From contig NZ_QUSX01000001.1 in assembly GCF_003933245.1 (NCBI RefSeq), positions 806,001 through 870,000 on the forward strand: a DNA stretch of 64,000 bases. Reading direction: 5' to 3'. Positions 1 to 64,000 of this stretch are shown here, one piece after another. The translations under genes and the position numbers were made by a program. The notes beneath the pieces were generated by a model. That model saw only the letters and a list, made by a program, of their open reading frames with translations. It ran no database searches and was not told where the DNA came from. The stretch's first letter is position 1; each line of letters opens with the position of its first letter. This stretch comes from Maribacter algicola. GTDB taxonomy: Bacteria; Bacteroidota; Bacteroidia; Flavobacteriales; Flavobacteriaceae.

Positions 1-147
1 GATGCATATATCGAAGAGCATCTAAAAGATGCAAATGCAGTCATACCAAGAATCAATCCAGATTTTGACCCAAAAGAATACCACCCAGAACTAATTGGTA
101 TTCAGCCTAATGGTCCAAGAAACAAAACCAAAATAGAAATCGACTGA
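1..147 (+). CDS. 3' end of an unrecognised CDS (partial, runs off the left edge)
   Basis: The window opens inside a reading frame that runs 48 codons to a TGA at 145-147. The visible tail is hydrophilic and rich in Pro, Asp and Glu and ends in KTKIEID. I cannot assign a family from this tail. It is on the same strand as the glycan-degradation genes that follow and ends 31 nt before the next start, so it is probably another member of that cluster; this is inference from position only. Confidence 0.6.
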   Translation, partial: DAYIEEHLKDANAVIPRINPDFDPKEYHPELIGIQPNGPRNKTKIEID

Positions 148-178
148 CATAAGTGATTACTTCAAACAAATTATAAAT

Positions 179-2278
179 ATGAATCAGACCATTTTTCCAA
201 AAATTGTTATAGCCTTTTTTATACTGGGTTCTGTGATGGAAACCGTAGGTCAAAACAAGCCAAATAATAAACGTACTAGTTACTCCGGGGAGACGTTCTC
301 GATGGAAAATGAATATATTAAACTGAACTTTTATAAAAGGGTTCTAGGATGGGGATGGGGCGAAGTGATTTCACCTTCAGGCAAAATGATGGCCGTATTG
401 GAACACTTTGGGGAAATAAAGCTACAAGACCAAGACATTCCCGTTCGTTTTGTTGCTGAAACCTATTCCAAAAAAAAGACCGAAAATGGTGAAGAGGTGG
501 TTTTTGATGTTGCTTCGGTGGTTGTAAAGGAAGTGCTTGATAACACTTCTTTTGAAAATTGGATGGCCTACCCTTACACAGAACCTGCCATAAAGGGAAC
601 CGTGACCTTTACAATTGAAAATGATTCTCGGTTCGTAAAACTAAAATATCGATTAAAATCCACCGGCAATTATAACGCCCAATATATACGCGGACCATGG
701 CTCAAAATAGGTGAAACTTCGTTTGAGACCCAAAAAACAGATGCCTTGCTGCCTGGTGTCGATTGGGCCATAGAAAAGGAATGGACCAGTGGCACGGATT
801 TCTTCAAGGATCCTTGGGCCAAGCGATTTGTACCGCATCCCAACAAAGTATCCGTTCCGGTAATGGCGATAAGTCATAACGGCACAGGTGTGGGACTTTC
901 ATGGAACCCCAAACAAACCGCTTCAAGATGGTTCAATTATCGTGCCCATCGACCACAGCCTGTTTTTGCCTCCCCAAATTTCATAGACCGAAAGAACAAT
1001 CATCTTATGGGGCTGATGGTGCCCGATGCCTCAATTGAAGGACATGAAAATGAGGTGGTCGCCGAGATACCTTTGGAGCTTAAAATTGACCAGACCATAA
1101 ATTTTGACGCCGAATTATGGCTAAGCGATGGTAATAGCATAGCTGTCTTAACCGACTGGGTGAAACAACATGGCCTTCCAGAACCCTCTGAGCCGCGTTG
1201 GCCACATAAAGAAACCCTGGATCGAATTTCAGCTGCATACAACACTAATTTCTGGCATGAAGGAAAAGGTTTTGGGTTGACCCAGCGACCAGAAAAATCC
1301 ATCAAACCCAATGTACCAGAATTCTTATTGCGTTATATCAAGGAGAACAAGAGGAGTAAAATCGCTAGGGAGCTACAGACCAAGGTAGATTGGAGCCTTT
1401 CACAAATGGGCGATGGTTCAAAAACTCAAAATGAACTTATTAAAGAAGGAAATAGGCTATTGGCCGAACAAAAGTCCGATGGTTCCTTTGTTTTCAATCC
1501 AGATGTTATCGACAAAGATGATTTTAAGGTGGCAACCACATTTATAGAACCTATGGGTCTTAGAGGTGAAACCGCCTTGGATATTACCATAAGACCAGCC
1601 ACACGCTTGTTGAAAATAGGAATAAAAACAAAAGATCAACGCTTTTTAGACGCTGCCCAAAGGGCTTTCGACTTTTGCATGGAATATCAAAGACCCGAAG
1701 CAGGCGATTTCTGGGAAACTCCTTTACACGCAGCAAACCTTTTGGCTGCAGGCCATGCAGCCGTGGGAAATTACCTTGCCTACAAAGAATTCAAAGATGA
1801 AAAATACAAGGAAAAGGCCATCTATTGGATGCGCACATTGCTCGCCTTTACCCATCTTTGGGAACCAGAAGACTTACCCCTCTTGTATAACACTAAACCA
1901 GTACTCAGTTCAAGCGATTGGTATTTTGCCAACTGGGTACGTGATCATGTACAGTGGGAAGTACTAGCAGTATTCGCAGATGTGGCCCAAAACAATCTTA
2001 AATGGGATGAAATAGACCCCGAAATTGACTGGTTGCGGTACCAAGAAGGGATTACCAACGCGGCGATTCGATGGATGGCTGCAGTGACTATCGATAGAGA
2101 TTGGTTACCCCATAATTTACCAGAAACACAAGATCGGTACTTCAGAGGAGAGTTCGATTATGCATTTCCAGATACACATAATAGTGTAAGTGGCAACTAC
2201 GGCGGAATGATGATCATGCCCTCTTCTATTGCCGAAAACATTTACTACCTATTAGATAGAAAAGCGGGAAAAAAATGA
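179..2278 (+). CDS. Secreted protein of unrecognised family, probable glycan-active enzyme (alpha-toroid type)
   Basis: 699 residues starting with a signal peptide (short basic start, hydrophobic stretch to about residue 24, ending near VGQ), so it is exported. Residues about 30-330 look beta-rich, with many aromatic residues. Residues about 345-690 look like repeated helical hairpins, as in (alpha/alpha)6-toroid glycoside hydrolases and polysaccharide lyases, with Trp/His-containing stretches such as DFWETPLHAANLLAAGHAA and SSDWYFANWVRDHVQWEV. I do not recognise a named family and cannot point to catalytic residues. Its stop overlaps the next start by 4 nt (ATGA), so it is translationally coupled to the CBM9-like/PKD gene. 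With sulfatases and rhamnose mutarotase downstream, a lyase or hydrolase acting on a sulfated rhamnose-containing glycan is a reasonable inference, not a demonstration. Confidence 0.75.
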   Translation: MNQTIFPKIVIAFFILGSVMETVGQNKPNNKRTSYSGETFSMENEYIKLNFYKRVLGWGWGEVISPSGKMMAVLEHFGEIKLQDQDIPVRFVAETYSKKKTENGEEVVFDVASVVVKEVLDNTSFENWMAYPYTEPAIKGTVTFTIENDSRFVKLKYRLKSTGNYNAQYIRGPWLKIGETSFETQKTDALLPGVDWAIEKEWTSGTDFFKDPWAKRFVPHPNKVSVPVMAISHNGTGVGLSWNPKQTASRWFNYRAHRPQPVFASPNFIDRKNNHLMGLMVPDASIEGHENEVVAEIPLELKIDQTINFDAELWLSDGNSIAVLTDWVKQHGLPEPSEPRWPHKETLDRISAAYNTNFWHEGKGFGLTQRPEKSIKPNVPEFLLRYIKENKRSKIARELQTKVDWSLSQMGDGSKTQNELIKEGNRLLAEQKSDGSFVFNPDVIDKDDFKVATTFIEPMGLRGETALDITIRPATRLLKIGIKTKDQRFLDAAQRAFDFCMEYQRPEAGDFWETPLHAANLLAAGHAAVGNYLAYKEFKDEKYKEKAIYWMRTLLAFTHLWEPEDLPLLYNTKPVLSSSDWYFANWVRDHVQWEVLAVFADVAQNNLKWDEIDPEIDWLRYQEGITNAAIRWMAAVTIDRDWLPHNLPETQDRYFRGEFDYAFPDTHNSVSGNYGGMMIMPSSIAENIYYLLDRKAGKK

Positions 2279-3375
2279 GGACGGGGTTCAAAAAAATGAG
2301 ATTCAAAATTTTATATGGGCTATTGCTGTTATTCTTGATGCCCATTTTTGCAGGTTCCCTTCCAGATCCCGGAAAGGAATATCACATTTTTCAGTTTCCG
2401 AAGAACCAAATTCCCCGAATTGATGGTGAGTTTTCAGACTGGGATATGGTACCGGAATCCTATAATATAGGTCTGGACCAGCTTATGGACACCCGCTTTG
2501 GCAATGGGACAAATCTAGACCCAAAGGATTTTGATATCTCCGTAAAGGTAGGTTGGGTAAAAGGACTTAATAGGTTGTATTTCTATTTGGAAATGTATGA
2601 TGATTATTGGGATTTTAACGACGCGGCACTCGGCCAGGATATTTTTGAGTTGGTAGTAGATGGAAACCTATCCGCAGGCCCGTTCATCAAACAGCACAAT
2701 GGCAACAAAGACAAAATTTCTGTAGAGGAATTACATTTTAAAGGTCATGGTGCCCATGCTCAAAACTACCATATTTTCACTCCAGTCCAAGATAAGGATG
2801 CTGTCATGATATGGGGAAATACACCTTGGATAAAGGAGTTTCCACATTTTAATGTGGCCTACGATTATGCTTTCGAGCATTCGGAAAGTGGAAAATTAAA
2901 AATGGAGTTTTGGATGACTCCGTTTGACCATGCATCTGTTGAAGGCTTCCAAGAATCCACTGTGACCCAGTTGAAAGAAAACAATCGTATTGGGGTTTCT
3001 TGGTGCTTCCTTGATTTTGATGGTGAGGCTTGTGAATCGTTTATGAACTTGGCACACGACACCAAAATGATTTATGATGCTTCGTACCTCAATATTTTTC
3101 GGTTGATGCCCCTAGAAAAAAAGTTTACAGAACCCATCGAAGCCAATTGGGACTTTGTTGAACTGGACCGTGACCAACGGTGGTTTCAATTTAAGGATGA
3201 ATCCAAAGGAAACATTACAAGCTGGCATTGGGATTTTGGTGATGGAAATTCGTCAACCGATCAACATCCCTCGCACCGGTACAACGAGGCCGGCGAATGG
3301 ACCATAATACTAACGGTAGAAGGTCCAGAAGGTAAATCGATACGTTCCAAAGTTTGGGATGTCGTAACAAAATAA
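2275..3375 (+). CDS. Secreted CBM9-like domain protein with C-terminal PKD domain
   Basis: 366 residues. The ATG at 2275 overlaps the preceding stop; an in-frame ATG at 2296 gives a cleaner signal peptide (MRFKILYGLLLLFLMPIFAG) and is an equally good start. Residues about 45-290 begin with IPRIDGEFSDWDMV, the xIDGxxxDW opening typical of CBM9-like carbohydrate-binding beta-sandwiches. The last 65 residues form a PKD fold (WHWDFGDGNSS, then HRYNEAGEWTIILTV). No catalytic motif is visible, so a binding or accessory role at the cell surface or outside the cell is likely. It sits between the unrecognised enzyme and the GH71/99-like gene, which has its own CBM9-like tail, so the cluster carries two related binding modules. 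The product is inferred from domain look, not from a search. Confidence 0.78.
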   Translation: MRTGFKKMRFKILYGLLLLFLMPIFAGSLPDPGKEYHIFQFPKNQIPRIDGEFSDWDMVPESYNIGLDQLMDTRFGNGTNLDPKDFDISVKVGWVKGLNRLYFYLEMYDDYWDFNDAALGQDIFELVVDGNLSAGPFIKQHNGNKDKISVEELHFKGHGAHAQNYHIFTPVQDKDAVMIWGNTPWIKEFPHFNVAYDYAFEHSESGKLKMEFWMTPFDHASVEGFQESTVTQLKENNRIGVSWCFLDFDGEACESFMNLAHDTKMIYDASYLNIFRLMPLEKKFTEPIEANWDFVELDRDQRWFQFKDESKGNITSWHWDFGDGNSSTDQHPSHRYNEAGEWTIILTVEGPEGKSIRSKVWDVVTK

Positions 3376-3384
3376 ACTATATAC

Positions 3385-5208
3385 ATGAAATTAGGATTAT
3401 TGTGTAAAATTTGCCTTCAAACCATTAGTTTAATGGTTCTTGGCTTAGGCATTATAAACGCTCAAAAATCATCATCTCCACTTGTCTCCCAACAATTTGC
3501 AGATACCTGGAGCGCTACCGATGATCTTCAGCGCAGCTTGCCATTGAACAAAGAAACCGGGAATCTTGAAAAAGATAAGTTCGTGGGCATCTTTTACTTT
3601 ACGTGGCTCGGTGCCCATGGACATGACGAACACACCCAGACCCTTCCGGACGAAGGGGTACATCCCAAAACGGTTGCTGATACTCTTAGTCCTTATGATA
3701 TTACTGAAATTATAAAGGCAAACCCAAAAAACCCAAAATATGGTCCGGTCAAGGCTTTTCATCATTGGGGTGAACCTTATTTTGGTTATTATTTAACCAA
3801 TGACGAATGGGTCATTATGAAACATGCCCAATTATTGTCCGATGCAGGTATTGATGTCATTGTTTTTGATGTAACCAATTCCTTGGCATATCTTCCCCAA
3901 GTCAAAAAAATTTGTAGGGTTTTCACAGAGCTTGAGAAAAAGGGTTGGGCAGTACCCAAAATTGCCTTCTTGACCAACACCAAGCATGTTGAGACCACGG
4001 AGAAAATATACAACGGCTTTTATAAGAAAGGGCTTTACAGAAATCTTTGGTTTTATTGGAAAGGCAAGCCACTTTTAATGGGTAATAACGAAGGCTTGAA
4101 TGCCGAACTGACCGATTATTTCAACTTTAGAAGATCCTGGGCCTGGACGGATGGCCAAGAATGGTTTGGAGACGGAAAGGACAAATGGCCCTGGATCGAT
4201 CATTATCCGCAGAACTTTGGTTGGCACGATTCTCCCGATATACCGGAACAAATTGTGGTTTCAACTGCGCAACACCCTATTTCCAATATTGGACGCAGTT
4301 TCCATAATGGAAAACAGCCGTCACCAGACAGTATTCAATCTGGGAAGGGGCTATTTTTTGATGAGCAATGGAGAAGGGCGCTAGAGGTAGACCCCGAATT
4401 TGTGTTCATTACCGGGTGGAACGAATGGGTGGCCATGCGGTTTGATGATGGCAAGGCCAAAAACATGATGGGCCAGCCTATTAAAAAAGGAGAAACCTAT
4501 TTTGTTGACCAATATAATGCCGAATTCAGCAGGGATATTGAACCCATGAAAGGTGGCTTTAAAGACAATTATTATTATCAAATGGTGGCCAATATCAGGA
4601 AATTCAAGGGTACTAGACCGCTTTCTCAAGATCCAGGCCGCCACAAAATAAAAATTGACGGTAGATTTGGTGATTGGGAAAAAGTTTCCACCTCCTATTA
4701 CGACCATGAAGGAGATATTCTTCATCGATCACATCCTGGTTGGGGCCGAATAACGGTATACCAAAACGCTTCGGGAAGAAATGATCTGGTAGAGGCAAAG
4801 GTTGCTGAAAATTCTCAGAACCTTTATTTTCTCCTCAAGATTTCAGAAAAATTTGAAACCAAGGAATGGCCTACGGGTCTAATCCTTTTTATCAAGGACA
4901 CCGAATCCAATCAACCTGCCTGGGAAGGGTTTCATTACATGATTAAAATCGGGGTGAACGGTTTACAACTTCATGAATCTGAAGGGGGATGGATTTGGAA
5001 GGAAAAAGCTAAAATTGACTCAAAGTTATCGGGCAATGCATTAGAACTCGCCATTCCAAAATCGGTTTTGAACCTAAAAGGAAAAAATCTGGAATTCAAA
5101 TGGGCCGATAACACTTCCACCGGTGGGGATATCATGAAATTCTATGATCAAGGCGATGTTGCCCCAAACGCCAGATTCACCTATCGGTATAAAATCATAA
5201 ATCCGTAA
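3385..5208 (+). CDS. GH71/GH99-like glycoside hydrolase with C-terminal CBM9-like domain
   Basis: 607 residues with a signal peptide (hydrophobic to about residue 26, ending INAQ). Residues about 60-400 resemble the TIM-barrel glycosidases grouped as GH71/99-like: an early strand KFVGIFYFTWLG, then DAGIDVIVFDVTN, and a late strand FVFITGWNEWVAMRF near residue 340-355. Residues about 418-607 start with KIKIDGRFGDWEKV, the same xIDGxxxDW signature as the upstream protein, so this is probably a CBM9-like tail. The gene lies 9 nt after the PKD gene and 10 nt before rhaM, fitting one operon. GH99 members cut inside alpha-mannosides, but distant homologues in Bacteroidota clusters have other or unknown substrates, so no substrate is claimed. 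Confidence 0.78.
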   Translation: MKLGLLCKICLQTISLMVLGLGIINAQKSSSPLVSQQFADTWSATDDLQRSLPLNKETGNLEKDKFVGIFYFTWLGAHGHDEHTQTLPDEGVHPKTVADTLSPYDITEIIKANPKNPKYGPVKAFHHWGEPYFGYYLTNDEWVIMKHAQLLSDAGIDVIVFDVTNSLAYLPQVKKICRVFTELEKKGWAVPKIAFLTNTKHVETTEKIYNGFYKKGLYRNLWFYWKGKPLLMGNNEGLNAELTDYFNFRRSWAWTDGQEWFGDGKDKWPWIDHYPQNFGWHDSPDIPEQIVVSTAQHPISNIGRSFHNGKQPSPDSIQSGKGLFFDEQWRRALEVDPEFVFITGWNEWVAMRFDDGKAKNMMGQPIKKGETYFVDQYNAEFSRDIEPMKGGFKDNYYYQMVANIRKFKGTRPLSQDPGRHKIKIDGRFGDWEKVSTSYYDHEGDILHRSHPGWGRITVYQNASGRNDLVEAKVAENSQNLYFLLKISEKFETKEWPTGLILFIKDTESNQPAWEGFHYMIKIGVNGLQLHESEGGWIWKEKAKIDSKLSGNALELAIPKSVLNLKGKNLEFKWADNTSTGGDIMKFYDQGDVAPNARFTYRYKIINP

Positions 5209-5218
5209 AATAAAGAAC

Positions 5219-5533
5219 ATGATTAGAAAAGCCTTTAAAATGAAATTGTTTCCCAATAAGGTCCAGGAGTACACCCAAAGGCATAATCCCATTTGGCCAG
5301 AACTTGAGGATACACTCAAAAAGCATGGTGTAACTAACTACAGTATTTTTTTGGATTCAGATACAGATACACTCTTTGGCTATGCCGAAATTGAATCTGA
5401 AGAAAAATGGAATGCCATTGCAGAAACAACCATCTGTAAAAAATGGTGGGCCTACATGGCCGATTTAATGGAGACCCATGATGACAATAGTCCTGTATCA
5501 AAAGAATTGAACTCTGTATTTTATATGTCTTAG
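5219..5533 (+). CDS. rhaM: L-rhamnose mutarotase
   Basis: 104 residues, the usual length for RhaM/YiiL. It shows the family pattern RKAFKMKLFPNKVQEYTQRH near the start, PIWPELEDTLKKHGVTNYSIFLD, LFGYAEIESEEKWNAIA, and KKWWAYMADLMET near the end; the paired Trp and the His near residue 20 belong to the active-site region of the family. The enzyme interconverts alpha and beta L-rhamnose in the cytoplasm and speeds entry of the sugar into catabolism. It sits tightly between the glycosidase and the first sulfatase (10 and 3 nt gaps). It is the strongest clue that the glycan broken down by this cluster contains L-rhamnose. Confidence 0.93.
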   Translation: MIRKAFKMKLFPNKVQEYTQRHNPIWPELEDTLKKHGVTNYSIFLDSDTDTLFGYAEIESEEKWNAIAETTICKKWWAYMADLMETHDDNSPVSKELNSVFYMS

Positions 5534-5536
5534 CCT

Positions 5537-7009
5537 ATGAAAACATTGATATATTTTACTTTAATTTCATTTCTAGCAATAACGTTTGCTTGCAAAGAAA
5601 AAACTCAAGAGGAGCCCAAAACTAAACAACCACTCAATGTTGTACTGATCCTTACCGACGACCAGGGTGCACATCTGTCCGCTCTTGGAACCAAAGGAAT
5701 TGAAACGCCGAACGTTGATGCATTGGCAAAAAATGGAATGATGTTTACCAACTCTTTTGCTGTTGTCCCTTCATGTTCACCCAGTAGAAGTTCCATAATG
5801 ACGGGCATGTACCCTCATGCCAATGGACATTGGCGGAATACAATAACACCCAAACTATCTGACGGGGACAAAGAATTTACCAGGGCATCTTCCACCGTGG
5901 ACAAAGTGGGCATCCATGAGTATATTGAAACACTTCCTGAGATACTTCAAGAAAATGGATACTTCACCGCTATCACGCAAAAGTTCCACATGAGTCCGCC
6001 ATGGAAGTTTCCATATAGCGCAAGAAATGCCGTTCAAAATAGTCCAGAAGAATTCAAGAGGGTCATTTCTGATTTTATCACTGAGGCGGATGACAAACCT
6101 TTCTTTTTTCAGGCCAATATTGCCCCTCCCCATCGAAATCTGGATAAACACATGGAAGATTTTCCGGAATTCCTTCCCCATAGAGACAGCATTGAAGTTC
6201 CCGAATATTTGGCTGATACTCCTGCTATGCGAGAAGATTTGGCCAAATATTATGGCTCTGTACAGTTGGCAGATGCCTGTGCGGGGAGTATTATGAATGT
6301 TTTGAAGGAAAAAGGACTCCTGGAAAATACCTTGATCATCTATACCGGCGACCAAGGTGAGCCTTACCATCGGGCAAAAGCATCACCGTATTACGCCGGT
6401 CTCCAAGTACCCTTTGTAGCGAGTGGCCCAATGGTACAGAAAGACAAGGTTTCCGAGGCGTTGATATCGCATATCGATATTATGCCTACTATATTGGATT
6501 ATTTGGAAATCGATATTCCCGAAACGGTTCAAGGTAATTCATTAAAGCCTGTTTTTTCTGGAGAATCCGAAAAAGTACAAGGACGTAATTATGTCTTCGG
6601 TGAACATAACTCTCACGGTCCCATAAGAGCAGAACACTATCCCAGCAGGGTAATCTTTGATGGAAGATTTTACTATATCCAAAATTTGATGCATCAAAAA
6701 ACATACGAATTACCCGCAGATCTGATGGTAGAGAAAGGATGGGGCAATGGAAGCTACCAAGCGACCTTGAATGCAGAGCTAACACACCCTGTTCAATACA
6801 AACTATTAAGACAGTTGGAATCGGGTCGCCCATTCGAGGAATTGTACGACATGCAAAACGATCCCGGGCAATTAATAAATCTAGCAGGAAAAGAAGCTTA
6901 TCTTGAAAAACAGGAAGAACTCAAAAATGCACTTTTAAAATGGCGGGATGAATCGAATGATTTGTCTGACGACCCACAAGACATTAAAACCAGACAATCA
7001 CAACTTTAA
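5537..7009 (+). CDS. Lipoprotein sulfatase (formylglycine type, S1 family)
   Basis: 490 residues. A lipoprotein signal ends FLAITFAC with the acylated Cys at residue 19. The alkaline-phosphatase-like fold opens with VVLILTDDQGAH (metal-binding DD at 41-42). The activation site is CSPSR starting at Cys80, which a maturase would convert to formylglycine, followed by SSIMTGMYPH. A second metal/substrate region, IIYTGDQGEPYH, lies about residue 275. The length is normal for family S1. It removes sulfate esters from oligosaccharides in the periplasm or at the surface. It starts 3 nt after rhaM and is followed 5 nt later by a second sulfatase. No sulfatase-maturating enzyme gene is in the window, so it must lie elsewhere. 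The S1 subfamily and the position of the sulfate attacked cannot be told by eye. Confidence 0.92.
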   Translation: MKTLIYFTLISFLAITFACKEKTQEEPKTKQPLNVVLILTDDQGAHLSALGTKGIETPNVDALAKNGMMFTNSFAVVPSCSPSRSSIMTGMYPHANGHWRNTITPKLSDGDKEFTRASSTVDKVGIHEYIETLPEILQENGYFTAITQKFHMSPPWKFPYSARNAVQNSPEEFKRVISDFITEADDKPFFFQANIAPPHRNLDKHMEDFPEFLPHRDSIEVPEYLADTPAMREDLAKYYGSVQLADACAGSIMNVLKEKGLLENTLIIYTGDQGEPYHRAKASPYYAGLQVPFVASGPMVQKDKVSEALISHIDIMPTILDYLEIDIPETVQGNSLKPVFSGESEKVQGRNYVFGEHNSHGPIRAEHYPSRVIFDGRFYYIQNLMHQKTYELPADLMVEKGWGNGSYQATLNAELTHPVQYKLLRQLESGRPFEELYDMQNDPGQLINLAGKEAYLEKQEELKNALLKWRDESNDLSDDPQDIKTRQSQL

Positions 7010-7014
7010 ACTAT

Positions 7015-8517
7015 ATGAAACGAGCAGTACAGTTAATAATGATGATATACATTGGTGGTATTCTTTATAGTTGCAAAAACAACAATGCAAAAGACCCTGA
7101 CGTGTCATCCAACAAAAAAACCATTTCTAACCGGCCAAATATAATTTTCATCATGGACGACCAACACCGTTGGGATGCACTAGGGAAGATAAATAGTCAG
7201 GTAATCACCCCTACCTTGGACAGTCTTGCTACTCATGGTATTTATTTCAGCCAAGCGGTTTGCCAAGCACCTATGTGTGTTCCGAGCAGAAACTCGATTA
7301 TGTTTGGTCTATATCCAAATCAAACAGGTGTTTTCCGTAATAACGGAGGTGTTCCCGATTCATTAATGCCGGGTAAGACAATGGCACAATATTTTATGGA
7401 TGCTGGCTATGAGACTGCAGGCTTCGGCAAAACGCACTGGGGCAAATACAAAACGAACACTAGAGGATTTGAAACGCGCTATGTTTCTGAAATTCCTGAA
7501 GAAGGAGCTATTAGTATGGCAGAAATGAATCCGGACGCCAAGGCAAGATATGATGCCGAAATAGCGCCCATGGGTGCTGGAGAGGAAAACAATCTTGGCT
7601 ACCTTGGATTTACCAGTAAACTGCCCGAAGAGGACCACAGGGATGGATGGATTACCAAGCAGGCCATTGACTACATCAAAAAGCGAAATGATGATAGGCC
7701 ACTATTCCTTTATCTATCTTATATGAAACCACATGCAGGCCATAATGTTCCCGAAGGTTACGAAGACCTGTATGCTGCAGATACCATCCAATATGCGCAA
7801 CAACCTCCGTGGAAAGCAGATTATTCACCACATAGCAAAGGAGTGAATAGGCGTGATATGTACGAGGGCTATTGGAAAAATGCTTCTGAAGAGGAATGGA
7901 AGCTGATGACAATGCGATACTATGCAAACGTTACTTGGATAGACAACATGATGGGCAAAACCTTAAAAGCACTAAAGGATAAGGGAATCTTGGACAATGC
8001 CATTGTCATTTATACTTCGGACCATGGGGAAATGTTGGGGGAACGTTACTATCGCTTCAACAAATACAATTTGTACGAATCTAGCGTACGAGTTCCTATG
8101 ATTCTTTCAGGAAATGCATTGCCAAATACCATTCAAAAAAATACAGTTAACAATAAGCCCGTAGAAAATATTGATATTCTGCCCACTTTGCTCAACGCAG
8201 CAAATATTGATTTGAATAAAGAACTGCCTGGCAAAGACTTATTGGGCGCTATAGGTAGAACTGGCAGCTTCTCGGCCCTACATGAGCGTGACGGAGAGGC
8301 TGCATTTATGTGGCGTACTCAAGAATATAAGTTGATTTTGGTCTTTGAACGGCAAAAAATGGTCAAAGACTACAAAGAAGAGCATATTCTTACAGGTGAG
8401 TTCTATAACCTCACCCAAGACCCCAATGAATGGGATGATCTATATGGAAATGTGAGTGTCCAAGACGTTCAGGATAAGTTAACCAAAGCACTTGTTGCTC
8501 ATTTACAGCAGCAGTAA
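7015..8517 (+). CDS. Lipoprotein sulfatase (formylglycine type, S1 family)
   Basis: 500 residues with a lipoprotein signal ending GILYSC (Cys20). It opens with NIIFIMDDQHRWDALG (metal-binding DD at 48-49). The formylglycine site is CVPSR from Cys88, a C-x-P-S-R variant with Val, then NSIMFGLYPNQTG. The catalytic/metal segment IVIYTSDHGEMLGER lies near residue 325-340. It differs clearly from the preceding sulfatase, so the two probably remove different sulfate groups from one substrate. It is the last gene of the cluster; the next 43 nt lead straight into decayed mobile DNA on the other strand, so the cluster may have been shortened on this side. Confidence 0.92.
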   Translation: MKRAVQLIMMIYIGGILYSCKNNNAKDPDVSSNKKTISNRPNIIFIMDDQHRWDALGKINSQVITPTLDSLATHGIYFSQAVCQAPMCVPSRNSIMFGLYPNQTGVFRNNGGVPDSLMPGKTMAQYFMDAGYETAGFGKTHWGKYKTNTRGFETRYVSEIPEEGAISMAEMNPDAKARYDAEIAPMGAGEENNLGYLGFTSKLPEEDHRDGWITKQAIDYIKKRNDDRPLFLYLSYMKPHAGHNVPEGYEDLYAADTIQYAQQPPWKADYSPHSKGVNRRDMYEGYWKNASEEEWKLMTMRYYANVTWIDNMMGKTLKALKDKGILDNAIVIYTSDHGEMLGERYYRFNKYNLYESSVRVPMILSGNALPNTIQKNTVNNKPVENIDILPTLLNAANIDLNKELPGKDLLGAIGRTGSFSALHERDGEAAFMWRTQEYKLILVFERQKMVKDYKEEHILTGEFYNLTQDPNEWDDLYGNVSVQDVQDKLTKALVAHLQQQ

Positions 8518-8560
8518 AGCGCAATCGTTAAGCTTTAATCTGACATGTTAATTTTTTCAA

Positions 8561-9301
8561 TCAGTCAATCCTTAGAAAAAAGAATGGCTCAAAAAGTGCC
8601 ACTACCATCCCAGGGGAAATTGTCATTTGCCCATTACGGACAAATTCCTTGAAACCCTCGATTAATCCAGCCAATTTGATAAGCTGGCGGATATAGTTTT
8701 CTGATCGCTCTAAACGTTTTGCAATCTCAACGGGCTCGTAACGGTCCAACAAAAACTGGAAGTCCTCGACCTCCTCCGTGGGTTTCACGTTCATTCATTG
8801 TAGGTTTTCAATAATCTGTACTTCAAGAACTTCAGGGTCGACATAATCCCTCACCATAGTGCCGATATTGGTCAATACTGCCAATTTACTGTCATGAAAC
8901 CGCCTTTCACCCATGACGATGATGTAGCCTTCAACATAATTGTGTAGGGTATTCGGTTGCAACACTTCATGTTCTGCAAAGCTCTGAGCCAAATGATTCG
9001 GACTTTGATCATCAAAAGTTTTTCGGGGTTGACGCGGTTTTGGGGAAACCGAACCGATTTCCAACATTTGGATTTGTGGAACATCTTCCACTTTTCCGGA
9101 ACTATTCGTTGTCTTTTCTTGGCGGCTTGCCCATTGTTTCTCCTTTGGACCGCTCTTTGTTTTGTTGGTGCTTATATAATTTTTTGGATTTTCCTTAAAC
9201 AATATTTGAGCATTGACCAAGCGGAAGTCAAAATATTGGTGTGGCAAGGAAACGGAATAAACAGTGACCAATGGAATGGCTTTAAGCCGTCCCTTGTCCA
9301 A
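8561..9301 (-). pseudogene. Decayed ParB/Spo0J-family partition gene (nonsense codon and 3' truncation)
   Basis: Read on the minus strand, the ParB N-terminal core is clear: LEIGSVSPKPRQPRKTFDD, AEHEVLQPNTL, IIVMGERRFHDSKLA and LEVQIIENLQ. A TGA at 8795-8797 interrupts the frame exactly where family members continue ENLQR; CGA to TGA is the simplest reading. The same frame then goes on with KPTEEVEDFQFLLDRYEPV and the helix-turn-helix segment EIAKRLERSENYIRQLIKL, and breaks off soon after ALFEP, far short of a full-length protein. The start is also unclear: family-like sequence begins near STNKTKSGP, preceded by an ATA rather than ATG. Such ParB proteins are carried by plasmids and conjugative elements of Bacteroidota. 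It is most likely non-functional. Confidence 0.8.
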
Positions 9302-9399
9302 GAAAATTATGCTAGCTTAACTTTTGGGAATATTGGATAGCTACATATCTCACTCCTTAAAGTTATTCTGAAGTTATGGAAAGTTTCCCCTTTTATGCA

Positions 9400-9786
9400 T
9401 TATTTGAGTCGAAAAGCAACATCCATGACAATCTGTTCCGAGTTTGGAATCCCAATTTGTTTTGCAATAGTCTTCCAATCTTTTTCAGGGTTTTGGACCT
9501 CTCTCAAAATATGGTCCATTTCTATACTTTTCAATCGAAAGTATTCGCCTACGCTTTTGGCCAAATCAAAATCCAATGCATTGTTGTCCATGTCGATGTT
9601 CAAAGCCAAACCTGATTTGTCCATTGAGGGGTTAATATCATAGGCTGGGGACAAAATCCATCCTTTTGGTGTCAAAAGGAATCCATGGTTCCACCAATGG
9701 TCATCAGTATACGAAATGGCAATATTGAAAACGATTCGGCGCCATAGCTAGTGGAGATTCTTTTCGACATCCGCTCCATGGTTCTA
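9400..9786 (-). pseudogene. Decayed HipA-family kinase, C-terminal fragment
   Basis: The minus strand from about 9780 down to the TAA at 9400-9402 encodes the C-terminal half of a HipA-like kinase in one frame: GADVEKNLH, a TAG at 9748-9750, LWRRIVFNIAIS, YTDDHWWNHGFLLTPKGW, ILSPAYDINPS and ALDFDLAKSVGEYFRLK. The DDHxxN and SPAYD active-site motifs of HipA are present; family members usually have NTDDHLRNHGF, so the WW pair is a change. A second TAG lies in frame at 9784-9786. Both TAGs fall where a Gln codon (CAG) would fit. The N-terminal half and any hipB partner are missing. HipA proteins are Ser/Thr kinase toxins that phosphorylate translation factors such as GltX; this copy should be inactive. 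Confidence 0.78.
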
Positions 9787-10014
9787 TATGAATATATGAG
9801 GCTTTCTGATCCGCAGCAATGGAACGAGTTATGTAACAATGGACAAATTATAACTCATTTTGCTTCGATTGACTGTAAATATTCCCTTTATGGACTACAT
9901 AAGTTTATTGTTGAGGTTGAGCTCTGTATAACAACTGATAAAATAATTGGTAAAAAACCTTTTGTTGAAACGCATGCTATGGAAAAGTATCTTGGAAACT
10001 TCAACATAAATTAA
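9778..10014 (+). CDS. Small hypothetical protein
   Basis: 78 residues if the ATG at 9778 is used (72 from the ATG at 9796). It has no signal peptide or membrane segment. It resembles, from memory, a loose group of 70-80 residue Bacteroidota proteins with a pattern like LYEY, then CKYSLYGLHKFIVEVE near the middle; no function is known to me. It lies between the hipA remnant and tRNA-Leu and its first codons overlap the hipA remnant on the other strand by about 10 nt, so its 5' end may have been set by a recombination junction near 9780. It could be a gene carried by the lost mobile element or a chance ORF. Confidence 0.45.
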   Translation: MVLYEYMRLSDPQQWNELCNNGQIITHFASIDCKYSLYGLHKFIVEVELCITTDKIIGKKPFVETHAMEKYLGNFNIN

Positions 10015-10432
10015 CAAATGGAAGAATTTCATTGGTAGCACATACCTATTTTTATAGTTGTTTGGTTATATGGGAATTGGTTGAATGAGAAAATAAGAGA
10101 TAATCACAGAAAAGGTAAATAAAACAAAAGCCCCTGTGAGAAAACTTAGTACCATAATATTAGTTTTCGATTATTAGATTGAAAACTCAACCCCACTGTA
10201 CAGATACCGTACAATTATAAAAACAAAAAAACTTAAAAAGCACTATTTCAGCTAATTAAGTCTTTACATTCGTACAAGCAGAGAAACTCGAACACTCACA
10301 CCTTCCGGAACTATATCCTAAGTTTCACAAGGATCCAATTTAACTATATTTTATAACTATAAATAGTTTCTTAAACCTATATGAAGAAACCTTATAAAAT
10401 ATCAATTGTTGTACTTATGTTGTACCTGAAAT
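10015..10432. other. AT-rich non-coding stretch between the small ORF and tRNA-Leu
   Basis: No convincing gene is seen in about 420 nt. It contains an inverted repeat AGTTTTC/GAAAACT (10162-10168, 10181-10187) and a small palindrome TGTAC-N7-GTACA (10197-10213). A 29-codon hydrophobic ORF on the minus strand (10066-10155, from MVLSFLTGAF) is too short to call. I see no copy of the tRNA-Leu 3' end here that would mark an attachment site. Confidence 0.5.
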
Positions 10433-10458
10433 AAAAAAGCCGAGAAATGAATCTCGGC
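10433..10458 (-). terminator. Rho-independent terminator after tRNA-Leu
   Basis: The stem GCCGAGA / TCTCGGC (10439-10445 and 10452-10458, 6-nt loop) is followed on the minus strand by a T run from the A6 tract at 10433-10438. It lies 11 nt beyond the tRNA 3' end, so it probably ends that transcript. Confidence 0.85.
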
Positions 10459-10469
10459 TTTTCCCTTTG

Positions 10470-10551
10470 TACTCGAGGTGGGAATCGAACCCACACTCCC
10501 GAAAGAACTGGATTTTGAATCCAGCGCGTCTACCAATTCCGCCACTCGAGC
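10470..10551 (-). tRNA. tRNA-Leu (anticodon CAA)
   Basis: 82 nt on the minus strand. The acceptor arms GCTCGAG and CTCGAGT pair (G-T at the first pair) with discriminator A complementary to 10470. The D arm (GGCGGAATTGGTAGACGC), the anticodon stem-loop CTGGA-TTCAAAA-TCCAG with CAA at positions 34-36, a long variable arm and the T loop GGTTCGATTCC are all present, as expected for a type II leucine tRNA reading UUG. The 3' CCA is not encoded. Mobile-element debris lies just past its 3' end, where tRNA-targeting integrases usually place DNA. Confidence 0.95.
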
Positions 10552-10567
10552 TTGTAAAATAGGATTG

Positions 10568-10600
10568 CAAAACTATAAAATATTTTTATTTCCACACCAA
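10568..10600 (-). promoter_or_regulatory. Promoter for tRNA-Leu
   Basis: On the minus strand TAGTTTTG (10568-10575) matches the Bacteroidota -7 consensus TAnnTTTG, with TTG 22 nt upstream (10598-10600). It ends 16 nt before the tRNA 5' end. Confidence 0.55.
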
Positions 10601-10640
10601 AAAATTAAACAATTATCCTTTAGCAAGACAAATTAATTTC

Positions 10641-10649
10641 TAAATTTGC
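10641..10649 (+). promoter_or_regulatory. -7 element of the prs promoter
   Basis: TAAATTTGC fits the Bacteroidota TAnnTTTG consensus, 91 nt before the prs start. No clear TTG is seen at -33, so the strength is uncertain. Confidence 0.45.
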
Positions 10650-10739
10650 ACCTCCTTAGAAAACACCTGTGCTTTGCGCAGACCAAGTAGGCACTTTATG
10701 GTCCCTTCTTCTTAAGGATCGAGAATCAATAAAAAAGAC

Positions 10740-11681
10740 ATGCCATACAGCGTTCCAGAACCTAAATTCTTTGCTTGTACCCAGAGTACCGTTTTAGGAG
10801 AAAAAATTGCCAAGGCCTATGGCGTGGAACTGGGCAACATCATATTTTCACGATATAGCGACGGAGAGTTTCAGCCCTCCTTTGAGGAGTCCATAAGGGG
10901 TACTAGAATTTTTATTATTGGTTCTACCCATCCAGGACCTGAAAATCTAATGGAAATGTTGTTGATGATCGATGGGGCAAAAAGGGCTTCCGCGCGTCAT
11001 ATAACCGCTGTAATGCCTTATTTTGGTTGGGCCAGACAGGATAGGAAGGACAAACCTAGGGTACCCATTGCTGCGAAACTCGTTGCTAAAATGTTGGAGA
11101 CCGCCGGAGCCACTAGAATCATTACCATGGATTTGCATGCAGACCAGATTCAGGGGTTCTTTGAAAAACCGGTAGATCATTTGTTTGCCTCTACCTTGTT
11201 CCTACCTTATTTACAAGATTTAGGGTTGGAAAACCTCACGATAGCTTCCCCGGATATGGGTGGTTCCAAAAGGGCCTATGCTTATTCCAAGGCCTTGGAC
11301 AGTGATGTTGTTGTATGTTATAAACAACGGGCAAAGGCAAATGTTATCTCTCACATGGAATTGATCGGGGATGTACAGGGAAAGAACGTAGTGTTAGTGG
11401 ATGATATGGTGGATACCGCCGGTACATTGACAAAGGCGGCAGATTTGATGATAGAGAGAGGTGCCGTTAGCGTAAGGGCAATTGCGACACATGGTTTACT
11501 GTCCGGCAATGCCTATGAGAAAATCGAAAAGTCCAAACTAACGGAATTGATCATTACCGATTCTATTCCTTTGGAAATAAAAAGTGATAAAGTAAAAGTA
11601 CTCAGTTGTGCCGATTTGTTTGCGGACGTCATGCATAAAGTACATAATAACAATTCCATTTCGTCCAAATTTTTGATGTAA
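10740..11681 (+). CDS. prs: Ribose-phosphate pyrophosphokinase
   Basis: 313 residues, the normal length. It makes PRPP from ribose 5-phosphate and ATP for purine, pyrimidine, NAD, His and Trp synthesis in the cytoplasm. Visible motifs are [19 protein letters not shown] near residue 37, [20 protein letters not shown] (ATP flexible loop), the divalent-metal signature [13 protein letters not shown] near residue 130, and the PRPP-binding loop [13 protein letters not shown] near residue 220. The ATG at 10740 is the only sensible start. It is followed 49 nt later by rplY; prs-rplY-pth is a common order in Flavobacteriaceae and other bacteria, so co-transcription up to the terminator after rplY is likely. 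Confidence 0.97.
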
Positions 11682-11730
11682 CGAATCGGCGAAATGGCGA
11701 CAATTTGAATTATTAATTTTAATATATATA

Positions 11731-12384
11731 ATGAAGTCAATTACAATTAAAGGATCAGAAAGAGAAAGCGTGGGCAAAAAGTCGACAAAGGCCCTACGTA
11801 ATGCTGGAAAGGTTCCTTGCGTAGTATACGGAGGGGATAAACCATTGCACTTTTCAGCAGACGAACTAGCGTTCAGGGATTTGGTTTACACCGCCAATGC
11901 GCACACAGTTGCAATTGAATTGGACAATGGTGCCAAAGTGAATGCCGTAATGCAGGACATACAGTTCCACCCAGTAACCGATAGCATCATGCACATCGAT
12001 TTCTATCAGTTGTTCGAGGACAAACCTGTAACCATGAACATTCCTGTTAGGTTGCAAGGTAACTCCCCAGGGGTTAGAAATGGTGGACGTCTATTGTTCA
12101 GGAAAAGAAAACTTGCCATTAAGGCATTACCGGATAAATTACCGGATTTCTTTGATGTGGATATTTCCAAACTTAGAATTGGACAAAACATTTCAGTTGC
12201 TTCTTTGTTGAGCGACGATTTTACAATTCTTCACCCAGAATCCACAACGGTAGTACAGGTTAAAACTGCACGTACGGCCGTTATGACCGATGACGATGAT
12301 GAAGAATTGGACGATGAAGCAGAAGGTGCAGAAGCAAGTGCCGATGGAGCAGAGGCCCCAGCGGAAGAAGCTGCCCAAGAATAA
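11731..12384 (+). CDS. rplY: Ribosomal protein bL25 (CTC/TL5 type, with C-terminal domain)
   Basis: 217 residues. The N-terminal 5S rRNA-binding domain shows [21 protein letters not shown] and CVVYGG, followed by [22 protein letters not shown] at residues about 70-91. The second (TL5-type) domain includes [13 protein letters not shown] and [14 protein letters not shown]. The tail is strongly acidic and rich in Ala/Glu ([16 protein letters not shown] and on), as in other Bacteroidota L25 proteins. It binds 5S rRNA in the large ribosomal subunit. It sits between prs and pth, with a terminator straight after it. Confidence 0.96.
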
Positions 12385-12402
12385 ATTTGATTTACAAAAA
12401 CA

Positions 12403-12436
12403 AAAAGCGCCCCGGTTTAAGTATTGGGGTGCTTTT
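12403..12436 (+). terminator. Rho-independent terminator between rplY and pth
   Basis: The stem AAAAGCGCCCC (12403-12413) pairs with GGGGTGCTTTT (12426-12436), with one G-T pair and a 12-nt loop, 18 nt after the rplY stop. It would end prs-rplY transcripts, at least in part. Confidence 0.8.
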
Positions 12437-12467
12437 GTATTTTTAGGAAATCGTAAAAGGATATTCC

Positions 12468-13097
12468 ATGCTTACGTATTTTAAAGCGCTTCTAGGCTTT
12501 AGAGACCAATTTTTAGAAGAGGTAGACACCATGAAAAAATACTTGATAGTAGGTCTAGGCAATATAGGTGATGAGTATGCCGAAACCCGACACAATATTG
12601 GTTTTAAAATTTTGGACGCCCTTGCAGATCAAAAGGAGCTGAGTTTCGAAACCCAAAAGCTTGGTGATGTGGCTATCTATAAATTGAAAGGCAGAAGCAT
12701 ACTCTGCCTAAAACCATCAACCTATATGAATTTAAGTGGCAAAGCGGTGCGCTATTGGATGGAAAAGGAAAAAATCCCCTTGGAAAACCTCCTTATAATA
12801 ACGGATGACATTAATCTTGCCTTTGGAACGCTTAGACTAAAGACCAAGGGAAGCGATGGCGGGCACAACGGTTTAAAAGATATTCAACAGATACTGCAAA
12901 CCACGAATTACAATCGATTCCGATTTGGTGTAGGGTCTGAATTTGGAAAGGGCAGGCAGGTTGAATATGTCCTGGGCCAATGGAACGAAGATGAAAACGC
13001 CAAAATGAAAGAGCGCTTGGAAAAATCCGTAGCGCTTATCGAATCCTTTGTACTGTCTGGTGTATCAAGGACCATGAATCAATTTAACGGGGCTTAA
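12468..13097 (+). CDS. pth: Peptidyl-tRNA hydrolase
   Basis: 209 residues from 12468, or 188 from the ATG at 12531, where the conserved protein begins (MKKYLIVGLGNIGDEYAETR). The extra N-terminal 21 residues resemble extensions annotated in related flavobacteria, so the long form is kept, but 12531 with the purine-rich AAGAGGT upstream is equally plausible. Motifs are HNIGF with the catalytic His near residue 42 of the long form, LKPSTYMNLSGKAV, ITDDINLAFGTLRLK and GSDGGHNGLKDI. It frees tRNA from peptidyl-tRNA that drops off the ribosome. The stop overlaps the convergent lipoprotein stop by 4 nt. Confidence 0.95.
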   Translation: MLTYFKALLGFRDQFLEEVDTMKKYLIVGLGNIGDEYAETRHNIGFKILDALADQKELSFETQKLGDVAIYKLKGRSILCLKPSTYMNLSGKAVRYWMEKEKIPLENLLIITDDINLAFGTLRLKTKGSDGGHNGLKDIQQILQTTNYNRFRFGVGSEFGKGRQVEYVLGQWNEDENAKMKERLEKSVALIESFVLSGVSRTMNQFNGA

Positions 13098-13777
13098 AGG
13101 ACAGTAAAACTATAAATCCCTGAATTCGTTGCGTTGCCTTCAGCATCCCTTGTGACCACACTCCAATAATACGTAGTTCCTGAAAGGACCGAAACTTTCA
13201 AAGTGGTGGCAACATCAGACAATGCAGCTTCAAGATTTAAAGGCGGATTCTGCTCTGAAAAATACACCTCGATATTCTCTATATCATCATCTAAATCCGA
13301 TGCGGACCAAGACAGGGTCACCTCATTGTTAATATCCTTAAAGACCCTTTCAGACATACTAGGCGCCAATATTTCAGCGGGGAAGGGGGCAAAGGTGGTT
13401 CTCGATCCCGCATTATAAAAATTCCACTGTTCACTAGAAATCGTATTATCTACCTGATTGTTCCTAGATCGTACCAGCCATGAATATGGTTGCCCTTTTA
13501 ACAAGGGAAGACTGGCCGTTGTGCTTTGGGTGGAGATGGTCTGGACCGTATTGGAACTTATATTTGTGACCCGTAATTCATAACTATCCGTATTGTCCGA
13601 TCTTTGCCAACTAAAGGTAACCCTGCTTGTGGTAGCATCCTGATCTACCCCGGTGGTGCATTCAGAATTTTTTTCCGGGAACAACAATAGAACCCGCTCC
13701 GGAGGTTTGGGGTCGTCTTTCTTTTTACAACCAAACACCGCAAAAAGGCACACAAGAAGTAGTATCTTTCTCATCAT
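13094..13777 (-). CDS. Lipoprotein with two fibronectin III-like domains
   Basis: 227 residues. The lipoprotein signal MMRKILLLVCLFAVFGC puts the acylated Cys at 17, followed by KKKDDP, a Lys/Asp pattern like the surface-export signals of Bacteroidota lipoproteins. Two FnIII-like beta-sandwiches follow (about 28-120 and 130-227), each with the VTFSWQRSDN... / VTLSWSASDLDD strand and a Y-W strand (QPYSWLVRSRN, TYYWSVVTRDAEGN). There is no enzymatic motif. Its start overlaps the stop of the upstream protease gene by 4 nt (ATGA), so the two are translationally coupled, and it may help anchor or assemble the protease at the cell surface (inference). Confidence 0.8.
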   Translation of the reverse strand: MMRKILLLVCLFAVFGCKKKDDPKPPERVLLLFPEKNSECTTGVDQDATTSRVTFSWQRSDNTDSYELRVTNISSNTVQTISTQSTTASLPLLKGQPYSWLVRSRNNQVDNTISSEQWNFYNAGSRTTFAPFPAEILAPSMSERVFKDINNEVTLSWSASDLDDDIENIEVYFSEQNPPLNLEAALSDVATTLKVSVLSGTTYYWSVVTRDAEGNATNSGIYSFTVL

Positions 13778-16700
13778 CTTTTTAAAATCTTAGTTGTTTT
13801 CTTCGTTCCTCTACTATCATATTGCAAATAATACATACCAACGGGCAAAATACTCAGATCGTATTCCTTGGAGGAAATGCCATCCTGAATTTTATCCGTT
13901 CGCAATAACCTACCATCCGAACTGAACAACATAATTGTAGCCCGTTGCGTGGGTACGTCAAAATAGATTTCAATAAAATCGTGGAAAGGGTTAGGGAAAA
14001 CTAAGGGACCTTCGGAAAGAACTATTTCCTCTTCATATATTCCTTGGCAAGGAATATCGGTATACACCTTTAAAAAGTTGATTCCCTTGGACAGATCCAC
14101 CGTAAACTGGTCGTCCGCTGTATAGGAAGTATACCCATTAAGTTCCACATAATATCCTTTTGCTCCTTGCAAATCCAAAACTATTTGGGAAGCCTGTAAG
14201 GAAACTTTGGACGTAACATTCAGTGGCGCGGGTTCCGTGATGACCACTTCCAAACAGAAAGGTTCATAGCTAATGGTGCCATCGGTTCCGGTAATACAGA
14301 TATCGTAGGTTCCCGCACCTAAATCCGTTAGGTTGAAACTATTGGTAAAATTATCGATAATATTGACCCCATTCCCGTTTATGGTTATTTCATAGTCCAA
14401 GAATACCTTGGGCACTATCCGTATGGCGCCGTCATTATTGGGCCTACAGGTTTCGCTCTCCAAGCTTACATTAAAGTTTTCCTGGGTAAACCTGTAAATG
14501 GCACAACCGGATGCATCCACCTCCTGTCCCAGTGGGGTATCGAGACAGAGGTCCTCGCCATCATCGAAAACTCCGTCTTGATCCGCATCGGGCCTAAAGT
14601 CACCCTCCACACAGACCTCCAAGGAGAAATTGTTTAGCCTTCCTCCATCTGATGCTGCGTTGTCCTGTATTTCCAGGACCCATTCCCCTAGAATGGACTC
14701 CCCATAAAAGGAACTCAAGGTACCAATGGGCCTCACGGTACCGCTAATGGCAGGAGAACCTAAGCAAATAAAGGCATTAGCTGCCTCATCGTCAAAAATG
14801 GCATTGATGTCTGAATTGTTCCCACAGGCACTGGAAACCAACACCACCGTAGTTCCTGAAGGGGAAGTTAGGCTGATGACCAAATCCGACAGATACGTAT
14901 GTTCAATATCCAGGTTTACGTTGATATCCGCCAAATTCAAATCCTGATAGAAAAGAATTCTTGAAGTTATCGTTGGCGTGCCCACAGGTGAAATAGTGAT
15001 AGGGACATTATTGCTAGCCTTGGTAATACAATTAAACTGAATGGTCGTAAAGCTGAACGTTGTCCCAAAAACGCCTTCCCCACAAGTGTTCTTGGGTTTT
15101 ACCCGCCAAAAATATTGGGTTTCGTTCAACAATAAGCTAGGCTGGTACGAATTGGTAGCTACCGTTTTGGATTCAATAATAGTTGCAAAACCCACATCAG
15201 TGGCTATTTCCACATCATATGAGGTACTTACCAAGTCCGGTTCCCATTCCAAAAGCACATCTTTTGAAACATCCAAGCTTCCATCCGATGGAGCGGTAAG
15301 TACGATTTCCGAGAAATTAGTGTCGTACACGTTCAATTGCACAGTTGTGCTTTTTGTTATAGAAGCCGCAGTGGCCACTATATCCACGGAATAACTACCT
15401 ATTGCCAGATTCGACGTTCCCGAAAAAGTTAGATCTATGGGCGTATTTGAAACGGACACGGTATCCTGTGAAAAAGTTGCGGTCACGCCAGGCGGTAACG
15501 ACCCAACACTTAGGGTGCTTTCCTCAGTGAAACCTAAATATGTTTCATAATTGAAACTGACGATTAAATCGTCCGGTTTGCAGACCTCATAATTGAGGTT
15601 GTCAAAATTAAGTACCACTTCAGATTCAGTAATGGAAAAATCGGCCTGGTTCACGGAAAAGAAAATATTGTTGGCCGCCTTTACCATAAACCTGCCGGAG
15701 GTGGTACTATATCCCCCCGGAATAACAATGGCATGACTTCCATCATTGGTTACATTTTGGGCAATCAAATTTGGAAATGAGAAGCCCCCATCCGTGGAGA
15801 GAAAAATATCCACGTTCTGCGCGCCAATGGGAAGTACATTGGTATTTGCAACGTCCCAGGTAATGGTCTCCGTCTCGCCGGCCACAAAAGAAACGGACGA
15901 TTCTTGGGAGGTAACCACAAAGGGACCTGCCTCCCTGAATACCGATACCGTAACCTCATCAGAAGCGGATTGTCCACCGTTCAAAACATTATCCCGGACG
16001 GTAAGCGAAAAGTTCAGGTCGCGCTGCACATTGGAAACCGTTTCCCATGCACCCCCCTCGACCGGAGTGGTTTGGGTAAGGTCACCCGATACTACCCTGC
16101 TCAACCTTGGAAAATAACGCTCAGGTGAAATGGACGGTGGCAACGAACGAAACATGGCACCTGTGGGATTGTTAGGTCCAAAGGTAGCCTGCGTGACGAT
16201 GCCATTGTCTATTTGCTCCCAATCGTAGGTCAAAACATCCGTGGTATCAGGATCACTGGCACTTCCGGTCAAAACAAAAGCCGTTCCAATGGGAATGGTA
16301 TAATTGCTCACCGGATTTAGGATAGGGGCGTTATTGGCCAAAGGTATGGTTTCGCCACAGCTAATGGTCTGCAAATATTCCCTCACCTGCACAATGCTTA
16401 CGTAGTGAAAATAATCATCGGAATTGGTTGCTACGTCATTATTACCAGTAATTCCGGCGTATCCCATGATGGTGGTACCGCTTCCAGGTTCGACTTGGAC
16501 CAGGGTACCTTCGGACAAATGTGAAAACGTATGGTTCGCCCCAAATTGATGCCCCATTTCATGGGCCACCAAATCGATATCAAATTGATCTCCTTGCGGT
16601 AAAAACAGCGTGGTATAGGCACTTCCTTTTCTGTTATCCTGACATACGGAACCAATAAAACCGGAATTTCCATCCAATGTCCCATCTTGTTGATTGAACA

Positions 16701-17559
16701 AGTGGCCAATATCATAATTCGCCTCACCAATGACACTGGTCAGGGTATTCTGTGTCTGTGAACTAAGCCCACCCGAAAATGGGTCCGTATCCGGGTTGGT
16801 ATAAATTACCTGATCCGTGTTGGCAATCAACTCCAAGGTAACGCCAAGGTCCCTTTCAAAAACGCCGTTCACCCGTGTTAAAGTGGCATTGATTGCCGCA
16901 AGGGCATCGGCAATGGTACCCCCATGGAACTGGGTATATTCCCCGGATGCCGCTATTGCGACCCTAAACTTTCTTAAACTCTGGTCATCCACCAACTTGG
17001 CGGTGGACGAGCCTAACATGGAAGTAAAGGAATCAGGACTTGTTTTACAGACAAAATCCAATTTCTGGGTCAAATGATCTTTTGCGTTGTAAATGATATA
17101 ATCTCCGCTGGCTCCCTTTTCCATATAAACGGTGCCCTCCTTTTTTGGATCCATGATCATCGTCTGCAGCCCCTTGGAAGAAAGACTGAAAAATATTTTT
17201 TTCCCATCTGCCTCTACGCTCTTTCCTCTGTAGGATTTTATAGTGGGGTATTTTTGCGCCAATCCCGGGGCGAACAATTGGGATTCCGCTACTTGAAAGG
17301 GAATCAAATTACCTTCATCATCAGGAAAATACAGGGTCTTGGTCATACTTTTAGCCCTGGACACCCCTAAAAGTTCCGATTTTAAAGCCGCTTCATCCAA
17401 GGTGAACGCCTTGGCCTTATGGATATCCAATCGCTTTAATGTTACCTGCCTATCCTGATTTTTGAGATCCACCTTGCCCCAATATTTGGTCTGTGCAAGC
17501 CCAGAAAAGGAAAGAAATGCTATGGTAATTGAGAAAACAAGACGTAATTTAGCGGTCAT
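13774..17559 (-). CDS. Secreted reprolysin-like zinc metalloprotease with P domain and type IX sorting tail
   Basis: 1261 residues with a signal peptide to about residue 22. A propeptide region (about 25-190) precedes the catalytic domain (about 197-400), whose zinc site HEMGHQFGANH at about 333-343 is the HExxHxxGxxH of metzincins of the reprolysin/M12B-like group. A PKD/Ig-like region (about 410-640), further beta-domains, a FnIII-like repeat (about 755-840), and a proprotein-convertase P (homo B) domain near 870-980 follow. The end VFPNPFHDFIEIYF ... YYLQYDSRGTKKTTKILKR is a type A type IX secretion sorting domain, so it should be exported and cleaved or attached by the Por system. It degrades extracellular protein; substrate unknown. 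It is coupled to a downstream lipoprotein. Confidence 0.9.
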   Translation of the reverse strand: MTAKLRLVFSITIAFLSFSGLAQTKYWGKVDLKNQDRQVTLKRLDIHKAKAFTLDEAALKSELLGVSRAKSMTKTLYFPDDEGNLIPFQVAESQLFAPGLAQKYPTIKSYRGKSVEADGKKIFFSLSSKGLQTMIMDPKKEGTVYMEKGASGDYIIYNAKDHLTQKLDFVCKTSPDSFTSMLGSSTAKLVDDQSLRKFRVAIAASGEYTQFHGGTIADALAAINATLTRVNGVFERDLGVTLELIANTDQVIYTNPDTDPFSGGLSSQTQNTLTSVIGEANYDIGHLFNQQDGTLDGNSGFIGSVCQDNRKGSAYTTLFLPQGDQFDIDLVAHEMGHQFGANHTFSHLSEGTLVQVEPGSGTTIMGYAGITGNNDVATNSDDYFHYVSIVQVREYLQTISCGETIPLANNAPILNPVSNYTIPIGTAFVLTGSASDPDTTDVLTYDWEQIDNGIVTQATFGPNNPTGAMFRSLPPSISPERYFPRLSRVVSGDLTQTTPVEGGAWETVSNVQRDLNFSLTVRDNVLNGGQSASDEVTVSVFREAGPFVVTSQESSVSFVAGETETITWDVANTNVLPIGAQNVDIFLSTDGGFSFPNLIAQNVTNDGSHAIVIPGGYSTTSGRFMVKAANNIFFSVNQADFSITESEVVLNFDNLNYEVCKPDDLIVSFNYETYLGFTEESTLSVGSLPPGVTATFSQDTVSVSNTPIDLTFSGTSNLAIGSYSVDIVATAASITKSTTVQLNVYDTNFSEIVLTAPSDGSLDVSKDVLLEWEPDLVSTSYDVEIATDVGFATIIESKTVATNSYQPSLLLNETQYFWRVKPKNTCGEGVFGTTFSFTTIQFNCITKASNNVPITISPVGTPTITSRILFYQDLNLADINVNLDIEHTYLSDLVISLTSPSGTTVVLVSSACGNNSDINAIFDDEAANAFICLGSPAISGTVRPIGTLSSFYGESILGEWVLEIQDNAASDGGRLNNFSLEVCVEGDFRPDADQDGVFDDGEDLCLDTPLGQEVDASGCAIYRFTQENFNVSLESETCRPNNDGAIRIVPKVFLDYEITINGNGVNIIDNFTNSFNLTDLGAGTYDICITGTDGTISYEPFCLEVVITEPAPLNVTSKVSLQASQIVLDLQGAKGYYVELNGYTSYTADDQFTVDLSKGINFLKVYTDIPCQGIYEEEIVLSEGPLVFPNPFHDFIEIYFDVPTQRATIMLFSSDGRLLRTDKIQDGISSKEYDLSILPVGMYYLQYDSRGTKKTTKILKR

Positions 17560-17581
17560 TGTGGGGCTTTTATCTCCAAAT

Positions 17582-17589
17582 CAAATATA
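17582..17589 (-). promoter_or_regulatory. -7 element upstream of the protease gene
   Basis: TATATTTG on the minus strand matches TAnnTTTG, 22 nt before the protease ATG. No exact TTG is seen at -33. It lies within the narrow divergent gap to ribF. Confidence 0.4.
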
Positions 17590-17612
17590 GTTCTTTTTAT
17601 TTTCTAGCACAG

Positions 17613-18542
17613 TTGATTACAGTTCAAAGCATTTCCAAATACGATGAGGAACATCCTGTCGCCATAACTATTGGCACCTTTGACGGGGTACATATAGGTC
17701 ACCGAAAAATACTCGAAAAAGTCATAAATCGTGCCAAGAACTCCAACTTAAAATCGGCTGTACTTACTTTTTTTCCGCATCCGCGCATGGTATTGCAAAA
17801 GGATGCCGATATAAAACTTCTGAATACCATAGACGAAAAAAAATACATTCTGGAAAAAATGGGTCTTGACATTTTGGTCATCCACCCATTTACGAAGGAA
17901 TTTTCCCGTCTATCGGCAACGGAATTTGTACGGGACCTTCTCGTAAACAAACTAAAATCGAAGAATGTCATCATTGGTTACGACCATCGCTTTGGAAGAA
18001 ACAGGACCGCGAACATAACTGATTTGATTGCTTTTGGAAATGCGCTCGACTTTTCCGTAGAGGAAATTCCTGCACAAGAGATCGATGAGGTATCCGTAAG
18101 TTCCACTAAGATAAGGAAGGCATTGGAAAATGGGGAAATAGAAACGGCCAATGCCTATCTGGGTTATGAATACATGCTTACCGGTACCGTTAAAAAAGGA
18201 AAAGGGCTAGGTAGAATAATCCATTTTCCAACGGCAAACCTTCATGTAGAAGAATCCTATAAACTCATTCCAAAAAACGGATCTTACATTGTAAAAAGCC
18301 ACATTCAGGGAACGGAGGTGTATGGTATGATGAATATTGGCTATAACCCAACGGTGAACGGCACATCCAAAACCATAGAGATTCATTTTTTTGATTTTGA
18401 CGATGACCTCTATGACCAAAAGCTCCAAATAGATTTGTTATCCAGACTCCGGGATGAGCAAAAGTTCGATTCCCTGGATGAACTGAAATTACAATTGGCC
18501 AAGGACAAGGAGAAATCGCTGCAATTTATATCCAATAGATAA
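17613..18542 (+). CDS. ribF: Bifunctional riboflavin kinase / FAD synthetase
   Basis: 309 residues from the TTG at 17613. There is no ATG in frame before the conserved VAITIGTFDGVHIGHRKIL. A TTG at 17559 would give 18 more residues but would overlap the divergent protease start, so 17613 (protein begin ITVQSISKYD) is preferred. The N-terminal nucleotidyltransferase has the GTFDGVHIGH nucleotide motif, LTFFPHPRMVL, and GYDHRFGRNRTAN; the C-terminal kinase has GKGLGRIIHFPTANL and the MMNIGYNPTV stretch. It makes FMN and FAD from riboflavin in the cytoplasm. It overlaps the next gene by 1 nt. Confidence 0.93.
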   Translation: MITVQSISKYDEEHPVAITIGTFDGVHIGHRKILEKVINRAKNSNLKSAVLTFFPHPRMVLQKDADIKLLNTIDEKKYILEKMGLDILVIHPFTKEFSRLSATEFVRDLLVNKLKSKNVIIGYDHRFGRNRTANITDLIAFGNALDFSVEEIPAQEIDEVSVSSTKIRKALENGEIETANAYLGYEYMLTGTVKKGKGLGRIIHFPTANLHVEESYKLIPKNGSYIVKSHIQGTEVYGMMNIGYNPTVNGTSKTIEIHFFDFDDDLYDQKLQIDLLSRLRDEQKFDSLDELKLQLAKDKEKSLQFISNR

Positions 18543-19864
18543 TGATGCTCAACAGGTTGTTATTTCATAGAATTGACAACAGCCCGCTTATCATTTTCCG
18601 AATATTTTTTGGCGTTCTCGTTTCACTGGAATGTTTTGGTGCCATAGCCACGGGCTGGCTCAAAAGGAATATCGTAGCGCCCCAATACACCTTTCCCTTT
18701 ATTGATTTTGAATGGCTGGAAGCCCTTGCCGGGCCGGGTATGTATTTTTATTTTTCCCTGATGGGTATCTTGGGAATATGTATAGCGTTGGGGCTAAAAT
18801 ACAGATTCTCCATACTGGCTTTTACCTTGCTCTGGACCGGAAGTTACCTAATGCAAAAAACGGCCTACAACAACCATTATTACCTACTTGTACTGGTATC
18901 TTCCCTGATGTGTCTGTTCCCGGCCAATAAATCATATTCCTTGGATGTTCGCATGGGAAATGTACAAAGGGAAAATTCCATGTACGGCTATGTGAAGTGG
19001 ATCATAGTCCTGCAATTGTTCATCGTGTACACCTACGCCTCCATTGCAAAACTGTACGGAGATTGGCTGGATTTTGGCATTATCGATATACTGATGAAGT
19101 CAAAGTCCGGCTACCCGCTCGTTGGTGATGTATTGCAACAGCCTTGGATGCACAAAATCATCGGGAGCTTTGGGATTATTTTTGATTTGTTGGTGATTCC
19201 GGCCTTGCTTTGGAAAACCACCCGAAAAGCGGCCTTTATCGCCTCCATTTTCTTTCACCTATTCAACTCCATCATATTCCAGATAGGAATATTCCCGTAT
19301 TTATCTTTGGCTTTTACCGTGTTCTTTTTTGAACCGGAAACCATCCGCAAGCTATTTTTCAAACGTAAAATCCCATTCAGCCTCCAGAAAACGGTAGTCC
19401 CAAACTATAAAAAACCATTTCTGATAGTGTTCGGCATCTATTTTTTACTTCAGTTTATCCTTCCTATCAGGCACTATTTTATAAAGGACGATGTGTTATG
19501 GACGGAAGAAGGTCATAGAATGAGCTGGAGAATGATGTTAAGGGAAAGAAGTGGTACGGGTATGTTTAAGATGGTGCGAAGCAATGGCAACGAGATTTTC
19601 ATTGATGTAAATAAATTTCTCACTGCTGGACAACAACGTAAAGTGCTGTCCTATCCCGATTTTGCATGGCAATTTGCCCAGTACTTAAAACGGGACTTAA
19701 AGCAGGAAGATGAGAAAGTTTCTGTATATCTTGTCAATTCAAAAGTGAGTATCAATGGTAGGCCTGCTGTCCCTTTTATAGACCCAACCGTTGACCTTGC
19801 AAATATTCCTTGGACGCCATTCAAGCACAGTGATTGGATTCTCCCCTCTCCATTCAAGGACTAA
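18542..19864 (+). CDS. HTTM-domain (vitamin K-dependent gamma-carboxylase-like) membrane protein
   Basis: 440 residues. The first about 290 contain several hydrophobic segments in the HTTM arrangement known from vitamin K-dependent gamma-glutamyl carboxylase relatives: IIFRIFFGVLVSLECFG near the start, FPFIDFEWLEALAGPGMY, AYNNHYYLLVLVSSLMCLFP, WIIVLQLFIVYTYASIAKL and FHLFNSIIFQIGIFPYLSL. A soluble C-terminal part (about 320-440) contains RMSWRMMLRERSGTGMFK. Human-type carboxylase activity has not been shown for bacterial members in general, so the role is open. It overlaps ribF by 1 nt, hinting at co-expression, and converges with a VOC gene with 4 nt shared. Confidence 0.82.
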   Translation: MMLNRLLFHRIDNSPLIIFRIFFGVLVSLECFGAIATGWLKRNIVAPQYTFPFIDFEWLEALAGPGMYFYFSLMGILGICIALGLKYRFSILAFTLLWTGSYLMQKTAYNNHYYLLVLVSSLMCLFPANKSYSLDVRMGNVQRENSMYGYVKWIIVLQLFIVYTYASIAKLYGDWLDFGIIDILMKSKSGYPLVGDVLQQPWMHKIIGSFGIIFDLLVIPALLWKTTRKAAFIASIFFHLFNSIIFQIGIFPYLSLAFTVFFFEPETIRKLFFKRKIPFSLQKTVVPNYKKPFLIVFGIYFLLQFILPIRHYFIKDDVLWTEEGHRMSWRMMLRERSGTGMFKMVRSNGNEIFIDVNKFLTAGQQRKVLSYPDFAWQFAQYLKRDLKQEDEKVSVYLVNSKVSINGRPAVPFIDPTVDLANIPWTPFKHSDWILPSPFKD

Positions 19865-20241
19865 AATTTTATCGCCCTTTGGCAAAGTTGTAAGGGCATC
19901 CCCCAGGGATCTCGGAGCATCACGAGGTGACTACCATCCGGCTTATGAACTTCCTCAAAAAAAGTGGCCCCTTTTGCCACCAGGCGTTCTTTGTCCTTCT
20001 GGGCATCGGCAGAAACAAATGCCACATGAAACGTCAACGGATGTTCGGCTTCAAAATTCCTTTTTGCGGAATCGTCCCTACTGTAAAGTTCCAAAACTAC
20101 CCTTCCCGTGCTATCCGCCAAAAAGGTCATAAAGGGGGCGACCTTTTGCTCGCTTACGATGGTTAGACCCAAATTCTGGCAATACCAATCAACCACCTGC
20201 CCAATATCGGTAACGTTCAACGCAAAATGCTCAAAAACCAT
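19861..20241 (-). CDS. VOC superfamily protein (glyoxalase/bleomycin-resistance fold)
   Basis: 126 residues, a single-copy pair of beta-alpha-beta-beta-beta modules. It starts FEHFALNVTDIGQVVDWYCQNLGL, with the usual metal-ligand His early (H5), a possible ligand Glu at VVLELYSRDD, HVAFVSADAQ in the second module and MLRDPWGMPLQLCQ at the end, the typical DPxGxxxxL close of VOC proteins. Substrate is not predictable. It is a lone gene convergent with the HTTM gene and back-to-back with serS. Confidence 0.85.
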   Translation of the reverse strand: MVFEHFALNVTDIGQVVDWYCQNLGLTIVSEQKVAPFMTFLADSTGRVVLELYSRDDSAKRNFEAEHPLTFHVAFVSADAQKDKERLVAKGATFFEEVHKPDGSHLVMLRDPWGMPLQLCQRAIKF

Positions 20242-20293
20242 AAACCTTTCTTTTAGGATCTAAAAGTATACCTTTTAAATGATAAGTTTAACT

Positions 20294-20302
20294 TAAATTT
20301 GC
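20294..20302 (+). promoter_or_regulatory. -7 element of the serS promoter
   Basis: TAAATTTGC matches TAnnTTTG and lies 20 nt before the serS ATG. The -33 box is not obvious. Confidence 0.45.
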
Positions 20303-20321
20303 TGCCAAAATATACGGAGCA

Positions 20322-21593
20322 ATGCTACAGTTACAGGTCATACGAGAGGAAAAGGATAACATCATCAAAGCCCTTAAGAAAAGAAATATTGATGCCGAAT
20401 CCATGCTGAACGGCGTACTTCATTTGGATGAAAAAAGACGTGCTACCCAAACCCGATTGGATTCGATCCTTGCGGAATCCAACAAGTTATCCAAAGAAAT
20501 CGGTATGCTTTATAAATCAGGTAAGGCCCAAGAAGCGAATGCCTTAAAAGAAAAGACGTCGGACCTTAAGGATGAGTCCAAACAATTAGGGGAGGAACTG
20601 ACAAATACGGCAGAGGAACTTCAATCGCTTTTATATCAAATTCCCAATATCCCCAACAAATTGGTACCGGCAGGAAGTTCTGAGGAGGACAATGAGGAAG
20701 TTTTTAGGGAAGGAGACATTCCCAAGCTGGAGGATGGCGCACTGCCCCATTGGGAATTGGCCAAGAAATACGATATTATCGATTTTGAGCTCGGAGTAAA
20801 AATTGCAGGGGCCGGTTTTCCCGTTTACAAAGGAAAAGGAGCACGTTTACAGCGCGCCTTGATCTCCTATTTCCTGGACAAGAATACCGATGCTGGCTAT
20901 ACGGAAATGCAGGTGCCCCACGTGGTAAACGAGGCTTCTGGGTATGGAACCGGTCAATTGCCGGACAAAGAAGGACAGATGTATCATATAACTGCAGACG
21001 ACCTGTATCTGATACCTACAGCGGAAGTTCCAGTAACGAATATTTTTAGGGACACCATCCTACAGGAAAGCGACTTTCCCATAAAATACACTGGTTACAC
21101 GCCTTGTTTTAGAAGAGAGGCGGGAAGCTATGGTGCCCACGTTCGGGGACTGAACAGGTTGCACCAGTTTGACAAAGTGGAAATTGTACATGTTGAGCAC
21201 CCCAAGAAGTCCTATGAGGCCTTGGATGCCATGGTGGAACATGTAAAGACCATATTGAGGGAATTGAAATTACCTTATCGGATTTTACGGTTGTGCGGCG
21301 GGGATTTAGGGTTTACTTCTGCCCTCACCTATGATTTTGAGGTCTTTTCCACGGCACAGGACAGATGGCTCGAAATTAGTTCCGTATCCAATTTTGAAAC
21401 GTATCAAGCAAATCGTTTAAAATTAAGGTACAAGGACGAAAACGGAAAAAGTCAACTCGCACATACCCTGAACGGAAGCTCTTTGGCCCTACCCCGAGTC
21501 TTGGCAGGGATCCTGGAAAATTATCAAACCGAAAAAGGAATAAAAATTCCCGAAGTATTGGTGCCCTATTGTGGGTTTGATAAAATAGACTAA
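20322..21593 (+). CDS. serS: Seryl-tRNA synthetase
   Basis: 423 residues, normal for the bacterial enzyme. The N-terminal coiled-coil arm that holds the tRNA(Ser) long arm spans about residues 25-105 (heptad-like ESNKLSKEIGMLYKSGKAQE). The class II core follows: motif 2 with PIKYTGYTPCFRREAGSYG near residue 250, GLNRLHQFDKVEIVHV, and motif 3 LNGSSLALPRVLAGILEN near residue 385. It charges tRNA(Ser) and supplies Ser-tRNA(Sec) where present. Its stop is 3 nt from the stop of the convergent MBL-fold gene. Confidence 0.97.
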   Translation: MLQLQVIREEKDNIIKALKKRNIDAESMLNGVLHLDEKRRATQTRLDSILAESNKLSKEIGMLYKSGKAQEANALKEKTSDLKDESKQLGEELTNTAEELQSLLYQIPNIPNKLVPAGSSEEDNEEVFREGDIPKLEDGALPHWELAKKYDIIDFELGVKIAGAGFPVYKGKGARLQRALISYFLDKNTDAGYTEMQVPHVVNEASGYGTGQLPDKEGQMYHITADDLYLIPTAEVPVTNIFRDTILQESDFPIKYTGYTPCFRREAGSYGAHVRGLNRLHQFDKVEIVHVEHPKKSYEALDAMVEHVKTILRELKLPYRILRLCGGDLGFTSALTYDFEVFSTAQDRWLEISSVSNFETYQANRLKLRYKDENGKSQLAHTLNGSSLALPRVLAGILENYQTEKGIKIPEVLVPYCGFDKID

Positions 21594-21596
21594 CCC

Positions 21597-22904
21597 TTAA
21601 ACATCATTATATTTGAATTCGTAGGATTCCCACTGATAACCCATTTGGACCCTGCGAAAGGCGAATATTTTTTCCCCGTCCGTACGCACGTTAATGATTC
21701 CCGGCAATACCTTCTTAAATCGTTGACGGGCTTCTGTGTTTGCCAAGGAATCGGAAAAATCAAGGTCTCCCAAGGTGGTTACCGCGGAAGCGGAATGCAC
21801 TTGTGCCTCAACGTCTCCCGCATCCACAAATAGAGCTGAAAGTTCCGTAGAAAAAATAAGGGGCATTTTTCCCCTGCCGGCCAACCCCAAACCTCCTAAA
21901 AAAACCGCTCTTGGGTGACCATGATCGGGTGTTTCCCCGGAAGAAACCACAGTGACCATGGGGTTCACATGGTTGAGCAAATTTTGGGAAAACTCATGGC
22001 TGCCGTGATGGGGCGCCTTAAAAATATGGGCATTTACTTTAAGGGTATTCCCCGGTGTAGACAAGAGATGTTCACTTCCCTCTATGTTCAAATCGCCCGA
22101 AAAAAAAGCTCGGACATGATTATAATCTATTCTAAAAATCAATGAATGCCCATTAATGGTATGGGATTTTCCGCCAAACCATTTAAAGGAATTGTCGGGT
22201 TCCAGAGTAGGTCCCAATATTTCCAATTGCACACTTGCGTCCCCAATGGGTAAATAACCTTTGGAGGCGTCCACCCTTTGATAGGTAGCTCCGGAGCTTT
22301 TAACGGCATCGATCCAATCCCCAAAATCACTTTTCAGACTTTCGTTTTCCAAATCCTGTACCGAGTCATGAATGGTTTTCAAACTATCATTTTCCATGGT
22401 ACCTATTTCCGTGTTATGTCCATCGGCATACAGACCTATTCCATTATGGTAAATATGTTTGACCGTAATTTTGGGGTGATCTAGTAGCGGTGCAAGCCCA
22501 TCAATATGGTCTTTATCGGCATGGCTTAAAAACAAATGGTCTATAATTACGCTGGTATCGGGTTGGTCCAATCGGTATTTCCAAATAAGAAAACCCAAGG
22601 CCCTGTCCTTTAATCCGCCATCAACCAAAATTTTTACGTTATCAGGGGTTACCGTGAAAGAAGCATCCCCTTGCCCAATGTCCAAAAAATAAAACTCCAA
22701 ACTCCGTTTTGACAATAACGTGGTGTTGGAAGCAATTTTTCCTTCGCGACCCCTATAAATGGCCGTTCTATAACTATCCGCAATGCTGTCCTCCCAGGGT
22801 TCAGCCATAAGCTCATCGCCATAGATTACCACATAACTAACGTCTTCAACGCCGTTGTTAAAGTAGAACCGTTTCGTTTTTGAACCTAAAAACCGTGTTT
22901 CCAT
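21597..22904 (-). CDS. MBL-fold metallo-hydrolase, ComEC/Rec2 C-domain-like
   Basis: 435 residues. An N-terminal part of about 65 residues has no recognisable motif. From about residue 68 the metallo-beta-lactamase fold runs LEFYFLDIGQGDASFTVT, ILVDGGLKDR, the metal motif HLFLSHADKDHIDGL near residue 125-140, AFFSGDLNIEGSEHLL and FKAPHHGSHEFSQNL. The HxDxDH and PHHGS forms match the hydrolase domain of the competence protein ComEC and its stand-alone relatives. There is no signal peptide or membrane channel, so a cytoplasmic hydrolase is likely. Substrate unknown; nuclease or phosphodiesterase activity is possible. Confidence 0.82.
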   Translation of the reverse strand: METRFLGSKTKRFYFNNGVEDVSYVVIYGDELMAEPWEDSIADSYRTAIYRGREGKIASNTTLLSKRSLEFYFLDIGQGDASFTVTPDNVKILVDGGLKDRALGFLIWKYRLDQPDTSVIIDHLFLSHADKDHIDGLAPLLDHPKITVKHIYHNGIGLYADGHNTEIGTMENDSLKTIHDSVQDLENESLKSDFGDWIDAVKSSGATYQRVDASKGYLPIGDASVQLEILGPTLEPDNSFKWFGGKSHTINGHSLIFRIDYNHVRAFFSGDLNIEGSEHLLSTPGNTLKVNAHIFKAPHHGSHEFSQNLLNHVNPMVTVVSSGETPDHGHPRAVFLGGLGLAGRGKMPLIFSTELSALFVDAGDVEAQVHSASAVTTLGDLDFSDSLANTEARQRFKKVLPGIINVRTDGEKIFAFRRVQMGYQWESYEFKYNDV

Positions 22905-23087
22905 TAAAAATTTACTTGATAGGAGATTTTCTCTCCTCTTTTAAAGCTACGTTTAAATCCAATTCCTACATTTAAAATATTATAATTTGTAAGTAAAATT
23001 GTATGATTTGCAATAGAACCAACTAAGTAGATTCGTTGTATTGACCTAATTATGGTTCAGTTAACAGATTCTTTCAGAGTACTTGTT

Positions 23088-23095
23088 TAAATTTG
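23088..23095 (+). promoter_or_regulatory. -7 element upstream of the TPR gene
   Basis: TAAATTTG matches TAnnTTTG, 13 nt before the TPR gene ATG, implying a very short leader. The -33 box is weak. Confidence 0.4.
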
Positions 23096-23108
23096 ATAAA
23101 TTTCAAGT

Positions 23109-24893
23109 ATGAAGCTTCTTGGATTTTTTACTTTTTTACTCTTCTCCCTAACCATTTACGCCCAGGAGGACTTTTTGGCCAAGCAGTATTTTGAGGATGG
23201 CGATTTTGAAAAAGCGGTCGTTTTTTACGAAAAATTGGCCAAACAAAATCCGAGAAGAACGGACTATCTACAAGGTCTTATTGCCTGTTATCAACAGCTG
23301 GAACGCTACACCGATGCCGAAGCCTATCTTTTGGAACAGTTGAACCAGAGAAACCCGCATCCTACCCTATTGATAGAAATGGGTTATAATTATTCCCTCC
23401 AGGACATGCCGGAAAAGTCCGAAGATTATTATGACCGCGCCCTGGCATTTATCGAAGAAAACCCAAACTATGGATATGCTTTGGGCTACCAATTCCAAAA
23501 ATATACCTTATTGGATAGGGCCGTTGCCGCCTACAAGAAGGCCATGGAACTGAATCCTACTTTGGACTACAATTATCAGTTGGCCCGAATTTACGGGGAA
23601 CAAGGCGATATAGAAAAAATGTATACATCCTACCTAGAGCTTTTAGTGAACAATAAAACATCTAAATCCAATATCCTTAGAAGTATTGATGACTTCATAA
23701 CCTCAGACCCGGAAGATGTCAATAACCAGACCCTTAGAGCTATCCTACTCCAAAAGGCACAAAAAAATCCTGACATCATCTGGAACGAATTGCTGAGTTG
23801 GTTGTTTATAAAACAACGGCAGTTTGAAAGTGCACTGCGTCAGGAAAAAGCCATTTTCAAACGTATGGAAGGCGGTAATACCGGTAGATTGGAAAATTTG
23901 GGGGCCACGGCTCTTGAGGAGAACGAACATGAAGTTGCAAAGGATGTTTTTGAATATATAAAAGAAGAAAGCGCGGACCCTATTGTACAATTGAACGCAG
24001 AGCTGCACTTGATCGACATCGCCTTGGTAGAGATCGAAAAAAATCAGTGGGATGGTATCCAAAAACGCTATGAAGCGCTCATAGAACAGTTCGGGTACCA
24101 GACCCAAACGCTCCAGCTCCAAGTCGCTTACGCCAATTTCCTCACCTTTAAAAAGGACGAGCCAAGCCCTGCTATAGAACTGCTTAAAAACAGTTTGGAG
24201 CTACCTATGAACGAACGGAGCAAGGCCTACATCAAGCTTGCTCTTGGCGATATTTTGGTTTATGACAAGCGATTCAACGAAGCCCTCATATATTTTTCGC
24301 AAGTTCAGGACAAGTTAAAAAACGATGTTATGGGACAGGATGCCCGTTACAAAGTTGCCGAAACGAGTTTCTACAAAGGGGATTTTGACTGGGCACTGAC
24401 ACAGCTTAAGGTACTCCGGGGTTCTACCTCCCAACTCATTGCAAACGATGCCATGCAGTTAAGTCTATTGATATCCGATAATTCCTTGGAGGATTCCACC
24501 CAGACGGCTTTAAAGAAATATGCCAGGGCGGATTTTCTAGCGTATCAGAACAAAACGGACGAGGCCATCGAAGGGCTCAACGATATCTTGGAAAATCACA
24601 AAGGGGAGAAAATCGAGGACGAGGCCCTACTGAAACAGGCCCAATTACTGGAATCCCAAAAAAAATATGAAGCGGCGGAATTCAACTATCAAAAAATCAT
24701 TGAATTCTACGGTAACGGTATCTTGGCAGACGATGCCCTTTTTGCCCTTGGGGAGTTATACCGAAATGTTTTGGACCAGCCCGATAAAGCAAAGGCCTAC
24801 TACGAACGCATCATTTATGAATTTCAGGACAGTTACTACTTTCCCCAAGCGCGCAAGAATTTTAGAATGTTGCGAGGGGATGTGGTCAATTAG
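23109..24893 (+). CDS. Exported tetratricopeptide-repeat protein
   Basis: 594 residues with a signal peptide (MKLLGFFTFLLFSLTIYAQ), so periplasmic or outer-membrane facing. The rest is mostly helical TPR units: for example AKQYFEDGDFEKAVVFYEKL and ALGYQFQKYTLLDRAVAAYK near the N-terminus, KLALGDILVYDKRFNEALIY around residue 380 and ALFALGELYRNVLDQPDKAK with YYERIIYEFQDSYYFPQARK at the C-terminus. No enzymatic domain is visible. Such proteins scaffold envelope complexes. It stands alone, with serS/MBL upstream and a repeat-rich spacer downstream, so its partner cannot be guessed. Confidence 0.85.
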   Translation: MKLLGFFTFLLFSLTIYAQEDFLAKQYFEDGDFEKAVVFYEKLAKQNPRRTDYLQGLIACYQQLERYTDAEAYLLEQLNQRNPHPTLLIEMGYNYSLQDMPEKSEDYYDRALAFIEENPNYGYALGYQFQKYTLLDRAVAAYKKAMELNPTLDYNYQLARIYGEQGDIEKMYTSYLELLVNNKTSKSNILRSIDDFITSDPEDVNNQTLRAILLQKAQKNPDIIWNELLSWLFIKQRQFESALRQEKAIFKRMEGGNTGRLENLGATALEENEHEVAKDVFEYIKEESADPIVQLNAELHLIDIALVEIEKNQWDGIQKRYEALIEQFGYQTQTLQLQVAYANFLTFKKDEPSPAIELLKNSLELPMNERSKAYIKLALGDILVYDKRFNEALIYFSQVQDKLKNDVMGQDARYKVAETSFYKGDFDWALTQLKVLRGSTSQLIANDAMQLSLLISDNSLEDSTQTALKKYARADFLAYQNKTDEAIEGLNDILENHKGEKIEDEALLKQAQLLESQKKYEAAEFNYQKIIEFYGNGILADDALFALGELYRNVLDQPDKAKAYYERIIYEFQDSYYFPQARKNFRMLRGDVVN

Positions 24894-24921
24894 CGTTTAA
24901 TAGTTGAAAGTACAGATTGCA

Positions 24922-24974
24922 GAGTTAAGAGTTAGGAGTTAGGAGTTAGTCGTGAGTCGTGAGTCGTGAGTCGT
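24922..24974 (+). repeat. Heptanucleotide tandem repeats
   Basis: Four units of GAGTTAR (24922-24949) are followed without loss of the 7-nt phase by three and a half units of TCGTGAG (24950-24974). They lie in the spacer between the TPR gene and the DUF4286-GGCT gene. The period of 7 with two unit types suggests slippage-driven growth. A similar minor repetition CAACCATCAACA follows at about 25020-25036. Confidence 0.85.
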
Positions 24975-25060
24975 ATACAATAAACAGTTTGCAATGAATC
25001 ATCCCAGTTTAGATTTGGGCAACCATCAACCATCAACAAACAACCAATAACCATCACCCC

Positions 25061-25690
25061 ATGTACATTTATAACGTAACCAGCAACATAGAAGACAAGG
25101 CCCATGATACATGGCTTCACTGGATGAAAACGGTACATATTCCTGAAGTGCTCGCAACAGGAAAGTTTTTAAGCGCAAAAATGACCAAGGTCTTGACCGA
25201 AGAAGGCACGGGGCACACCTACTCAGTGCAATATACAGTGGCCAGCAAGGAAATGCTAAATGCCTATTATAGAGAGGATGCCCCAAAATTAAGGCAGGAA
25301 GGACAAAAGTTATTTGCGGACCAATTGATTTCCTTTCGGACAGAACTTGAGGTGGTCGATGAGTTTTTTGTGCACCGGAATACCGCAACGCACCATCTAT
25401 TTACCTACGGAACCTTGCAGGAAAACGAGGTGCAGCTAGGTGTTTTTTCAAGGCTATTGGGCGGTTATGACGATACCTTACACGGACATCGGGTTTCCAA
25501 TACTAAGGTTGCCGGATTATACCCCACCTTGGAACCCACCAATGATCCGCAGGACAAAATTCATGGTAAAGTCTATGTACTGACGGATGATGAATTGAAA
25601 AAGGCCGACGTTTATGAGGGGGACGCCTACGAAAGAATCGAGGTTGGTTTGCTTTCAGGTAAAAAAGCTTGGGTATATTTGGCAAGGTAA
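25061..25690 (+). CDS. Fusion of DUF4286 domain and gamma-glutamylcyclotransferase-like (AIG2/GGCT) domain
   Basis: 209 residues in two parts. Residues 1-100 are a DUF4286 domain (MYIYNVTSNIEDKAHDTW, WMKTVHIPEVLATGKF, YREDAPKLRQEGQKLFADQ), normally a stand-alone protein of about 100 residues found before rsmA in this family. Residues about 110-209 are a GGCT-like fold: FTYGTLQENEVQLGVF (Y116-G-T-L119), then GKVYVLTDDELKKADVYEG with the Glu at 186 in the position of the catalytic Glu of the GGCT/AIG2 fold, and YERIEVGLLSGKKAWVYLA. GGCT-fold enzymes release pyroglutamate from gamma-glutamyl compounds or act on related amides; substrate here is unknown. It is followed by rsmA and mgtE. Confidence 0.82.
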   Translation: MYIYNVTSNIEDKAHDTWLHWMKTVHIPEVLATGKFLSAKMTKVLTEEGTGHTYSVQYTVASKEMLNAYYREDAPKLRQEGQKLFADQLISFRTELEVVDEFFVHRNTATHHLFTYGTLQENEVQLGVFSRLLGGYDDTLHGHRVSNTKVAGLYPTLEPTNDPQDKIHGKVYVLTDDELKKADVYEGDAYERIEVGLLSGKKAWVYLAR

Positions 25691-25744
25691 GCACCTAGCT
25701 GTAGGTGAACCTGACATTTGAGCGAGTGCTTTAAAAAATCGGAA

Positions 25745-26614
25745 ATGGGAAAAAGAAAGGGAAAGAATAAAAAGCCTCGTAACGACCAAGGAAATTATGC
25801 CGACCAAAACAGTCCGGTCAAAGCAAAAAAGCACCTGGGGCAGCACTTTTTAAAGGACGAGAACATCGCGCAAAAAATTTCGGAAACACTTTCGTTTAAA
25901 GGCTACACCCATGTCCTGGAAATCGGTCCCGGAACCGGAGTGCTTACAAAATACTTATTGCGCAAGGAAATAGACCTAGTGGCCATGGACCTGGACTCCG
26001 ACTCGGTCATCTACCTCAACCACAGCTTTCCCTTGGAACACCCCAAAGTAATGATGGGAAAGGGTTCGTTTAAGGTAGTGGAGGCCGATTTTCTTAACTA
26101 CGACCTACACACCCTCTTTGGAGATGAGCCATTTGCCATTACCGGAAATTTCCCGTACAATATTTCCACACAAATCGTTTTTAAAATGCTGGAGATGCGG
26201 CACCAAGTACCGGAGTTTTCGGGCATGTTCCAAAAAGAGGTGGCCCAGCGGATTTGCGCGAAGGAAGGCAGTAAGACCTATGGGATACTATCGGTCTTGA
26301 CGCAGGCTTTTTATGATGCGGAATACCTTTTTACGGTGCATCCACAGGTTTTTGACCCGCCACCAAAAGTGCAATCCGGAGTATTGAACCTTACCCGAAA
26401 AAAGAAGTTCGTTTTGGACTGCGATGAAAAATTATTGTTTACCGTTGTTAAAACCGCCTTTAACCAGCGTAGGAAAACCATCCGTAACAGTTTAAAAACA
26501 CTCGGACTCTCCGAAAATCTTAAAGAAGATGCTATATTTGATCAACGTCCGGAACAGCTTTCCGTTTCGGAATTCATTGCGTTGACAAAGAAGATAGCAC
26601 ATGACGCCATTTAA
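25745..26614 (+). CDS. rsmA: 16S rRNA (adenine-N6,N6)-dimethyltransferase
   Basis: 289 residues from the ATG at 25745; the frame is open back to a TTG at 25718, but the ATG is preferred. A basic tail ([14 protein letters not shown]) comes before the conserved [24 protein letters not shown]-binding motif I is [15 protein letters not shown], and the catalytic NxPY-like motif appears as [10 protein letters not shown]. The C-terminal helical domain holds [12 protein letters not shown] and [13 protein letters not shown]. It methylates two adjacent adenines in helix 45 of 16S rRNA late in 30S assembly. It overlaps mgtE by 14 nt, and DUF4286-rsmA-mgtE is a usual order in flavobacteria. Confidence 0.96.
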
Positions 26615-27956
26615 ACTCACAGAGGAACTTATTGCCCAGATAGAGGAGCTCATCGAACACCAAAGGGATGCGGAACTGAACTCACTTTTGGAAGATGTGC
26701 ATTATGCGGATGTTGCTGAAATTATCAATGAACTCAACGAAGACGAGGCCACCTACCTAATAAAGCTTCTAGATAGCTACAAAACATCGGATGTCCTAAC
26801 GGAATTGGACGAAGACGTTCGAGAAGCTATTCTCAGCAATCTCTCCTCCAAGGAAATTGCCGAGGAACTTGCGGAACTGGATACGGATGATGCTGCGGAT
26901 ATCATTGGGGAGCTTCCGCAGGAAATGGTTCAAAAGGTCATCTCGGAAATCGAGGACCGTGAACATGCAAAGGACATTGTAGATCTGCTTCGTTATGATG
27001 AATATTCCGCAGGCGGTCTTATGGCCAAGGAGTTGGTTAAAGTTAGGGAAAACTGGAACGTATTGACTTGTGTAAAGGAAATGCGGGCACAGGCAGAAAA
27101 TGTGACCCGGGTACATTCGATTTATGTGGTGGACGAAGAAGATAAGCTCATTGGCAGGTTATCCCTCAAAGACCTGTTGACCACTTCCACAAAAACACAT
27201 ATCAAGGACGTATACATTCCAAAAGTAGACTCGGTCAATGTCAATGAAAAGCCGGAAGAGGTTGCCAAGATCATGTCCAAGTACGACTTGGAAGCCATTC
27301 CTGTGGTAGATGAAATTGGCAGGTTGGTAGGCCGTATTACCATTGATGACATTGTGGACGTAATTAGGGAGGAAGCGGACAAGGATTATCAAATGGCCGC
27401 GGGTATCTCACAGGATGTGGAAGCAGATGATAGCATCCTGGACTTGACAAGGGCACGGTTGCCATGGTTGATTTTAGGCCTTATTGGGGGTATTGGAGCC
27501 TTTCTTATTATGGGAGGATTCGAGGAAGATTTCAAGCAGGAGCAGTTCATCATTTTCTTTTTTACCCCATTGATCGCCGCCATGGCCGGGAACGTAGGGG
27601 TGCAATCCAGCGCCATCATCGTACAAGGGCTTGCCAATGACGATTTAAAAGGAAGTATCAGCAACCGATTGATAAAGGAAATGTTGTTGGCCACCCTAAA
27701 CGGCATTATACTGGCCATTTTACTATTTGTATTTGTTTGGTCCTATGAAGGCAAGGTCAATATCTCATTTGCGATCTCCATCTCCTTGATCGCGGTCATA
27801 ATCGTAGCCGGTCTGATCGGTACTTTTGTGCCATTGTTCCTTCATAAAAGAGGCATAGACCCCGCTATCGCCACGGGTCCCTTTATTACTACCAGCAATG
27901 ATATTTTTGGCATCCTCATTTACTTTATGATCGCCAAGCTCATTTTGGGGATTTGA
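26601..27956 (+). CDS. mgtE: Magnesium transporter MgtE
   Basis: 451 residues with the full MgtE layout: an N-terminal superhelical domain (about 1-130; [34 protein letters not shown]), two CBS domains (about 135-260; [22 protein letters not shown] and [19 protein letters not shown]), and five membrane helices (about 285-451; [50 protein letters not shown]). It is a homodimeric Mg2+ channel gated by cytoplasmic Mg2+ through its N and CBS domains. It starts 14 nt inside the rsmA 3' end. Confidence 0.96.
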
Positions 27957-27975
27957 ACTTAATATCCGTTCAAAA

Positions 27976-28341
27976 ATGAAAACTATCAATCTTCAGGAAA
28001 AACATGCCCAGTTCAACAAACATTGGCACCCACATCAAATTGCGGTCGTGAACGATATGCAGGTACTGCTTGCCAAATTAAAAGGTGAATTCGTATGGCA
28101 TTCCCATAAACATGAAGATGAATTGTTCCAGGTCATAAAGGGTACGCTCTATATGCAGTTTAGGAATCGTACAGAGGTGGTCAAGGAAGGTGAAATCATT
28201 GTCGTACCAAAAGGAGTGGAGCATTGTCCAATGACCAAAAACGAGGAGGAAGTCCATATCCTGTTATTTGAAAAAAGTACTACCGCACATACTGGCGACG
28301 TAACCCATGACCTAACCCAAACTACTTATCCAAAAATTTAA
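27976..28341 (+). CDS. Cupin-domain protein
   Basis: 121 residues, one cupin barrel. The first motif is seen in FVWHSHKHEDELFQVIKGTLYM (HxHxxxDE type with E near residue 52) and the second in GEIIVVPKGVEHCPM. The metal-binding His/Glu set looks complete, so it may bind a divalent metal. It starts 19 nt after mgtE and is followed 7 nt later by a dehydrogenase gene, so it may belong to that transcript. Substrate or ligand unknown. Confidence 0.85.
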   Translation: MKTINLQEKHAQFNKHWHPHQIAVVNDMQVLLAKLKGEFVWHSHKHEDELFQVIKGTLYMQFRNRTEVVKEGEIIVVPKGVEHCPMTKNEEEVHILLFEKSTTAHTGDVTHDLTQTTYPKI

Positions 28342-28348
28342 AAACCCT

Positions 28349-29293
28349 ATGAAAGTACTCCATGTAGATAGTAATCATCCCTTGATAATAGAACAATTCA
28401 ATAATTTTGGTTTTGTAAATGATGAGGACTATGTTTCTACCAAGGAAGAAATAGAAGAAAAAATTGGAGCCTATGAAGGACTCATCATCCGAAGCAGATT
28501 TACCATTGACGGCTCGTTTCTGGACAAGGCGAAGAATTTAAAATTCATTGGACGCCTGGGCGCCGGGTTGGAGAATATCGATACCAGATATGCCAAGTCG
28601 TTGGGCATATTTTTGGCCGCTGCCCCGGAAGGCAACCGCAATGCCGTAGGGGAACATGCGTTAGGCATGCTTTTGTCCCTTTTCAACAAATTGAACAAGG
28701 CCGATGCGGAAGTTAGGGACGGGAAATGGGACCGGGAAGGCAACCGTGGGGTTGAATTAGAGGGCAAAGTCGTTGGTATTATCGGGTATGGGAATATGGG
28801 CAAGGCTTTTGCAAAAAAGTTAAAAGGATTTGATGTGGACGAGGTCATTTGTTATGATATCGAAGGTGGCGTGGAAGACGAAAACGCCAGACAAGTGGGC
28901 ATCATGGAATTACACCAACGCACCGATGTGTTGAGCTTGCATGTTCCACAGACGGCATCGACCATAGGTATAATCAATACGGAGTTTTTAAATAAGTTCC
29001 ATAAAAATATCTGGATCATCAATACGGCCCGGGGAAAATGCATAAATACGGCCGATTTGGTCAGCGCACTGAAATCGGGCAAAGTATTGGGTGCTGGATT
29101 GGATGTTCTGGAATATGAAAAGGCCTCTTTTGAAAATATGTTCACAGATAATAGGCTCCCCGAAGCCTTTGAATACTTGACCAAAGCGGATAATGTATTG
29201 CTATCTCCCCATGTTGCGGGCTGGACGGTGGAGAGCAAAATTAAGTTGGCACAGACCGTTGTGGACAAAATCAAAAATAAATTTGTAGTTTAA
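28349..29293 (+). CDS. D-2-hydroxyacid dehydrogenase (SerA-like)
   Basis: 314 residues. It has the NAD-dependent D-2-hydroxyacid dehydrogenase layout: KFIGRLGAGLENIDTRYAKS and PEGNRNAVGEHALGML near residue 95, the Rossmann motif VVGIIGYGNMGKAFAKKL at about 146-163, the catalytic Arg in IINTARGKCINTADL near residue 228, Glu in LDVLEYEKASF, and the catalytic His in LLSPHVAGWTVES near residue 288. It is close to 3-phosphoglycerate dehydrogenases without a regulatory ACT domain, but no serC lies beside it, so serine synthesis is not proven. Confidence 0.9.
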   Translation: MKVLHVDSNHPLIIEQFNNFGFVNDEDYVSTKEEIEEKIGAYEGLIIRSRFTIDGSFLDKAKNLKFIGRLGAGLENIDTRYAKSLGIFLAAAPEGNRNAVGEHALGMLLSLFNKLNKADAEVRDGKWDREGNRGVELEGKVVGIIGYGNMGKAFAKKLKGFDVDEVICYDIEGGVEDENARQVGIMELHQRTDVLSLHVPQTASTIGIINTEFLNKFHKNIWIINTARGKCINTADLVSALKSGKVLGAGLDVLEYEKASFENMFTDNRLPEAFEYLTKADNVLLSPHVAGWTVESKIKLAQTVVDKIKNKFVV

Positions 29294-29320
29294 GGGATAA
29301 TCAATCTTAAATCTACAAAA

Positions 29321-29692
29321 ATGAATTTAGGCAACTTTTCCGTAAGCCTTAGTGTCAAGGACATTAAGGCCTCCAAAGCGTTTTATGAAGCCTTGGGTTT
29401 TACCGTCTTTCATGGTGATATTGAACAGCATTGGCTCATTCTGAAGAACGACACATCGACCATTGGGCTCTTTCAAGGTATGTTCGAAAAGAATATCCTC
29501 ACCTATAATCCCGGTTGGGATTCCAATGCCAATACCTTGGACAGTTTTACAGATGTCCGTGAAATTCAAAATAGACTAGAAGCCAAAGGCCTCAACTTGG
29601 TTAGAAAAGTGGAAGAAGGTACTAAGGGGCCGGCCAACATTACCCTAATAGATCCTGACGGGAATCCCATTTTAATCGATCAACACGTCTGA
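29321..29692 (+). CDS. VOC superfamily protein
   Basis: 123 residues with the two-module glyoxalase/bleomycin-resistance fold: [20 protein letters not shown] at the start, [30 protein letters not shown], and the closing [18 protein letters not shown]. It starts 27 nt after the dehydrogenase and ends 1 nt before the DUF1801 gene. It is not closely similar to the VOC proteins at 19861 or 30193. Substrate unknown. Confidence 0.85.
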
Positions 29693-29693
29693 T

Positions 29694-30152
29694 ATGCAGA
29701 ACAAAGCGGATTCACCCGAAGACTATGTTTCCCAATTGCCCGAAGAAAGAAAGGCGGTGATTTCGGAGATTAGGAAAGTTATTCTGGAAAATCTACCTGA
29801 AGGTTTTGAGGAACAGATTAGCTATGGAATGTTGGGCTATGTAGTGCCTCATAGCCTGTATCCGGCCGGTTACCATGTAGATCCTAAACTTCCCTTACCC
29901 TTTATAAATTTGGCCTCCCAAAAAAACTTTGTGGCCCTCTATCATACCGGTATCTACGCGGACACAAAACTTCTGGATTGGTTCGTTACGGAATACCCAA
30001 AACACAGCAAACGTAAGTTGGATATGGGCAAAAGCTGTATCCGCTTTAAAAATATGGACGACATTCCGTATGAGCTAATTGCTGAGCTTTCAAGCAAAAT
30101 GACCGTCAAGGAATGGATAGATCTTTATCGGAAAAATACCCTACAACCATGA
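29694..30152 (+). CDS. DUF1801-domain protein
   Basis: 152 residues. The N-terminal SPEDYVSQLPEERKAVISEI with VILENLPEGFEEQISYGMLGY is the usual beginning of DUF1801 (YdhG-like fold), followed by FINLASQKNFVALYHTGIY and MGKSCIRFKNMDDIPYEL. The function of the family is not known to me; the fold is related to iron-binding frataxin-like and YdhG proteins. It lies tightly after a VOC gene and 40 nt before another. Confidence 0.85.
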   Translation: MQNKADSPEDYVSQLPEERKAVISEIRKVILENLPEGFEEQISYGMLGYVVPHSLYPAGYHVDPKLPLPFINLASQKNFVALYHTGIYADTKLLDWFVTEYPKHSKRKLDMGKSCIRFKNMDDIPYELIAELSSKMTVKEWIDLYRKNTLQP

Positions 30153-30192
30153 TGACAAAAACCAAATTAAATAACAACCAAAAAGCATATAT

Positions 30193-30579
30193 ATGAAAAA
30201 ACGGGTTACAGGATTGGGCGGATTCTTTTTTAAGACGTCTAATCCAGAAAAAGTAAAAGAGTGGTATAAAACACATCTTGGCTTAAATACAGATAAGTAC
30301 GGATGTACATTTTGGTGGAAGGATGAGCAAGGAAATGACTGCTCCACCCAATGGAGCCCTATGAACGAAGATACCCAATACTTTAAGCCAAGTACCTCCT
30401 CCTTCATGATGAATTTTAGAGTGGACAATCTAGTAGAATTGCTGGATGTCCTTCAAAAGGAAGGTGTTACGGTGATAGGGGAAATAGAAACATACGATTA
30501 CGGAAAATTTGGTTGGATTCTCGATCCAGATGGTAATAAACTTGAGCTTTGGGAACCAAACGATAAAGTTTTTTTGTGA
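30193..30579 (+). CDS. VOC superfamily protein
   Basis: 128 residues, glyoxalase/dioxygenase-type fold: GLGGFFFKTSNPEKVKEWYK at the start, YGCTFWWKDEQGND, MMNFRVDNLVELLDVLQKEG as the second module start, and FGWILDPDGNKLELWEP to close. It resembles the stand-alone VOC proteins often named glyoxalase without a proven substrate. It follows the DUF1801 gene on the same strand. Confidence 0.86.
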   Translation: MKKRVTGLGGFFFKTSNPEKVKEWYKTHLGLNTDKYGCTFWWKDEQGNDCSTQWSPMNEDTQYFKPSTSSFMMNFRVDNLVELLDVLQKEGVTVIGEIETYDYGKFGWILDPDGNKLELWEPNDKVFL

Positions 30580-30632
30580 TATCGTTTTATTCTTTACTTT
30601 TAAACGACAATTAACCACCTAAAAACAAAACC

Positions 30633-31019
30633 ATGTCAGAAGAAAACAAAGATTTTGGCGATAAGGCGGAAGATGCCGCCAAAGAATTTCAAGAAGAGGT
30701 AAAAAAAACATTCGACCCTCAGAATCCGGATAACGGTAAAACAGTGGCCATTATAGCACATATCACCTTTATTGGCTGGATCGTGGCAATCGTTATGAAC
30801 AGCCAAAACAAAACCGAATTTGGTAGTTATTACATTAGACAGACTTTGGGTATATGGATTTTGATGATAGTTTTGAGCTTCATTCCAATAGTGGGATGTT
30901 TTGCGAGCCTTTTGGGCCTTGTTTTGATAATTATGAGTCTGATTAACGCCGCAAATGGGAAAATGGTTCCAATAGCGGTTGTTGGCACCTATTTTCAAGA
31001 TTGGTTCAAGAGTTTATAG
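30633..31019 (+). CDS. Small membrane protein of the DUF4870/Tic20-like type
   Basis: 128 residues. A hydrophilic, acidic N-terminus (about 1-35) precedes three hydrophobic segments: VAIIAHITFIGWIVAIVMN, GIWILMIVLSFIPIVGCFA and SLLGLVLIIMSLINAANG, with the YYIRQTLGIW stretch between that is typical of this group. It has no signal peptide and sits in the inner membrane. No function is known. A terminator lies right after its stop. Confidence 0.82.
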   Translation: MSEENKDFGDKAEDAAKEFQEEVKKTFDPQNPDNGKTVAIIAHITFIGWIVAIVMNSQNKTEFGSYYIRQTLGIWILMIVLSFIPIVGCFASLLGLVLIIMSLINAANGKMVPIAVVGTYFQDWFKSL

Positions 31020-31028
31020 TATTTCAAG

Positions 31029-31054
31029 AAAGGCCAAAGTAATTTTGGCCTTTT
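31029..31054 (+). terminator. Rho-independent terminator after the DUF4870-like gene
   Basis: AAAGGCCAAA (31029-31038) pairs perfectly with TTTGGCCTTT (31044-31053) over a 5-nt loop, ending in a T run, 9 nt after the stop codon. Confidence 0.85.
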
Positions 31055-31068
31055 ACATTTAAAATATT

Positions 31069-31100
31069 ATCGTAATATTGCAATATATAAATATTACGAT
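31069..31100 (+). promoter_or_regulatory. Palindromic operator of the arsR gene
   Basis: ATCGTAATATT (31069-31079) and AATATTACGAT (31090-31100) form a perfect 11-bp inverted repeat with a 10-bp AT-only-type spacer that ends on the arsR ATG. Its size and place fit autoregulation by a dimeric ArsR repressor. Binding is inferred. Confidence 0.75.
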
Positions 31101-31422
31101 GGGAGTTACCAAAACACAGATATTCAACCAAAAACAGAACGAACTGGCCATTATCTTTAAAGTGCTTGCAAACCCTGCACGAATCGCCATTCTGGAATAT
31201 ATAAGCAGGCAAGAGGCCTGTATCTGTAACGATATCGTGGACGAAATAGGGCTGGCACAACCTACCATTTCCCAACATTTAAAGGAATTGAAGAGTATCG
31301 ATTTAATTTCCGGGGAAATAGAAGGAAAGCGGGTTTGCTATTGCATCAATCTTAAAAAATGGTCGGCCATTCAAGACATGCTAAATTCGTTTTTCAACAC
31401 TACCAAAACGAATTGCTGCTAA
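31099..31422 (+). CDS. arsR: ArsR-family winged-helix repressor
   Basis: 107 residues from the ATG at 31099 (the frame is open to a TTG at 31078, inside the operator, which is less likely). The helix-turn-helix runs [20 protein letters not shown], then [30 protein letters not shown] Cys pair near residue 43 (EACIC) resembles the CxC metal/metalloid site of ArsR, and more Cys occur at RVCYCIN and in the final NCC, so it may sense As(III) or another thiol-binding metal. It is preceded by a perfect palindrome and followed by DUF6428 and an acetyltransferase gene. Confidence 0.9.
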
Positions 31423-31520
31423 ACCGCATAATAAATTCATCACAGATCAATACTTGACGATAAGCATTTAAAATAATTAAAAACTAAAATCAATTTTTAA
31501 CCGATATAAAATAATTCAAA

Positions 31521-32006
31521 ATGAAAACACATGAATTTTTGTCCTTTTTACAGGAAAACCCCAATAAAAACCTTTTGTTCGAATACAAACCTGGAGAATT
31601 GGTAGGGGCCAATTATCACATCACCGAAGTGAAAAACGTAACTATCGATTCCATTGATTGCGGTGCAAATCCAGATTTTTGGAAGGAAACCATCATCCAA
31701 CTCTATGAGAGCCCTTTGGAAAAGGACAAACGGGAATATATGTCGGCCTACAAGGCGCTCTCCATACTAAATAAAGTAGATAAAATAAAACCCATGGAGC
31801 GGGATGTAGAGGTCAAGTTCGAATATAGTAATCCTAACTTTCACACTGCACAATTGTTCGTGAACGATCTTGAAATTTCAGGTGAAAATCTAATCGTCAA
31901 ATTAGGTGTAGAAAAAACGGATTGTAAGGCCAAAGAAACCTGTGGTATTCCAGAGACAATGACCGAGACCTCCTCTGCCTGTGCGCCGGGAAGTGGCTGT
32001 TGCTAA
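31521..32006 (+). CDS. DUF6428-family protein of the ars cluster, Cys-rich C-terminus
   Basis: 161 residues. The N-terminal 120 residues include MKTHEFLSFLQENPNKNLLF and ELVGANYHITEVKNVTID, which I recognise as the DUF6428 type commonly next to arsR in Bacteroidota. The tail is unusual: Cys residues in TDCKAKETCGIPE and in SACAPGSGCC, five to six Cys in the last 32 residues, which could bind a thiophilic metal(loid). No enzyme motif is visible. It starts 98 nt after arsR and ends 16 nt before the acetyltransferase gene. Confidence 0.8.
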   Translation: MKTHEFLSFLQENPNKNLLFEYKPGELVGANYHITEVKNVTIDSIDCGANPDFWKETIIQLYESPLEKDKREYMSAYKALSILNKVDKIKPMERDVEVKFEYSNPNFHTAQLFVNDLEISGENLIVKLGVEKTDCKAKETCGIPETMTETSSACAPGSGCC

Positions 32007-32022
32007 ATAAAAAATACTTTCA

Positions 32023-32517
32023 ATGATTTCCATTAGACCGATGGCCGCCACCGATTGGGAAAAGGTTGCCAAAATTTATGGAGAAGGCATAGCTACGGGC
32101 ATGGCTACTTTTGAGACCCAAATTCCCAGTTACCAAAAATGGGACGGTTCGCACTTGAAAAATTGTCGATTTGTGGGACTTTATAATGATAACCTGGCTG
32201 GATGGGCCACCTTAGCGCCTGTCTCTAGCCGACATGTTTACAGGGGGGTAGCCGAGGTCAGCATTTACATCGGTCAAAATTACAGGGGGTTGGGCCTTGG
32301 AAAAGCGCTTTTGCAACACCTGATTTTGGAGAGTGAAGCACAAGGATTTTGGACTTTACAATCGGGGATTTTCCCATCGAACCAAACAAGTATAAAACTA
32401 CACGAAGCGGTGGGTTTCAGAAAAATAGGTGTCCGCGAGCGGGTTGGAAAGTTAAACGGGGTTTGGATCGATAATGTACTCTACGAAAGACGAAGTACGG
32501 TTATAGGTATAGATTAA
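32023..32517 (+). CDS. GNAT acetyltransferase, ArsN/phosphinothricin acetyltransferase-like
   Basis: 164 residues with a complete GNAT core: IRPMAATDWEKVAKIYGEGI at the start, GWATLAPVSSR as strand, the acetyl-CoA loop VSIYIGQNYRGLGLGKALLQ (Q/RxxGxG/A type) near residue 84-103, and the end region SIKLHEAVGFRKIGVRERVGK. This pattern is close to phosphinothricin/arsinothricin acetyltransferases (Bar, Pat, ArsN1). Since it follows arsR and DUF6428, an ArsN-like detoxification role is plausible; substrate not proven. Convergent with olsF, 4 nt apart. Confidence 0.82.
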   Translation: MISIRPMAATDWEKVAKIYGEGIATGMATFETQIPSYQKWDGSHLKNCRFVGLYNDNLAGWATLAPVSSRHVYRGVAEVSIYIGQNYRGLGLGKALLQHLILESEAQGFWTLQSGIFPSNQTSIKLHEAVGFRKIGVRERVGKLNGVWIDNVLYERRSTVIGID

Positions 32518-32521
32518 AACC

Positions 32522-34336
32522 TTACTCTTGATTTTGTTGGGATTCGGCCAACTTGCGTTCCAATTCCGCCTGAAATTCCTCCATTACGGGCTTTACGGTA
32601 CTTTCGGGCAAATCCGCAATTTTTATGTACATCAATCCATCCACAGAATTATTGAACAAAGGGTCCACATTAAATGCGACCACCTTGGCGTTCTGCTTGA
32701 TGTATTTTTTAATGAGCACCGGCAACCGAAGATTGCCCGGCTCCACTTCATCGATCAATCTATCGAACTTGTTCAAATCGGCTTGGGTCTCGTCAAAGAC
32801 AAATTCCTTATCGGCATCCTTAAGCTTCACCTTAAATTCCTTTTTGGGGCGTATATATTGGGCCACATAGGGATCCCAATAGTGGGACTTCATAAACTCG
32901 ATCATCAAGGATTTTGAAAAATTGGAAAATTGGTTGCTGATACTTACCCCGCCAATAAGATATTTATGCTCCGGATGGCGTAAGGTCGTATGTACGATGC
33001 CCTTCCAAAGCAAGAACAGGGGCATGGGTTTCTGTTGGTATTCCTTGGTGATGTAGGCCCTACCCATTTCAATGGAATTCTTCATCATCCCATACAGTTC
33101 AGGCTCCACACGAAACAGGTCCTGTAAGTAAAAACCATCTATTCCGTATTCCGGAAATATCTCAGATCCCAGACCCATTCTGTAGGCCCCTACAATACAT
33201 TTTTCTGAATCGTCCCAAAGAAAAAGATGGTAATAATAGGAATCGAATTTATCAAGGTCGATGGCATTGTTGGTGCCCTCACCTATTTCCCTAAAGGTAA
33301 CTTCGCGCTGTCTACCAATTTCCTTCAGGATAAAGGGAATATCCTTTTCCTTGGCCAAGAAAACCTCATAATTCTTGCTTTGTAACAATCTACAGTCCTT
33401 TTCCCGTAACTTTTCAATTTCGCCTTGCATCACTTCCTTTCGCATGGCGGATGCAATTTTTTTAGGTGGCTTGGGGATTTTTAAGGAGGTAGGTATCTGA
33501 TCAATCAAGCGCTCCTTCTCGTAGGCGTTGGAAAGAATATAGGTCTTTCTTCGCAACAGATCTGAAAATTCCACCATATCTTCCTGTTCCTTTTGGGTCT
33601 GTACGGATATAGGTTGGCCAATCCTGATTTTAATGGGTCTATTATGTTGTGAAAATACCTGCGAAGGAATCATGGCCGTTCTAAAAATATCGTTCAGTTT
33701 GGAAAGCCTGTAAAAAAGCTTGCTATTTCGTGCATGAAAATAAATAGGGACTACCGGTACCTCTGCCTTTCTAATAAGCTTTAGGACAGCATCTTCCCAA
33801 GGCTTGTCAACGATTAATTTTCCATCACGGTACGTAGACACTTCACCTGCCGGAAAAATGCCCAAAGGATGGCCGTTTTTTAAATGTTCCAGGGTTTTTT
33901 TAAACCCCATGACACTACTTTTTACATCCTTATGTCCTTCAAAAGGATTAACCGGAAGAATATAGGGATCCAAAGGAACCATTCGCTGCAAAAGAAAATT
34001 GGCCATGATTTTAAAATCCGGTCGTTTGGGTAGCATCAGGTTCATTAACAAGACACCGTCTATGGCACCTAACGGATGGTTGCTAATGGTAATGAAGGGT
34101 CCTTCCTTTGGCAACCTTTTAAAATCTTCTTCCGGAATCTCAAAGTCAATTTCAAAGTGGTCCAGAATAGCCTTTGTAAAATCGGTTCCCTCCAAATGGG
34201 CAATGCTATCATAAAACCGATTAACCCCAGAAATGCGCGTGACCTTCATTAAAGCCCAACCCATAAAAGTTCCAATAAAGCCCAACTTGGATAAGTTAAC
34301 GGCCTTTGCCACTTCCTTTGCGGTCACTAAACCCAT
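32522..34336 (-). CDS. olsF: Bifunctional lyso-ornithine lipid O-acyltransferase / ornithine N-acyltransferase
   Basis: 604 residues from the ATG at 34336 (MGLVTAKEVAKAVNL), preferred over 34393, which adds 19 unlike residues. The N-terminal half is a PlsC-type acyltransferase: the HxxxxD motif in TISNHPLGAIDGVLL and the FPAGEVSTYRDG stretch for phosphate/acyl binding. The second half (about 340-604) is a GNAT-like hemolysin/OlsB-type N-acyltransferase: VFLAKEKDIPFILKEIGRQR, GAYRMGLGSEIFP and SIEMGRAYITKEYQ. In Flavobacterium johnsoniae and Serratia the two-domain OlsF makes ornithine lipids, phosphate-free membrane lipids. Downstream of lysC on the same strand with an 87-nt gap. Confidence 0.85.
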   Translation of the reverse strand: MGLVTAKEVAKAVNLSKLGFIGTFMGWALMKVTRISGVNRFYDSIAHLEGTDFTKAILDHFEIDFEIPEEDFKRLPKEGPFITISNHPLGAIDGVLLMNLMLPKRPDFKIMANFLLQRMVPLDPYILPVNPFEGHKDVKSSVMGFKKTLEHLKNGHPLGIFPAGEVSTYRDGKLIVDKPWEDAVLKLIRKAEVPVVPIYFHARNSKLFYRLSKLNDIFRTAMIPSQVFSQHNRPIKIRIGQPISVQTQKEQEDMVEFSDLLRRKTYILSNAYEKERLIDQIPTSLKIPKPPKKIASAMRKEVMQGEIEKLREKDCRLLQSKNYEVFLAKEKDIPFILKEIGRQREVTFREIGEGTNNAIDLDKFDSYYYHLFLWDDSEKCIVGAYRMGLGSEIFPEYGIDGFYLQDLFRVEPELYGMMKNSIEMGRAYITKEYQQKPMPLFLLWKGIVHTTLRHPEHKYLIGGVSISNQFSNFSKSLMIEFMKSHYWDPYVAQYIRPKKEFKVKLKDADKEFVFDETQADLNKFDRLIDEVEPGNLRLPVLIKKYIKQNAKVVAFNVDPLFNNSVDGLMYIKIADLPESTVKPVMEEFQAELERKLAESQQNQE

Positions 34337-34423
34337 ACACCTGATATCTATTTCAAAGTATAAATATAGGAAAATGGAGGTGGAGGCCGCCATTTTAACA
34401 AAGGTAAAAAGTACGCCGTTTAG

Positions 34424-35671
34424 TTACTTTACCACCAATTGGACTGTTTCCTTACCTCTTTGTTCCAATAATACTTCATGCCCATTGGTCAGTGACTCAA
34501 GTGCTTGGGCATTAAAATGTCTGATGGTGTACAGGGAAACACCCTCCTGGTGTACCACCTTAAATTTACTTTTTAATTGCTGGAGAAGATCTTGTAAACC
34601 GCCAAACTTGTTATCCACGCATACGGAAAAACTGATTGCGGAATTTTGGATAAGGTCCACCTTGATTTTAAAGTCGTGAAATAGTTTGAAGATTTCGCTG
34701 ATATTGTTCTCTACCATAAAAGAAAAATCCAAGGAGGACAATTTCATAAGTACTTGGTTCTTCTTCACAATAAAACATGGGACCTTGGGTTCGATACCCA
34801 TTCCCTTGCCTACCGTTGTTCCCGGGTCCTTAGGGTTTACAAAGGATTTTACGTGCAGGGGTATTTCCTTGCGTTGCAAAGGCTGTAATGTCTTAGGGTG
34901 TATCACCGAAGCTCCATAAAATGCAAGCTCTATGGCTTCCCTATACGAAATGTTGTTCAATAATTGTGTTTCCTTGAAATATCTAGGATCCGCGTTCAAA
35001 ACACCTGGAACGTCCTTCCAAATGGTCACGGAGTCCGCATTGAGACAGTAGGCCAAAATGGCAGCGGTATAATCCGATCCTTCCCTTCCCAAGGTGGTCG
35101 TAAAGTTGTTATCGTCGCTTCCCAAAAAACCTTGCGTTATGTTCAGTACCTTCTTATCGATATCCGCTACGTTGGCCTGGGTCCTTTCCCAGTTTACCGT
35201 GGTATCCCTGTAACTGGTATCGGTCTTGATATAATGTCGTACATCAAGCCAATTATTGGAGATTCCTACTTTTTCCAAATAGGCACTTATAATGGTCGAT
35301 GAAATCAACTCGCCATATCCCACAATTTGGTCGTAGACAAAATTGTAATTGGGAGATTTGTTCCATACCAAAAAGCCGTTGATCTCATCGATGAGTACCT
35401 TAATGTCCTTATATATTTTATGCTGCTTGTTTTCAAAAAGATCGTTAAGAATACCGCTATGGTACTCTACTATATCTGAGATTTTTGATGGGATATCCTT
35501 TTTGTCCTTAAAATAGGCATTTACCACCTCTTCCATGGCATTGGTCGTCTTTCCCATGGCGGAAACCACCAAAATGGTGTTGTCATAACCAACTGTTTGC
35601 AAAACGTTTACAACATTCTTTACGGCATCGGCATCCTTTACGGAGGCACCTCCAAATTTAAATACTCTCAT
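34424..35671 (-). CDS. lysC: Aspartate kinase
   Basis: 415 residues, a monofunctional enzyme. The kinase domain opens RVFKFGGASVKDADAVKNV, with ILVVSAMGKTTNAMEE and the active-site region TTLGREGSDYTAAILA near residue 195, and DVPGVLNADPRYF near residue 223. C-terminal ACT regions (about 305-400) include SLDFSFMVENNISEIFKLFH and NSAISFSVCVDNKFGG, the usual site of feedback control by lysine or threonine. It phosphorylates aspartate in the first step toward Lys, Met, Thr and diaminopimelate. It follows a GNAT gene by 23 nt. No lysine riboswitch is seen upstream. Confidence 0.94.
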   Translation of the reverse strand: MRVFKFGGASVKDADAVKNVVNVLQTVGYDNTILVVSAMGKTTNAMEEVVNAYFKDKKDIPSKISDIVEYHSGILNDLFENKQHKIYKDIKVLIDEINGFLVWNKSPNYNFVYDQIVGYGELISSTIISAYLEKVGISNNWLDVRHYIKTDTSYRDTTVNWERTQANVADIDKKVLNITQGFLGSDDNNFTTTLGREGSDYTAAILAYCLNADSVTIWKDVPGVLNADPRYFKETQLLNNISYREAIELAFYGASVIHPKTLQPLQRKEIPLHVKSFVNPKDPGTTVGKGMGIEPKVPCFIVKKNQVLMKLSSLDFSFMVENNISEIFKLFHDFKIKVDLIQNSAISFSVCVDNKFGGLQDLLQQLKSKFKVVHQEGVSLYTIRHFNAQALESLTNGHEVLLEQRGKETVQLVVK

Positions 35672-35694
35672 ACACGAAATACGATTCTAAATTT

Positions 35695-36174
35695 TTAAAT
35701 ATTAGCCAAATAATTGGCGATTCCTTTTTCATCCAGATGTACCACATCCCAATCGCGCTTTACATCGGCCCCCTTACTTTTATAAAAATCAATGGCAGGT
35801 TCGTTCCAGTCCAGCACCTCCCAACTTATCCTTTTTACACCCAATTTGTGGCCATAATTCACTACTTCGTTCAACAAAGCGGTACCCAAACCACTTCCCC
35901 GCATTTTTTCGGTCACGATCAAATCTTCCAGATGGATAATCGGTCCCTTCCATGTGGAGTATCTTGGGTAGACCAAGGCCATTCCCACGATTTTATCTTC
36001 CTGTTCGGCTACAAAACAGTGGAAGTGTTTTTCTTTCCCAAAGCCACTTTGTTCCAAATCGGCCACGGTAACATCAACGGCATTTTCCTCTTTTTCAAAT
36101 ACGGCAAGCTCCCGGATCAACTCCAGCACCTGGACCATATCTTCCCTTCGGGAATCCCTAATTATATAATTCAT
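35695..36174 (-). CDS. GNAT acetyltransferase (diamine acetyltransferase-like)
   Basis: 159 residues. It has IRDSRREDMVQVLELIRELA at the start, PRYSTWKGPIIHLEDLIVTE and MRGSGLGTALLNEVVNYGHKL (acetyl-CoA loop) near residue 96, and WEVLDWNEPAIDFYKSKGA near residue 120-138. The YSTWKG...LEDL...VLDWNxxAxxFY pattern matches spermidine/spermine acetyltransferase-type GNATs, so polyamines or similar amines are possible substrates. It is the first gene of a minus-strand unit with lysC and possibly olsF. Confidence 0.86.
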   Translation of the reverse strand: MNYIIRDSRREDMVQVLELIRELAVFEKEENAVDVTVADLEQSGFGKEKHFHCFVAEQEDKIVGMALVYPRYSTWKGPIIHLEDLIVTEKMRGSGLGTALLNEVVNYGHKLGVKRISWEVLDWNEPAIDFYKSKGADVKRDWDVVHLDEKGIANYLANI

Positions 36175-36190
36175 TGTTATAAATAAAACA

Positions 36191-36219
36191 CAAAGTTATA
36201 ATTTTAAATAAACAAGCAA
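36191..36219 (-). promoter_or_regulatory. Promoter for the GNAT-lysC unit
   Basis: TAACTTTG (36191-36198, minus strand) matches TAnnTTTG with TTG 18 nt upstream (36217-36219), 17 nt before the GNAT ATG. Confidence 0.55.
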
Positions 36220-36282
36220 AAACCAAACACAAGAGTTTCACAAAATAAGCGTTATTTGTAGTGAGACCAACCCAAACTTCTT

Positions 36283-37293
36283 ATGTCTACAAACAGAAAA
36301 CAAACGTTAGGTGAATTTATCATTGAAAACCAGAAATCCTTCCAATATTCCTCTGGGGAGCTTTCCAAATTGATCAACGCCATTCGTTTGGCCGCCAAGG
36401 TGGTAAACCACGAAGTAAACAAAGCGGGACTTGTGGATATAATCGGCACCGCCGGTGAAACCAATATACAAGGCGAAAACCAACAGAAATTGGATGTTTT
36501 TGCCAATGAAAAGTTCATACAGACCTTAACCAATAGGGAAATTGTTTGCGGTATTGCATCTGAGGAAGAGGATAGTTTTATTTCGATAAACAGTAGTGAT
36601 GAAAACCACCAAAATAAATATGTGGTACTCATTGACCCTTTGGACGGTTCATCAAATATAGATGTCAATGTATCCGTAGGTACCATCTTTTCCATATACA
36701 GAAGGGTGACACCGGTAGGCACCCCAGCAACTCTTGAGGACTTTTTGCAACCTGGAAACCAACAGGTCGCCGCTGGCTATGTTGTGTATGGAACCTCAAC
36801 CATGATCGTCTACACAACAGGCGATGGTGTCAATGGTTTTACCTTGAATCCCGCATTGGGAACCTTTTATCTTTCGCACCCTAACATGACATTTCCAGAA
36901 ACGGGAAAAATCTATTCCGTGAACGAAGGGAACTATGTCCACTTTAGTCAAGGTGTGAAGGATTTTATTAAGTATTGTCAAATGGAGGAAGGTGACAGGC
37001 CTTACACTTCAAGATATATAGGATCTTTGGTATCGGATTTTCACCGAAATATGATAAAAGGGGGTATCTATATGTATCCTAAGAGTAGTGTTACCGGGAA
37101 CGGCAAATTGAGATTGCTCTATGAATGCAATCCTATGGCTTTTATAGCCGAGCAAGCAAACGGAATGGCCATTGGCGGTAAAACCAGGATTTTGGACATT
37201 CAACCAACAGAATTGCACCAACGGGTCCCTTTTTTCTGCGGCAGCCGAAAAATGGTGGAAAAATTACAGGAATTCTTGGAAAAATATCATTAA
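36283..37293 (+). CDS. fbp: Fructose-1,6-bisphosphatase, class I
   Basis: 336 residues, typical length. The signature [12 protein letters not shown] near residue 90 carries metal-binding Glu residues, followed by the key metal/phosphate motif [25 protein letters not shown] (about 114-138). KINxxxxE-type sugar-phosphate residues include [31 protein letters not shown] and [17 protein letters not shown], then [14 protein letters not shown]. It hydrolyses fructose 1,6-bisphosphate to fructose 6-phosphate in gluconeogenesis in the cytoplasm. A strong terminator sits right at its end. Confidence 0.97.
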
Positions 37294-37320
37294 AAAAGGG
37301 AGCGAATTGCTCCCTTTTTT
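37292..37320. terminator. Bidirectional terminator between fbp and the TerB gene
   Basis: AAAAAAGGGAGC (37292-37303) pairs perfectly with GCTCCCTTTTTT (37309-37320) over the loop GAATT. The A and T tracts allow termination of fbp on + and of the convergent TerB gene on -. It begins within the fbp stop codon. Confidence 0.92.
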
Positions 37321-37340
37321 GGATTCGATCTTTCGAAAAA

Positions 37341-37763
37341 TTATTTTTTAATCAAATAAAGATAATCCTCAAAGTCAAGCTTCCCACCAAAAATTTCAAC
37401 AGAACGTTCAATAACCTTATCTGCCTTATCCCCACTAAATCCTAATCCGATAGCGTATTTCTTTACCAAGGTCTTCTCTTCAGGATCCATTTCATGGTCA
37501 GAGTAAACAATACGGAACAGGTCATAAAGTCGCTCCAAACGTTTCTCGGAATCAAGCGGCGCCTCAATAGGGTATTTATTTTCCTTTTTGAGTACCTCAT
37601 CATATTCGGCACGGGTAATATCCAATTTTGTGGCAAAACGGTCCAACAACTCTTTCTCCTCAGTACTTACTTCACCATCTACCGAGGCCAGGGTTGCCAA
37701 AGCTGCAAAATGCGCCAAGTTCCTCCTATGCTCTCCACTGGTGTATAAATCTGCAATGGCCAT
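37341..37763 (-). CDS. TerB-family protein
   Basis: 140 residues from the ATG at 37763 (MAIADLYTSGEHRRN); the ATG at 37769 adds two residues. All-helical, with two acidic metal-binding stretches: ATLASVDGEVSTEEKELLDR near the N-terminus and IVYSDHEMDPEEKTLVKKY near residue 85, the D-G-x-x-x-x-x-E type expected of TerB folds. TerB proteins are tied to tellurite resistance and membrane stress, with function mostly unknown. Convergent with fbp. Confidence 0.88.
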   Translation of the reverse strand: MAIADLYTSGEHRRNLAHFAALATLASVDGEVSTEEKELLDRFATKLDITRAEYDEVLKKENKYPIEAPLDSEKRLERLYDLFRIVYSDHEMDPEEKTLVKKYAIGLGFSGDKADKVIERSVEIFGGKLDFEDYLYLIKK

Positions 37764-37785
37764 ATTCAAATTTTTAATTATAGAG

Positions 37786-37793
37786 CAAATATA
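37786..37793 (-). promoter_or_regulatory. -7 element for the TerB gene
   Basis: TATATTTG on the minus strand matches TAnnTTTG, 22 nt before the TerB ATG at 37763. No clear TTG at -33. Confidence 0.4.
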
Positions 37794-37864
37794 AATTTTT
37801 TAGAGGTCATAGTTTACATCTGGCCAAACTTTGTTTCAAGGCAAATTTGTAACTTTCCAAGGCT

Positions 37865-38884
37865 ATGAAATCACCCCTCCTACAATTTACCGATAAAGGA
37901 ATCTATTGTGACAAAGCAGACGTTTATTTAGACCCTTGGAGACCCGTAAATAAGGCCATCATAACCCATGGCCATGCAGATCACAGTCGATGGGGAAATA
38001 AGGAGTATATCACCCATCACAAAAACATTCCCATTATTACACATAGATTGGGTACTATTAAGACTACCGGATTTGAATGGGGCGAGACCTTTTTCATAAA
38101 CAATGTAAAATTCAGCCTTCATCCTGCGGGACATATCATTGGCGCTTCGCAAGTACGGGTGGAACACAATGGCGAGGTTTGGGTATTTACAGGTGACTAC
38201 AAGACCGAGGACGACGGAATATCCACGCCCTACGAGCCTATTAGATGCCATACGTTCATAACCGAATGTACCTTTGGTCTCCCCGCCTTTAAATGGCTGC
38301 CCCAACAGGAAGTCTTGAAGGATATAAACGATTGGTGGCTGGAGAATAAAAAGGAGGGCAAGACCTCCATACTTTTTGGCTATAGCCTAGGCAAGGCTCA
38401 AAGATTGCTAAAGTACTTGGAAACGGATATTGGCACCATTTTTACCCATGGGGCCATTGAAAATATGACGGAAGTCCTAAGGCCGATGGTCTCATTCCCT
38501 CCCACCAAATTGGTCACCAAAGAAACCACCAAAAAGGAACTTTTGGGAAACATCGTTTTGGCCCCTCCCAGTGCCCACGGTAGTACTTGGATACGGAAAA
38601 TGGTTCCCTATGTAACCGCATCGGCCAGTGGATGGATGACCTTTCGTGGTGCCCGACGCAGACGTGCCATCGACAAGGGTTTTGTCCTTAGCGATCATTG
38701 TGATTGGCAAGGATTACTTTCCAGTATTGAAGCTACTGGTGCAGAAAAGGTCATTTGTACGCATGGTTATAGCGATATTTTTTCCCGATACCTAAGGGAA
38801 CATGGTTATGACGCCCGCACCGAAGCAACCCAATACGAAGGCGAACAGGGCGAGATGGAAACCTCAAAATCGGCAGTCGAATGA
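37865..38884 (+). CDS. Ligase-associated DNA exonuclease (MBL fold)
   Basis: 339 residues. The metallo-beta-lactamase motif appears as IITHGHADHSRWG near residue 37, with LHPAGHIIGASQVRVE near residue 80, WVFTGDYKTEDDGI near residue 105 and SDHCDWQGLL near residue 280, as in beta-CASP-like/SNM1-type nucleases. It is the first gene of the known four-gene ligase-associated DNA damage response set: exonuclease, ATP-dependent ligase, DEXH helicase and PdeM. It overlaps the ligase gene by 4 nt (ATGA). The expected role is trimming DNA ends before joining, in the cytoplasm. Confidence 0.93.
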   Translation: MKSPLLQFTDKGIYCDKADVYLDPWRPVNKAIITHGHADHSRWGNKEYITHHKNIPIITHRLGTIKTTGFEWGETFFINNVKFSLHPAGHIIGASQVRVEHNGEVWVFTGDYKTEDDGISTPYEPIRCHTFITECTFGLPAFKWLPQQEVLKDINDWWLENKKEGKTSILFGYSLGKAQRLLKYLETDIGTIFTHGAIENMTEVLRPMVSFPPTKLVTKETTKKELLGNIVLAPPSAHGSTWIRKMVPYVTASASGWMTFRGARRRRAIDKGFVLSDHCDWQGLLSSIEATGAEKVICTHGYSDIFSRYLREHGYDARTEATQYEGEQGEMETSKSAVE

Positions 38885-40578
38885 TGAAACGATTTGCGCA
38901 ACTCATCAAAACGCTGGATAGTACCAACAAGACCACAGTAAAGGTTGATGCCCTCACCCAATACTTTTTGGAGGCAAACGATGCAGATAAAGTTTGGACC
39001 ATCGCCATCCTATCACACCGCAGGCCTCCCAGACCCGTTAATACGACACTTTTAAGGGAATGGGCATCAGAACTTGCGAACATACCTTTGTGGCTTTTTG
39101 AGGAGAGCTATCATATTGTTGGCGACTTGGCCGAAACCATCGCTCTGGTGGTTCCTTCATCAAAATCGTCCACGGAGAAGACCCTTACCCAATTTTTGGA
39201 GGAGATGATCGCGCTCAAAAAGAAATCGGACCTTGAAAAAAAGCAATATCTTTTTGACAATTGGAAGGTTTTGGATTACTACGAGCGGTTCGTTTTCACC
39301 AAATTGATAACAGGCGGCTTCCGTATTGGGGTAAGTCAAAAATTGATGACTCGGGCACTCTCCAAGGCTACTGAAATTGACGAGGACATTCTGGCTTATA
39401 AGTTAATGGGAAATTGGGACCCAAATAAAATCTCCTTTCAACAACTTATTTTGGAAGAGAATAAAACCGACTACCTATCCAAACCCTATCCCTTTTATTT
39501 GGCCTATGCACTGGAAGATGACCCTGGAAGTTTGGGTGATGTGAACGAATGGTCCATTGAACACAAATGGGACGGCATACGTTCACAGGTCGTCTTGAGA
39601 AACGATGAAATCTTTGTCTGGAGCCGCGGCGAGGAACTGGTTACGGACAAGTACCCGGAGTTTGAACGTTTTATTGGCAAAATACCAAATGGAACAGTCA
39701 TCGACGGGGAAATCCTGCCGTATCCAAAGGGGCAAATCGGGACATTTAACGACCTTCAAAAACGAATCGGAAGGAAGTCGGTTTCCAAATCCCTTCTCGC
39801 AAAAATTCCTGTCATTCTTAAGGCATACGATGTATTGGAATGGAAGGGAATGGATGTACGCCAGAAACCATTTTCCAAACGTAGACAGTATTTAGAGGCC
39901 TTGTTTGATGAAGTAGATCCGACAACGCTCAGCCACCAAAAAACTAAAATTGTCGATGAAAACAAAAGTGGGGCCACTGAGCGGATTCGAAGTGAGTTCA
40001 CTGAGCGGAGTCGAAGTGACTTGCCCCTACAACTCTCGGAAACCATGGATTTTGGTTCTTGGCAAGAGGTTGCCCAAGAAAGGGACCGCTCACGGGAAAA
40101 GCACAGTGAGGGTTTGATGCTGAAAAGAAAGGATTCTCCGTATTTGGTTGGACGAAAAAAAGGGGATTGGTGGAAATGGAAGGTGGACCCCTTGACCATT
40201 GATGCAGTGCTAACCTATGCCATGCGGGGGCACGGGCGTAGAAGCAATTTGTTTACAGATTATACTTTCGCGCTGTGGGACGAAAATGAGAACGGGGAAA
40301 GGGAACTGGTCACCTTTGCCAAGGCTTACTCGGGACTTACGGATGCCGAATTTAGAAAATTGGATGCATGGATCAAGAAAAATACCTTGGAACGTTTTGG
40401 TCCGGTACGAAGTGTTACCCCACATCATGTATTTGAAATCGCCTTTGAAGGGATTGCCCTTTCCAACAGGCACAAAAGTGGTGTCGCTACCCGTTTTCCC
40501 AGGATGTTACGGTGGCGACAGGATAAAAGTATCCATGAGGCGAATAGCTTGGACGATTTAAAAAAAATGATACCATAA
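38881..40578 (+). CDS. ATP-dependent DNA ligase (ligase-associated repair set)
   Basis: 565 residues. Residues about 1-200 form the N-terminal DNA-binding domain. The nucleotidyltransferase motif I is IEHKWDGIRSQ with the AMP-accepting Lys at residue 229 (K-W-D-G), followed by WSRGEELVTDKYPEF, VIDGEILPY, LKAYDVLEW, the motif EGLMLKRKDSPY, and WWKWKVDPLTID (motif V). The C-terminal OB domain holds VTPHHVFEIAFEGIALSNRHKSG. It seals nicks using ATP. An odd segment, about residues 361-382, is made by a 24-bp tandem repeat and is rich in Ser/Arg/Glu (TERIRSEFTERSRSD). It lies in the linker before EGLMLKR and probably is tolerated. Overlaps the exonuclease gene by 4 nt. Confidence 0.94.
   Translation: MMKRFAQLIKTLDSTNKTTVKVDALTQYFLEANDADKVWTIAILSHRRPPRPVNTTLLREWASELANIPLWLFEESYHIVGDLAETIALVVPSSKSSTEKTLTQFLEEMIALKKKSDLEKKQYLFDNWKVLDYYERFVFTKLITGGFRIGVSQKLMTRALSKATEIDEDILAYKLMGNWDPNKISFQQLILEENKTDYLSKPYPFYLAYALEDDPGSLGDVNEWSIEHKWDGIRSQVVLRNDEIFVWSRGEELVTDKYPEFERFIGKIPNGTVIDGEILPYPKGQIGTFNDLQKRIGRKSVSKSLLAKIPVILKAYDVLEWKGMDVRQKPFSKRRQYLEALFDEVDPTTLSHQKTKIVDENKSGATERIRSEFTERSRSDLPLQLSETMDFGSWQEVAQERDRSREKHSEGLMLKRKDSPYLVGRKKGDWWKWKVDPLTIDAVLTYAMRGHGRRSNLFTDYTFALWDENENGERELVTFAKAYSGLTDAEFRKLDAWIKKNTLERFGPVRSVTPHHVFEIAFEGIALSNRHKSGVATRFPRMLRWRQDKSIHEANSLDDLKKMIP
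39975..40022 (+). repeat. In-frame 24-bp tandem repeat of the GAGCGnAGTCGA family inside the ligase gene
   Basis: CACTGAGCGGATTCGAAGTG (39975-39994) is repeated as CACTGAGCGGAGTCGAAGTG from 39999 to 40018, 24 nt apart, so the frame is kept. It adds the peptides TERIRSEF and TERSRSDL to the ligase. The same core occurs in metG, tex and the metG-tex spacer of this window. Confidence 0.85.
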
Positions 40579-40579
40579 T

Positions 40580-43045
40580 ATGAATCGGGAGGAACTATTT
40601 AGCATCGCAGAGAATTGGTTCGAGCAGCAAAACTGGTCGCCCTTCCCCTTTCAAAAGGACACCTGGCAAGCATTTTTACAAGGAAAAAATGGCTTACTCA
40701 ACGCTCCCACAGGAAGTGGGAAGACCTATGCCCTCTGGTTTCCTATCGTTCTAAATTATATCAAGAAAAATCCTGATTATAAGACAAAACATAAAAAAGG
40801 GCTCAAAGCCGTTTGGATTACCCCCTTACGGGCACTTTCCCAAGAAATAAAACAATCCGCAGAGCGGGTAGTTACCGATTTGGGCACCCAAATGACCGTG
40901 GGAATTCGCTCTGGGGATACCAATACCAAAACTAGGGCAGAGCAAAAAAAACAAATGCCCGATTTACTGATCACCACCCCTGAAAGCTTGCAGCTCCTTC
41001 TGGCCACAAAAGGCTATGATAAAATCTTTAAGGACTGCCAAGCCATTGTAGTGGATGAGTGGCATGAAATTTTAGGTACCAAACGGGGAGTACAAATGGA
41101 GCTGGCCTTGTCCCGACTCAAAACGATTTCAAAAAAACTTCGTATTTGGGGCATATCGGCCACCATAGGGAATATGGAACAGGCCCGCGAAGTTTTGTTG
41201 GGCCCTGCCTCCAAAGCCTTGGAAAATTCGGTCTTGATAAAGGCAAACCTCAACAAAAAAATAACGGTAAAAAGTATCATTCCCAATAAAATGGAGACCT
41301 TCCCATGGCGGGGACACCTTGGGCTTCATTTATTGGAATATGTGGTCCCAATAATCAAGAACAGTAAGACTACCCTACTCTTCACCAATACCCGAAGCCA
41401 GTGCGAAATTTGGTTTCAAAAGATTCTGGAAAAACATCCGGAGTTTGCCGGCGAAATTGCCATGCACCATGGGAGCATTAACAAGGAAACACGTATTTGG
41501 GTAGAGAACGCCATCCGAAACGAAAGCCTTAAAGCGGTGGTATGCACCTCCAGCTTGGACCTTGGGGTAGATTTCGCCCCCGTGGAAACCGTGGTCCAGA
41601 TTGGCGGGCCCAAAGGGGTAGCACGCTTTCTCCAACGTGCGGGAAGAAGTGGCCACAGACCGGGTAAGGAAAGTGTTATCTATTTTTTGCCCACCCATGC
41701 GATTGAACTCATAGAGGCTTCGGCCCTGCAAAAGGCCGTGAAACACAATACGGTCGAGGACCGTATCCCCTATTTGAACAGCTATGACGTCCTATTGCAA
41801 TATTTAACCACGTTGGCCATTTCCGATGGATTTTATCCGAAGGAGATTTTCAAGGAAGTATCGGAAACCTTTTGTTATCAGGCATTGAGCGAGGATTATT
41901 GGCAATGGCTGTTGAATTTTTTGGTCATGGGAAGTCAAAGCTTGCAGTCCTATGATGAATACAAAAAAGTGGAAATTGAGGAGGACGGCAGATTCAAGGT
42001 GAACAACAGGGGTGTGGCCATGCGTCACCGTTTTCAAATTGGGACCATTGTAGGGGACGTAAACCTTACCGTAAAATATCAAAAGGGTGGCTACATAGGT
42101 ACTATTGAGGAATACTTCGTTTCCAAGCTCAACAAGGGCGATATCTTCACTTTTGCTGGCAGGAACCTGGAATTTATCCGAATTAAGGATATGCAGGTGC
42201 ATGTAAAAAACTCCAAGAAAAAAACCAGTAAGGTCTCCAGTTGGATGGGCAGTAGGTTGACGCGCTCCGCCCAGATGTCGGAATTACTTCGGAACGAATT
42301 GTACAGTTCTAGTGAAGCGATGGAAAACCAATCGGTGGAAATCCGATGCTTGGCCCACATTTTTGAAAGACAGCGCAGGGAAAGCATCGTACCCCAACCC
42401 AATGAATTCCTCATTGAAACCTTTAAAAGCAGGGATGGTTACCATGCGGTTTTCTATCCTTTTGAAGGACGTTTCGTTCACGAAGCCATGGGAAGTCTTC
42501 TGGGATATCGCATCAGTCTGCTCTCCCCCATTACCTTTTCCCTAGCCTTTAACGATTATGGTTTTGAACTACTCTCGGACAAGCCGATAGATATGCAACA
42601 GGTTTTGGACAACAACCTTTTTACGACCGATTTTCTTTTGGACGACCTGCAGAAAAGTTTGAATGCCACCGAAATGGCAAGACGAAAGTTCAGGGACATC
42701 GCGATTATTAGTGGAATGGTCTTTACCGGCTACCCCAACAAGGGCATTAAAATGAAACACTTGCAAAGTAACTCGCAACTCTTGTTCGAGGTGTTTCGGG
42801 ATTATGAACCGGACAATCTGCTCTTTCAACAGGCCTTTACCGAAACCTTTGAACACCAGCTGGAAGAAGGTCGTTTGCGACTTTCCATGGAACGCATAGC
42901 GACACAAAAAATCGTTTGGAAACAATGCGAAAAGGCCACACCCTTTGCCTTCCCCTTAATCACCGACCGATTGAGCCGTGAGCGACTTTCCAGTGAGAAG
43001 TTGGAAGACCGTATTCGTAGAATGGCGGCCTTATTGATGAAATAA
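40580..43045 (+). CDS. Ligase-associated DEXH-box helicase (Lhr-like)
   Basis: 821 residues. Helicase motifs: Q-like FPFQKDTWQAFLQ, Walker A LLNAPTGSGKTYALW near residue 40, WITPLRALSQE (Ia), LLITTPESLQLLL (Ib), the DEAH-type VVDEWHEILGTKRG (II), WGISATIGNM (III), LFTNTRSQCE (IV), ICTSSLDLGVDFAP (V) and RFLQRAGRSGHRPG (VI). A long C-terminal region (about 400-821) matches the winged-helix/beta-barrel part of Lhr-like helicases. It should move along and unwind DNA to support repair with the neighbouring nuclease and ligase. The start is 1 nt after the ligase stop. Confidence 0.94.
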   Translation: MNREELFSIAENWFEQQNWSPFPFQKDTWQAFLQGKNGLLNAPTGSGKTYALWFPIVLNYIKKNPDYKTKHKKGLKAVWITPLRALSQEIKQSAERVVTDLGTQMTVGIRSGDTNTKTRAEQKKQMPDLLITTPESLQLLLATKGYDKIFKDCQAIVVDEWHEILGTKRGVQMELALSRLKTISKKLRIWGISATIGNMEQAREVLLGPASKALENSVLIKANLNKKITVKSIIPNKMETFPWRGHLGLHLLEYVVPIIKNSKTTLLFTNTRSQCEIWFQKILEKHPEFAGEIAMHHGSINKETRIWVENAIRNESLKAVVCTSSLDLGVDFAPVETVVQIGGPKGVARFLQRAGRSGHRPGKESVIYFLPTHAIELIEASALQKAVKHNTVEDRIPYLNSYDVLLQYLTTLAISDGFYPKEIFKEVSETFCYQALSEDYWQWLLNFLVMGSQSLQSYDEYKKVEIEEDGRFKVNNRGVAMRHRFQIGTIVGDVNLTVKYQKGGYIGTIEEYFVSKLNKGDIFTFAGRNLEFIRIKDMQVHVKNSKKKTSKVSSWMGSRLTRSAQMSELLRNELYSSSEAMENQSVEIRCLAHIFERQRRESIVPQPNEFLIETFKSRDGYHAVFYPFEGRFVHEAMGSLLGYRISLLSPITFSLAFNDYGFELLSDKPIDMQQVLDNNLFTTDFLLDDLQKSLNATEMARRKFRDIAIISGMVFTGYPNKGIKMKHLQSNSQLLFEVFRDYEPDNLLFQQAFTETFEHQLEEGRLRLSMERIATQKIVWKQCEKATPFAFPLITDRLSRERLSSEKLEDRIRRMAALLMK

Positions 43046-43124
43046 GGCCCCGAGCCCCCAAAGGTCAATCCTTATATACACTTCTTTCCTTTGCAGATAC
43101 ATTTAAGCCTCAATAAATCAAACC

Positions 43125-43132
43125 TAGATTTG
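43125..43132 (+). promoter_or_regulatory. -7 element upstream of pdeM
   Basis: TAGATTTG matches TAnnTTTG, 13 nt before the pdeM ATG. No TTG at a proper distance, so a weak or extra promoter inside the cluster. Confidence 0.35.
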
Positions 43133-43145
43133 TATTTTTACACGA

Positions 43146-43808
43146 ATGACCTATGCCATTCAAATTCGAGAGGAATCCTTCCAATTACATTATTCCGGTG
43201 CCTTGTTCTGGGAAAACGAGTCGCTGCTGATGATGAGCGATGTACATTTAGGGAAAATCTCCCATTTTAGAAAATATGGTGCAGCAGTTCCACAACATGC
43301 CCTTTTAAGGAATTTTGAAACCATGGACACGGCCATTGCCCAATTTGACCCAAAACACGTGGTATTTATGGGAGACCTATTCCATTCTTCACTGAACAAG
43401 GAATGGGGATTATTCGAAGAATGGGTGGGCCAAAAAAAAATGCAACTCACTTTGGTAGAGGGGAATCATGATATTATATCGCCCGTAAAATACGAAGCCC
43501 TTGGTATCAAGGTCACGCCCGAGTTTTCATTGGGCAACTTTTTCATGACCCACCACCCGGAGGAGCGGGAAGGCCAATTCAATTTTTCAGGGCATCTACA
43601 CCCTGCCGTCCGTCTTACCGGGCTTGGTAGGCAATCGGTTTGTTTGCGCTGCTTTTACAAATCCTCCGTACAAATGATATTGCCGGCCATGGGAGAGTTC
43701 ACGGGTTCCCATACCATGGCAGTTACAAAGGACAGCGAGGTGTTCGCCATTTTGGGGGATACCGTACTGCCCGTACAGATACACAAACAAAAGTCCAAAT
43801 TTCAATAA
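43146..43808 (+). CDS. pdeM: Ligase-associated DNA damage response endonuclease PdeM
   Basis: 220 residues of the calcineurin-like metallophosphoesterase fold. The metal-binding motifs are all visible: LMMSDVHLGK (DxH) near residue 30-38, VVFMGDLFHSS (GDxxH type) near residue 76, LVEGNHDII (GNHD) and SGHLHPAV (GHxH). It completes the exonuclease-ligase-helicase-PdeM set, 100 nt after the helicase stop. It is expected to cut or process phosphodiester bonds at damaged DNA. The last Lys-rich residues (IHKQKSKFQ) may touch DNA. Confidence 0.93.
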   Translation: MTYAIQIREESFQLHYSGALFWENESLLMMSDVHLGKISHFRKYGAAVPQHALLRNFETMDTAIAQFDPKHVVFMGDLFHSSLNKEWGLFEEWVGQKKMQLTLVEGNHDIISPVKYEALGIKVTPEFSLGNFFMTHHPEEREGQFNFSGHLHPAVRLTGLGRQSVCLRCFYKSSVQMILPAMGEFTGSHTMAVTKDSEVFAILGDTVLPVQIHKQKSKFQ

Positions 43809-43989
43809 AGCTGAAACTTCCTTTTAATGCTTTACATACCTGTCAAGTGGGTGTTTTTATACATTTAGGACCTTTAAACGTGCAAATTATCCATAATTCC
43901 TTTCAAGAAATACAATTTCATTTTTAAAACATGGTATTTTTTACAATATTAAATCGCTTTAATTTTAAGGTGGGCAAAACGGGAAACCA

Positions 43990-46900
43990 GTGAAAAGATT
44001 TGGCTTTTATTTTTTATTGCTGATTGGCTTTCAGCTGGGCATGGCACAGGACCTATTTTTTCAACATTATGGCCTTGATGAGGGTTTGTCGCAACAGACC
44101 ATAAGGTGCATTTCCAAAACCAGTGATGGATTTCTATGGCTAGGTACGCAGGATGGCCTTAACAGGTTTGATGGTAAAAACTTTAAAGTCTACCAACACA
44201 ATGAAAATGATCCGCGCTCCCTTTCGGGGAATTTCATCAATCGGCTTGTAGAAAGCGAAGATGGAACCTTGTGGATCGCTACCGGCGGCAAAGGCGTCTG
44301 TTATTATCATCCGGATACGGATACCTTCCAAAAAGCTCCTCTGGAAGATGGGAACTACATCACATTGGCATTGGACAATGACGGAAATGTTTATACAAAT
44401 TCCGCACAAACAGGATTAACGGTACTCAAAAGAGAGCATAATTTTGCTCCCGAGTATTTTTCGGCCCTTGAAAAAATCATCACCGCCATAGCGATCAAAG
44501 GGAACACGATTTTGCTGGGAACAAAATCGGGACACCTTTTAATGGGTATGGTGGACAAGCTGGACCAATTAACGATTGCCAAGACCACGTATCCCGGAAG
44601 TATTGAAGAAATTGTCCCTTATGAAAACGAATGGCTGCTGGGAACCTCTCGTGGACTTTATCTGTTCAACGAGGCACTGGACACCACGACCTATCTGAAC
44701 ATTGCCGAGCATGACCCAACTTCCAAGGAGGTCTTTTTTATCGAATCCATTTACAACACACAAAACCAACTCTATCTAGGGACGGACAACGGATTTTTTA
44801 TTCTGGAAGGTTTGGATAGGGAATCGGGCAGATTTGCTTCGGGCAAGGTTTACAAGGGCGACCTAGAAGATACGAATACAATCACCAGCAACCGGGTTTA
44901 TGATGTATTGGTACAGAATGACCTCATTTATATCGGAACCAATAATCTGGACATCGCCTCTGAAGGTCTAAACGTCTTTAAGACCGTCAATCCCGATACC
45001 AAGCCGGCATTGACCAACAACTACGTCTTTTCCATTTTAAAGGATACCGATTATTTATTTGTTGGTACTCGGAAAGGAATTAATTGTATTGACCAAAGCG
45101 GCGTTGTACATGTAATTTCCAAAGAGAGTACCCAACAACAACTTGCATATGATGTCATTAGGGGAATGGCCAAGGATGACCATAACAACCTTTGGGTAGC
45201 GACTACCAAGGGTGTTTCGGTAATTTCCCTAAACGATTTCAACCCCCAAAAACCAAAGGTCATTTCATTCTTTTTTGATGAAACAGATCCAAAATCCCTG
45301 AGCAATGACAATACAAGGAGCATTTATAAAGACCCACAAGGAACGATGTGGGTATGCACCTATGGCGGCGGACTAAACCGTTTTACGGGCGACCTGAGCC
45401 AAAACATAATCACTTTTGAAAGGTATGGTATGCTGAACGGGGAAAGGTCCATAAGTTCAGATTTTGTCTACAACATAGTTCAGGACCAAAAAAACCGCTA
45501 TTGGATAAGCTCCGAAAATGGCCTTAACCAAATGATCTTTAAAGAGAAGGATTATCAAGTACCCCTTTTCAAGACATACTTCGCCAATGGAAAGGAAGGG
45601 GAATTGAAAAACAATAGCGTTCTGAACACTTTTTTGGATTCTGATGGAACACTATGGGTAACCACCCAAAGCGGAATCGACAAATACGATGAACAGACAG
45701 ATTCATTTATCCATTACGGAAAAGAGGAAGGATTGGGCAACGATTATGTGTATAACATTTTGGAGGATGCTGATGGCAAATTATGGATGAGCACAAACAA
45801 CGGATTGTTCCGTTTTGACAAGAAAAATGAAAAGTTCATCCATTTTACCGTCAAGGACGGGCTGCAAAGTTCTGAATTCAACCTAGGAGCCCATTTTAAT
45901 GACCAAACGAACAACGTTCTTTATTTTGGGGGAATCAATGGGTTCAATTCCTTTTATCCGCGCAACGTACATCTACTGGACTGGCAGGGAAATCTTTCCT
46001 TGACCTCCCTTAAAATAAAGGATAGGGAAGTGAACCCAATTACTCATCCACAGGTTTTGGACCTTGGTTTTAGCAAGGCGAAAAGAATAACCTTGGACCA
46101 TGACTCCTTCCCCTGCTACATCCAGTTCACTGATTTTGATTACCGCCCCAACAAAAACACCCAATACCATTATTCCTTGGATGATAGGGAATGGAACGCC
46201 CTGGCATACAGCAATGAACTTCAATTGCTTCAATTGCCCAAAGGAAAGCACACCTTGAAAATACAGGGCAGTTCCAGGGACGGTTTTTGGCAGAAGGACC
46301 CATTGGAACTGGAAATCGCAGTTATCCCTCCTTGGTACAACAGCAACCTTGCCTATTGCCTTTATGCCTTGCTACTATTGGGAACCGGCTATACGATGTA
46401 TCGTTTTCGTTTGCGCCAAAAAATGGCGTTCCAAGAGGCAAAACGACTTAAGGAACTTGACGATATCAAATCCAGACTCATCACGAACATCACCCACGAA
46501 TTTAGAACGCCACTAACCGTAATCCTTGGTTATTTGAATACCTTGAACTATGAATTTGCAGGGCGTCCAAAAATGAAACTTCCGCTCAATGCCATTGAAC
46601 AAAACAGTAAAAATCTTTTAAAATTGGTGAACGAAATGCTTGATTTGGCCAAATTGGAAACTGGCAACCTAACGCTGAACATGACCCCCTTAAACTTGGC
46701 GGCGTTTACCCATTATATAGTTCAAAGTTTTTCCAGTCTCGCCCAAAAAAACAATATCCAACTTAAATTTTTTAAGGCCGATGATTCCATTGTAGCAAAA
46801 GTGGACTCCGAAAAAATGCGACAAATATTGTACAACCTGATAAGCAACGCCCTTAAGTTTTCTGAGCAGGGAAGTACGGTAAAAATATTGGTGGCCACAG

Positions 46901-47994
46901 AAGGCGATTGGGCGACCGTTACGATACAAGATCAGGGCATGGGCATTCCTAAAGACGAACTGCCCCATATTTTTGACCGGTTCTATCGATCGCCCAAAAC
47001 CTCCACAACTACCTCCGGAACGGGGATAGGACTTTCCCTGACCAAAGAGTTGATACACCTCATGGACGGTACAATTGAAGTGGATTCCATTGAGAATATC
47101 GGCACGACCTTCAAAGTAAAACTGCCCCTTTCAAACCTTTCCCCAATAACGAAGGGTTATAATTCTGAAGAAAACCAAAACACGGTTTCCGGACAAATGG
47201 GTCAAGATGCCCAAAGGGAAAAAGAAATCGGCAAAGTAAAAAACGCCCATACGGTTTTGGTTGTTGAGGACAATACCGATATATCCGCCTACATAGCATC
47301 TACCCTGGATTCCCATTACCAACTTCTTTTCGCCTACAATGGACAAGAGGGACTTGAAATGGCAAAAAGGGAAATCCCCGATATCATTCTTACCGATGTG
47401 ATGATGCCGCTTATGGACGGGTATGAAATGACAAAAAGGCTTCAGGAAGATGCAGTAACCGATCATATTCCAATCATCATGCTGACCGCGAAGTCCATGG
47501 GGGAGGACGTACTCGATGGTTTAAAAAGCGGTGCCGATGCCTATCTGGCAAAACCCTTTAACGAAGCGGAACTAAAGCTTAGAATTTCAAACCTGATAGA
47601 TAAAAGAAATCGGTTACAGACCAAATACCAAAAGACCGTCCTGAATCCGTCAAAAAAGTCCTCTGCAAAATCCGACAGGAACCAACGGTTTTTGAACAAG
47701 GCCATTGAACTGATCCAGAACAATCTGGACAATGCCCAATATGATAGCGAGCAGTTGGCCAAAGATATGGCCATGAGCGACTCCCAACTTTACCGAAAGC
47801 TTAAGGCGATTACGGATAGAAGTACCGCTATATTCATACGCCATGTACGTTTGGAAAAGGCCAAGGAACTGCTCCAAAATTCTGACAAAACGGTTGCCGA
47901 GGTTGCTTTTGAAACAGGGTTCAACGACCCCAATTGGTTCAGTAAAGCCTTCCGGGAAGAGTTTGGGCAAAGTCCTAGTCAATTTCGCAACTAA
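43990..47994 (+). CDS. Hybrid two-component regulator (Reg_prop sensor, His kinase, REC, AraC HTH)
   Basis: 1334 residues from a GTG start at 43990; a signal peptide follows (FGFYFLLLIGFQLGMAQ). Residues about 20-690 hold Reg_prop propeller repeats (GFLWLGTQDGLNRFDGKNF, GTLWIATGGKGVCYY, GKLWMSTNNGLFRFD), then a Y_Y_Y domain to about 780. One membrane helix lies near 785-805 (NLAYCLYALLLLGTGYTMY). In the cytoplasm: HisKA with phosphorylated His836 (ITHEFRTPLTVI), HATPase with FYRSPKTSTTTSGTGIGLSL, REC with Asp1136 (IILTDVMMPLMDG), and an AraC helix-turn-helix at the end (ETGFNDPNWFSKAFREEFGQ). Such proteins usually sense glycan fragments and switch on degradation clusters, but here no susC/susD or enzyme genes sit near it. 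Confidence 0.94.
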   Translation: MKRFGFYFLLLIGFQLGMAQDLFFQHYGLDEGLSQQTIRCISKTSDGFLWLGTQDGLNRFDGKNFKVYQHNENDPRSLSGNFINRLVESEDGTLWIATGGKGVCYYHPDTDTFQKAPLEDGNYITLALDNDGNVYTNSAQTGLTVLKREHNFAPEYFSALEKIITAIAIKGNTILLGTKSGHLLMGMVDKLDQLTIAKTTYPGSIEEIVPYENEWLLGTSRGLYLFNEALDTTTYLNIAEHDPTSKEVFFIESIYNTQNQLYLGTDNGFFILEGLDRESGRFASGKVYKGDLEDTNTITSNRVYDVLVQNDLIYIGTNNLDIASEGLNVFKTVNPDTKPALTNNYVFSILKDTDYLFVGTRKGINCIDQSGVVHVISKESTQQQLAYDVIRGMAKDDHNNLWVATTKGVSVISLNDFNPQKPKVISFFFDETDPKSLSNDNTRSIYKDPQGTMWVCTYGGGLNRFTGDLSQNIITFERYGMLNGERSISSDFVYNIVQDQKNRYWISSENGLNQMIFKEKDYQVPLFKTYFANGKEGELKNNSVLNTFLDSDGTLWVTTQSGIDKYDEQTDSFIHYGKEEGLGNDYVYNILEDADGKLWMSTNNGLFRFDKKNEKFIHFTVKDGLQSSEFNLGAHFNDQTNNVLYFGGINGFNSFYPRNVHLLDWQGNLSLTSLKIKDREVNPITHPQVLDLGFSKAKRITLDHDSFPCYIQFTDFDYRPNKNTQYHYSLDDREWNALAYSNELQLLQLPKGKHTLKIQGSSRDGFWQKDPLELEIAVIPPWYNSNLAYCLYALLLLGTGYTMYRFRLRQKMAFQEAKRLKELDDIKSRLITNITHEFRTPLTVILGYLNTLNYEFAGRPKMKLPLNAIEQNSKNLLKLVNEMLDLAKLETGNLTLNMTPLNLAAFTHYIVQSFSSLAQKNNIQLKFFKADDSIVAKVDSEKMRQILYNLISNALKFSEQGSTVKILVATEGDWATVTIQDQGMGIPKDELPHIFDRFYRSPKTSTTTSGTGIGLSLTKELIHLMDGTIEVDSIENIGTTFKVKLPLSNLSPITKGYNSEENQNTVSGQMGQDAQREKEIGKVKNAHTVLVVEDNTDISAYIASTLDSHYQLLFAYNGQEGLEMAKREIPDIILTDVMMPLMDGYEMTKRLQEDAVTDHIPIIMLTAKSMGEDVLDGLKSGADAYLAKPFNEAELKLRISNLIDKRNRLQTKYQKTVLNPSKKSSAKSDRNQRFLNKAIELIQNNLDNAQYDSEQLAKDMAMSDSQLYRKLKAITDRSTAIFIRHVRLEKAKELLQNSDKTVAEVAFETGFNDPNWFSKAFREEFGQSPSQFRN

Positions 47995-48148
47995 CTACAT
48001 ATAAGGTGTTTACGATATTTTTTTGCAAAAATACTACCCATGATATTTTGGTGATCGCACAAATAATCGTTCCATTTGCCAAAATAGCCAAGAAGGAATG
48101 CACGACTGTTCCTGATATTTGACCTGAACCAAATAAATAAAAGAAAAA

Positions 48149-48346
48149 ATGAAAACTTCAAGTGTATTGATCGTGCTACTTCTTATGAATTCCGGTTTCT
48201 TGGCAGGGGTGCTAGGAACGCAACTTCTGGGCTTTCTAAACCCCTATATAGTAGGAGGGGCGGAACTCTTTTTGGGTATAGCCTATTATGCGCATACGGT
48301 CATTAGGGATGTACGTAACTGCTTTGACGTGGATTTCAAATTATAA
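48149..48346 (+). CDS. Small membrane protein, unknown
   Basis: 65 residues. Two hydrophobic segments are seen: SSVLIVLLLMNSGFLAGVLG (about 4-23) and PYIVGGAELFLGIAYYAH (about 32-49), with a charged end VIRDVRNCFDVDFKL. I do not recognise a family. It follows the hybrid regulator by 154 nt and precedes mfd by 208 nt. It could be a real small protein or a chance ORF; the purine-rich AAATAAAAGAAAAA before the ATG and the two clean helices favour real. Confidence 0.5.
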   Translation: MKTSSVLIVLLLMNSGFLAGVLGTQLLGFLNPYIVGGAELFLGIAYYAHTVIRDVRNCFDVDFKL

Positions 48347-48507
48347 GTTACCTTGGTAAGGTAATGATTTGATTGAATCATCTGGGAGCTACTGGATCAA
48401 GGCTCAAAAGAGCTTTGGAATCCTAAAATTCGCTTTCCAAATTTTTGGTGAAAACAAAGTGTGCACTTTAAATCATGAAATGGGTTAAAAAATGTCATTG
48501 GAAAAAA

Positions 48508-48538
48508 TTGTATGATAAGCCTTTCGGGGTTACTTTTG
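48508..48538 (+). promoter_or_regulatory. Promoter for mfd
   Basis: TTG (48508-48510), a 20-nt spacer, then TACTTTTG (48531-48538) is a full match to the Bacteroidota promoter pattern. It places the start of transcription near 48545, which supports the TTG start codon of mfd at 48555 and a very short leader. Confidence 0.65.
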
Positions 48539-48554
48539 CCGCAAATTTCTTGGA

Positions 48555-51500
48555 TTGACCAAATCATCCATAGCAGGCTATTTTCAACAGTCTCCCCAAC
48601 TCGGGAAACTGCAGGAGGCTATTTCCCAAGTTCAAGATTCCGGTGCAATTGAAAACCCAAGAATTGGCCTAAAAGGATTGGCAGGTTCTGCACTGTCTTT
48701 TGTTTTAGCTGAAATTTTCCAAAAGCAGGACAAACCATTTTTGGCCATCTTCAACGACAAGGAGGAGGCCGCCTATTTTTTAAATGACCTGGAACGGATC
48801 ATTGGTGAGGATCATGTCCTGTTTTATCCGGGAAGTTACAGAAGACCCTATCAAATTGAGGAAACGGACAATGCTAATGTGCTCTTAAGGGCCGAAGTCC
48901 TGAACCGCATCAACTCCCGAAAAAAACCGGCCTTTATTGTTAGCTACCCCGATGCACTTTTCGAAAAGGTAGTGACGCGCAAGGAACTGGACAAGAATAC
49001 CCTTAAAATGAAGTTGGGCGATTCCTTGTCCCTCGATTTTTTGAACGAGATTCTGTTCGAATATCAATTCAAGCGGGTAGATTTTGTGACCGAGCCAGGA
49101 GAGTTCTCAGTCCGAGGGGGTATCGTGGATGTCTATTCCTTCTCCAATGATGAACCGTACCGCATTGAATTTTTTGGAGACGAGATCGATAGCATAAGGA
49201 CCTTTGATGTGGAAACACAACTATCCAATGCCAAGATCAAGAGCATTACCATAATACCCAACATGGCCAACAAGTTCCTCACGGAACAACGACAATCCTT
49301 TCTAACCTATATTGCGGCGAGTACACTGGTGTACAGCAAGAACACCGATTTACTTTTTGGTCGCCTCAACGACCTTTTCGAAAAAGCCAAGGAAGCCTTC
49401 TCAAAACTTTCGGAAGACATAAAACACGCCACTCCGGCAGAGCTTTTTTTGAGCGGCACAGCTTTCAAGGAGCAATTACAAAATTTTCTGGTTCTGAATG
49501 CCGATGGCGCCCAAAAGGACCAAAACCATTTTGAGTTCAGCACAAAACCGCAACCCTCTTTCAATAAAAAATTCGACCTATTGATTGAAAACCTCAACGA
49601 TTACAGGGAAAAAGGCTATACCAATTATATTTTTTGTGCTAGCGAACAGCAATCCAAAAGGTTTCAGGACATATTTGAGGAAATAAACGAAAAGGTACAT
49701 TACCAGACCTTGGTTTTTCCTTTATACCAAGGATTTGTGGACGATGACCTAAAACTGGTCTGTTATACGGACCACCAAATCTTTGAGCGGTACCATAAAT
49801 TCCATATCAAGAACGGCTATTCCAAAAAACAGTCCATCACCCTAAAGGAACTCAACAAATTGGAGATTGGGGATTATGTGACCCATATTGACCACGGTAT
49901 CGGAAAATTTGGGGGACTGCAAAAAATAGATGTGGAGGGCAAAAAACAGGAGGCCATAAAGCTGATGTACGGTGAACGTGATATCCTTTATGTAAGCATC
50001 CACTCCCTACACAAAATTTCCAAATTCAACGGTAAGGACGGGGCCGTTCCCAAAATATACAAATTAGGTTCCGGAGCCTGGAAAAAAATCAAGGACAAAA
50101 CCAAAAACCGGGTCAAGAAAATTGCCTTTGACTTGATCAAGGTATATGCGAAGAGACGCTTGGAAAAAGGATTCCAATACGCGCCGGACAGTTATTTGCA
50201 GAACGAATTGGAGGCTTCCTTTATTTATGAGGACACTCCAGACCAAAGCACGGCTACGGAGGACGTTAAAAAGGACATGGAAAGCGAACGCCCCATGGAC
50301 CGTTTGATCTGCGGCGATGTAGGTTTTGGAAAAACCGAAGTGGCCATACGGGCCGCTTTCAAGGCAGTTGACAATGGCAAACAGGTAGCCGTCTTGGTCC
50401 CTACCACCATTTTGGCCTTCCAACACCACCGTACGTTTTCAGAACGATTGAAGGATATGCCCGTTTCGGTCGATTATCTAAACCGATTCAGAACCGCCAA
50501 GGAAAAAAAAGAGACACTAGAGAATTTAGCCTCCGGAAAGGTGGACATTATAATCGGCACACATCAACTCGTGAACAAAAATGTACAATTCAAGGACCTG
50601 GGACTGTTGATCGTGGACGAGGAACAGAAATTTGGCGTATCTGTAAAGGACAAGTTAAAATCCATCAAGGAAAATGTGGATGTGCTCACCTTAACGGCCA
50701 CCCCTATTCCTAGGACCTTGCAATTCAGTTTGATGGCGGCACGCGATCTATCGGTCATCAATACAGCGCCGCCCAACCGCTATCCCATTGAAAGTCAGGT
50801 AATCCGTTTTAACGAAGAGACCGTTAGGGATGCCATTAGCTATGAAATAGAGCGTGGCGGTCAGGTATTCTTCATCCATAACAGGATTGAAAACATAAAA
50901 GAGGTAGCCGGAATGATCCAACGTTTGGTTCCCGATGCCAAAGTGGGCATAGGCCATGGCCAAATGGATGGCAAAAAGCTGGAAACCCTCATGCTGGGCT
51001 TTATGAACGGTGAGTTTGACGTGCTCGTTTCAACGACCATTGTTGAGAGCGGTCTGGACGTTACCAATGCCAATACCATCTTTATCAACAATGCGAACAA
51101 TTTTGGACTGAGCGACCTTCACCAGATGCGCGGTCGTGTGGGGCGAGGCAATAAAAAAGCCTTTTGCTATTTCATTACCCCACCATACGAGGTAATGACC
51201 ACGGATGCCCGAAAACGCATCGAAGCCTTGGAACAATTCACGGATTTGGGCAGTGGTTTCAATATTGCCATGAAGGATTTGGAAATACGTGGAGCCGGTG
51301 ACTTATTAGGTGGTGAGCAAAGTGGCTTTATCAACGAAATCGGTTTTGAAACCTATCAAAAAATATTGGCGGAAGCCATTGAGGAATTGAAGGAGAACGA
51401 GTTCAAGGAGCTGTATGACGAAGTGGACGGTCCGCACGAAAAAATCTATGTGAAGGAAACGCAAATAGATTCGGATTTTGAACTTTTGTTCCCAGATGAT

Positions 51501-51962
51501 TATATCAATAACATTACGGAACGGCTAACGCTGTATACCGACCTGAACCAGATAGAGGACGAGGAAGGACTGAAAAACTTTGAAAAGCAATTGATAGACC
51601 GCTTTGGGGAACTTCCCCCACAGGCAGAGGATCTATTGAATTCCGTGCGGATTAAATGGATTGCCAACAGCATCGGGCTTGAAAAAATAGTTATGAAACA
51701 TGGGAAGATGATCGGTTATTTTATCAGTGATCAACAATCAGATTTCTACCAATCCCAGAATTTTACAAGGGTATTACAATACGTACAATCCAACCACCAA
51801 AAATGTAGGATAAAGGAAAAGCAGACCCGTAACGGGCTTCGTTTGCTCTTGACTTTTGACGGAATTACCAGCGTGGATAAGGCCTTACAAGCGATTTTAC
51901 CTTTTGATAGAAGCCCTAAAAATGAAAATACCCCAGAAATTGATAGGCAAAAAAGGGGTTAA
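48555..51962 (+). CDS. mfd: Transcription-repair coupling factor
   Basis: 1135 residues from a TTG at 48555, supported by the promoter just upstream. UvrB-homology modules lie at the N-terminus (about 1-340; VLFYPGSYRRPYQIEETD, FSVRGGIVDVYSF). The RNA polymerase-interacting domain begins LEIGDYVTHIDHGIGKFGGL near residue 435. The translocase follows: Walker A RLICGDVGFGKTEVAIRAA, LIVDEEQKFGVS, TLTATPIPRTLQFS, VSTTIVESGLDVTNAN and HQMRGRVGRGNKK. The C-terminal TRCF domain ends the protein. It removes RNA polymerase stalled at DNA damage and recruits UvrA for nucleotide excision repair. Confidence 0.97.
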   Translation: MTKSSIAGYFQQSPQLGKLQEAISQVQDSGAIENPRIGLKGLAGSALSFVLAEIFQKQDKPFLAIFNDKEEAAYFLNDLERIIGEDHVLFYPGSYRRPYQIEETDNANVLLRAEVLNRINSRKKPAFIVSYPDALFEKVVTRKELDKNTLKMKLGDSLSLDFLNEILFEYQFKRVDFVTEPGEFSVRGGIVDVYSFSNDEPYRIEFFGDEIDSIRTFDVETQLSNAKIKSITIIPNMANKFLTEQRQSFLTYIAASTLVYSKNTDLLFGRLNDLFEKAKEAFSKLSEDIKHATPAELFLSGTAFKEQLQNFLVLNADGAQKDQNHFEFSTKPQPSFNKKFDLLIENLNDYREKGYTNYIFCASEQQSKRFQDIFEEINEKVHYQTLVFPLYQGFVDDDLKLVCYTDHQIFERYHKFHIKNGYSKKQSITLKELNKLEIGDYVTHIDHGIGKFGGLQKIDVEGKKQEAIKLMYGERDILYVSIHSLHKISKFNGKDGAVPKIYKLGSGAWKKIKDKTKNRVKKIAFDLIKVYAKRRLEKGFQYAPDSYLQNELEASFIYEDTPDQSTATEDVKKDMESERPMDRLICGDVGFGKTEVAIRAAFKAVDNGKQVAVLVPTTILAFQHHRTFSERLKDMPVSVDYLNRFRTAKEKKETLENLASGKVDIIIGTHQLVNKNVQFKDLGLLIVDEEQKFGVSVKDKLKSIKENVDVLTLTATPIPRTLQFSLMAARDLSVINTAPPNRYPIESQVIRFNEETVRDAISYEIERGGQVFFIHNRIENIKEVAGMIQRLVPDAKVGIGHGQMDGKKLETLMLGFMNGEFDVLVSTTIVESGLDVTNANTIFINNANNFGLSDLHQMRGRVGRGNKKAFCYFITPPYEVMTTDARKRIEALEQFTDLGSGFNIAMKDLEIRGAGDLLGGEQSGFINEIGFETYQKILAEAIEELKENEFKELYDEVDGPHEKIYVKETQIDSDFELLFPDDYINNITERLTLYTDLNQIEDEEGLKNFEKQLIDRFGELPPQAEDLLNSVRIKWIANSIGLEKIVMKHGKMIGYFISDQQSDFYQSQNFTRVLQYVQSNHQKCRIKEKQTRNGLRLLLTFDGITSVDKALQAILPFDRSPKNENTPEIDRQKRG

Positions 51963-52069
51963 TCCAAAAATTATTACTTTCAACAGATTTGAAGTGTTAG
52001 AAGCAAAAGATTGAAATATCTTCGCAAAGTTTCATAAAATCATAAATTACCACGGACAAGTTCTTGCCT

Positions 52070-52402
52070 ATGAATTTTGAAATATCGGAAAAACTGGCCA
52101 TAGTAAAGGTGATTGACGCCTTAATCCATGCTGATGGTATTGTGCATAATGGAGAAATCCACGCCTTTGGAAAGTTGATGAAGATTTTGGATTTTGACGC
52201 CAACTTTTTGATTCAAGCGCGTTTCCTGGAAACGGAACAGAGTATCTCCATGGTCAGGAATTTTTCACAAGAGAAAAAAGATATGTTGGAAAACCTCATG
52301 GCAGAAATGGCAAAGGCCGATGGTTTTGTACATCAAAAGGAAATCGATATGATGGAAAACGTCTTATCAGCTATCAAATTGCAGATGCATTCCAGTGTTT
52401 AA
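52070..52402 (+). CDS. TerB-like protein
   Basis: 110 residues from the ATG at 52070 (MNFEISEKLAIVKVIDALI); the frame opens at a TTG at 52064, two codons earlier. Helical with two acid-rich turns that resemble the TerB fold: ALIHADGIVHNGEIHAFGKL and AEMAKADGFVHQKEIDMMEN, each with an AD-G-x-V-x-x-x-E pattern. It is a second, shorter relative of the TerB protein at 37341. Function unknown. It follows mfd by 107 nt on the same strand. Confidence 0.75.
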   Translation: MNFEISEKLAIVKVIDALIHADGIVHNGEIHAFGKLMKILDFDANFLIQARFLETEQSISMVRNFSQEKKDMLENLMAEMAKADGFVHQKEIDMMENVLSAIKLQMHSSV

Positions 52403-52616
52403 ATGGACCATTAAATAGTGCATTCCCATTGCCTACACATATAATTGGAAGGGAATTTTTAATCGACCGTTCCATATATGCTTTCACTTAGATTTTACCC
52501 CAAAAATCCTTAGCGCTACAAATTTGAATCGTAATTAACCTAGTATTAGATTCAATTTCAATTATCTTTAGCTGCTTCCTTATGTAATTCATTTATAAAC
52601 AACTCAAAAAGTAGTT

Positions 52617-53924
52617 ATGAAGAAGCTATTCAAGTCTTTTCCAAAACGAATGGTAATTAGTCTATGTCTACTGCTATTTGTATCAATATCCTGTAAAAAA
52701 GAGGTAAAACAATTGGAGAAAGAGACCCCTAAAACAAAGGTGGTCACTGAGTCGACAAAAAACAGGATAGATTCTACGCTGCGGTCCTTTGTGGAATCTG
52801 AAAATATCGCTGGTATATCGGCCTTAATTTTTGAGAATGGCCAAGAAGTGTATTACAATGATTTTGGTTATGCCGATAAGGAAGCCCAAAAACCTATGGA
52901 ACGAAACACGATCGTCCAAATATATTCCATGACCAAACCCATTACCGGAACGGCCCTCATGACACTATATGAAGATGGCAAATTTGAATTGGACGACCCC
53001 ATATCAAAATATGCCCCGGAATTTTCCAATATGGAAGTCTATACCGGAGTGGATTCAAAGGGAAATATCATCACGGAACCCCTGGATCGGCCGGTAACCA
53101 TAAGGGACGTAACCAGGCACACTGCTGGGTTTCCCAACAGACCAGATATTCCAGGCTTGAGCGAATTATTGGAACAAAAAAACATTTACGATCGTGAGAC
53201 TACGCTAAGTGATTTAGCGGAAAAATTAGGCGACATCCCACTTTGGTTCCAACCGGGCACCCAATGGGAGTATGGGCCAAGTGTGGATGTACAGGCCCTT
53301 TTGGTGGAACGGATTTCTGGGGTTCCATATGGGGAATATGTACGGAACAATGTACTGGACCCGCTTGGAATGCAGGAAACACGCTATTTTATTCCCGAAG
53401 GAGATCGGGAAAGGTTTGCAAAACTCTATATTAGAACTGGCGAAGGTGCCTTGGTGCAAGATTCCGTCACCTACAGTAATTACACCCAGCGATGGCCGCT
53501 AACAAGAGGGGGTTCCGGTCTTACCTCAACCTTGGACGATTATATGAAGTTTGCCCAGATGTTGGTAAATTATGGTAGTCTTGATTCTGTTGAAATATTA
53601 AAACCGGAAACGGTAAAACTAATGGCCACCAACCAGTTGGCCGATAGCATCACCGAAAGATCCTGGTTGCCTTCCAAAGGACAGGTAGGGTTTGGAATCG
53701 ATTTTGCCGTTAGGGTAGCCCCACCGATAGACGCTGCCGAAAATCATGGTATGGTAGGCGAGTTTTATTGGGATGGTGCGGCCAGCACACTTTTTTGGGT
53801 GGATCCTGTAAATAAATTGACGGCCGTCATGTTTGTCCAATTGTTCCCCTATGACCAAATAGGGTTACACAAAAAATTCAGGGATGCCGTATATGGCCCC
53901 TATAAAAGTGAAGATGCCAAATAA
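52617..53924 (+). CDS. Lipoprotein serine hydrolase (beta-lactamase/class C-like family)
   Basis: 435 residues. The lipoprotein signal ends LLLFVSISC with the acylated Cys at 26. The penicillin-recognising fold has the SxxK motif IYSMTKPITGTAL (Ser104, Lys107), the second-motif tyrosine in WEYGPSVDVQALLVE, and a GMVGEFYWDGAASTLFWVDP end, typical of EstB/AmpC-like family S12 relatives. Likely acts in the periplasm or on the surface on an ester or D-amino acid peptide; true beta-lactamase activity is not implied. It is followed 16 nt later by the thioredoxin gene. Confidence 0.9.
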   Translation: MKKLFKSFPKRMVISLCLLLFVSISCKKEVKQLEKETPKTKVVTESTKNRIDSTLRSFVESENIAGISALIFENGQEVYYNDFGYADKEAQKPMERNTIVQIYSMTKPITGTALMTLYEDGKFELDDPISKYAPEFSNMEVYTGVDSKGNIITEPLDRPVTIRDVTRHTAGFPNRPDIPGLSELLEQKNIYDRETTLSDLAEKLGDIPLWFQPGTQWEYGPSVDVQALLVERISGVPYGEYVRNNVLDPLGMQETRYFIPEGDRERFAKLYIRTGEGALVQDSVTYSNYTQRWPLTRGGSGLTSTLDDYMKFAQMLVNYGSLDSVEILKPETVKLMATNQLADSITERSWLPSKGQVGFGIDFAVRVAPPIDAAENHGMVGEFYWDGAASTLFWVDPVNKLTAVMFVQLFPYDQIGLHKKFRDAVYGPYKSEDAK

Positions 53925-53940
53925 ATAAAGAAATTTAAAG

Positions 53941-55263
53941 ATGAGGTTTTTACAGGTTTTAATAGTAGTGTTTTTTTCAATGGGTGTACAATCCCAGCAT
54001 ACGGTTTCAGGGAATTTCTCCCCCGCCAATTCCTTTAGGTATATTTTGGTCTACCATCTGGCCAACAATGGTGTAGAATACGTAACGGATACAGGTGTAG
54101 AGGACGGCCAATTTTCATTTACGTTACCTCACTCCGTTTCTCCCGGATTGTATAGATTGGTCTATGCCGTTCCCCAAGATGAATATTTTATAGACATAAT
54201 TTACAACTGTGAGGAGAATATTGTTCTCAACTTTGATTTGGAAGCAGGTATAGACATAGTGAGTTCGAAAGAAAACTCTATTTATTATGACTATTTCTCC
54301 GAAATCGAAAACGCCAAGGACGCGTTCATGGCATTTTATAGCGATGGAAAATCCGACAAAAAAGAGTACATGCAATTGGTAGATAAGATGGCACGGATTC
54401 AAAACAGCTACGAGTCAAAATCAAAAGGTTTGATTGCCGATACCTTTATCCAGGCGAATAGGCATTATCTACCTAAAAAGTATATGTCGCTGAGTGATTT
54501 CCTCGTAGAGAAGAAGAAGCATTATTTTGACCATATAGATTTTACGAATGGTATGCTACAGGCTTCCGAATTCTTTTCGGATAAAGTACTGAACTATATG
54601 TTCTGGGCCATTCCACCTGGAACACCAGAAAGTGGTTTGGTACTAGAAATAAATAAAAACGTCGATTTTATGGCATCCAAATTAGAGGTCGTACCAAAAA
54701 TTTTACAAACGAACGTTTTGGCAAAGGCTTGGAAGAAAGCTAATGAAAGTGAGGCCTATGAAGTATCGGACCATATTTTCGAAACTTATTTGAAAAAGCT
54801 TGCCCAGGAAACCGAAAACGATAACCTGATTACAATTATCGAGACCCAGACACGACTTCGCAAAGGGGCCGTTTCACCAGAGATAACCTGGGAGGAAAAC
54901 GGTGAGAAAAAATCATTGTCCAGCCTATCAGGAGCATCAAGATACCTCCTCATATTCTGGAGCAGCACTTGCTCCCATTGTTTAAATGAAGTACCGGTAC
55001 TCCATGAACAACTAAAGAGCATTCAAGATGTGGAGGTGGTGGCCGTTGGTTTGGAGGACGGTACGGAAAGCTGGAAACAGACCATTCCCAAATTGCCCGA
55101 TTTTCATCACGCCATTGCGCTTGAGAAATGGGAAAGTCCCTATGTACAAACTTTTTCCGTTCAAAAAACGCCCACCTACTTCATTTTGGACAAGGACAAG
55201 CGTTTTTTGGATAGACCTGAGAGCGTAGAGGCCGTTATTGAAAATTTAAAGCGCCCAAATTAA
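53941..55263 (+). CDS. Exported TlpA-like thioredoxin-fold protein
   Basis: 440 residues with a signal peptide (MRFLQVLIVVFFSMGVQSQ). Residues about 22-120 look like a DUF4369-type beta domain (VSGNFSPANSFRYILVYHLA). Residues about 140-300 are helical with Lys-rich stretches. The thioredoxin fold starts near 310, with the redox motif FWSSTCSHCLNEVPVL (Cys344-S-H-Cys347) and the cis-Pro stretch FSVQKTPTYFILDKD. It should reduce or exchange disulfides in the periplasm. It follows the serine hydrolase gene by 16 nt, so the two may be co-transcribed. Confidence 0.9.
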   Translation: MRFLQVLIVVFFSMGVQSQHTVSGNFSPANSFRYILVYHLANNGVEYVTDTGVEDGQFSFTLPHSVSPGLYRLVYAVPQDEYFIDIIYNCEENIVLNFDLEAGIDIVSSKENSIYYDYFSEIENAKDAFMAFYSDGKSDKKEYMQLVDKMARIQNSYESKSKGLIADTFIQANRHYLPKKYMSLSDFLVEKKKHYFDHIDFTNGMLQASEFFSDKVLNYMFWAIPPGTPESGLVLEINKNVDFMASKLEVVPKILQTNVLAKAWKKANESEAYEVSDHIFETYLKKLAQETENDNLITIIETQTRLRKGAVSPEITWEENGEKKSLSSLSGASRYLLIFWSSTCSHCLNEVPVLHEQLKSIQDVEVVAVGLEDGTESWKQTIPKLPDFHHAIALEKWESPYVQTFSVQKTPTYFILDKDKRFLDRPESVEAVIENLKRPN

Positions 55264-55285
55264 AATTGAACCCAACTACTAACAA

Positions 55286-55319
55286 CTAATAAAGGAAACC
55301 CTTTTCCATTCTTTATTAG
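55286..55319. other. Hairpin in the spacer after the TlpA-like gene
   Basis: CTAATAAAG (55286-55294) pairs with CTTTATTAG (55311-55319), with an inner GGAAA/TTTCC pair. No T tract follows, so it is a doubtful terminator; it lies between two convergent genes and may act as one. Confidence 0.35.
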
Positions 55320-55451
55320 AGACTTGTTCTAAATAAAAGCCTGTGGTAATTCTAGCCACCATTTTAGAATTTGAAATTTGCAGCTTAAAATTTTTGAATA
55401 CCCATAAAACACAAAGTATTTCTCTGACTTACAAAAATCCCTAATGAAGCA

Positions 55452-56111
55452 CTATAGCGTCTTTAAATCCTTAATGGTCTTAAAGGCAATGTCTACCTGT
55501 TCGTCATTCACCAAAATAGTAAACTCATTGGTAGTGGAAATAACTTCGTAGAGAACGATTCCCTCCCAAGCCAAACGCTGAAAAATGAAATAATAAATAC
55601 CCGGTACGGAAACGTTTTCTGCGGGTAACTTTACTGTTATGGAGGAAAGATTATCCGCCTTTTGGGTACATTTTTCGTCCTTGAACAATTTCTGGACGGT
55701 CTCGTCCATGATACTGCTGATGACGATATTAATTTCGTTTACGCCCCTACTGGAAGTATAAAAGACATCTTGATTTTCATTTATTTCTTCCAATAACTTG
55801 GCCTGATGCACCAAGATGTTGTCCGATGCCAAAAAGGTATAATCGGTAAGAGAAGACCTAACCGTAATTTCACCAATATTCTTCAAAACCTTTAAAATCT
55901 TATGCGTAGCCCTAAATTCAAGGTCATCAGACAACCTTTTTAAGGCCATAACTATGGCCCCATTGCGAATATCCTTTCCTAGTTCCGCCTCAATTTCCGG
56001 TTTCACGATTCTTGAGAGTGACGTTAGGTTGATGATACCTTGTGCCAAGGCGCTTTGTAAAAATGGCTTTTTCTTGATATAGTGCTCTACAACGGAAGAA
56101 ATGGTCTTCAT
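55452..56111 (-). CDS. ACT-domain-like protein of unknown role
   Basis: 219 residues. The first about 85 residues look helical and may bind nucleic acid (EHYIKKKPFLQSALAQGIINL, NGAIVMALKRLSDDL). The rest holds two ACT-like beta-alpha-beta modules: ITVRSSLTDYTFLASDN with NEINIVISSIMDETVQKLF, and VPGIYYFIFQRLAWEGIVLYEV with NEFTILVNDEQVDIAFKTI. Related flavobacterial proteins are sometimes called aspartate kinase because of the ACT part, but there is no kinase domain here. It could be a small ligand sensor. Function unknown. Confidence 0.72.
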   Translation of the reverse strand: MKTISSVVEHYIKKKPFLQSALAQGIINLTSLSRIVKPEIEAELGKDIRNGAIVMALKRLSDDLEFRATHKILKVLKNIGEITVRSSLTDYTFLASDNILVHQAKLLEEINENQDVFYTSSRGVNEINIVISSIMDETVQKLFKDEKCTQKADNLSSITVKLPAENVSVPGIYYFIFQRLAWEGIVLYEVISTTNEFTILVNDEQVDIAFKTIKDLKTL

Positions 56112-56299
56112 CTGTTAGAATTTATTGATTTAATAGGCTGTATGCAATGTACCGTCCCGATAACTTTCGGAGCACCTCGTAGGTTAACGAGAATGCTATT
56201 GGTTCATTTCAGACATTTGGTTGTTTAAGCAAATATAACAAGTTGTTATAAATAAAACAAAATGTTTTTAAATATTATTCTATAAAATTAATAGGATAA

Positions 56300-56659
56300 T
56301 CAAAAGTAATAATAGGCACTTTCTAAATGTTCAATCTCCAAATTTCCACCTTCCTTGAAGATGGTAATTATATCAAAACGGGTATCCACATCCAATTCCC
56401 GTGAAGTCACGTAATGGTCGGCCGTTGCAACCAATAACTTAATCTTCTTTTGGGTAACCGTTTCAGCTATGTTTTCAATAAATTTTGAGCTTCGGGAACG
56501 TACTTCTACAATGGCGAGAATATCATCCTTTCTGGCTACGATATCGATTTCGCCTTTTAAATATCTATAGTTTTGGTAGCAGATTTTGTATCCTTTTTTA
56601 ATGAGATAATTTTTGGCCATCTCCTCGCCTTCCTTCCCAAATTCATTATGTTTTCCCAT
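56300..56659 (-). CDS. YraN/UPF0102-family protein, nuclease-like
   Basis: 119 residues, standard length. The family pattern is clear: FGKEGEEMAKNYLIKKGYKI, NYRYLKGEIDIVARKDD and AIVEVRSRS. The GEID...VEVRxR combination is the E-x-D / E-x-K-like active-site arrangement of Holliday-junction-resolvase-type nucleases, but enzymatic activity of the family is not well established. It is read away from the DUF1800 gene and follows a 189-nt divergent spacer. Likely cytoplasmic. Confidence 0.93.
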   Translation of the reverse strand: MGKHNEFGKEGEEMAKNYLIKKGYKICYQNYRYLKGEIDIVARKDDILAIVEVRSRSSKFIENIAETVTQKKIKLLVATADHYVTSRELDVDTRFDIITIFKEGGNLEIEHLESAYYYF

Positions 56660-56848
56660 AATATTCTGTAAAAGAGTGTATTTCGTCGAAAAACTAGGTT
56701 TTTTAACGCATTTAAAAAATGAACATATTAAATTCGGATGTCAGACAACGAAAATATACGGATTCTTATACTATCCCAAATTTCGTTGCGTTAAATAGAA
56801 GCCCCAACTCTATAGAACGTAACATTATTAACGCCCTACTTTAGGACT

Positions 56849-58342
56849 ATGGAATATTTCATTAATTGTAATACTTCTACCCTTGCTCCGTATACGGCAC
56901 CTTTAGACCAAACCAGAGCTTTACACCTTTACAGAAGATTAGGTTTTAGTGCATCGGTAGATACCGTCAATCAAGCCACCGGACAAAATGCCGGTACCCT
57001 TGTGGATACACTGGTGGACCAGGCCATTAACATGGCACCCACTGCCGCCCCTGTTTGGGCCGATTGGAACAATGCAAATTACCCGGCTGACGATGATGCC
57101 CGCAGACAACTGGTAAACCAACAACGGTCAGAATTCGCCCTAGGATACGCAAATGCCTTATTATCCAACAATCTTAGAGATCGATTGAGTTTCTTTTGGA
57201 GCAATCATTTTGTAACCGAATTGGATGTTTACGAGTGTAATTCCTTTTTGTACCACTACATCAACTGCCTTCAAAGAAACGCCATTGGAAATTTCAGGAC
57301 GTTCGTAAGTGAAATTGGCCTAACTAGCGCCATGCTCTATTATTTGGACGGTGTCTACAATAATGGCAACAATCCTAACGAGAATTATGCTCGAGAGTTA
57401 TACGAACTATTCACCCTTGGTGAAGGTAATGGGTACACGGAACAGGACATTATAGAAACTGCAAGGGCTCTTAGTGGTTATGTAGAGCGCGGCGAGGAAG
57501 GATGTACCCAGGTGACCTTTAGGGCGGATAGACATGATACTGGCACTAAAACTATTTTGGGACAGACGGGCGCGTGGGGCTATGATGATGTCATCACCAT
57601 CCTTTTCCAACAACGGCCCAACGAAATTGCGGAATTCATCTGTAGAAAACTCTATGAATTTTTTGTGCACCCAGATTCCCAGGACGATGCGAACAACGCA
57701 CAAACGATAATTGACGGAATGGCATCGACCTTCATTTCCAATAATTTTGAATTGGCTCCAGTACTAAGACAGCTTTTTAAAAGTGAGCACTTTTTTGACG
57801 ATGAGGCCATTGGCGTAATCATCAAAAGTCCTTTCGATTTCTATTTGAACACCTTAAAGGAAACTAGCTTTGCCTATGATGATACCGTATTGGGCTCTAT
57901 GCTCAATTATAGTGGAATGTTAGGTCAAGAGCTGTTCGACCCCTTTGATGTGGCCGGATGGCAGCGGGACAGAACGTGGATCAACACCAATTTTATTATA
58001 GGTAGATGGCTTACCATAGAAAGCATTTTGGAATCTTTCTACCAACAGAATAACGAACAATTCAGGTCGTTGGGTTTATCAATTACAGGGACTACTGGCT
58101 TGACAAGTACCAACCCTGATGTGGTAGCCCGACTTATCATCGACTTTATCCTCCCCAAAGGTTTATTGGACGAAGGAGAATACGCAAAAGCATTCGCCAT
58201 TTTTAGAAGCGATGTGGAAGACGTCTACTACGAAGGTGGCAACCAGGAATCCTGGACCTTGGCCACATGGCCACAAGCCCCATATCAAGTGTATCTCTTG
58301 ATGCAATACCTAGCTAGACAACCTGAATATCAATTAAAATAA
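56849..58342 (+). CDS. DUF1800-domain protein
   Basis: 497 residues beginning MEYFINCNTSTLAPYTAPLD, as in other flavobacterial members; no signal peptide is evident. The DUF1800 pattern is seen in HLYRRLGFSASVDTV, NLRDRLSFFWSNHFVTEL, MLYYLDGVYNNGNNPNENYA, RELYELFTLGEGNGYTEQD and FDPFDVAGWQRDRTWINT. The WxNHF and PNENYARELxELFTLG motifs are the most conserved. Function unknown. It is nearly always found before a DUF1501 gene, as here (14 nt gap), so the two are likely to act together, probably on an exported product. Confidence 0.9.
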   Translation: MEYFINCNTSTLAPYTAPLDQTRALHLYRRLGFSASVDTVNQATGQNAGTLVDTLVDQAINMAPTAAPVWADWNNANYPADDDARRQLVNQQRSEFALGYANALLSNNLRDRLSFFWSNHFVTELDVYECNSFLYHYINCLQRNAIGNFRTFVSEIGLTSAMLYYLDGVYNNGNNPNENYARELYELFTLGEGNGYTEQDIIETARALSGYVERGEEGCTQVTFRADRHDTGTKTILGQTGAWGYDDVITILFQQRPNEIAEFICRKLYEFFVHPDSQDDANNAQTIIDGMASTFISNNFELAPVLRQLFKSEHFFDDEAIGVIIKSPFDFYLNTLKETSFAYDDTVLGSMLNYSGMLGQELFDPFDVAGWQRDRTWINTNFIIGRWLTIESILESFYQQNNEQFRSLGLSITGTTGLTSTNPDVVARLIIDFILPKGLLDEGEYAKAFAIFRSDVEDVYYEGGNQESWTLATWPQAPYQVYLLMQYLARQPEYQLK

Positions 58343-58356
58343 CAATACCTACCGCT

Positions 58357-60057
58357 ATGTGCCATACACACCACTCACCCCACAAAGGACTAGAACACGA
58401 TGGTCATGATAAAGAACATCAAATATGGAGCCGACGTTCCTTCTTACAGGCATTAGGAATTGCCGGTTCCGGTTCTATGTTGCTGGGAGCCAATATGCTA
58501 ACGGCATCCTCCCCGTCCCCATTGACTGCAGGAATTGCAGCGGCCGAAACGGATAATATCCTAATTCTCATAAGGTTATCTGGTGGCAACGATGGTCTAA
58601 GTACCGTTATACCCATTGAACAATATGACAGTTATGCCAATGCACGGCCCAACATTTATATCCCGGAAAGTAAAGTGTTAAAACTTACGGACGAGTTTGG
58701 GGTTCCATCCTACATGGGCGCCTTGGAGCCCCTATGGGGCAACGGCCAGTTTAAAGCCGTTCATGGAGTAGGTTATGAAAATCAAAGTTTGTCCCATTTT
58801 ACGGGGTCGGACATTTATGCCAACACAGATTTGACCACAACCGGTTTTAGCGGTCTGAACACAGGATGGATGGGAAGGCATTTTGAAAATATCTATCCCG
58901 ATTATTTGATCAATCCTCCAGCGGCACCGGCAGCAATACAGATCGGTCAATTTGGAAATTTAATTTTCCAAGGAGAAGAAACAAACTATGCCTTTGTAAC
59001 CTCTAATGTGGATCAATTACAAGAAATCGCGGAATCTGGTGTGGTCTACGGTTTGGACAATGCCCTCTTCAACGGTTGTATGTACGGGGATCAATTGAAA
59101 TTTTTAAGAGGTGTGGCGAATACCACGTACGAATACTCCGGTCTAATTCACGAGGCCTACGAAAGAGGCCAAAACCAAGTAGAATATCAACAGAACGGAT
59201 TTGCTCGTCAGATGGCCCTATTGGCGAGATTGATAAAAGGCAATCTGGGAACCAAAGTATATATGGTATCTATGGGCGGTTTTGACACTCATGGGAACCA
59301 GCCTTTGGCGCACGAACGACTAATGACCAATCTATCGGTTGCTATTAATAATTTCTACGAGGATTTAGGATTTACGCAACAGGACAACAAGGTTTTGAGT
59401 ATGACCTTTTCGGAATTTGGCCGAAGGATATTCGAAAACGGTTCAAACGGAACGGACCACGGAAAGGCGGCCCCTACCCTGTTCTTTGGTTCGGGATTGA
59501 ACGGAAGTGCCTTTGTAGGCGACCACCCTACGTTGGAAGACCCTGATGGAAGGGGCAACCTGGAATACACCATGGATTTCCGTGACCTTTATGCCACTGT
59601 ATTGGCCGAATGGTTATGTGTGGACATTCCGCTGGTGGAACAACATCTATTGGACCACCCCTACAACCCGGTGAATTTAGGCTTTAACTGTAGCGGTACG
59701 GATTTCCCCGATATCGTGTACAGCGATGGCCCTGTGACTCCGCCAACACAACCCGGCGAAGAGGGTTCGGATCCCGTAAACCCGGATTTATTGAACGCCA
59801 TTGTGCACAAGCCATTTTATCCTACAGATAGTACGCCACATATTTACCTGGAAATGCCCTTCTCTGCTCAGGTAGACATTCAACTTTATAATATTCTTGG
59901 ACAACATGTAGGTACCGTCTTTAACGAAATGATGCTAGAAGGTTCTACCGAAATCAACATACGAGAGCGCGTACCCAAGCACCTATCAACCGGCAAGTAC
60001 ATTTATCGCATAAGTGTACAGAATCAAAAGATGAGCAAGTCGGTAATGGTAGCGTAA
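58357..60057 (+). CDS. DUF1501-domain protein with Tat-like signal and type IX sorting domain
   Basis: 566 residues. The first 21 are His-rich (seven His; MCHTHHSPHKGLEHDGHDKE), followed by a twin-arginine-like signal SRRSFLQALGIAGSGSMLLG at 25-44. The DUF1501 body has LILIRLSGGNDGLSTVIP, HFTGSDIYANTDL, MGGFDTHGNQPLAHERL, and TFSEFGRRIFENGSNGTDHG (alkaline-phosphatase-like features, including possible metal ligands). The last 90 residues (YLEMPFSAQVDIQLYNILGQ, KYIYRISVQNQKMSKSVMV) form a type A Por secretion sorting domain. It is paired with DUF1800 upstream and ended by a terminator. Role unknown. Confidence 0.9.
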   Translation: MCHTHHSPHKGLEHDGHDKEHQIWSRRSFLQALGIAGSGSMLLGANMLTASSPSPLTAGIAAAETDNILILIRLSGGNDGLSTVIPIEQYDSYANARPNIYIPESKVLKLTDEFGVPSYMGALEPLWGNGQFKAVHGVGYENQSLSHFTGSDIYANTDLTTTGFSGLNTGWMGRHFENIYPDYLINPPAAPAAIQIGQFGNLIFQGEETNYAFVTSNVDQLQEIAESGVVYGLDNALFNGCMYGDQLKFLRGVANTTYEYSGLIHEAYERGQNQVEYQQNGFARQMALLARLIKGNLGTKVYMVSMGGFDTHGNQPLAHERLMTNLSVAINNFYEDLGFTQQDNKVLSMTFSEFGRRIFENGSNGTDHGKAAPTLFFGSGLNGSAFVGDHPTLEDPDGRGNLEYTMDFRDLYATVLAEWLCVDIPLVEQHLLDHPYNPVNLGFNCSGTDFPDIVYSDGPVTPPTQPGEEGSDPVNPDLLNAIVHKPFYPTDSTPHIYLEMPFSAQVDIQLYNILGQHVGTVFNEMMLEGSTEINIRERVPKHLSTGKYIYRISVQNQKMSKSVMVA

Positions 60058-60082
60058 ACGGTTTCCCCACTATGTAACTTGA

Positions 60083-60117
60083 CCTTCGGTCGTACTATGG
60101 TACACCGAGGGTTTTTT
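60083..60117 (+). terminator. Rho-independent terminator after the DUF1501 gene
   Basis: CCTTCGGT (60083-60090) pairs with ACCGAGGG (60104-60111), one G-T pair, followed by T6 (60112-60117), 25 nt after the stop. Confidence 0.8.
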
Positions 60118-60157
60118 GATTTTTCACTATCTGGTCCTACTCGGCATTAAAAATGGT

Positions 60158-60165
60158 TATTTTTG
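60158..60165 (+). promoter_or_regulatory. -7 element of the metG promoter
   Basis: TATTTTTG matches TAnnTTTG, 18 nt before the metG ATG. No clear TTG at -33. Confidence 0.4.
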
Positions 60166-60183
60166 TGCCTTTAATTTACATTG

Positions 60184-62310
60184 ATGTCGACAACTACAGC
60201 ACCCAAGAGATATACCATCACCGCAGCCCTGCCTTATACCAACGGACCCATTCATATAGGTCATTTGGCCGGGGTCTACGTACCTGCGGATATTTATGCC
60301 CGTTATTTACGCCTAACAGGAAAAGATGTTGCCTTTGTTTGTGGCAGCGACGAGCATGGCGTGGCCATTTCCATGAAGGCCAAGAAAGAAGGAGTTTCAC
60401 CCAAGGATGTTATCGATAAGTATCACGCTATTATAAAACAATCCTTTGCGGACTTTGGCATTTCCTTTGACAATTACTCCCGGACCTCAGCAGAGGTACA
60501 TCATGAAACAGCATCGGGATTTTTCAAAAAATTATACGAACAAGGAGATTTCATAGAGGAAACTACCGCCCAATTATACGACGAGGAAGCGAAACAGTTT
60601 TTGGCCGACCGATTCGTAATCGGTACTTGTCCTAAATGCGGCAACGAGGAAGCCTATGGCGACCAGTGTGAAAATTGCGGGTCGTCCCTGAACGCCACCG
60701 ATCTGATACATCCAAAATCGACCATCACGGGTTCTGTCCCCACTACAAAGGAAACCACCCATTGGTTTTTGCCCCTGGACCGCTATGAGGAATTTTTAAG
60801 GGAATGGATCTTAAAAGGCCATAAGGACGATTGGAAACCCAACGTCTATGGACAATGTAAATCTTGGATCGATGGGGGTCTGGAACCCCGCGCCGTCACC
60901 CGTGATCTGGATTGGGGAATTCCCGTCCCTGTAAAGGGGGGTGAAGGTAAAGTTTTGTATGTATGGTTCGATGCACCCATTGGCTACATCTCCTCCACCA
61001 AGGAATGGGCCCTAAGGGAAGGAAAGGATTGGAAACCCTACTGGCAGGACAAGGACACCAAATTGGTACATTTCATTGGAAAAGACAATATTGTTTTCCA
61101 CTGCATTATTTTCCCTGCCATACTGAAAGCACATGGAGGTTATATACTTCCCGAAAATGTTCCGGCCAACGAATTCTTGAATTTGGAGGGGAACAAACTT
61201 TCCACCTCCAAAAACTGGGCCGTGTGGCTACATGAATATTTGGAGGATTTCCCAAACATGCAAGATGTGTTGCGTTACACACTAACAGCCAATGCTCCGG
61301 AAACCAAGGACAACGACTTTACATGGAAAGACTTTCAGGCTAGGAACAACAACGAGCTAGTGGCTATTTTTGGGAATTTCGTGAACCGCGTTGTAGTGTT
61401 AACAAATAAGTACTACGAAGGTGAAATACCCACTCCAAGTACCCTTTTGGAAGTGGATATTGAAACCTTGAACGAACTCAAAAAATTTCCAGAGATTATC
61501 TCCAGTTCCTTGGAGCGCTATCGCTTTCGGGAAGCTGGTCAGGAGTTGATGAATCTTGCCCGCTTGGGCAATAAATATTTAGCCGATGCCGAACCTTGGA
61601 AGGTCATCAAAGAAGATGAGGATCGCGTGAAAACAATTATGTATGTGGCTTTGCAAATTGCCACTGGATTAGCCGTGTTGAGCGAGCCGTTTTTACCGTT
61701 TACGTCGGATAAGTTAAAAAACATACTCAATATCGCTTTGGCTCCGCTCAGCGACCCGAATTTGGAGGCTGAACGTAGTCGAAGTCTCACTTGGAACAGC
61801 GTTTCTCAAAATGAGAACCTGTTATTACCCGGACACAAAATAGGTCAATCCGAACTATTGTTCCGTAAAATAGAAGACTCTGAAATACAGGCTCAACTGG
61901 ACAAGCTGGAAGCCACCAAAAAAGCAAACCAACAAGAAAACAAAGAACTCATGCCTCAGAAAGATACAATTACCTTTGACGATTTCTCCAAATTGGATAT
62001 GCGCGTAGGTACCATCATGGAAGCCGAGAAAATGCCAAAAGCCAAAAAACTATTGGTCCTTAAGGTGGATACCGGATTGGATGTTCGTACCATTGTTTCC
62101 GGCATTGCCGAAAGTTTTACCCCAGAAGAAATTGTGGGTAAAAAAGTGACCGTTCTTATCAATTTGGCACCTAGGGCCCTTCGTGGTGTAGAAAGCGAGG
62201 GCATGATTTTAATGACGGAAAACAAGGAAGGTAAATTGGTGTTTGTAAATCCTGATAATTCTTTCGATTCCAGTGGAGATGGAGTCGGAAATGGAGCGAC
62301 TATCAATTAA
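60184..62310 (+). CDS. metG: Methionyl-tRNA synthetase with C-terminal tRNA-binding domain
   Basis: 708 residues from the ATG at 60184 (a TTG one codon earlier is less likely). The class I core has the HIGH motif [16 protein letters not shown], a zinc knuckle [18 protein letters not shown] at about 149-166, [16 protein letters not shown], and the KMSKS-type loop [12 protein letters not shown]. The C-terminal EMAP/Trbp111-like domain (about 598-700) shows [18 protein letters not shown] and [19 protein letters not shown]. It charges initiator and elongator tRNA(Met). An odd 18-residue stretch, [16 protein letters not shown] at about 519-536, comes from an inverted pair of the GAGCGnAGTCGA repeat inserted in the linker after LKNIL. 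Confidence 0.96.
61740..61788 (+). repeat. In-frame inverted pair of the GAGCGnAGTCGA repeat inside metG
   Basis: GGCTCCGCTCAGC (61740-61752) is an inverted copy, matching 10 of 13 positions, of GCTGAACGTAGTC (61768-61780), and the right arm continues as GAAGTCTC. The arms belong to the same repeat as in the ligase gene. It adds about 17 residues ([15 protein letters not shown]) without breaking the frame. Confidence 0.75.
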
Positions 62311-62351
62311 TCCAATTGAATTTGTTCCAATAGATTCTCGTGTATAGCTGG

Positions 62352-62389
62352 CACATCGAGCGGAGACGAGATAGGAGACCTATTCGAAG
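62352..62389 (+). repeat. Intergenic relative of the GAGCGnAGTCGA repeat
   Basis: CACATCGAGCGGAGACGAG (62352-62370) keeps the core GAGCGGAGACGA, one change from the ligase copies, then runs into ATAGGAGACCTATTCGAAG with a TAGGAGACCTA near-palindrome. It lies in the metG-tex spacer. Confidence 0.55.
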
Positions 62390-62475
62390 CAGGCTTGTTC
62401 GATAACTTCTCTTCTGCAACTCCAAAAAAATGCTCCTTTTTGGCGGACACCTGAACAGACAAAAAATAATTTACC

Positions 62476-64000
62476 ATGTTACTTATCCCCTATATCCAAA
62501 AACACACCAACCTGCCTGAAAAAGCCATCCAAAACACGGTGGAACTACTTAACCAGGACTGTACCGTGCCCTTTATTTCCCGATATCGAAAGGAAGCCAC
62601 GGGTGGTTTGGACGAGGTTCAGATTGGCAGCATCGTACAGTTTAAGGAACAGTTCGAGGCCTTGGAAAAACGGAAAATTGCCATTATTAAATCCGTTGAG
62701 GAACAGGGTTTATTAACCCCGGAACTTAGGGCCAAATTTGAATCCGCCGAGGATTTGACCCAATTGGAAGACCTCTACCTTCCCTTCAAAAAAAGCAAAA
62801 AAACCAAGGCCGAGGTAGCCCGAAAACAAGGTCTGGAACCCTTGGCCAAAATCATGATGGCCCAACGGTCGGACGATATAGAGTTTTTAGCTTCCAAATA
62901 TCTGGGTCCTGAAATACAAAACGAAGACGAAGCTTTGGAAGGTGCGCGACACATCATTGCCGAATGGATCAATGAACGAACGGATATTCGAAATATGATC
63001 CGGAACCAGTTGGAACGCTTTGCCTTGATTACCACAAAAGTGGTGACCGCCATGAAGGATACTTCGACTACGCTCAGCACAAGTGAAAAAGCACAGAAAT
63101 TCCGGGATTATTTTGATTGGAGCGAACCTTTGAACCGTTGTCCATCGCACCGTCTATTGGCCATTTTACGGGCGGAATCGGAAAAAATCATCCGAGTAAA
63201 AATAGAACTTGACGATGAGCGGTTACTGGAACGCATCGAGGAAAAAATCATCAAAACCAACAATGCCTGTGCGGAGCAAATAGCATTGGCCATTGCCGAT
63301 GCCTATAAACGCTTACTGTTTCCATCCCTTTCAAATGAACTGTTGAAAAACGCCAAGGAAAAAGCAGATGACGAAGCAATCGCCGTTTTCTCCAAAAATC
63401 TGCGTCAATTGTTGTTGGGGGCTCCTTTGGGCGAAAAACGAATTTTAGCGATTGACCCCGGATTTAGGACGGGTTGTAAATTGGTCTGTTTGGACGCACA
63501 GGGCAATCTTTTACACAATGAAACCATATATCCCCATGCTCCCCAAAACGATACCACCGGAGCCATCAAGAAATTAAGTTCCTTGGCCGATGCCTATAAA
63601 ATTGAAGCCATTGCCATTGGAAATGGAACCGCATCCAGGGAAACGGAACGATTGGTGAAAAAAGTGGCCTTTAAAAATCCCATCGAGGTTTTTGTGGTCA
63701 GTGAGGCCGGGGCTTCCATCTATTCTGCCTCCAAAATTGCCCGAGAAGAATTTCCAAATTATGATGTTACCGTACGTGGCGCCATTTCCATAGGTAGGCG
63801 CTTGGCTGACCCTTTGGCAGAATTGGTAAAAATCGACCCTAAGTCCATAGGTGTAGGGCAGTACCAGCACGATGTAGACCAAACGAAATTGAAAAAATCT
63901 TTGGACACCGTTGTGGAAAGTTGTGTGAACTCCGTAGGTGTAAACATCAATACGGCCAGCGTTCCTTTGTTAAGTTACGTATCCGGTATTGGCCCAAAAC
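62476..64000 (+). CDS. tex: Tex-family transcription accessory / RNA-binding protein (partial, runs off the right edge)
   Basis: 508 codons are present from the ATG at 62476 to the window end; the C-terminal HhH and S1 domains lie outside. The N-terminal helical part shows VPFISRYRKEATGGLDEVQI and FESAEDLTQLEDLYLPFKKS (the YLPFKxK signature). The YqgF-like RNase H-fold is seen in LGEKRILAIDPGFRTGCKLV and AIAIGNGTASRETERLVKK, then VVSEAGASIYSASKIAREEF and RRLADPLAELVKIDPKSIGVGQYQHDV. Tex is a conserved nucleic-acid-binding protein involved in transcription. An insert of about eight residues (TSTTLSTS) lies where the repeat at 63061 falls. Confidence 0.95.
   Translation, partial: MLLIPYIQKHTNLPEKAIQNTVELLNQDCTVPFISRYRKEATGGLDEVQIGSIVQFKEQFEALEKRKIAIIKSVEEQGLLTPELRAKFESAEDLTQLEDLYLPFKKSKKTKAEVARKQGLEPLAKIMMAQRSDDIEFLASKYLGPEIQNEDEALEGARHIIAEWINERTDIRNMIRNQLERFALITTKVVTAMKDTSTTLSTSEKAQKFRDYFDWSEPLNRCPSHRLLAILRAESEKIIRVKIELDDERLLERIEEKIIKTNNACAEQIALAIADAYKRLLFPSLSNELLKNAKEKADDEAIAVFSKNLRQLLLGAPLGEKRILAIDPGFRTGCKLVCLDAQGNLLHNETIYPHAPQNDTTGAIKKLSSLADAYKIEAIAIGNGTASRETERLVKKVAFKNPIEVFVVSEAGASIYSASKIAREEFPNYDVTVRGAISIGRRLADPLAELVKIDPKSIGVGQYQHDVDQTKLKKSLDTVVESCVNSVGVNINTASVPLLSYVSGIGPK
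63061..63080 (-). repeat. In-frame copy of the GAGCGnAGTCGA repeat inside tex (opposite orientation)
   Basis: ACTTCGACTACGCTCAGCAC on the + strand is the reverse complement of GTGCTGAGCGTAGTCGAAGT, matching the ligase copies closely over its core. It is read as TSTTLSTS before the conserved EKAQKFRDYFDW. Confidence 0.75.

Follow-up and report, generated by a model that had tools for sequence, protein, structure and literature searches.

The repeat copies in the window

The window, the whole stretch of DNA analysed here, comprises 64,000 nt of Maribacter algicola contig NZ_QUSX01000001.1 (positions 806,001-870,000). Copies of a short repeat were found in a ligase gene, in metG, in tex and in the metG-tex spacer, as follows.

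38881..40578, + strand: ATP-dependent DNA ligase gene, 565 aa (PF01068, PF04675, PF04679), holding two units
39970..39993, + strand: first 24-bp unit of the ligase linker; core at 39979-39990 with one mismatch, stem ACT/AGT, peptide GATERIRS
39994..40017, + strand: second 24-bp unit of the ligase linker; exact core at 40003-40014, stem ACT/AGT, peptide EFTERSRS
60181..62310, + strand: metG, methionyl-tRNA synthetase, 709 aa (PF09334, PF19303, PF01588), holding an inverted pair
61734..61753, - strand: metG linker element, degenerate; core at 61738-61749 with two mismatches, 4-bp stem CGCT/AGCG kept
61768..61785, + strand: metG linker element; core at 61771-61782 with one mismatch, peptide AERSRS
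62354..62373, + strand: intergenic element between metG and tex; core at 62358-62369 with one mismatch, stem ATC/GAT
62476..64000, + strand: tex, 715 aa, continuing beyond the window end (PF16921, PF09371), holding a 24-bp insertion
63061..63084, - strand: insertion of 24 bp in tex; exact core at 63064-63075, peptide TSTTLSTS from the coding strand

The two ligase copies are in tandem with a period of 24, and the metG elements at 61734..61753 and 61768..61785 are inverted relative to each other. All six repeat sites named by the original prediction are present, and the copies in ligase, metG and tex all keep the reading frame, as it had claimed. The core that it gave for these sites was recognisable at every one but exact at only 2/6, the others carrying one or two mismatches. 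The two exact matches in the window lie in ligase and tex (100 shuffles gave 0), and a one-mismatch search found 5 matches, compared with 0.3 expected and a shuffle maximum of 2. The variant core GAGCYTGTCGA gave a single one-mismatch match in the window, which is the chance level.

Genome-wide copies and hairpin structure

The 4.1-Mb genome holds 28 exact copies of the core GAGCGNAGTCGA, beyond the frequency of the reversed-pattern control (0), and 60 copies were found with at most one mismatch, compared with 6 for the control. By crude gene calls, taken as the longest open frames of at least 100 aa instead of the output of a gene finder, 22 of the 28 exact copies were intergenic. Copies in an epimerase gene (L053) and in FtsX-like genes (L042) were rejected as coding owing to their positions upstream of the likely start codons, and three copies at C2:1130018-1130119, which lie in a doubtful 148-aa antisense frame, were excluded from the coding count.

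Analysis of the bases flanking the 28 exact copies showed that they covary, with 100/112 stem positions paired (shuffle mean 47.7, maximum 68, 0/5000 as high); stem positions 5 and 6 were paired in just 7/28 and 10/28 copies. Nearest-neighbour DNA folding gave the hairpin no advantage in stability over shuffles (z between 0.21 and 1.16, 7/7). The consensus is a conserved core, GAGC-GNA-GTCGA, enclosed by a variable stem (about 3-6 bp), with a 5' tag that is TGTC in a C-closed subtype and mostly C-Y-T-G-Y in a T-closed subtype. The coding copies of the host belong to the T-closed subtype, which, as read from its letters, is open in 5/6 frames. Abundance of the repeat across Bacteroidota was patchy, the motif GAGC...GTCGA occurs in many bacterial phyla, and literature searches with the repeat letters gave one unrelated paper and no name for it in the papers covered. 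These results support the proposal that the repeat is a REP-like, palindromic and apparently mobile element of Bacteroidota, which enters coding regions in both orientations with the frame kept.

Insertion into coding genes

Comparison with homologues showed that the tex copy is a clean insertion. It was missing from 25/28 homologues, being present in G005 and G007 and absent from the other 21 congeners and the 4 other genera examined. The gain in G007 was 24 bp relative to the empty sites, and that in G000 and G005 was one codon shorter. In an M56-peptidase gene, a 24-bp (8-codon) insertion was found in 4/22 cases, with 16 empty sites and 2 sites holding a different insert. At the tex and the M56 sites, inspection by eye left no more than 1 bp that might represent a target duplication.

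The linkers of ligase and metG vary among congeners, being occupied, emptied or decayed, and their copies are older and variable. A recognisable core was present in the ligase linker of 15/24 homologues; metG was readable at 17 of the 23 tex loci tried, and its linker held the core in 8/17, with stems and reading phases differing, the copies being absent or decayed in 9/17. The check set by the original prediction, that close relatives should lack the added peptides, came out cleanly for tex, and its wording that three essential or repair genes had received the repeat was too strong for the mixed ligase and metG linkers. These ligase and metG counts would also fit ordinary drifting linkers or conserved peptides taken for insertions. 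However, such an explanation is untenable at the empty tex and M56 sites and is at odds with the genome-wide excess over the control and with the identical DNA core found in differing reading phases and between genes; it could hold for single decayed copies, and as a general account it is extremely improbable.

The size of the insertion was also seen where elements lie between the halves of other elements; 22 unique cases had a single inner core. The inner length was 27 nt in 11/22, a net gain of 24 over the 3-nt loop. Since half of the nested cases gained 24 bp, the unit of the coding subtype, 24 bp or eight codons, looks intrinsic; one host site compared with G007 gained 20 bp, not 24. A core lay inside the frames of an outer element in 23/173 instances and between halves read backwards in 0/37 (Fisher p 0.017). 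By eye, several of the longer nested cases look like tandem arrays.

Search for a partner enzyme

The original prediction had placed the repeat with a partner transposase of the RAYT/IS200 type, an IS200-like Y1 enzyme that moves REPs, and this part was not supported. It had some appeal, since RAYT-linked REPs are described in PMC3733652 as short dispersed palindromes that form head-to-head pairs and also occur in frame inside genes. Nevertheless, the element was within 400 bp of the Y1 gene at 0 of the 60 fetched loci, which include several gene fragments or contig-end loci and two that overlap. The sole Y1 match of the host genome was a 34-bit remnant with no element adjacent, and none was found in G061, G087, G274, G248, G060 or G161 despite their 16-194 copies, the genomes with 134 and 194 copies having zero. 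A Y1 gene of G250, outside the 60, has a 3-bp-stem element about 150 bp upstream, close to the number expected by chance (about 0.9 cases among 85 Y1 matches). At three congener RAYT loci inspected by eye, palindromes of other kinds adjoin, and the flanks of 60 host copies and of 30 nuclease loci showed, by eye, TGTC or C-Y-T-G-Y-like tags and no GTAG foot (GT[AG]G). A RAYT is probably not the partner, and movement by a REP/RAYT system is very unlikely.

A small GIY-YIG nuclease gene was found beside the element instead. With the element defined as GAGC, 2-5 nt, G[TC]CGA and a 3-bp stem, a strict definition by which decayed copies are missed (including the one in the metG-tex spacer of the window, which lies 107 bp from tex on its upstream side), it lay within 400 bp of the nuclease gene at 26/30 loci, host included, compared with 0/77 loci of the control genes tex, KAS and M56. 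An exact core was near 21/30 nuclease loci, where about 0.011 exact cores per gene are expected by chance in copy-rich genomes, and + copies upstream with - copies downstream were seen at 15/30. In the host, the nuclease at C1:1097569-1097877 is accompanied by elements at 1097533, 1097911 and 1097946; a second nuclease, at C1:1874009-1874296, has elements on the upstream side only and a third has none. No element was found at 4/30 loci. The enzyme is single-domain (PF01541, 65.4 bits, residues 3-76 of 103), with Y18, G20, R28 and E66 invariant in 17/17 aligned nucleases; the alignment was seeded with 4 nucleases picked up by their nearness to the element and 13 homologues identified from sequence alone, and two of the seeds, G000 and G274, are among the 30 counted loci. 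NCBIfam gave no named family for 6/6 nucleases. In Proteobacteria plasmids, the same nuclease type was bordered by CGTC-tagged REPs (13/51 plasmid matches examined). Our literature search for GIY-YIG enzymes together with repetitive extragenic palindromic sequences gave no paper, in another search none of the 20 papers listed out of 115 connects the two in its title or the opening of its abstract, and the main text of a 2025 REP survey never mentions nuclease or transposase (PMC12306157).

At least 10 copies were present in 22/31 genomes with a nuclease match at E<=1e-35, a cut-off picked after data inspection, compared with 27/265 others. The rank correlation between copy number and nuclease was 0.29 overall and, with the host family excluded, just 0.13 (p 0.03). 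A strong match was missing in 27/49 genomes with at least 10 copies, and G061, with 194 copies, had no match at E<=1e-10. The missing matches would be accounted for if the nuclease were a passenger, or an enzyme that simply recognises the repeat (e.g. in DNA-uptake control), and the repeat spread by another route, for example template switching during replication, or gene conversion. GIY-YIG enzymes are hydrolytic nucleases and not transposases, and template switching could yield the hairpin-in-hairpin structures, which also agree with this explanation. However, the recurrent net gain of 24 bp at unrelated places is hard to obtain by random template switching, and the hairpin type tracks the nuclease tree. 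In a tree of 38 rows, which omits the 12/50 nuclease rows without an adjacent element, the type changed 11 times (shuffle mean 19.7, 0/200 as low), and relatives share both by descent; 20 extra hand-picked loci were used for the hairpin types and the tree and stand outside the 26/30 count. Within one genome, the nuclease paralogues of the host, G211 and G284 adjoin different hairpin types, although the two of G087 share one type. Given these observations, a nuclease with no part in moving the element appears unlikely. The main nuclease of the host adjoins the C-closed (TGTC) subtype, unlike the T-closed coding copies, and a nuclease matching the T-closed subtype was not found in the host genome.

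Proposed mechanism and significance

From the gene neighbourhoods we infer that the GIY-YIG nuclease may mobilise the element, and the repeats are likely to be copies of a short mobile hairpin that spread with this nuclease as partner. The nuclease would recognise the hairpin as single-stranded DNA (on the lagging strand, in repair or in uptake) and cut it at the tag and the loop, and the freed hairpin-sized piece could then be caught at breaks or cut loops by the host polymerase and ligase. With a length of eight codons and 5/6 frames open, insertions into flexible linkers would be tolerated, reading TERSRS/AERSRS or, in the opposite orientation, TSTTLSTS. More tentatively, small GIY-YIG nucleases might join the RAYTs as another kind of enzyme that mobilises REPs, cutting single-stranded hairpins and seeding pieces of hairpin size, here 24 bp, into breaks, older elements and genes.

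What mobilises the CGTC REPs is a question left by the account in PMC3733652, for which the GIY-YIG association names a candidate enzyme. If the proposal is true, GIY-YIG nucleases would be the missing partner of CGTC-type REPs in Bacteroidota and Alphaproteobacteria, and probably in Cyanobacteria too, and it would give a reason why these REPs go into proteins in frame. The association also bears on the GAGC...GTCGA motif of many bacterial phyla, and the lineage-specific pairing of nuclease and hairpin is open to a simple cleavage assay. A mobile unit of eight codons offers a concrete route for adding peptides to proteins.

Comparison with known systems

The 'G. forsetii' of the REP literature is presumably Gramella, a member of Bacteroidota. 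It is given as CGTC-positive in the survey of CGTC-tagged REPs (Di Nocera et al. 2013, PMC3733652), whose repeat descriptions include R. conorii RPE-4/RPE-6 and Neisseria dRS3; in other species, copies lie inside repair, ligase and tRNA-synthetase genes. Like the CGTC REPs described there, the present repeats are short dispersed hairpins without a RAYT partner, and the C-closed subtype beside the nuclease carries the CGTC/TGTC tag, whereas the tag of the T-closed copies in coding genes is mostly C-Y-T-G-Y. The CGTC REPs differ further in having, in that description, a stem of 8-9 bp with a loop of 4-5 nt, compared with about 3-6 bp around a 12-nt core here, and in a CCA tail that was not seen in our copies. 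They are also presented in those sections as lacking a dedicated, associated transposase, whereas a GIY-YIG nuclease adjoins the present element.

The nuclease gene flanked by inverted hairpins, the dispersed copies and the in-frame insertions resemble the REP/RAYT REPtrons as outlined in PMC3733652, and subclasses 2.4 and 2.6 of TnpA_REP are assigned to Bacteroidetes in the classification part of PMC6006769. Unlike in REPtrons, the enzyme here is GIY-YIG, not Y1/HUH, and the GTAG foot was not seen.

The palindromic in-frame insertions within proteins (here tex and M56) are shared with the Rickettsia palindromic elements. Those of RPE-1 are longer than the 24 bp found here. The Ssn family, reportedly presented in Nat Commun in 2025, is said to consist of GIY-YIG site-specific single-strand nucleases and to act on the NTS repeat of Neisseria in DNA-uptake control; that study reportedly deals with a GIY-YIG nuclease of small size, a repeat present in hundreds of copies, and homologues with their own recognition sequences, repeat mobility and in-frame insertion being, by the same account, outside its subject. 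As with Ssn, the nuclease described here is a single-domain GIY-YIG enzyme whose repeat family both adjoins its gene and is dispersed in the genome.

Element copies in the window and the host genome

The element is a short REP-like hairpin with a variable stem around the conserved core GAGC-GNA-GTCGA. All six repeat sites of the original prediction were present in the window, and the core GAGCGNAGTCGA proposed for them was found exactly at two sites and with one mismatch at three others, but the inverted half in metG departed from it at two positions.

Element copies in the window and in two further host genes
40003-40014, + strand: exact core GAGCGNAGTCGA, window
63064-63075, - strand: exact core GAGCGNAGTCGA, window
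61738-61749: inverted metG half, two mismatches, 4-bp stem kept
Locus L013: beta-ketoacyl-synthase-like gene (KAS) of the host, element inside the coding frame
Locus L004: M56-peptidase (BlaR1-like) gene of the host, element in frame

Searching the host genome (4,114,314 bases, 7 contigs) gave 28 exact cores versus 0 for the backwards pattern, and 60 versus 6 when up to one mismatch was allowed. A crude open-frame caller placed 22 of the 28 exact copies, and 42 of the 60, outside coding frames.

The flanks of all 60 places were extracted. Pairing of the four flanking bases on each side of the core held at 100 of 112 positions across the 28 exact copies, compared with a mean of 47.7 and a maximum of 68 when the right flanks were dealt randomly (5000 trials). 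The stem letters differed between copies (CCT/AGG in 8, TTC/GAA in 4, ATC/GAT in 4, and others), so that pairing was preserved while the sequence changed. The base pair adjoining the core was T-A in 16 of the 28 copies (T-closed) and C-G in 10 (C-closed); by eye, most C-closed copies had TGTC as a tag a few bases upstream, and most T-closed copies had C-Y-T-G-Y or a similar one. Oppositely oriented pairs were present at 836278/836320 and 946194/946236 of host contig C2. Standard DNA folding gave no stable hairpin, seven of seven copies being no better than shuffles. The core may be arranged as GA / G-C / GNA / G-T-C / GA, with two GA steps enclosing a GNA triloop and a bulged T.

Insertions in coding genes

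Five host genes contained elements in coding frames, namely the ligase (two), metG (inverted pair), tex, KAS and M56. The insert of tex was missing from 25 of 28 homologues (21 congeners and 4 from other genera) and carried by G000, G005 and G007 among the compared genomes; in G007 the insert added 24 bases between KED and EK, and that of G000 and G005 was one codon shorter. Similarly, 24 extra bases were found in M56 at TATTCATCA/ATCAAAAAACG in 4 of 22 homologues, while 16 were empty. The remaining two, from G003 (L193) and G019 (L196), had a different, longer in-frame insert at the same position; its inverted-repeat arms were seen by eye, and it is apparently another palindromic family. Any target duplication on insertion was at most 1 bp by eye.

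In the ligase linker, 15 of 24 homologues had one or more cores with no more than one mismatch, with up to four 24-bp units in G022 (by eye), and homologues from two other families were short at this linker. Such cores were also found in 8 of 17 metG homologues, some of whose elements had other stems and another reading phase (SSAVE-type, not ERSRS-type), and in 14 of 22 KAS homologues. In KAS of G013 the element seemed by eye to contain a second one, making it eight codons longer. The inserts of tex and M56 are thus datable, and the linkers of ligase, metG and KAS are older and variably occupied. The originally proposed in-frame insertion into three genes held cleanly for tex, which could be compared with homologues lacking the insert, and was too strong a wording for the more variable ligase and metG linkers.

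Elements inside elements

All collected loci were searched for an outer stem-GAGC, 14-45 nt, and GTCGA or GCCGA followed by the outer stem. The search gave 23 cases with an inner core and 150 without, and the control with the halves backwards gave 0 and 37 (Fisher p 0.017), a modest control because the loci had been collected for holding the element. Among 22 unique cases with a single inner core, the inner stretch was 27 nt in 11 (one of them, L277, doubtful by eye), 28 nt in 3, 29 nt in 2, 26 nt in 1 and 39-44 nt in 5; several longer cases resembled tandem arrays by eye (L319, L524, L443 and some in L463). Given the normal 3-nt loop, an inner stretch of 27 nt corresponds to 24 nt gained. A nested host site was 20 bp longer than the matching un-nested site of G007, which shows that the gain is not always 24. 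The nested cases came from the host, from G007 and further Bacteroidota, from records assigned to different phyla, and from viral contigs. Since most of them lie outside known coding constraint, the eight-codon length may be intrinsic to the unit.

Distribution across genomes

At least one exact core was present in 44 of 60 genomes (relatives, host counted), with 1 to 56 in each of 35 congeners, and in 200 of 296 genomes of the phylum. The highest copy numbers were 194 (G061), 134 (G087) and 96 (G074). The CCCT-stemmed form occurred in at least 119 stretches titled Bacteroidota, Spirochaetes, Acidobacteria, Chloroflexi, cyanobacteria, Proteobacteria, Patescibacteria and others, many of them metagenome bins, of which single title taxonomies may be wrong. 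The same form was present in predicted viral contigs, in 114 stretches (loci from L367 on), several of which had more than one copy or nested copies.

Candidate partner enzymes

Element clusters surrounded a small GIY-YIG nuclease gene in G007, G274 and the host (C1:1097533-1097957). The densest cluster seen was a 26-copy array (up to one mismatch) around the nuclease gene of G274 (L247:4057-5956), largely alternating in orientation. An alignment of 17 GIY-YIG proteins was searched against the 296 phylum genomes. Among the best 30 nuclease loci, 26 had an element within 400 bp (exact core in 21), lying upstream in + orientation in 19, downstream in - orientation in 22 and both in 15, and none was found within 400 bp of 77 tex, KAS and M56 loci. 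Five of 9 nuclease loci without a core of up to one mismatch had a variant core, such as GAGCTTGTCGA.

Of the 31 genomes with a nuclease match at E<=1e-35, a cut-off picked after data inspection, 22 had at least 10 copies, versus 27 of the 265 others (Fisher p 4e-13), and the median numbers of exact copies were 24 and 1, respectively. The Spearman correlation was 0.29 overall, 0.49 within the host family and 0.13 outside it. The 27 copy-rich genomes lacking a strong match were headed by G061; at E<=1e-10, G061, G248, G333 and G335 had no match and carried 194, 34, 16 and 16 exact copies.

The nuclease tree (38 rows) required 11 changes of hairpin type, compared with a mean of 19.7 when the labels were shuffled; none of 200 shuffles gave so low a number. 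Shared descent contributes to this agreement. Two nuclease loci of G211 had GNA-loop and TTG-loop elements, those of G284 had the GNA loop and another loop, and both loci of G087 had the same type. In a Spirochaetes-titled metagenome bin (L365:5825-6310), a homologous nuclease was bordered by one + and three - copies, which may reflect transfer or a mis-binned contig. A second, distinct small GIY-YIG gene adjoined the ligase in several congeners (L118, L121, L123, L133, L136), where the element was not on both sides.

The original prediction had expected an IS200-like, RAYT-type (Y1) transposase to move the element. This expectation was not supported in the host, whose sole Y1 match was a 34-bit remnant without an element. 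A Y1 match was present in 18 of 60 relatives and in 18 of 24 copy-rich genomes, but none of the 60 retrieved Y1 loci, some of them fragments, at contig ends or overlapping, had an element within 400 bp. Outside these 60, a Y1 gene of G250 had a 3-bp-stem element about 150 bp upstream, where chance would give about 0.9 such neighbours among 85 Y1 matches (0.011 per gene). Upstream of the second nuclease of the host, two GAGCCTGTCGA elements lay no more than about 160 bp away, with none downstream, and the third nuclease had none beside it. The G250 case and these one-sided elements slightly raised the standing of the transposase and lowered that of the nuclease, and mobilization by a RAYT is still very improbable. 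Other short palindromes, such as GCCCTTTCAGGGC-like ones, adjoined the full-length Y1 genes of the congeners G030 and G002 (L063, L065) by eye, and two or more unrelated hairpin systems may therefore coexist in the genus.

We infer that the nuclease mobilises the element, and a mobile hairpin in which this enzyme has a role is probably the best explanation as a whole. Whether small GIY-YIG nucleases form a second kind of REP-mobilising enzyme besides RAYTs is more tentative, the balance leaning somewhat against it.

Comparison with known repeats

A GIY-YIG single-strand nuclease family (Ssn) reportedly has its own repeat in Neisseria, as described in 2025. Among plasmid GIY-YIG matches, 13 of 51 were inspected, and a [CT]GTC-tagged hairpin was found within 250 bp of the gene in 9 of 13 (stem of at least 5 bp) or 7 of 13 (at least 7 bp). 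Close to the genes, 6,500 bp contained 18 stems of at least 7 bp, compared with 12 in the 36,141 bp making up the rest of those stretches. Tagged hairpins also stood beside the nuclease in Novosphingobium, Sphingobium, Rhizobium CIAT894 and Photobacterium (on the downstream side only), with shorter examples in Planktothrix and Spirosoma. In a tenth plasmid, of Sphingomonas parapaucimobilis (L531), the core of the host's element took the place of the tagged hairpin; L532, L533 and L540 had neither tagged hairpin nor host-type core.

A 2013 survey (PMC3733652) describes CGTC repeats as having no association with transposase genes and lists A. lipoferum and S. meliloti as carriers. The hairpins CGTC-ATCCCCGC-gaag-GCGGGGAT-CCA of an Azospirillum lipoferum plasmid and CGTC-ATCCTCGGG-cttga-CCCGAGGAT-CCA of Sinorhizobium and Shinella fit the published description. 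The survey also reports REPs within repair genes, a ligase and tRNA synthetases, and PMC6006769 reports frame-keeping REP insertions in TnpA_REP genes; given these descriptions, the present element and its coding habit are a variant of REP insertions already described. As far as the searched literature shows, the 24-bp unit, the nested elements and the pairing of nuclease and hairpin in Bacteroidota are newly added.
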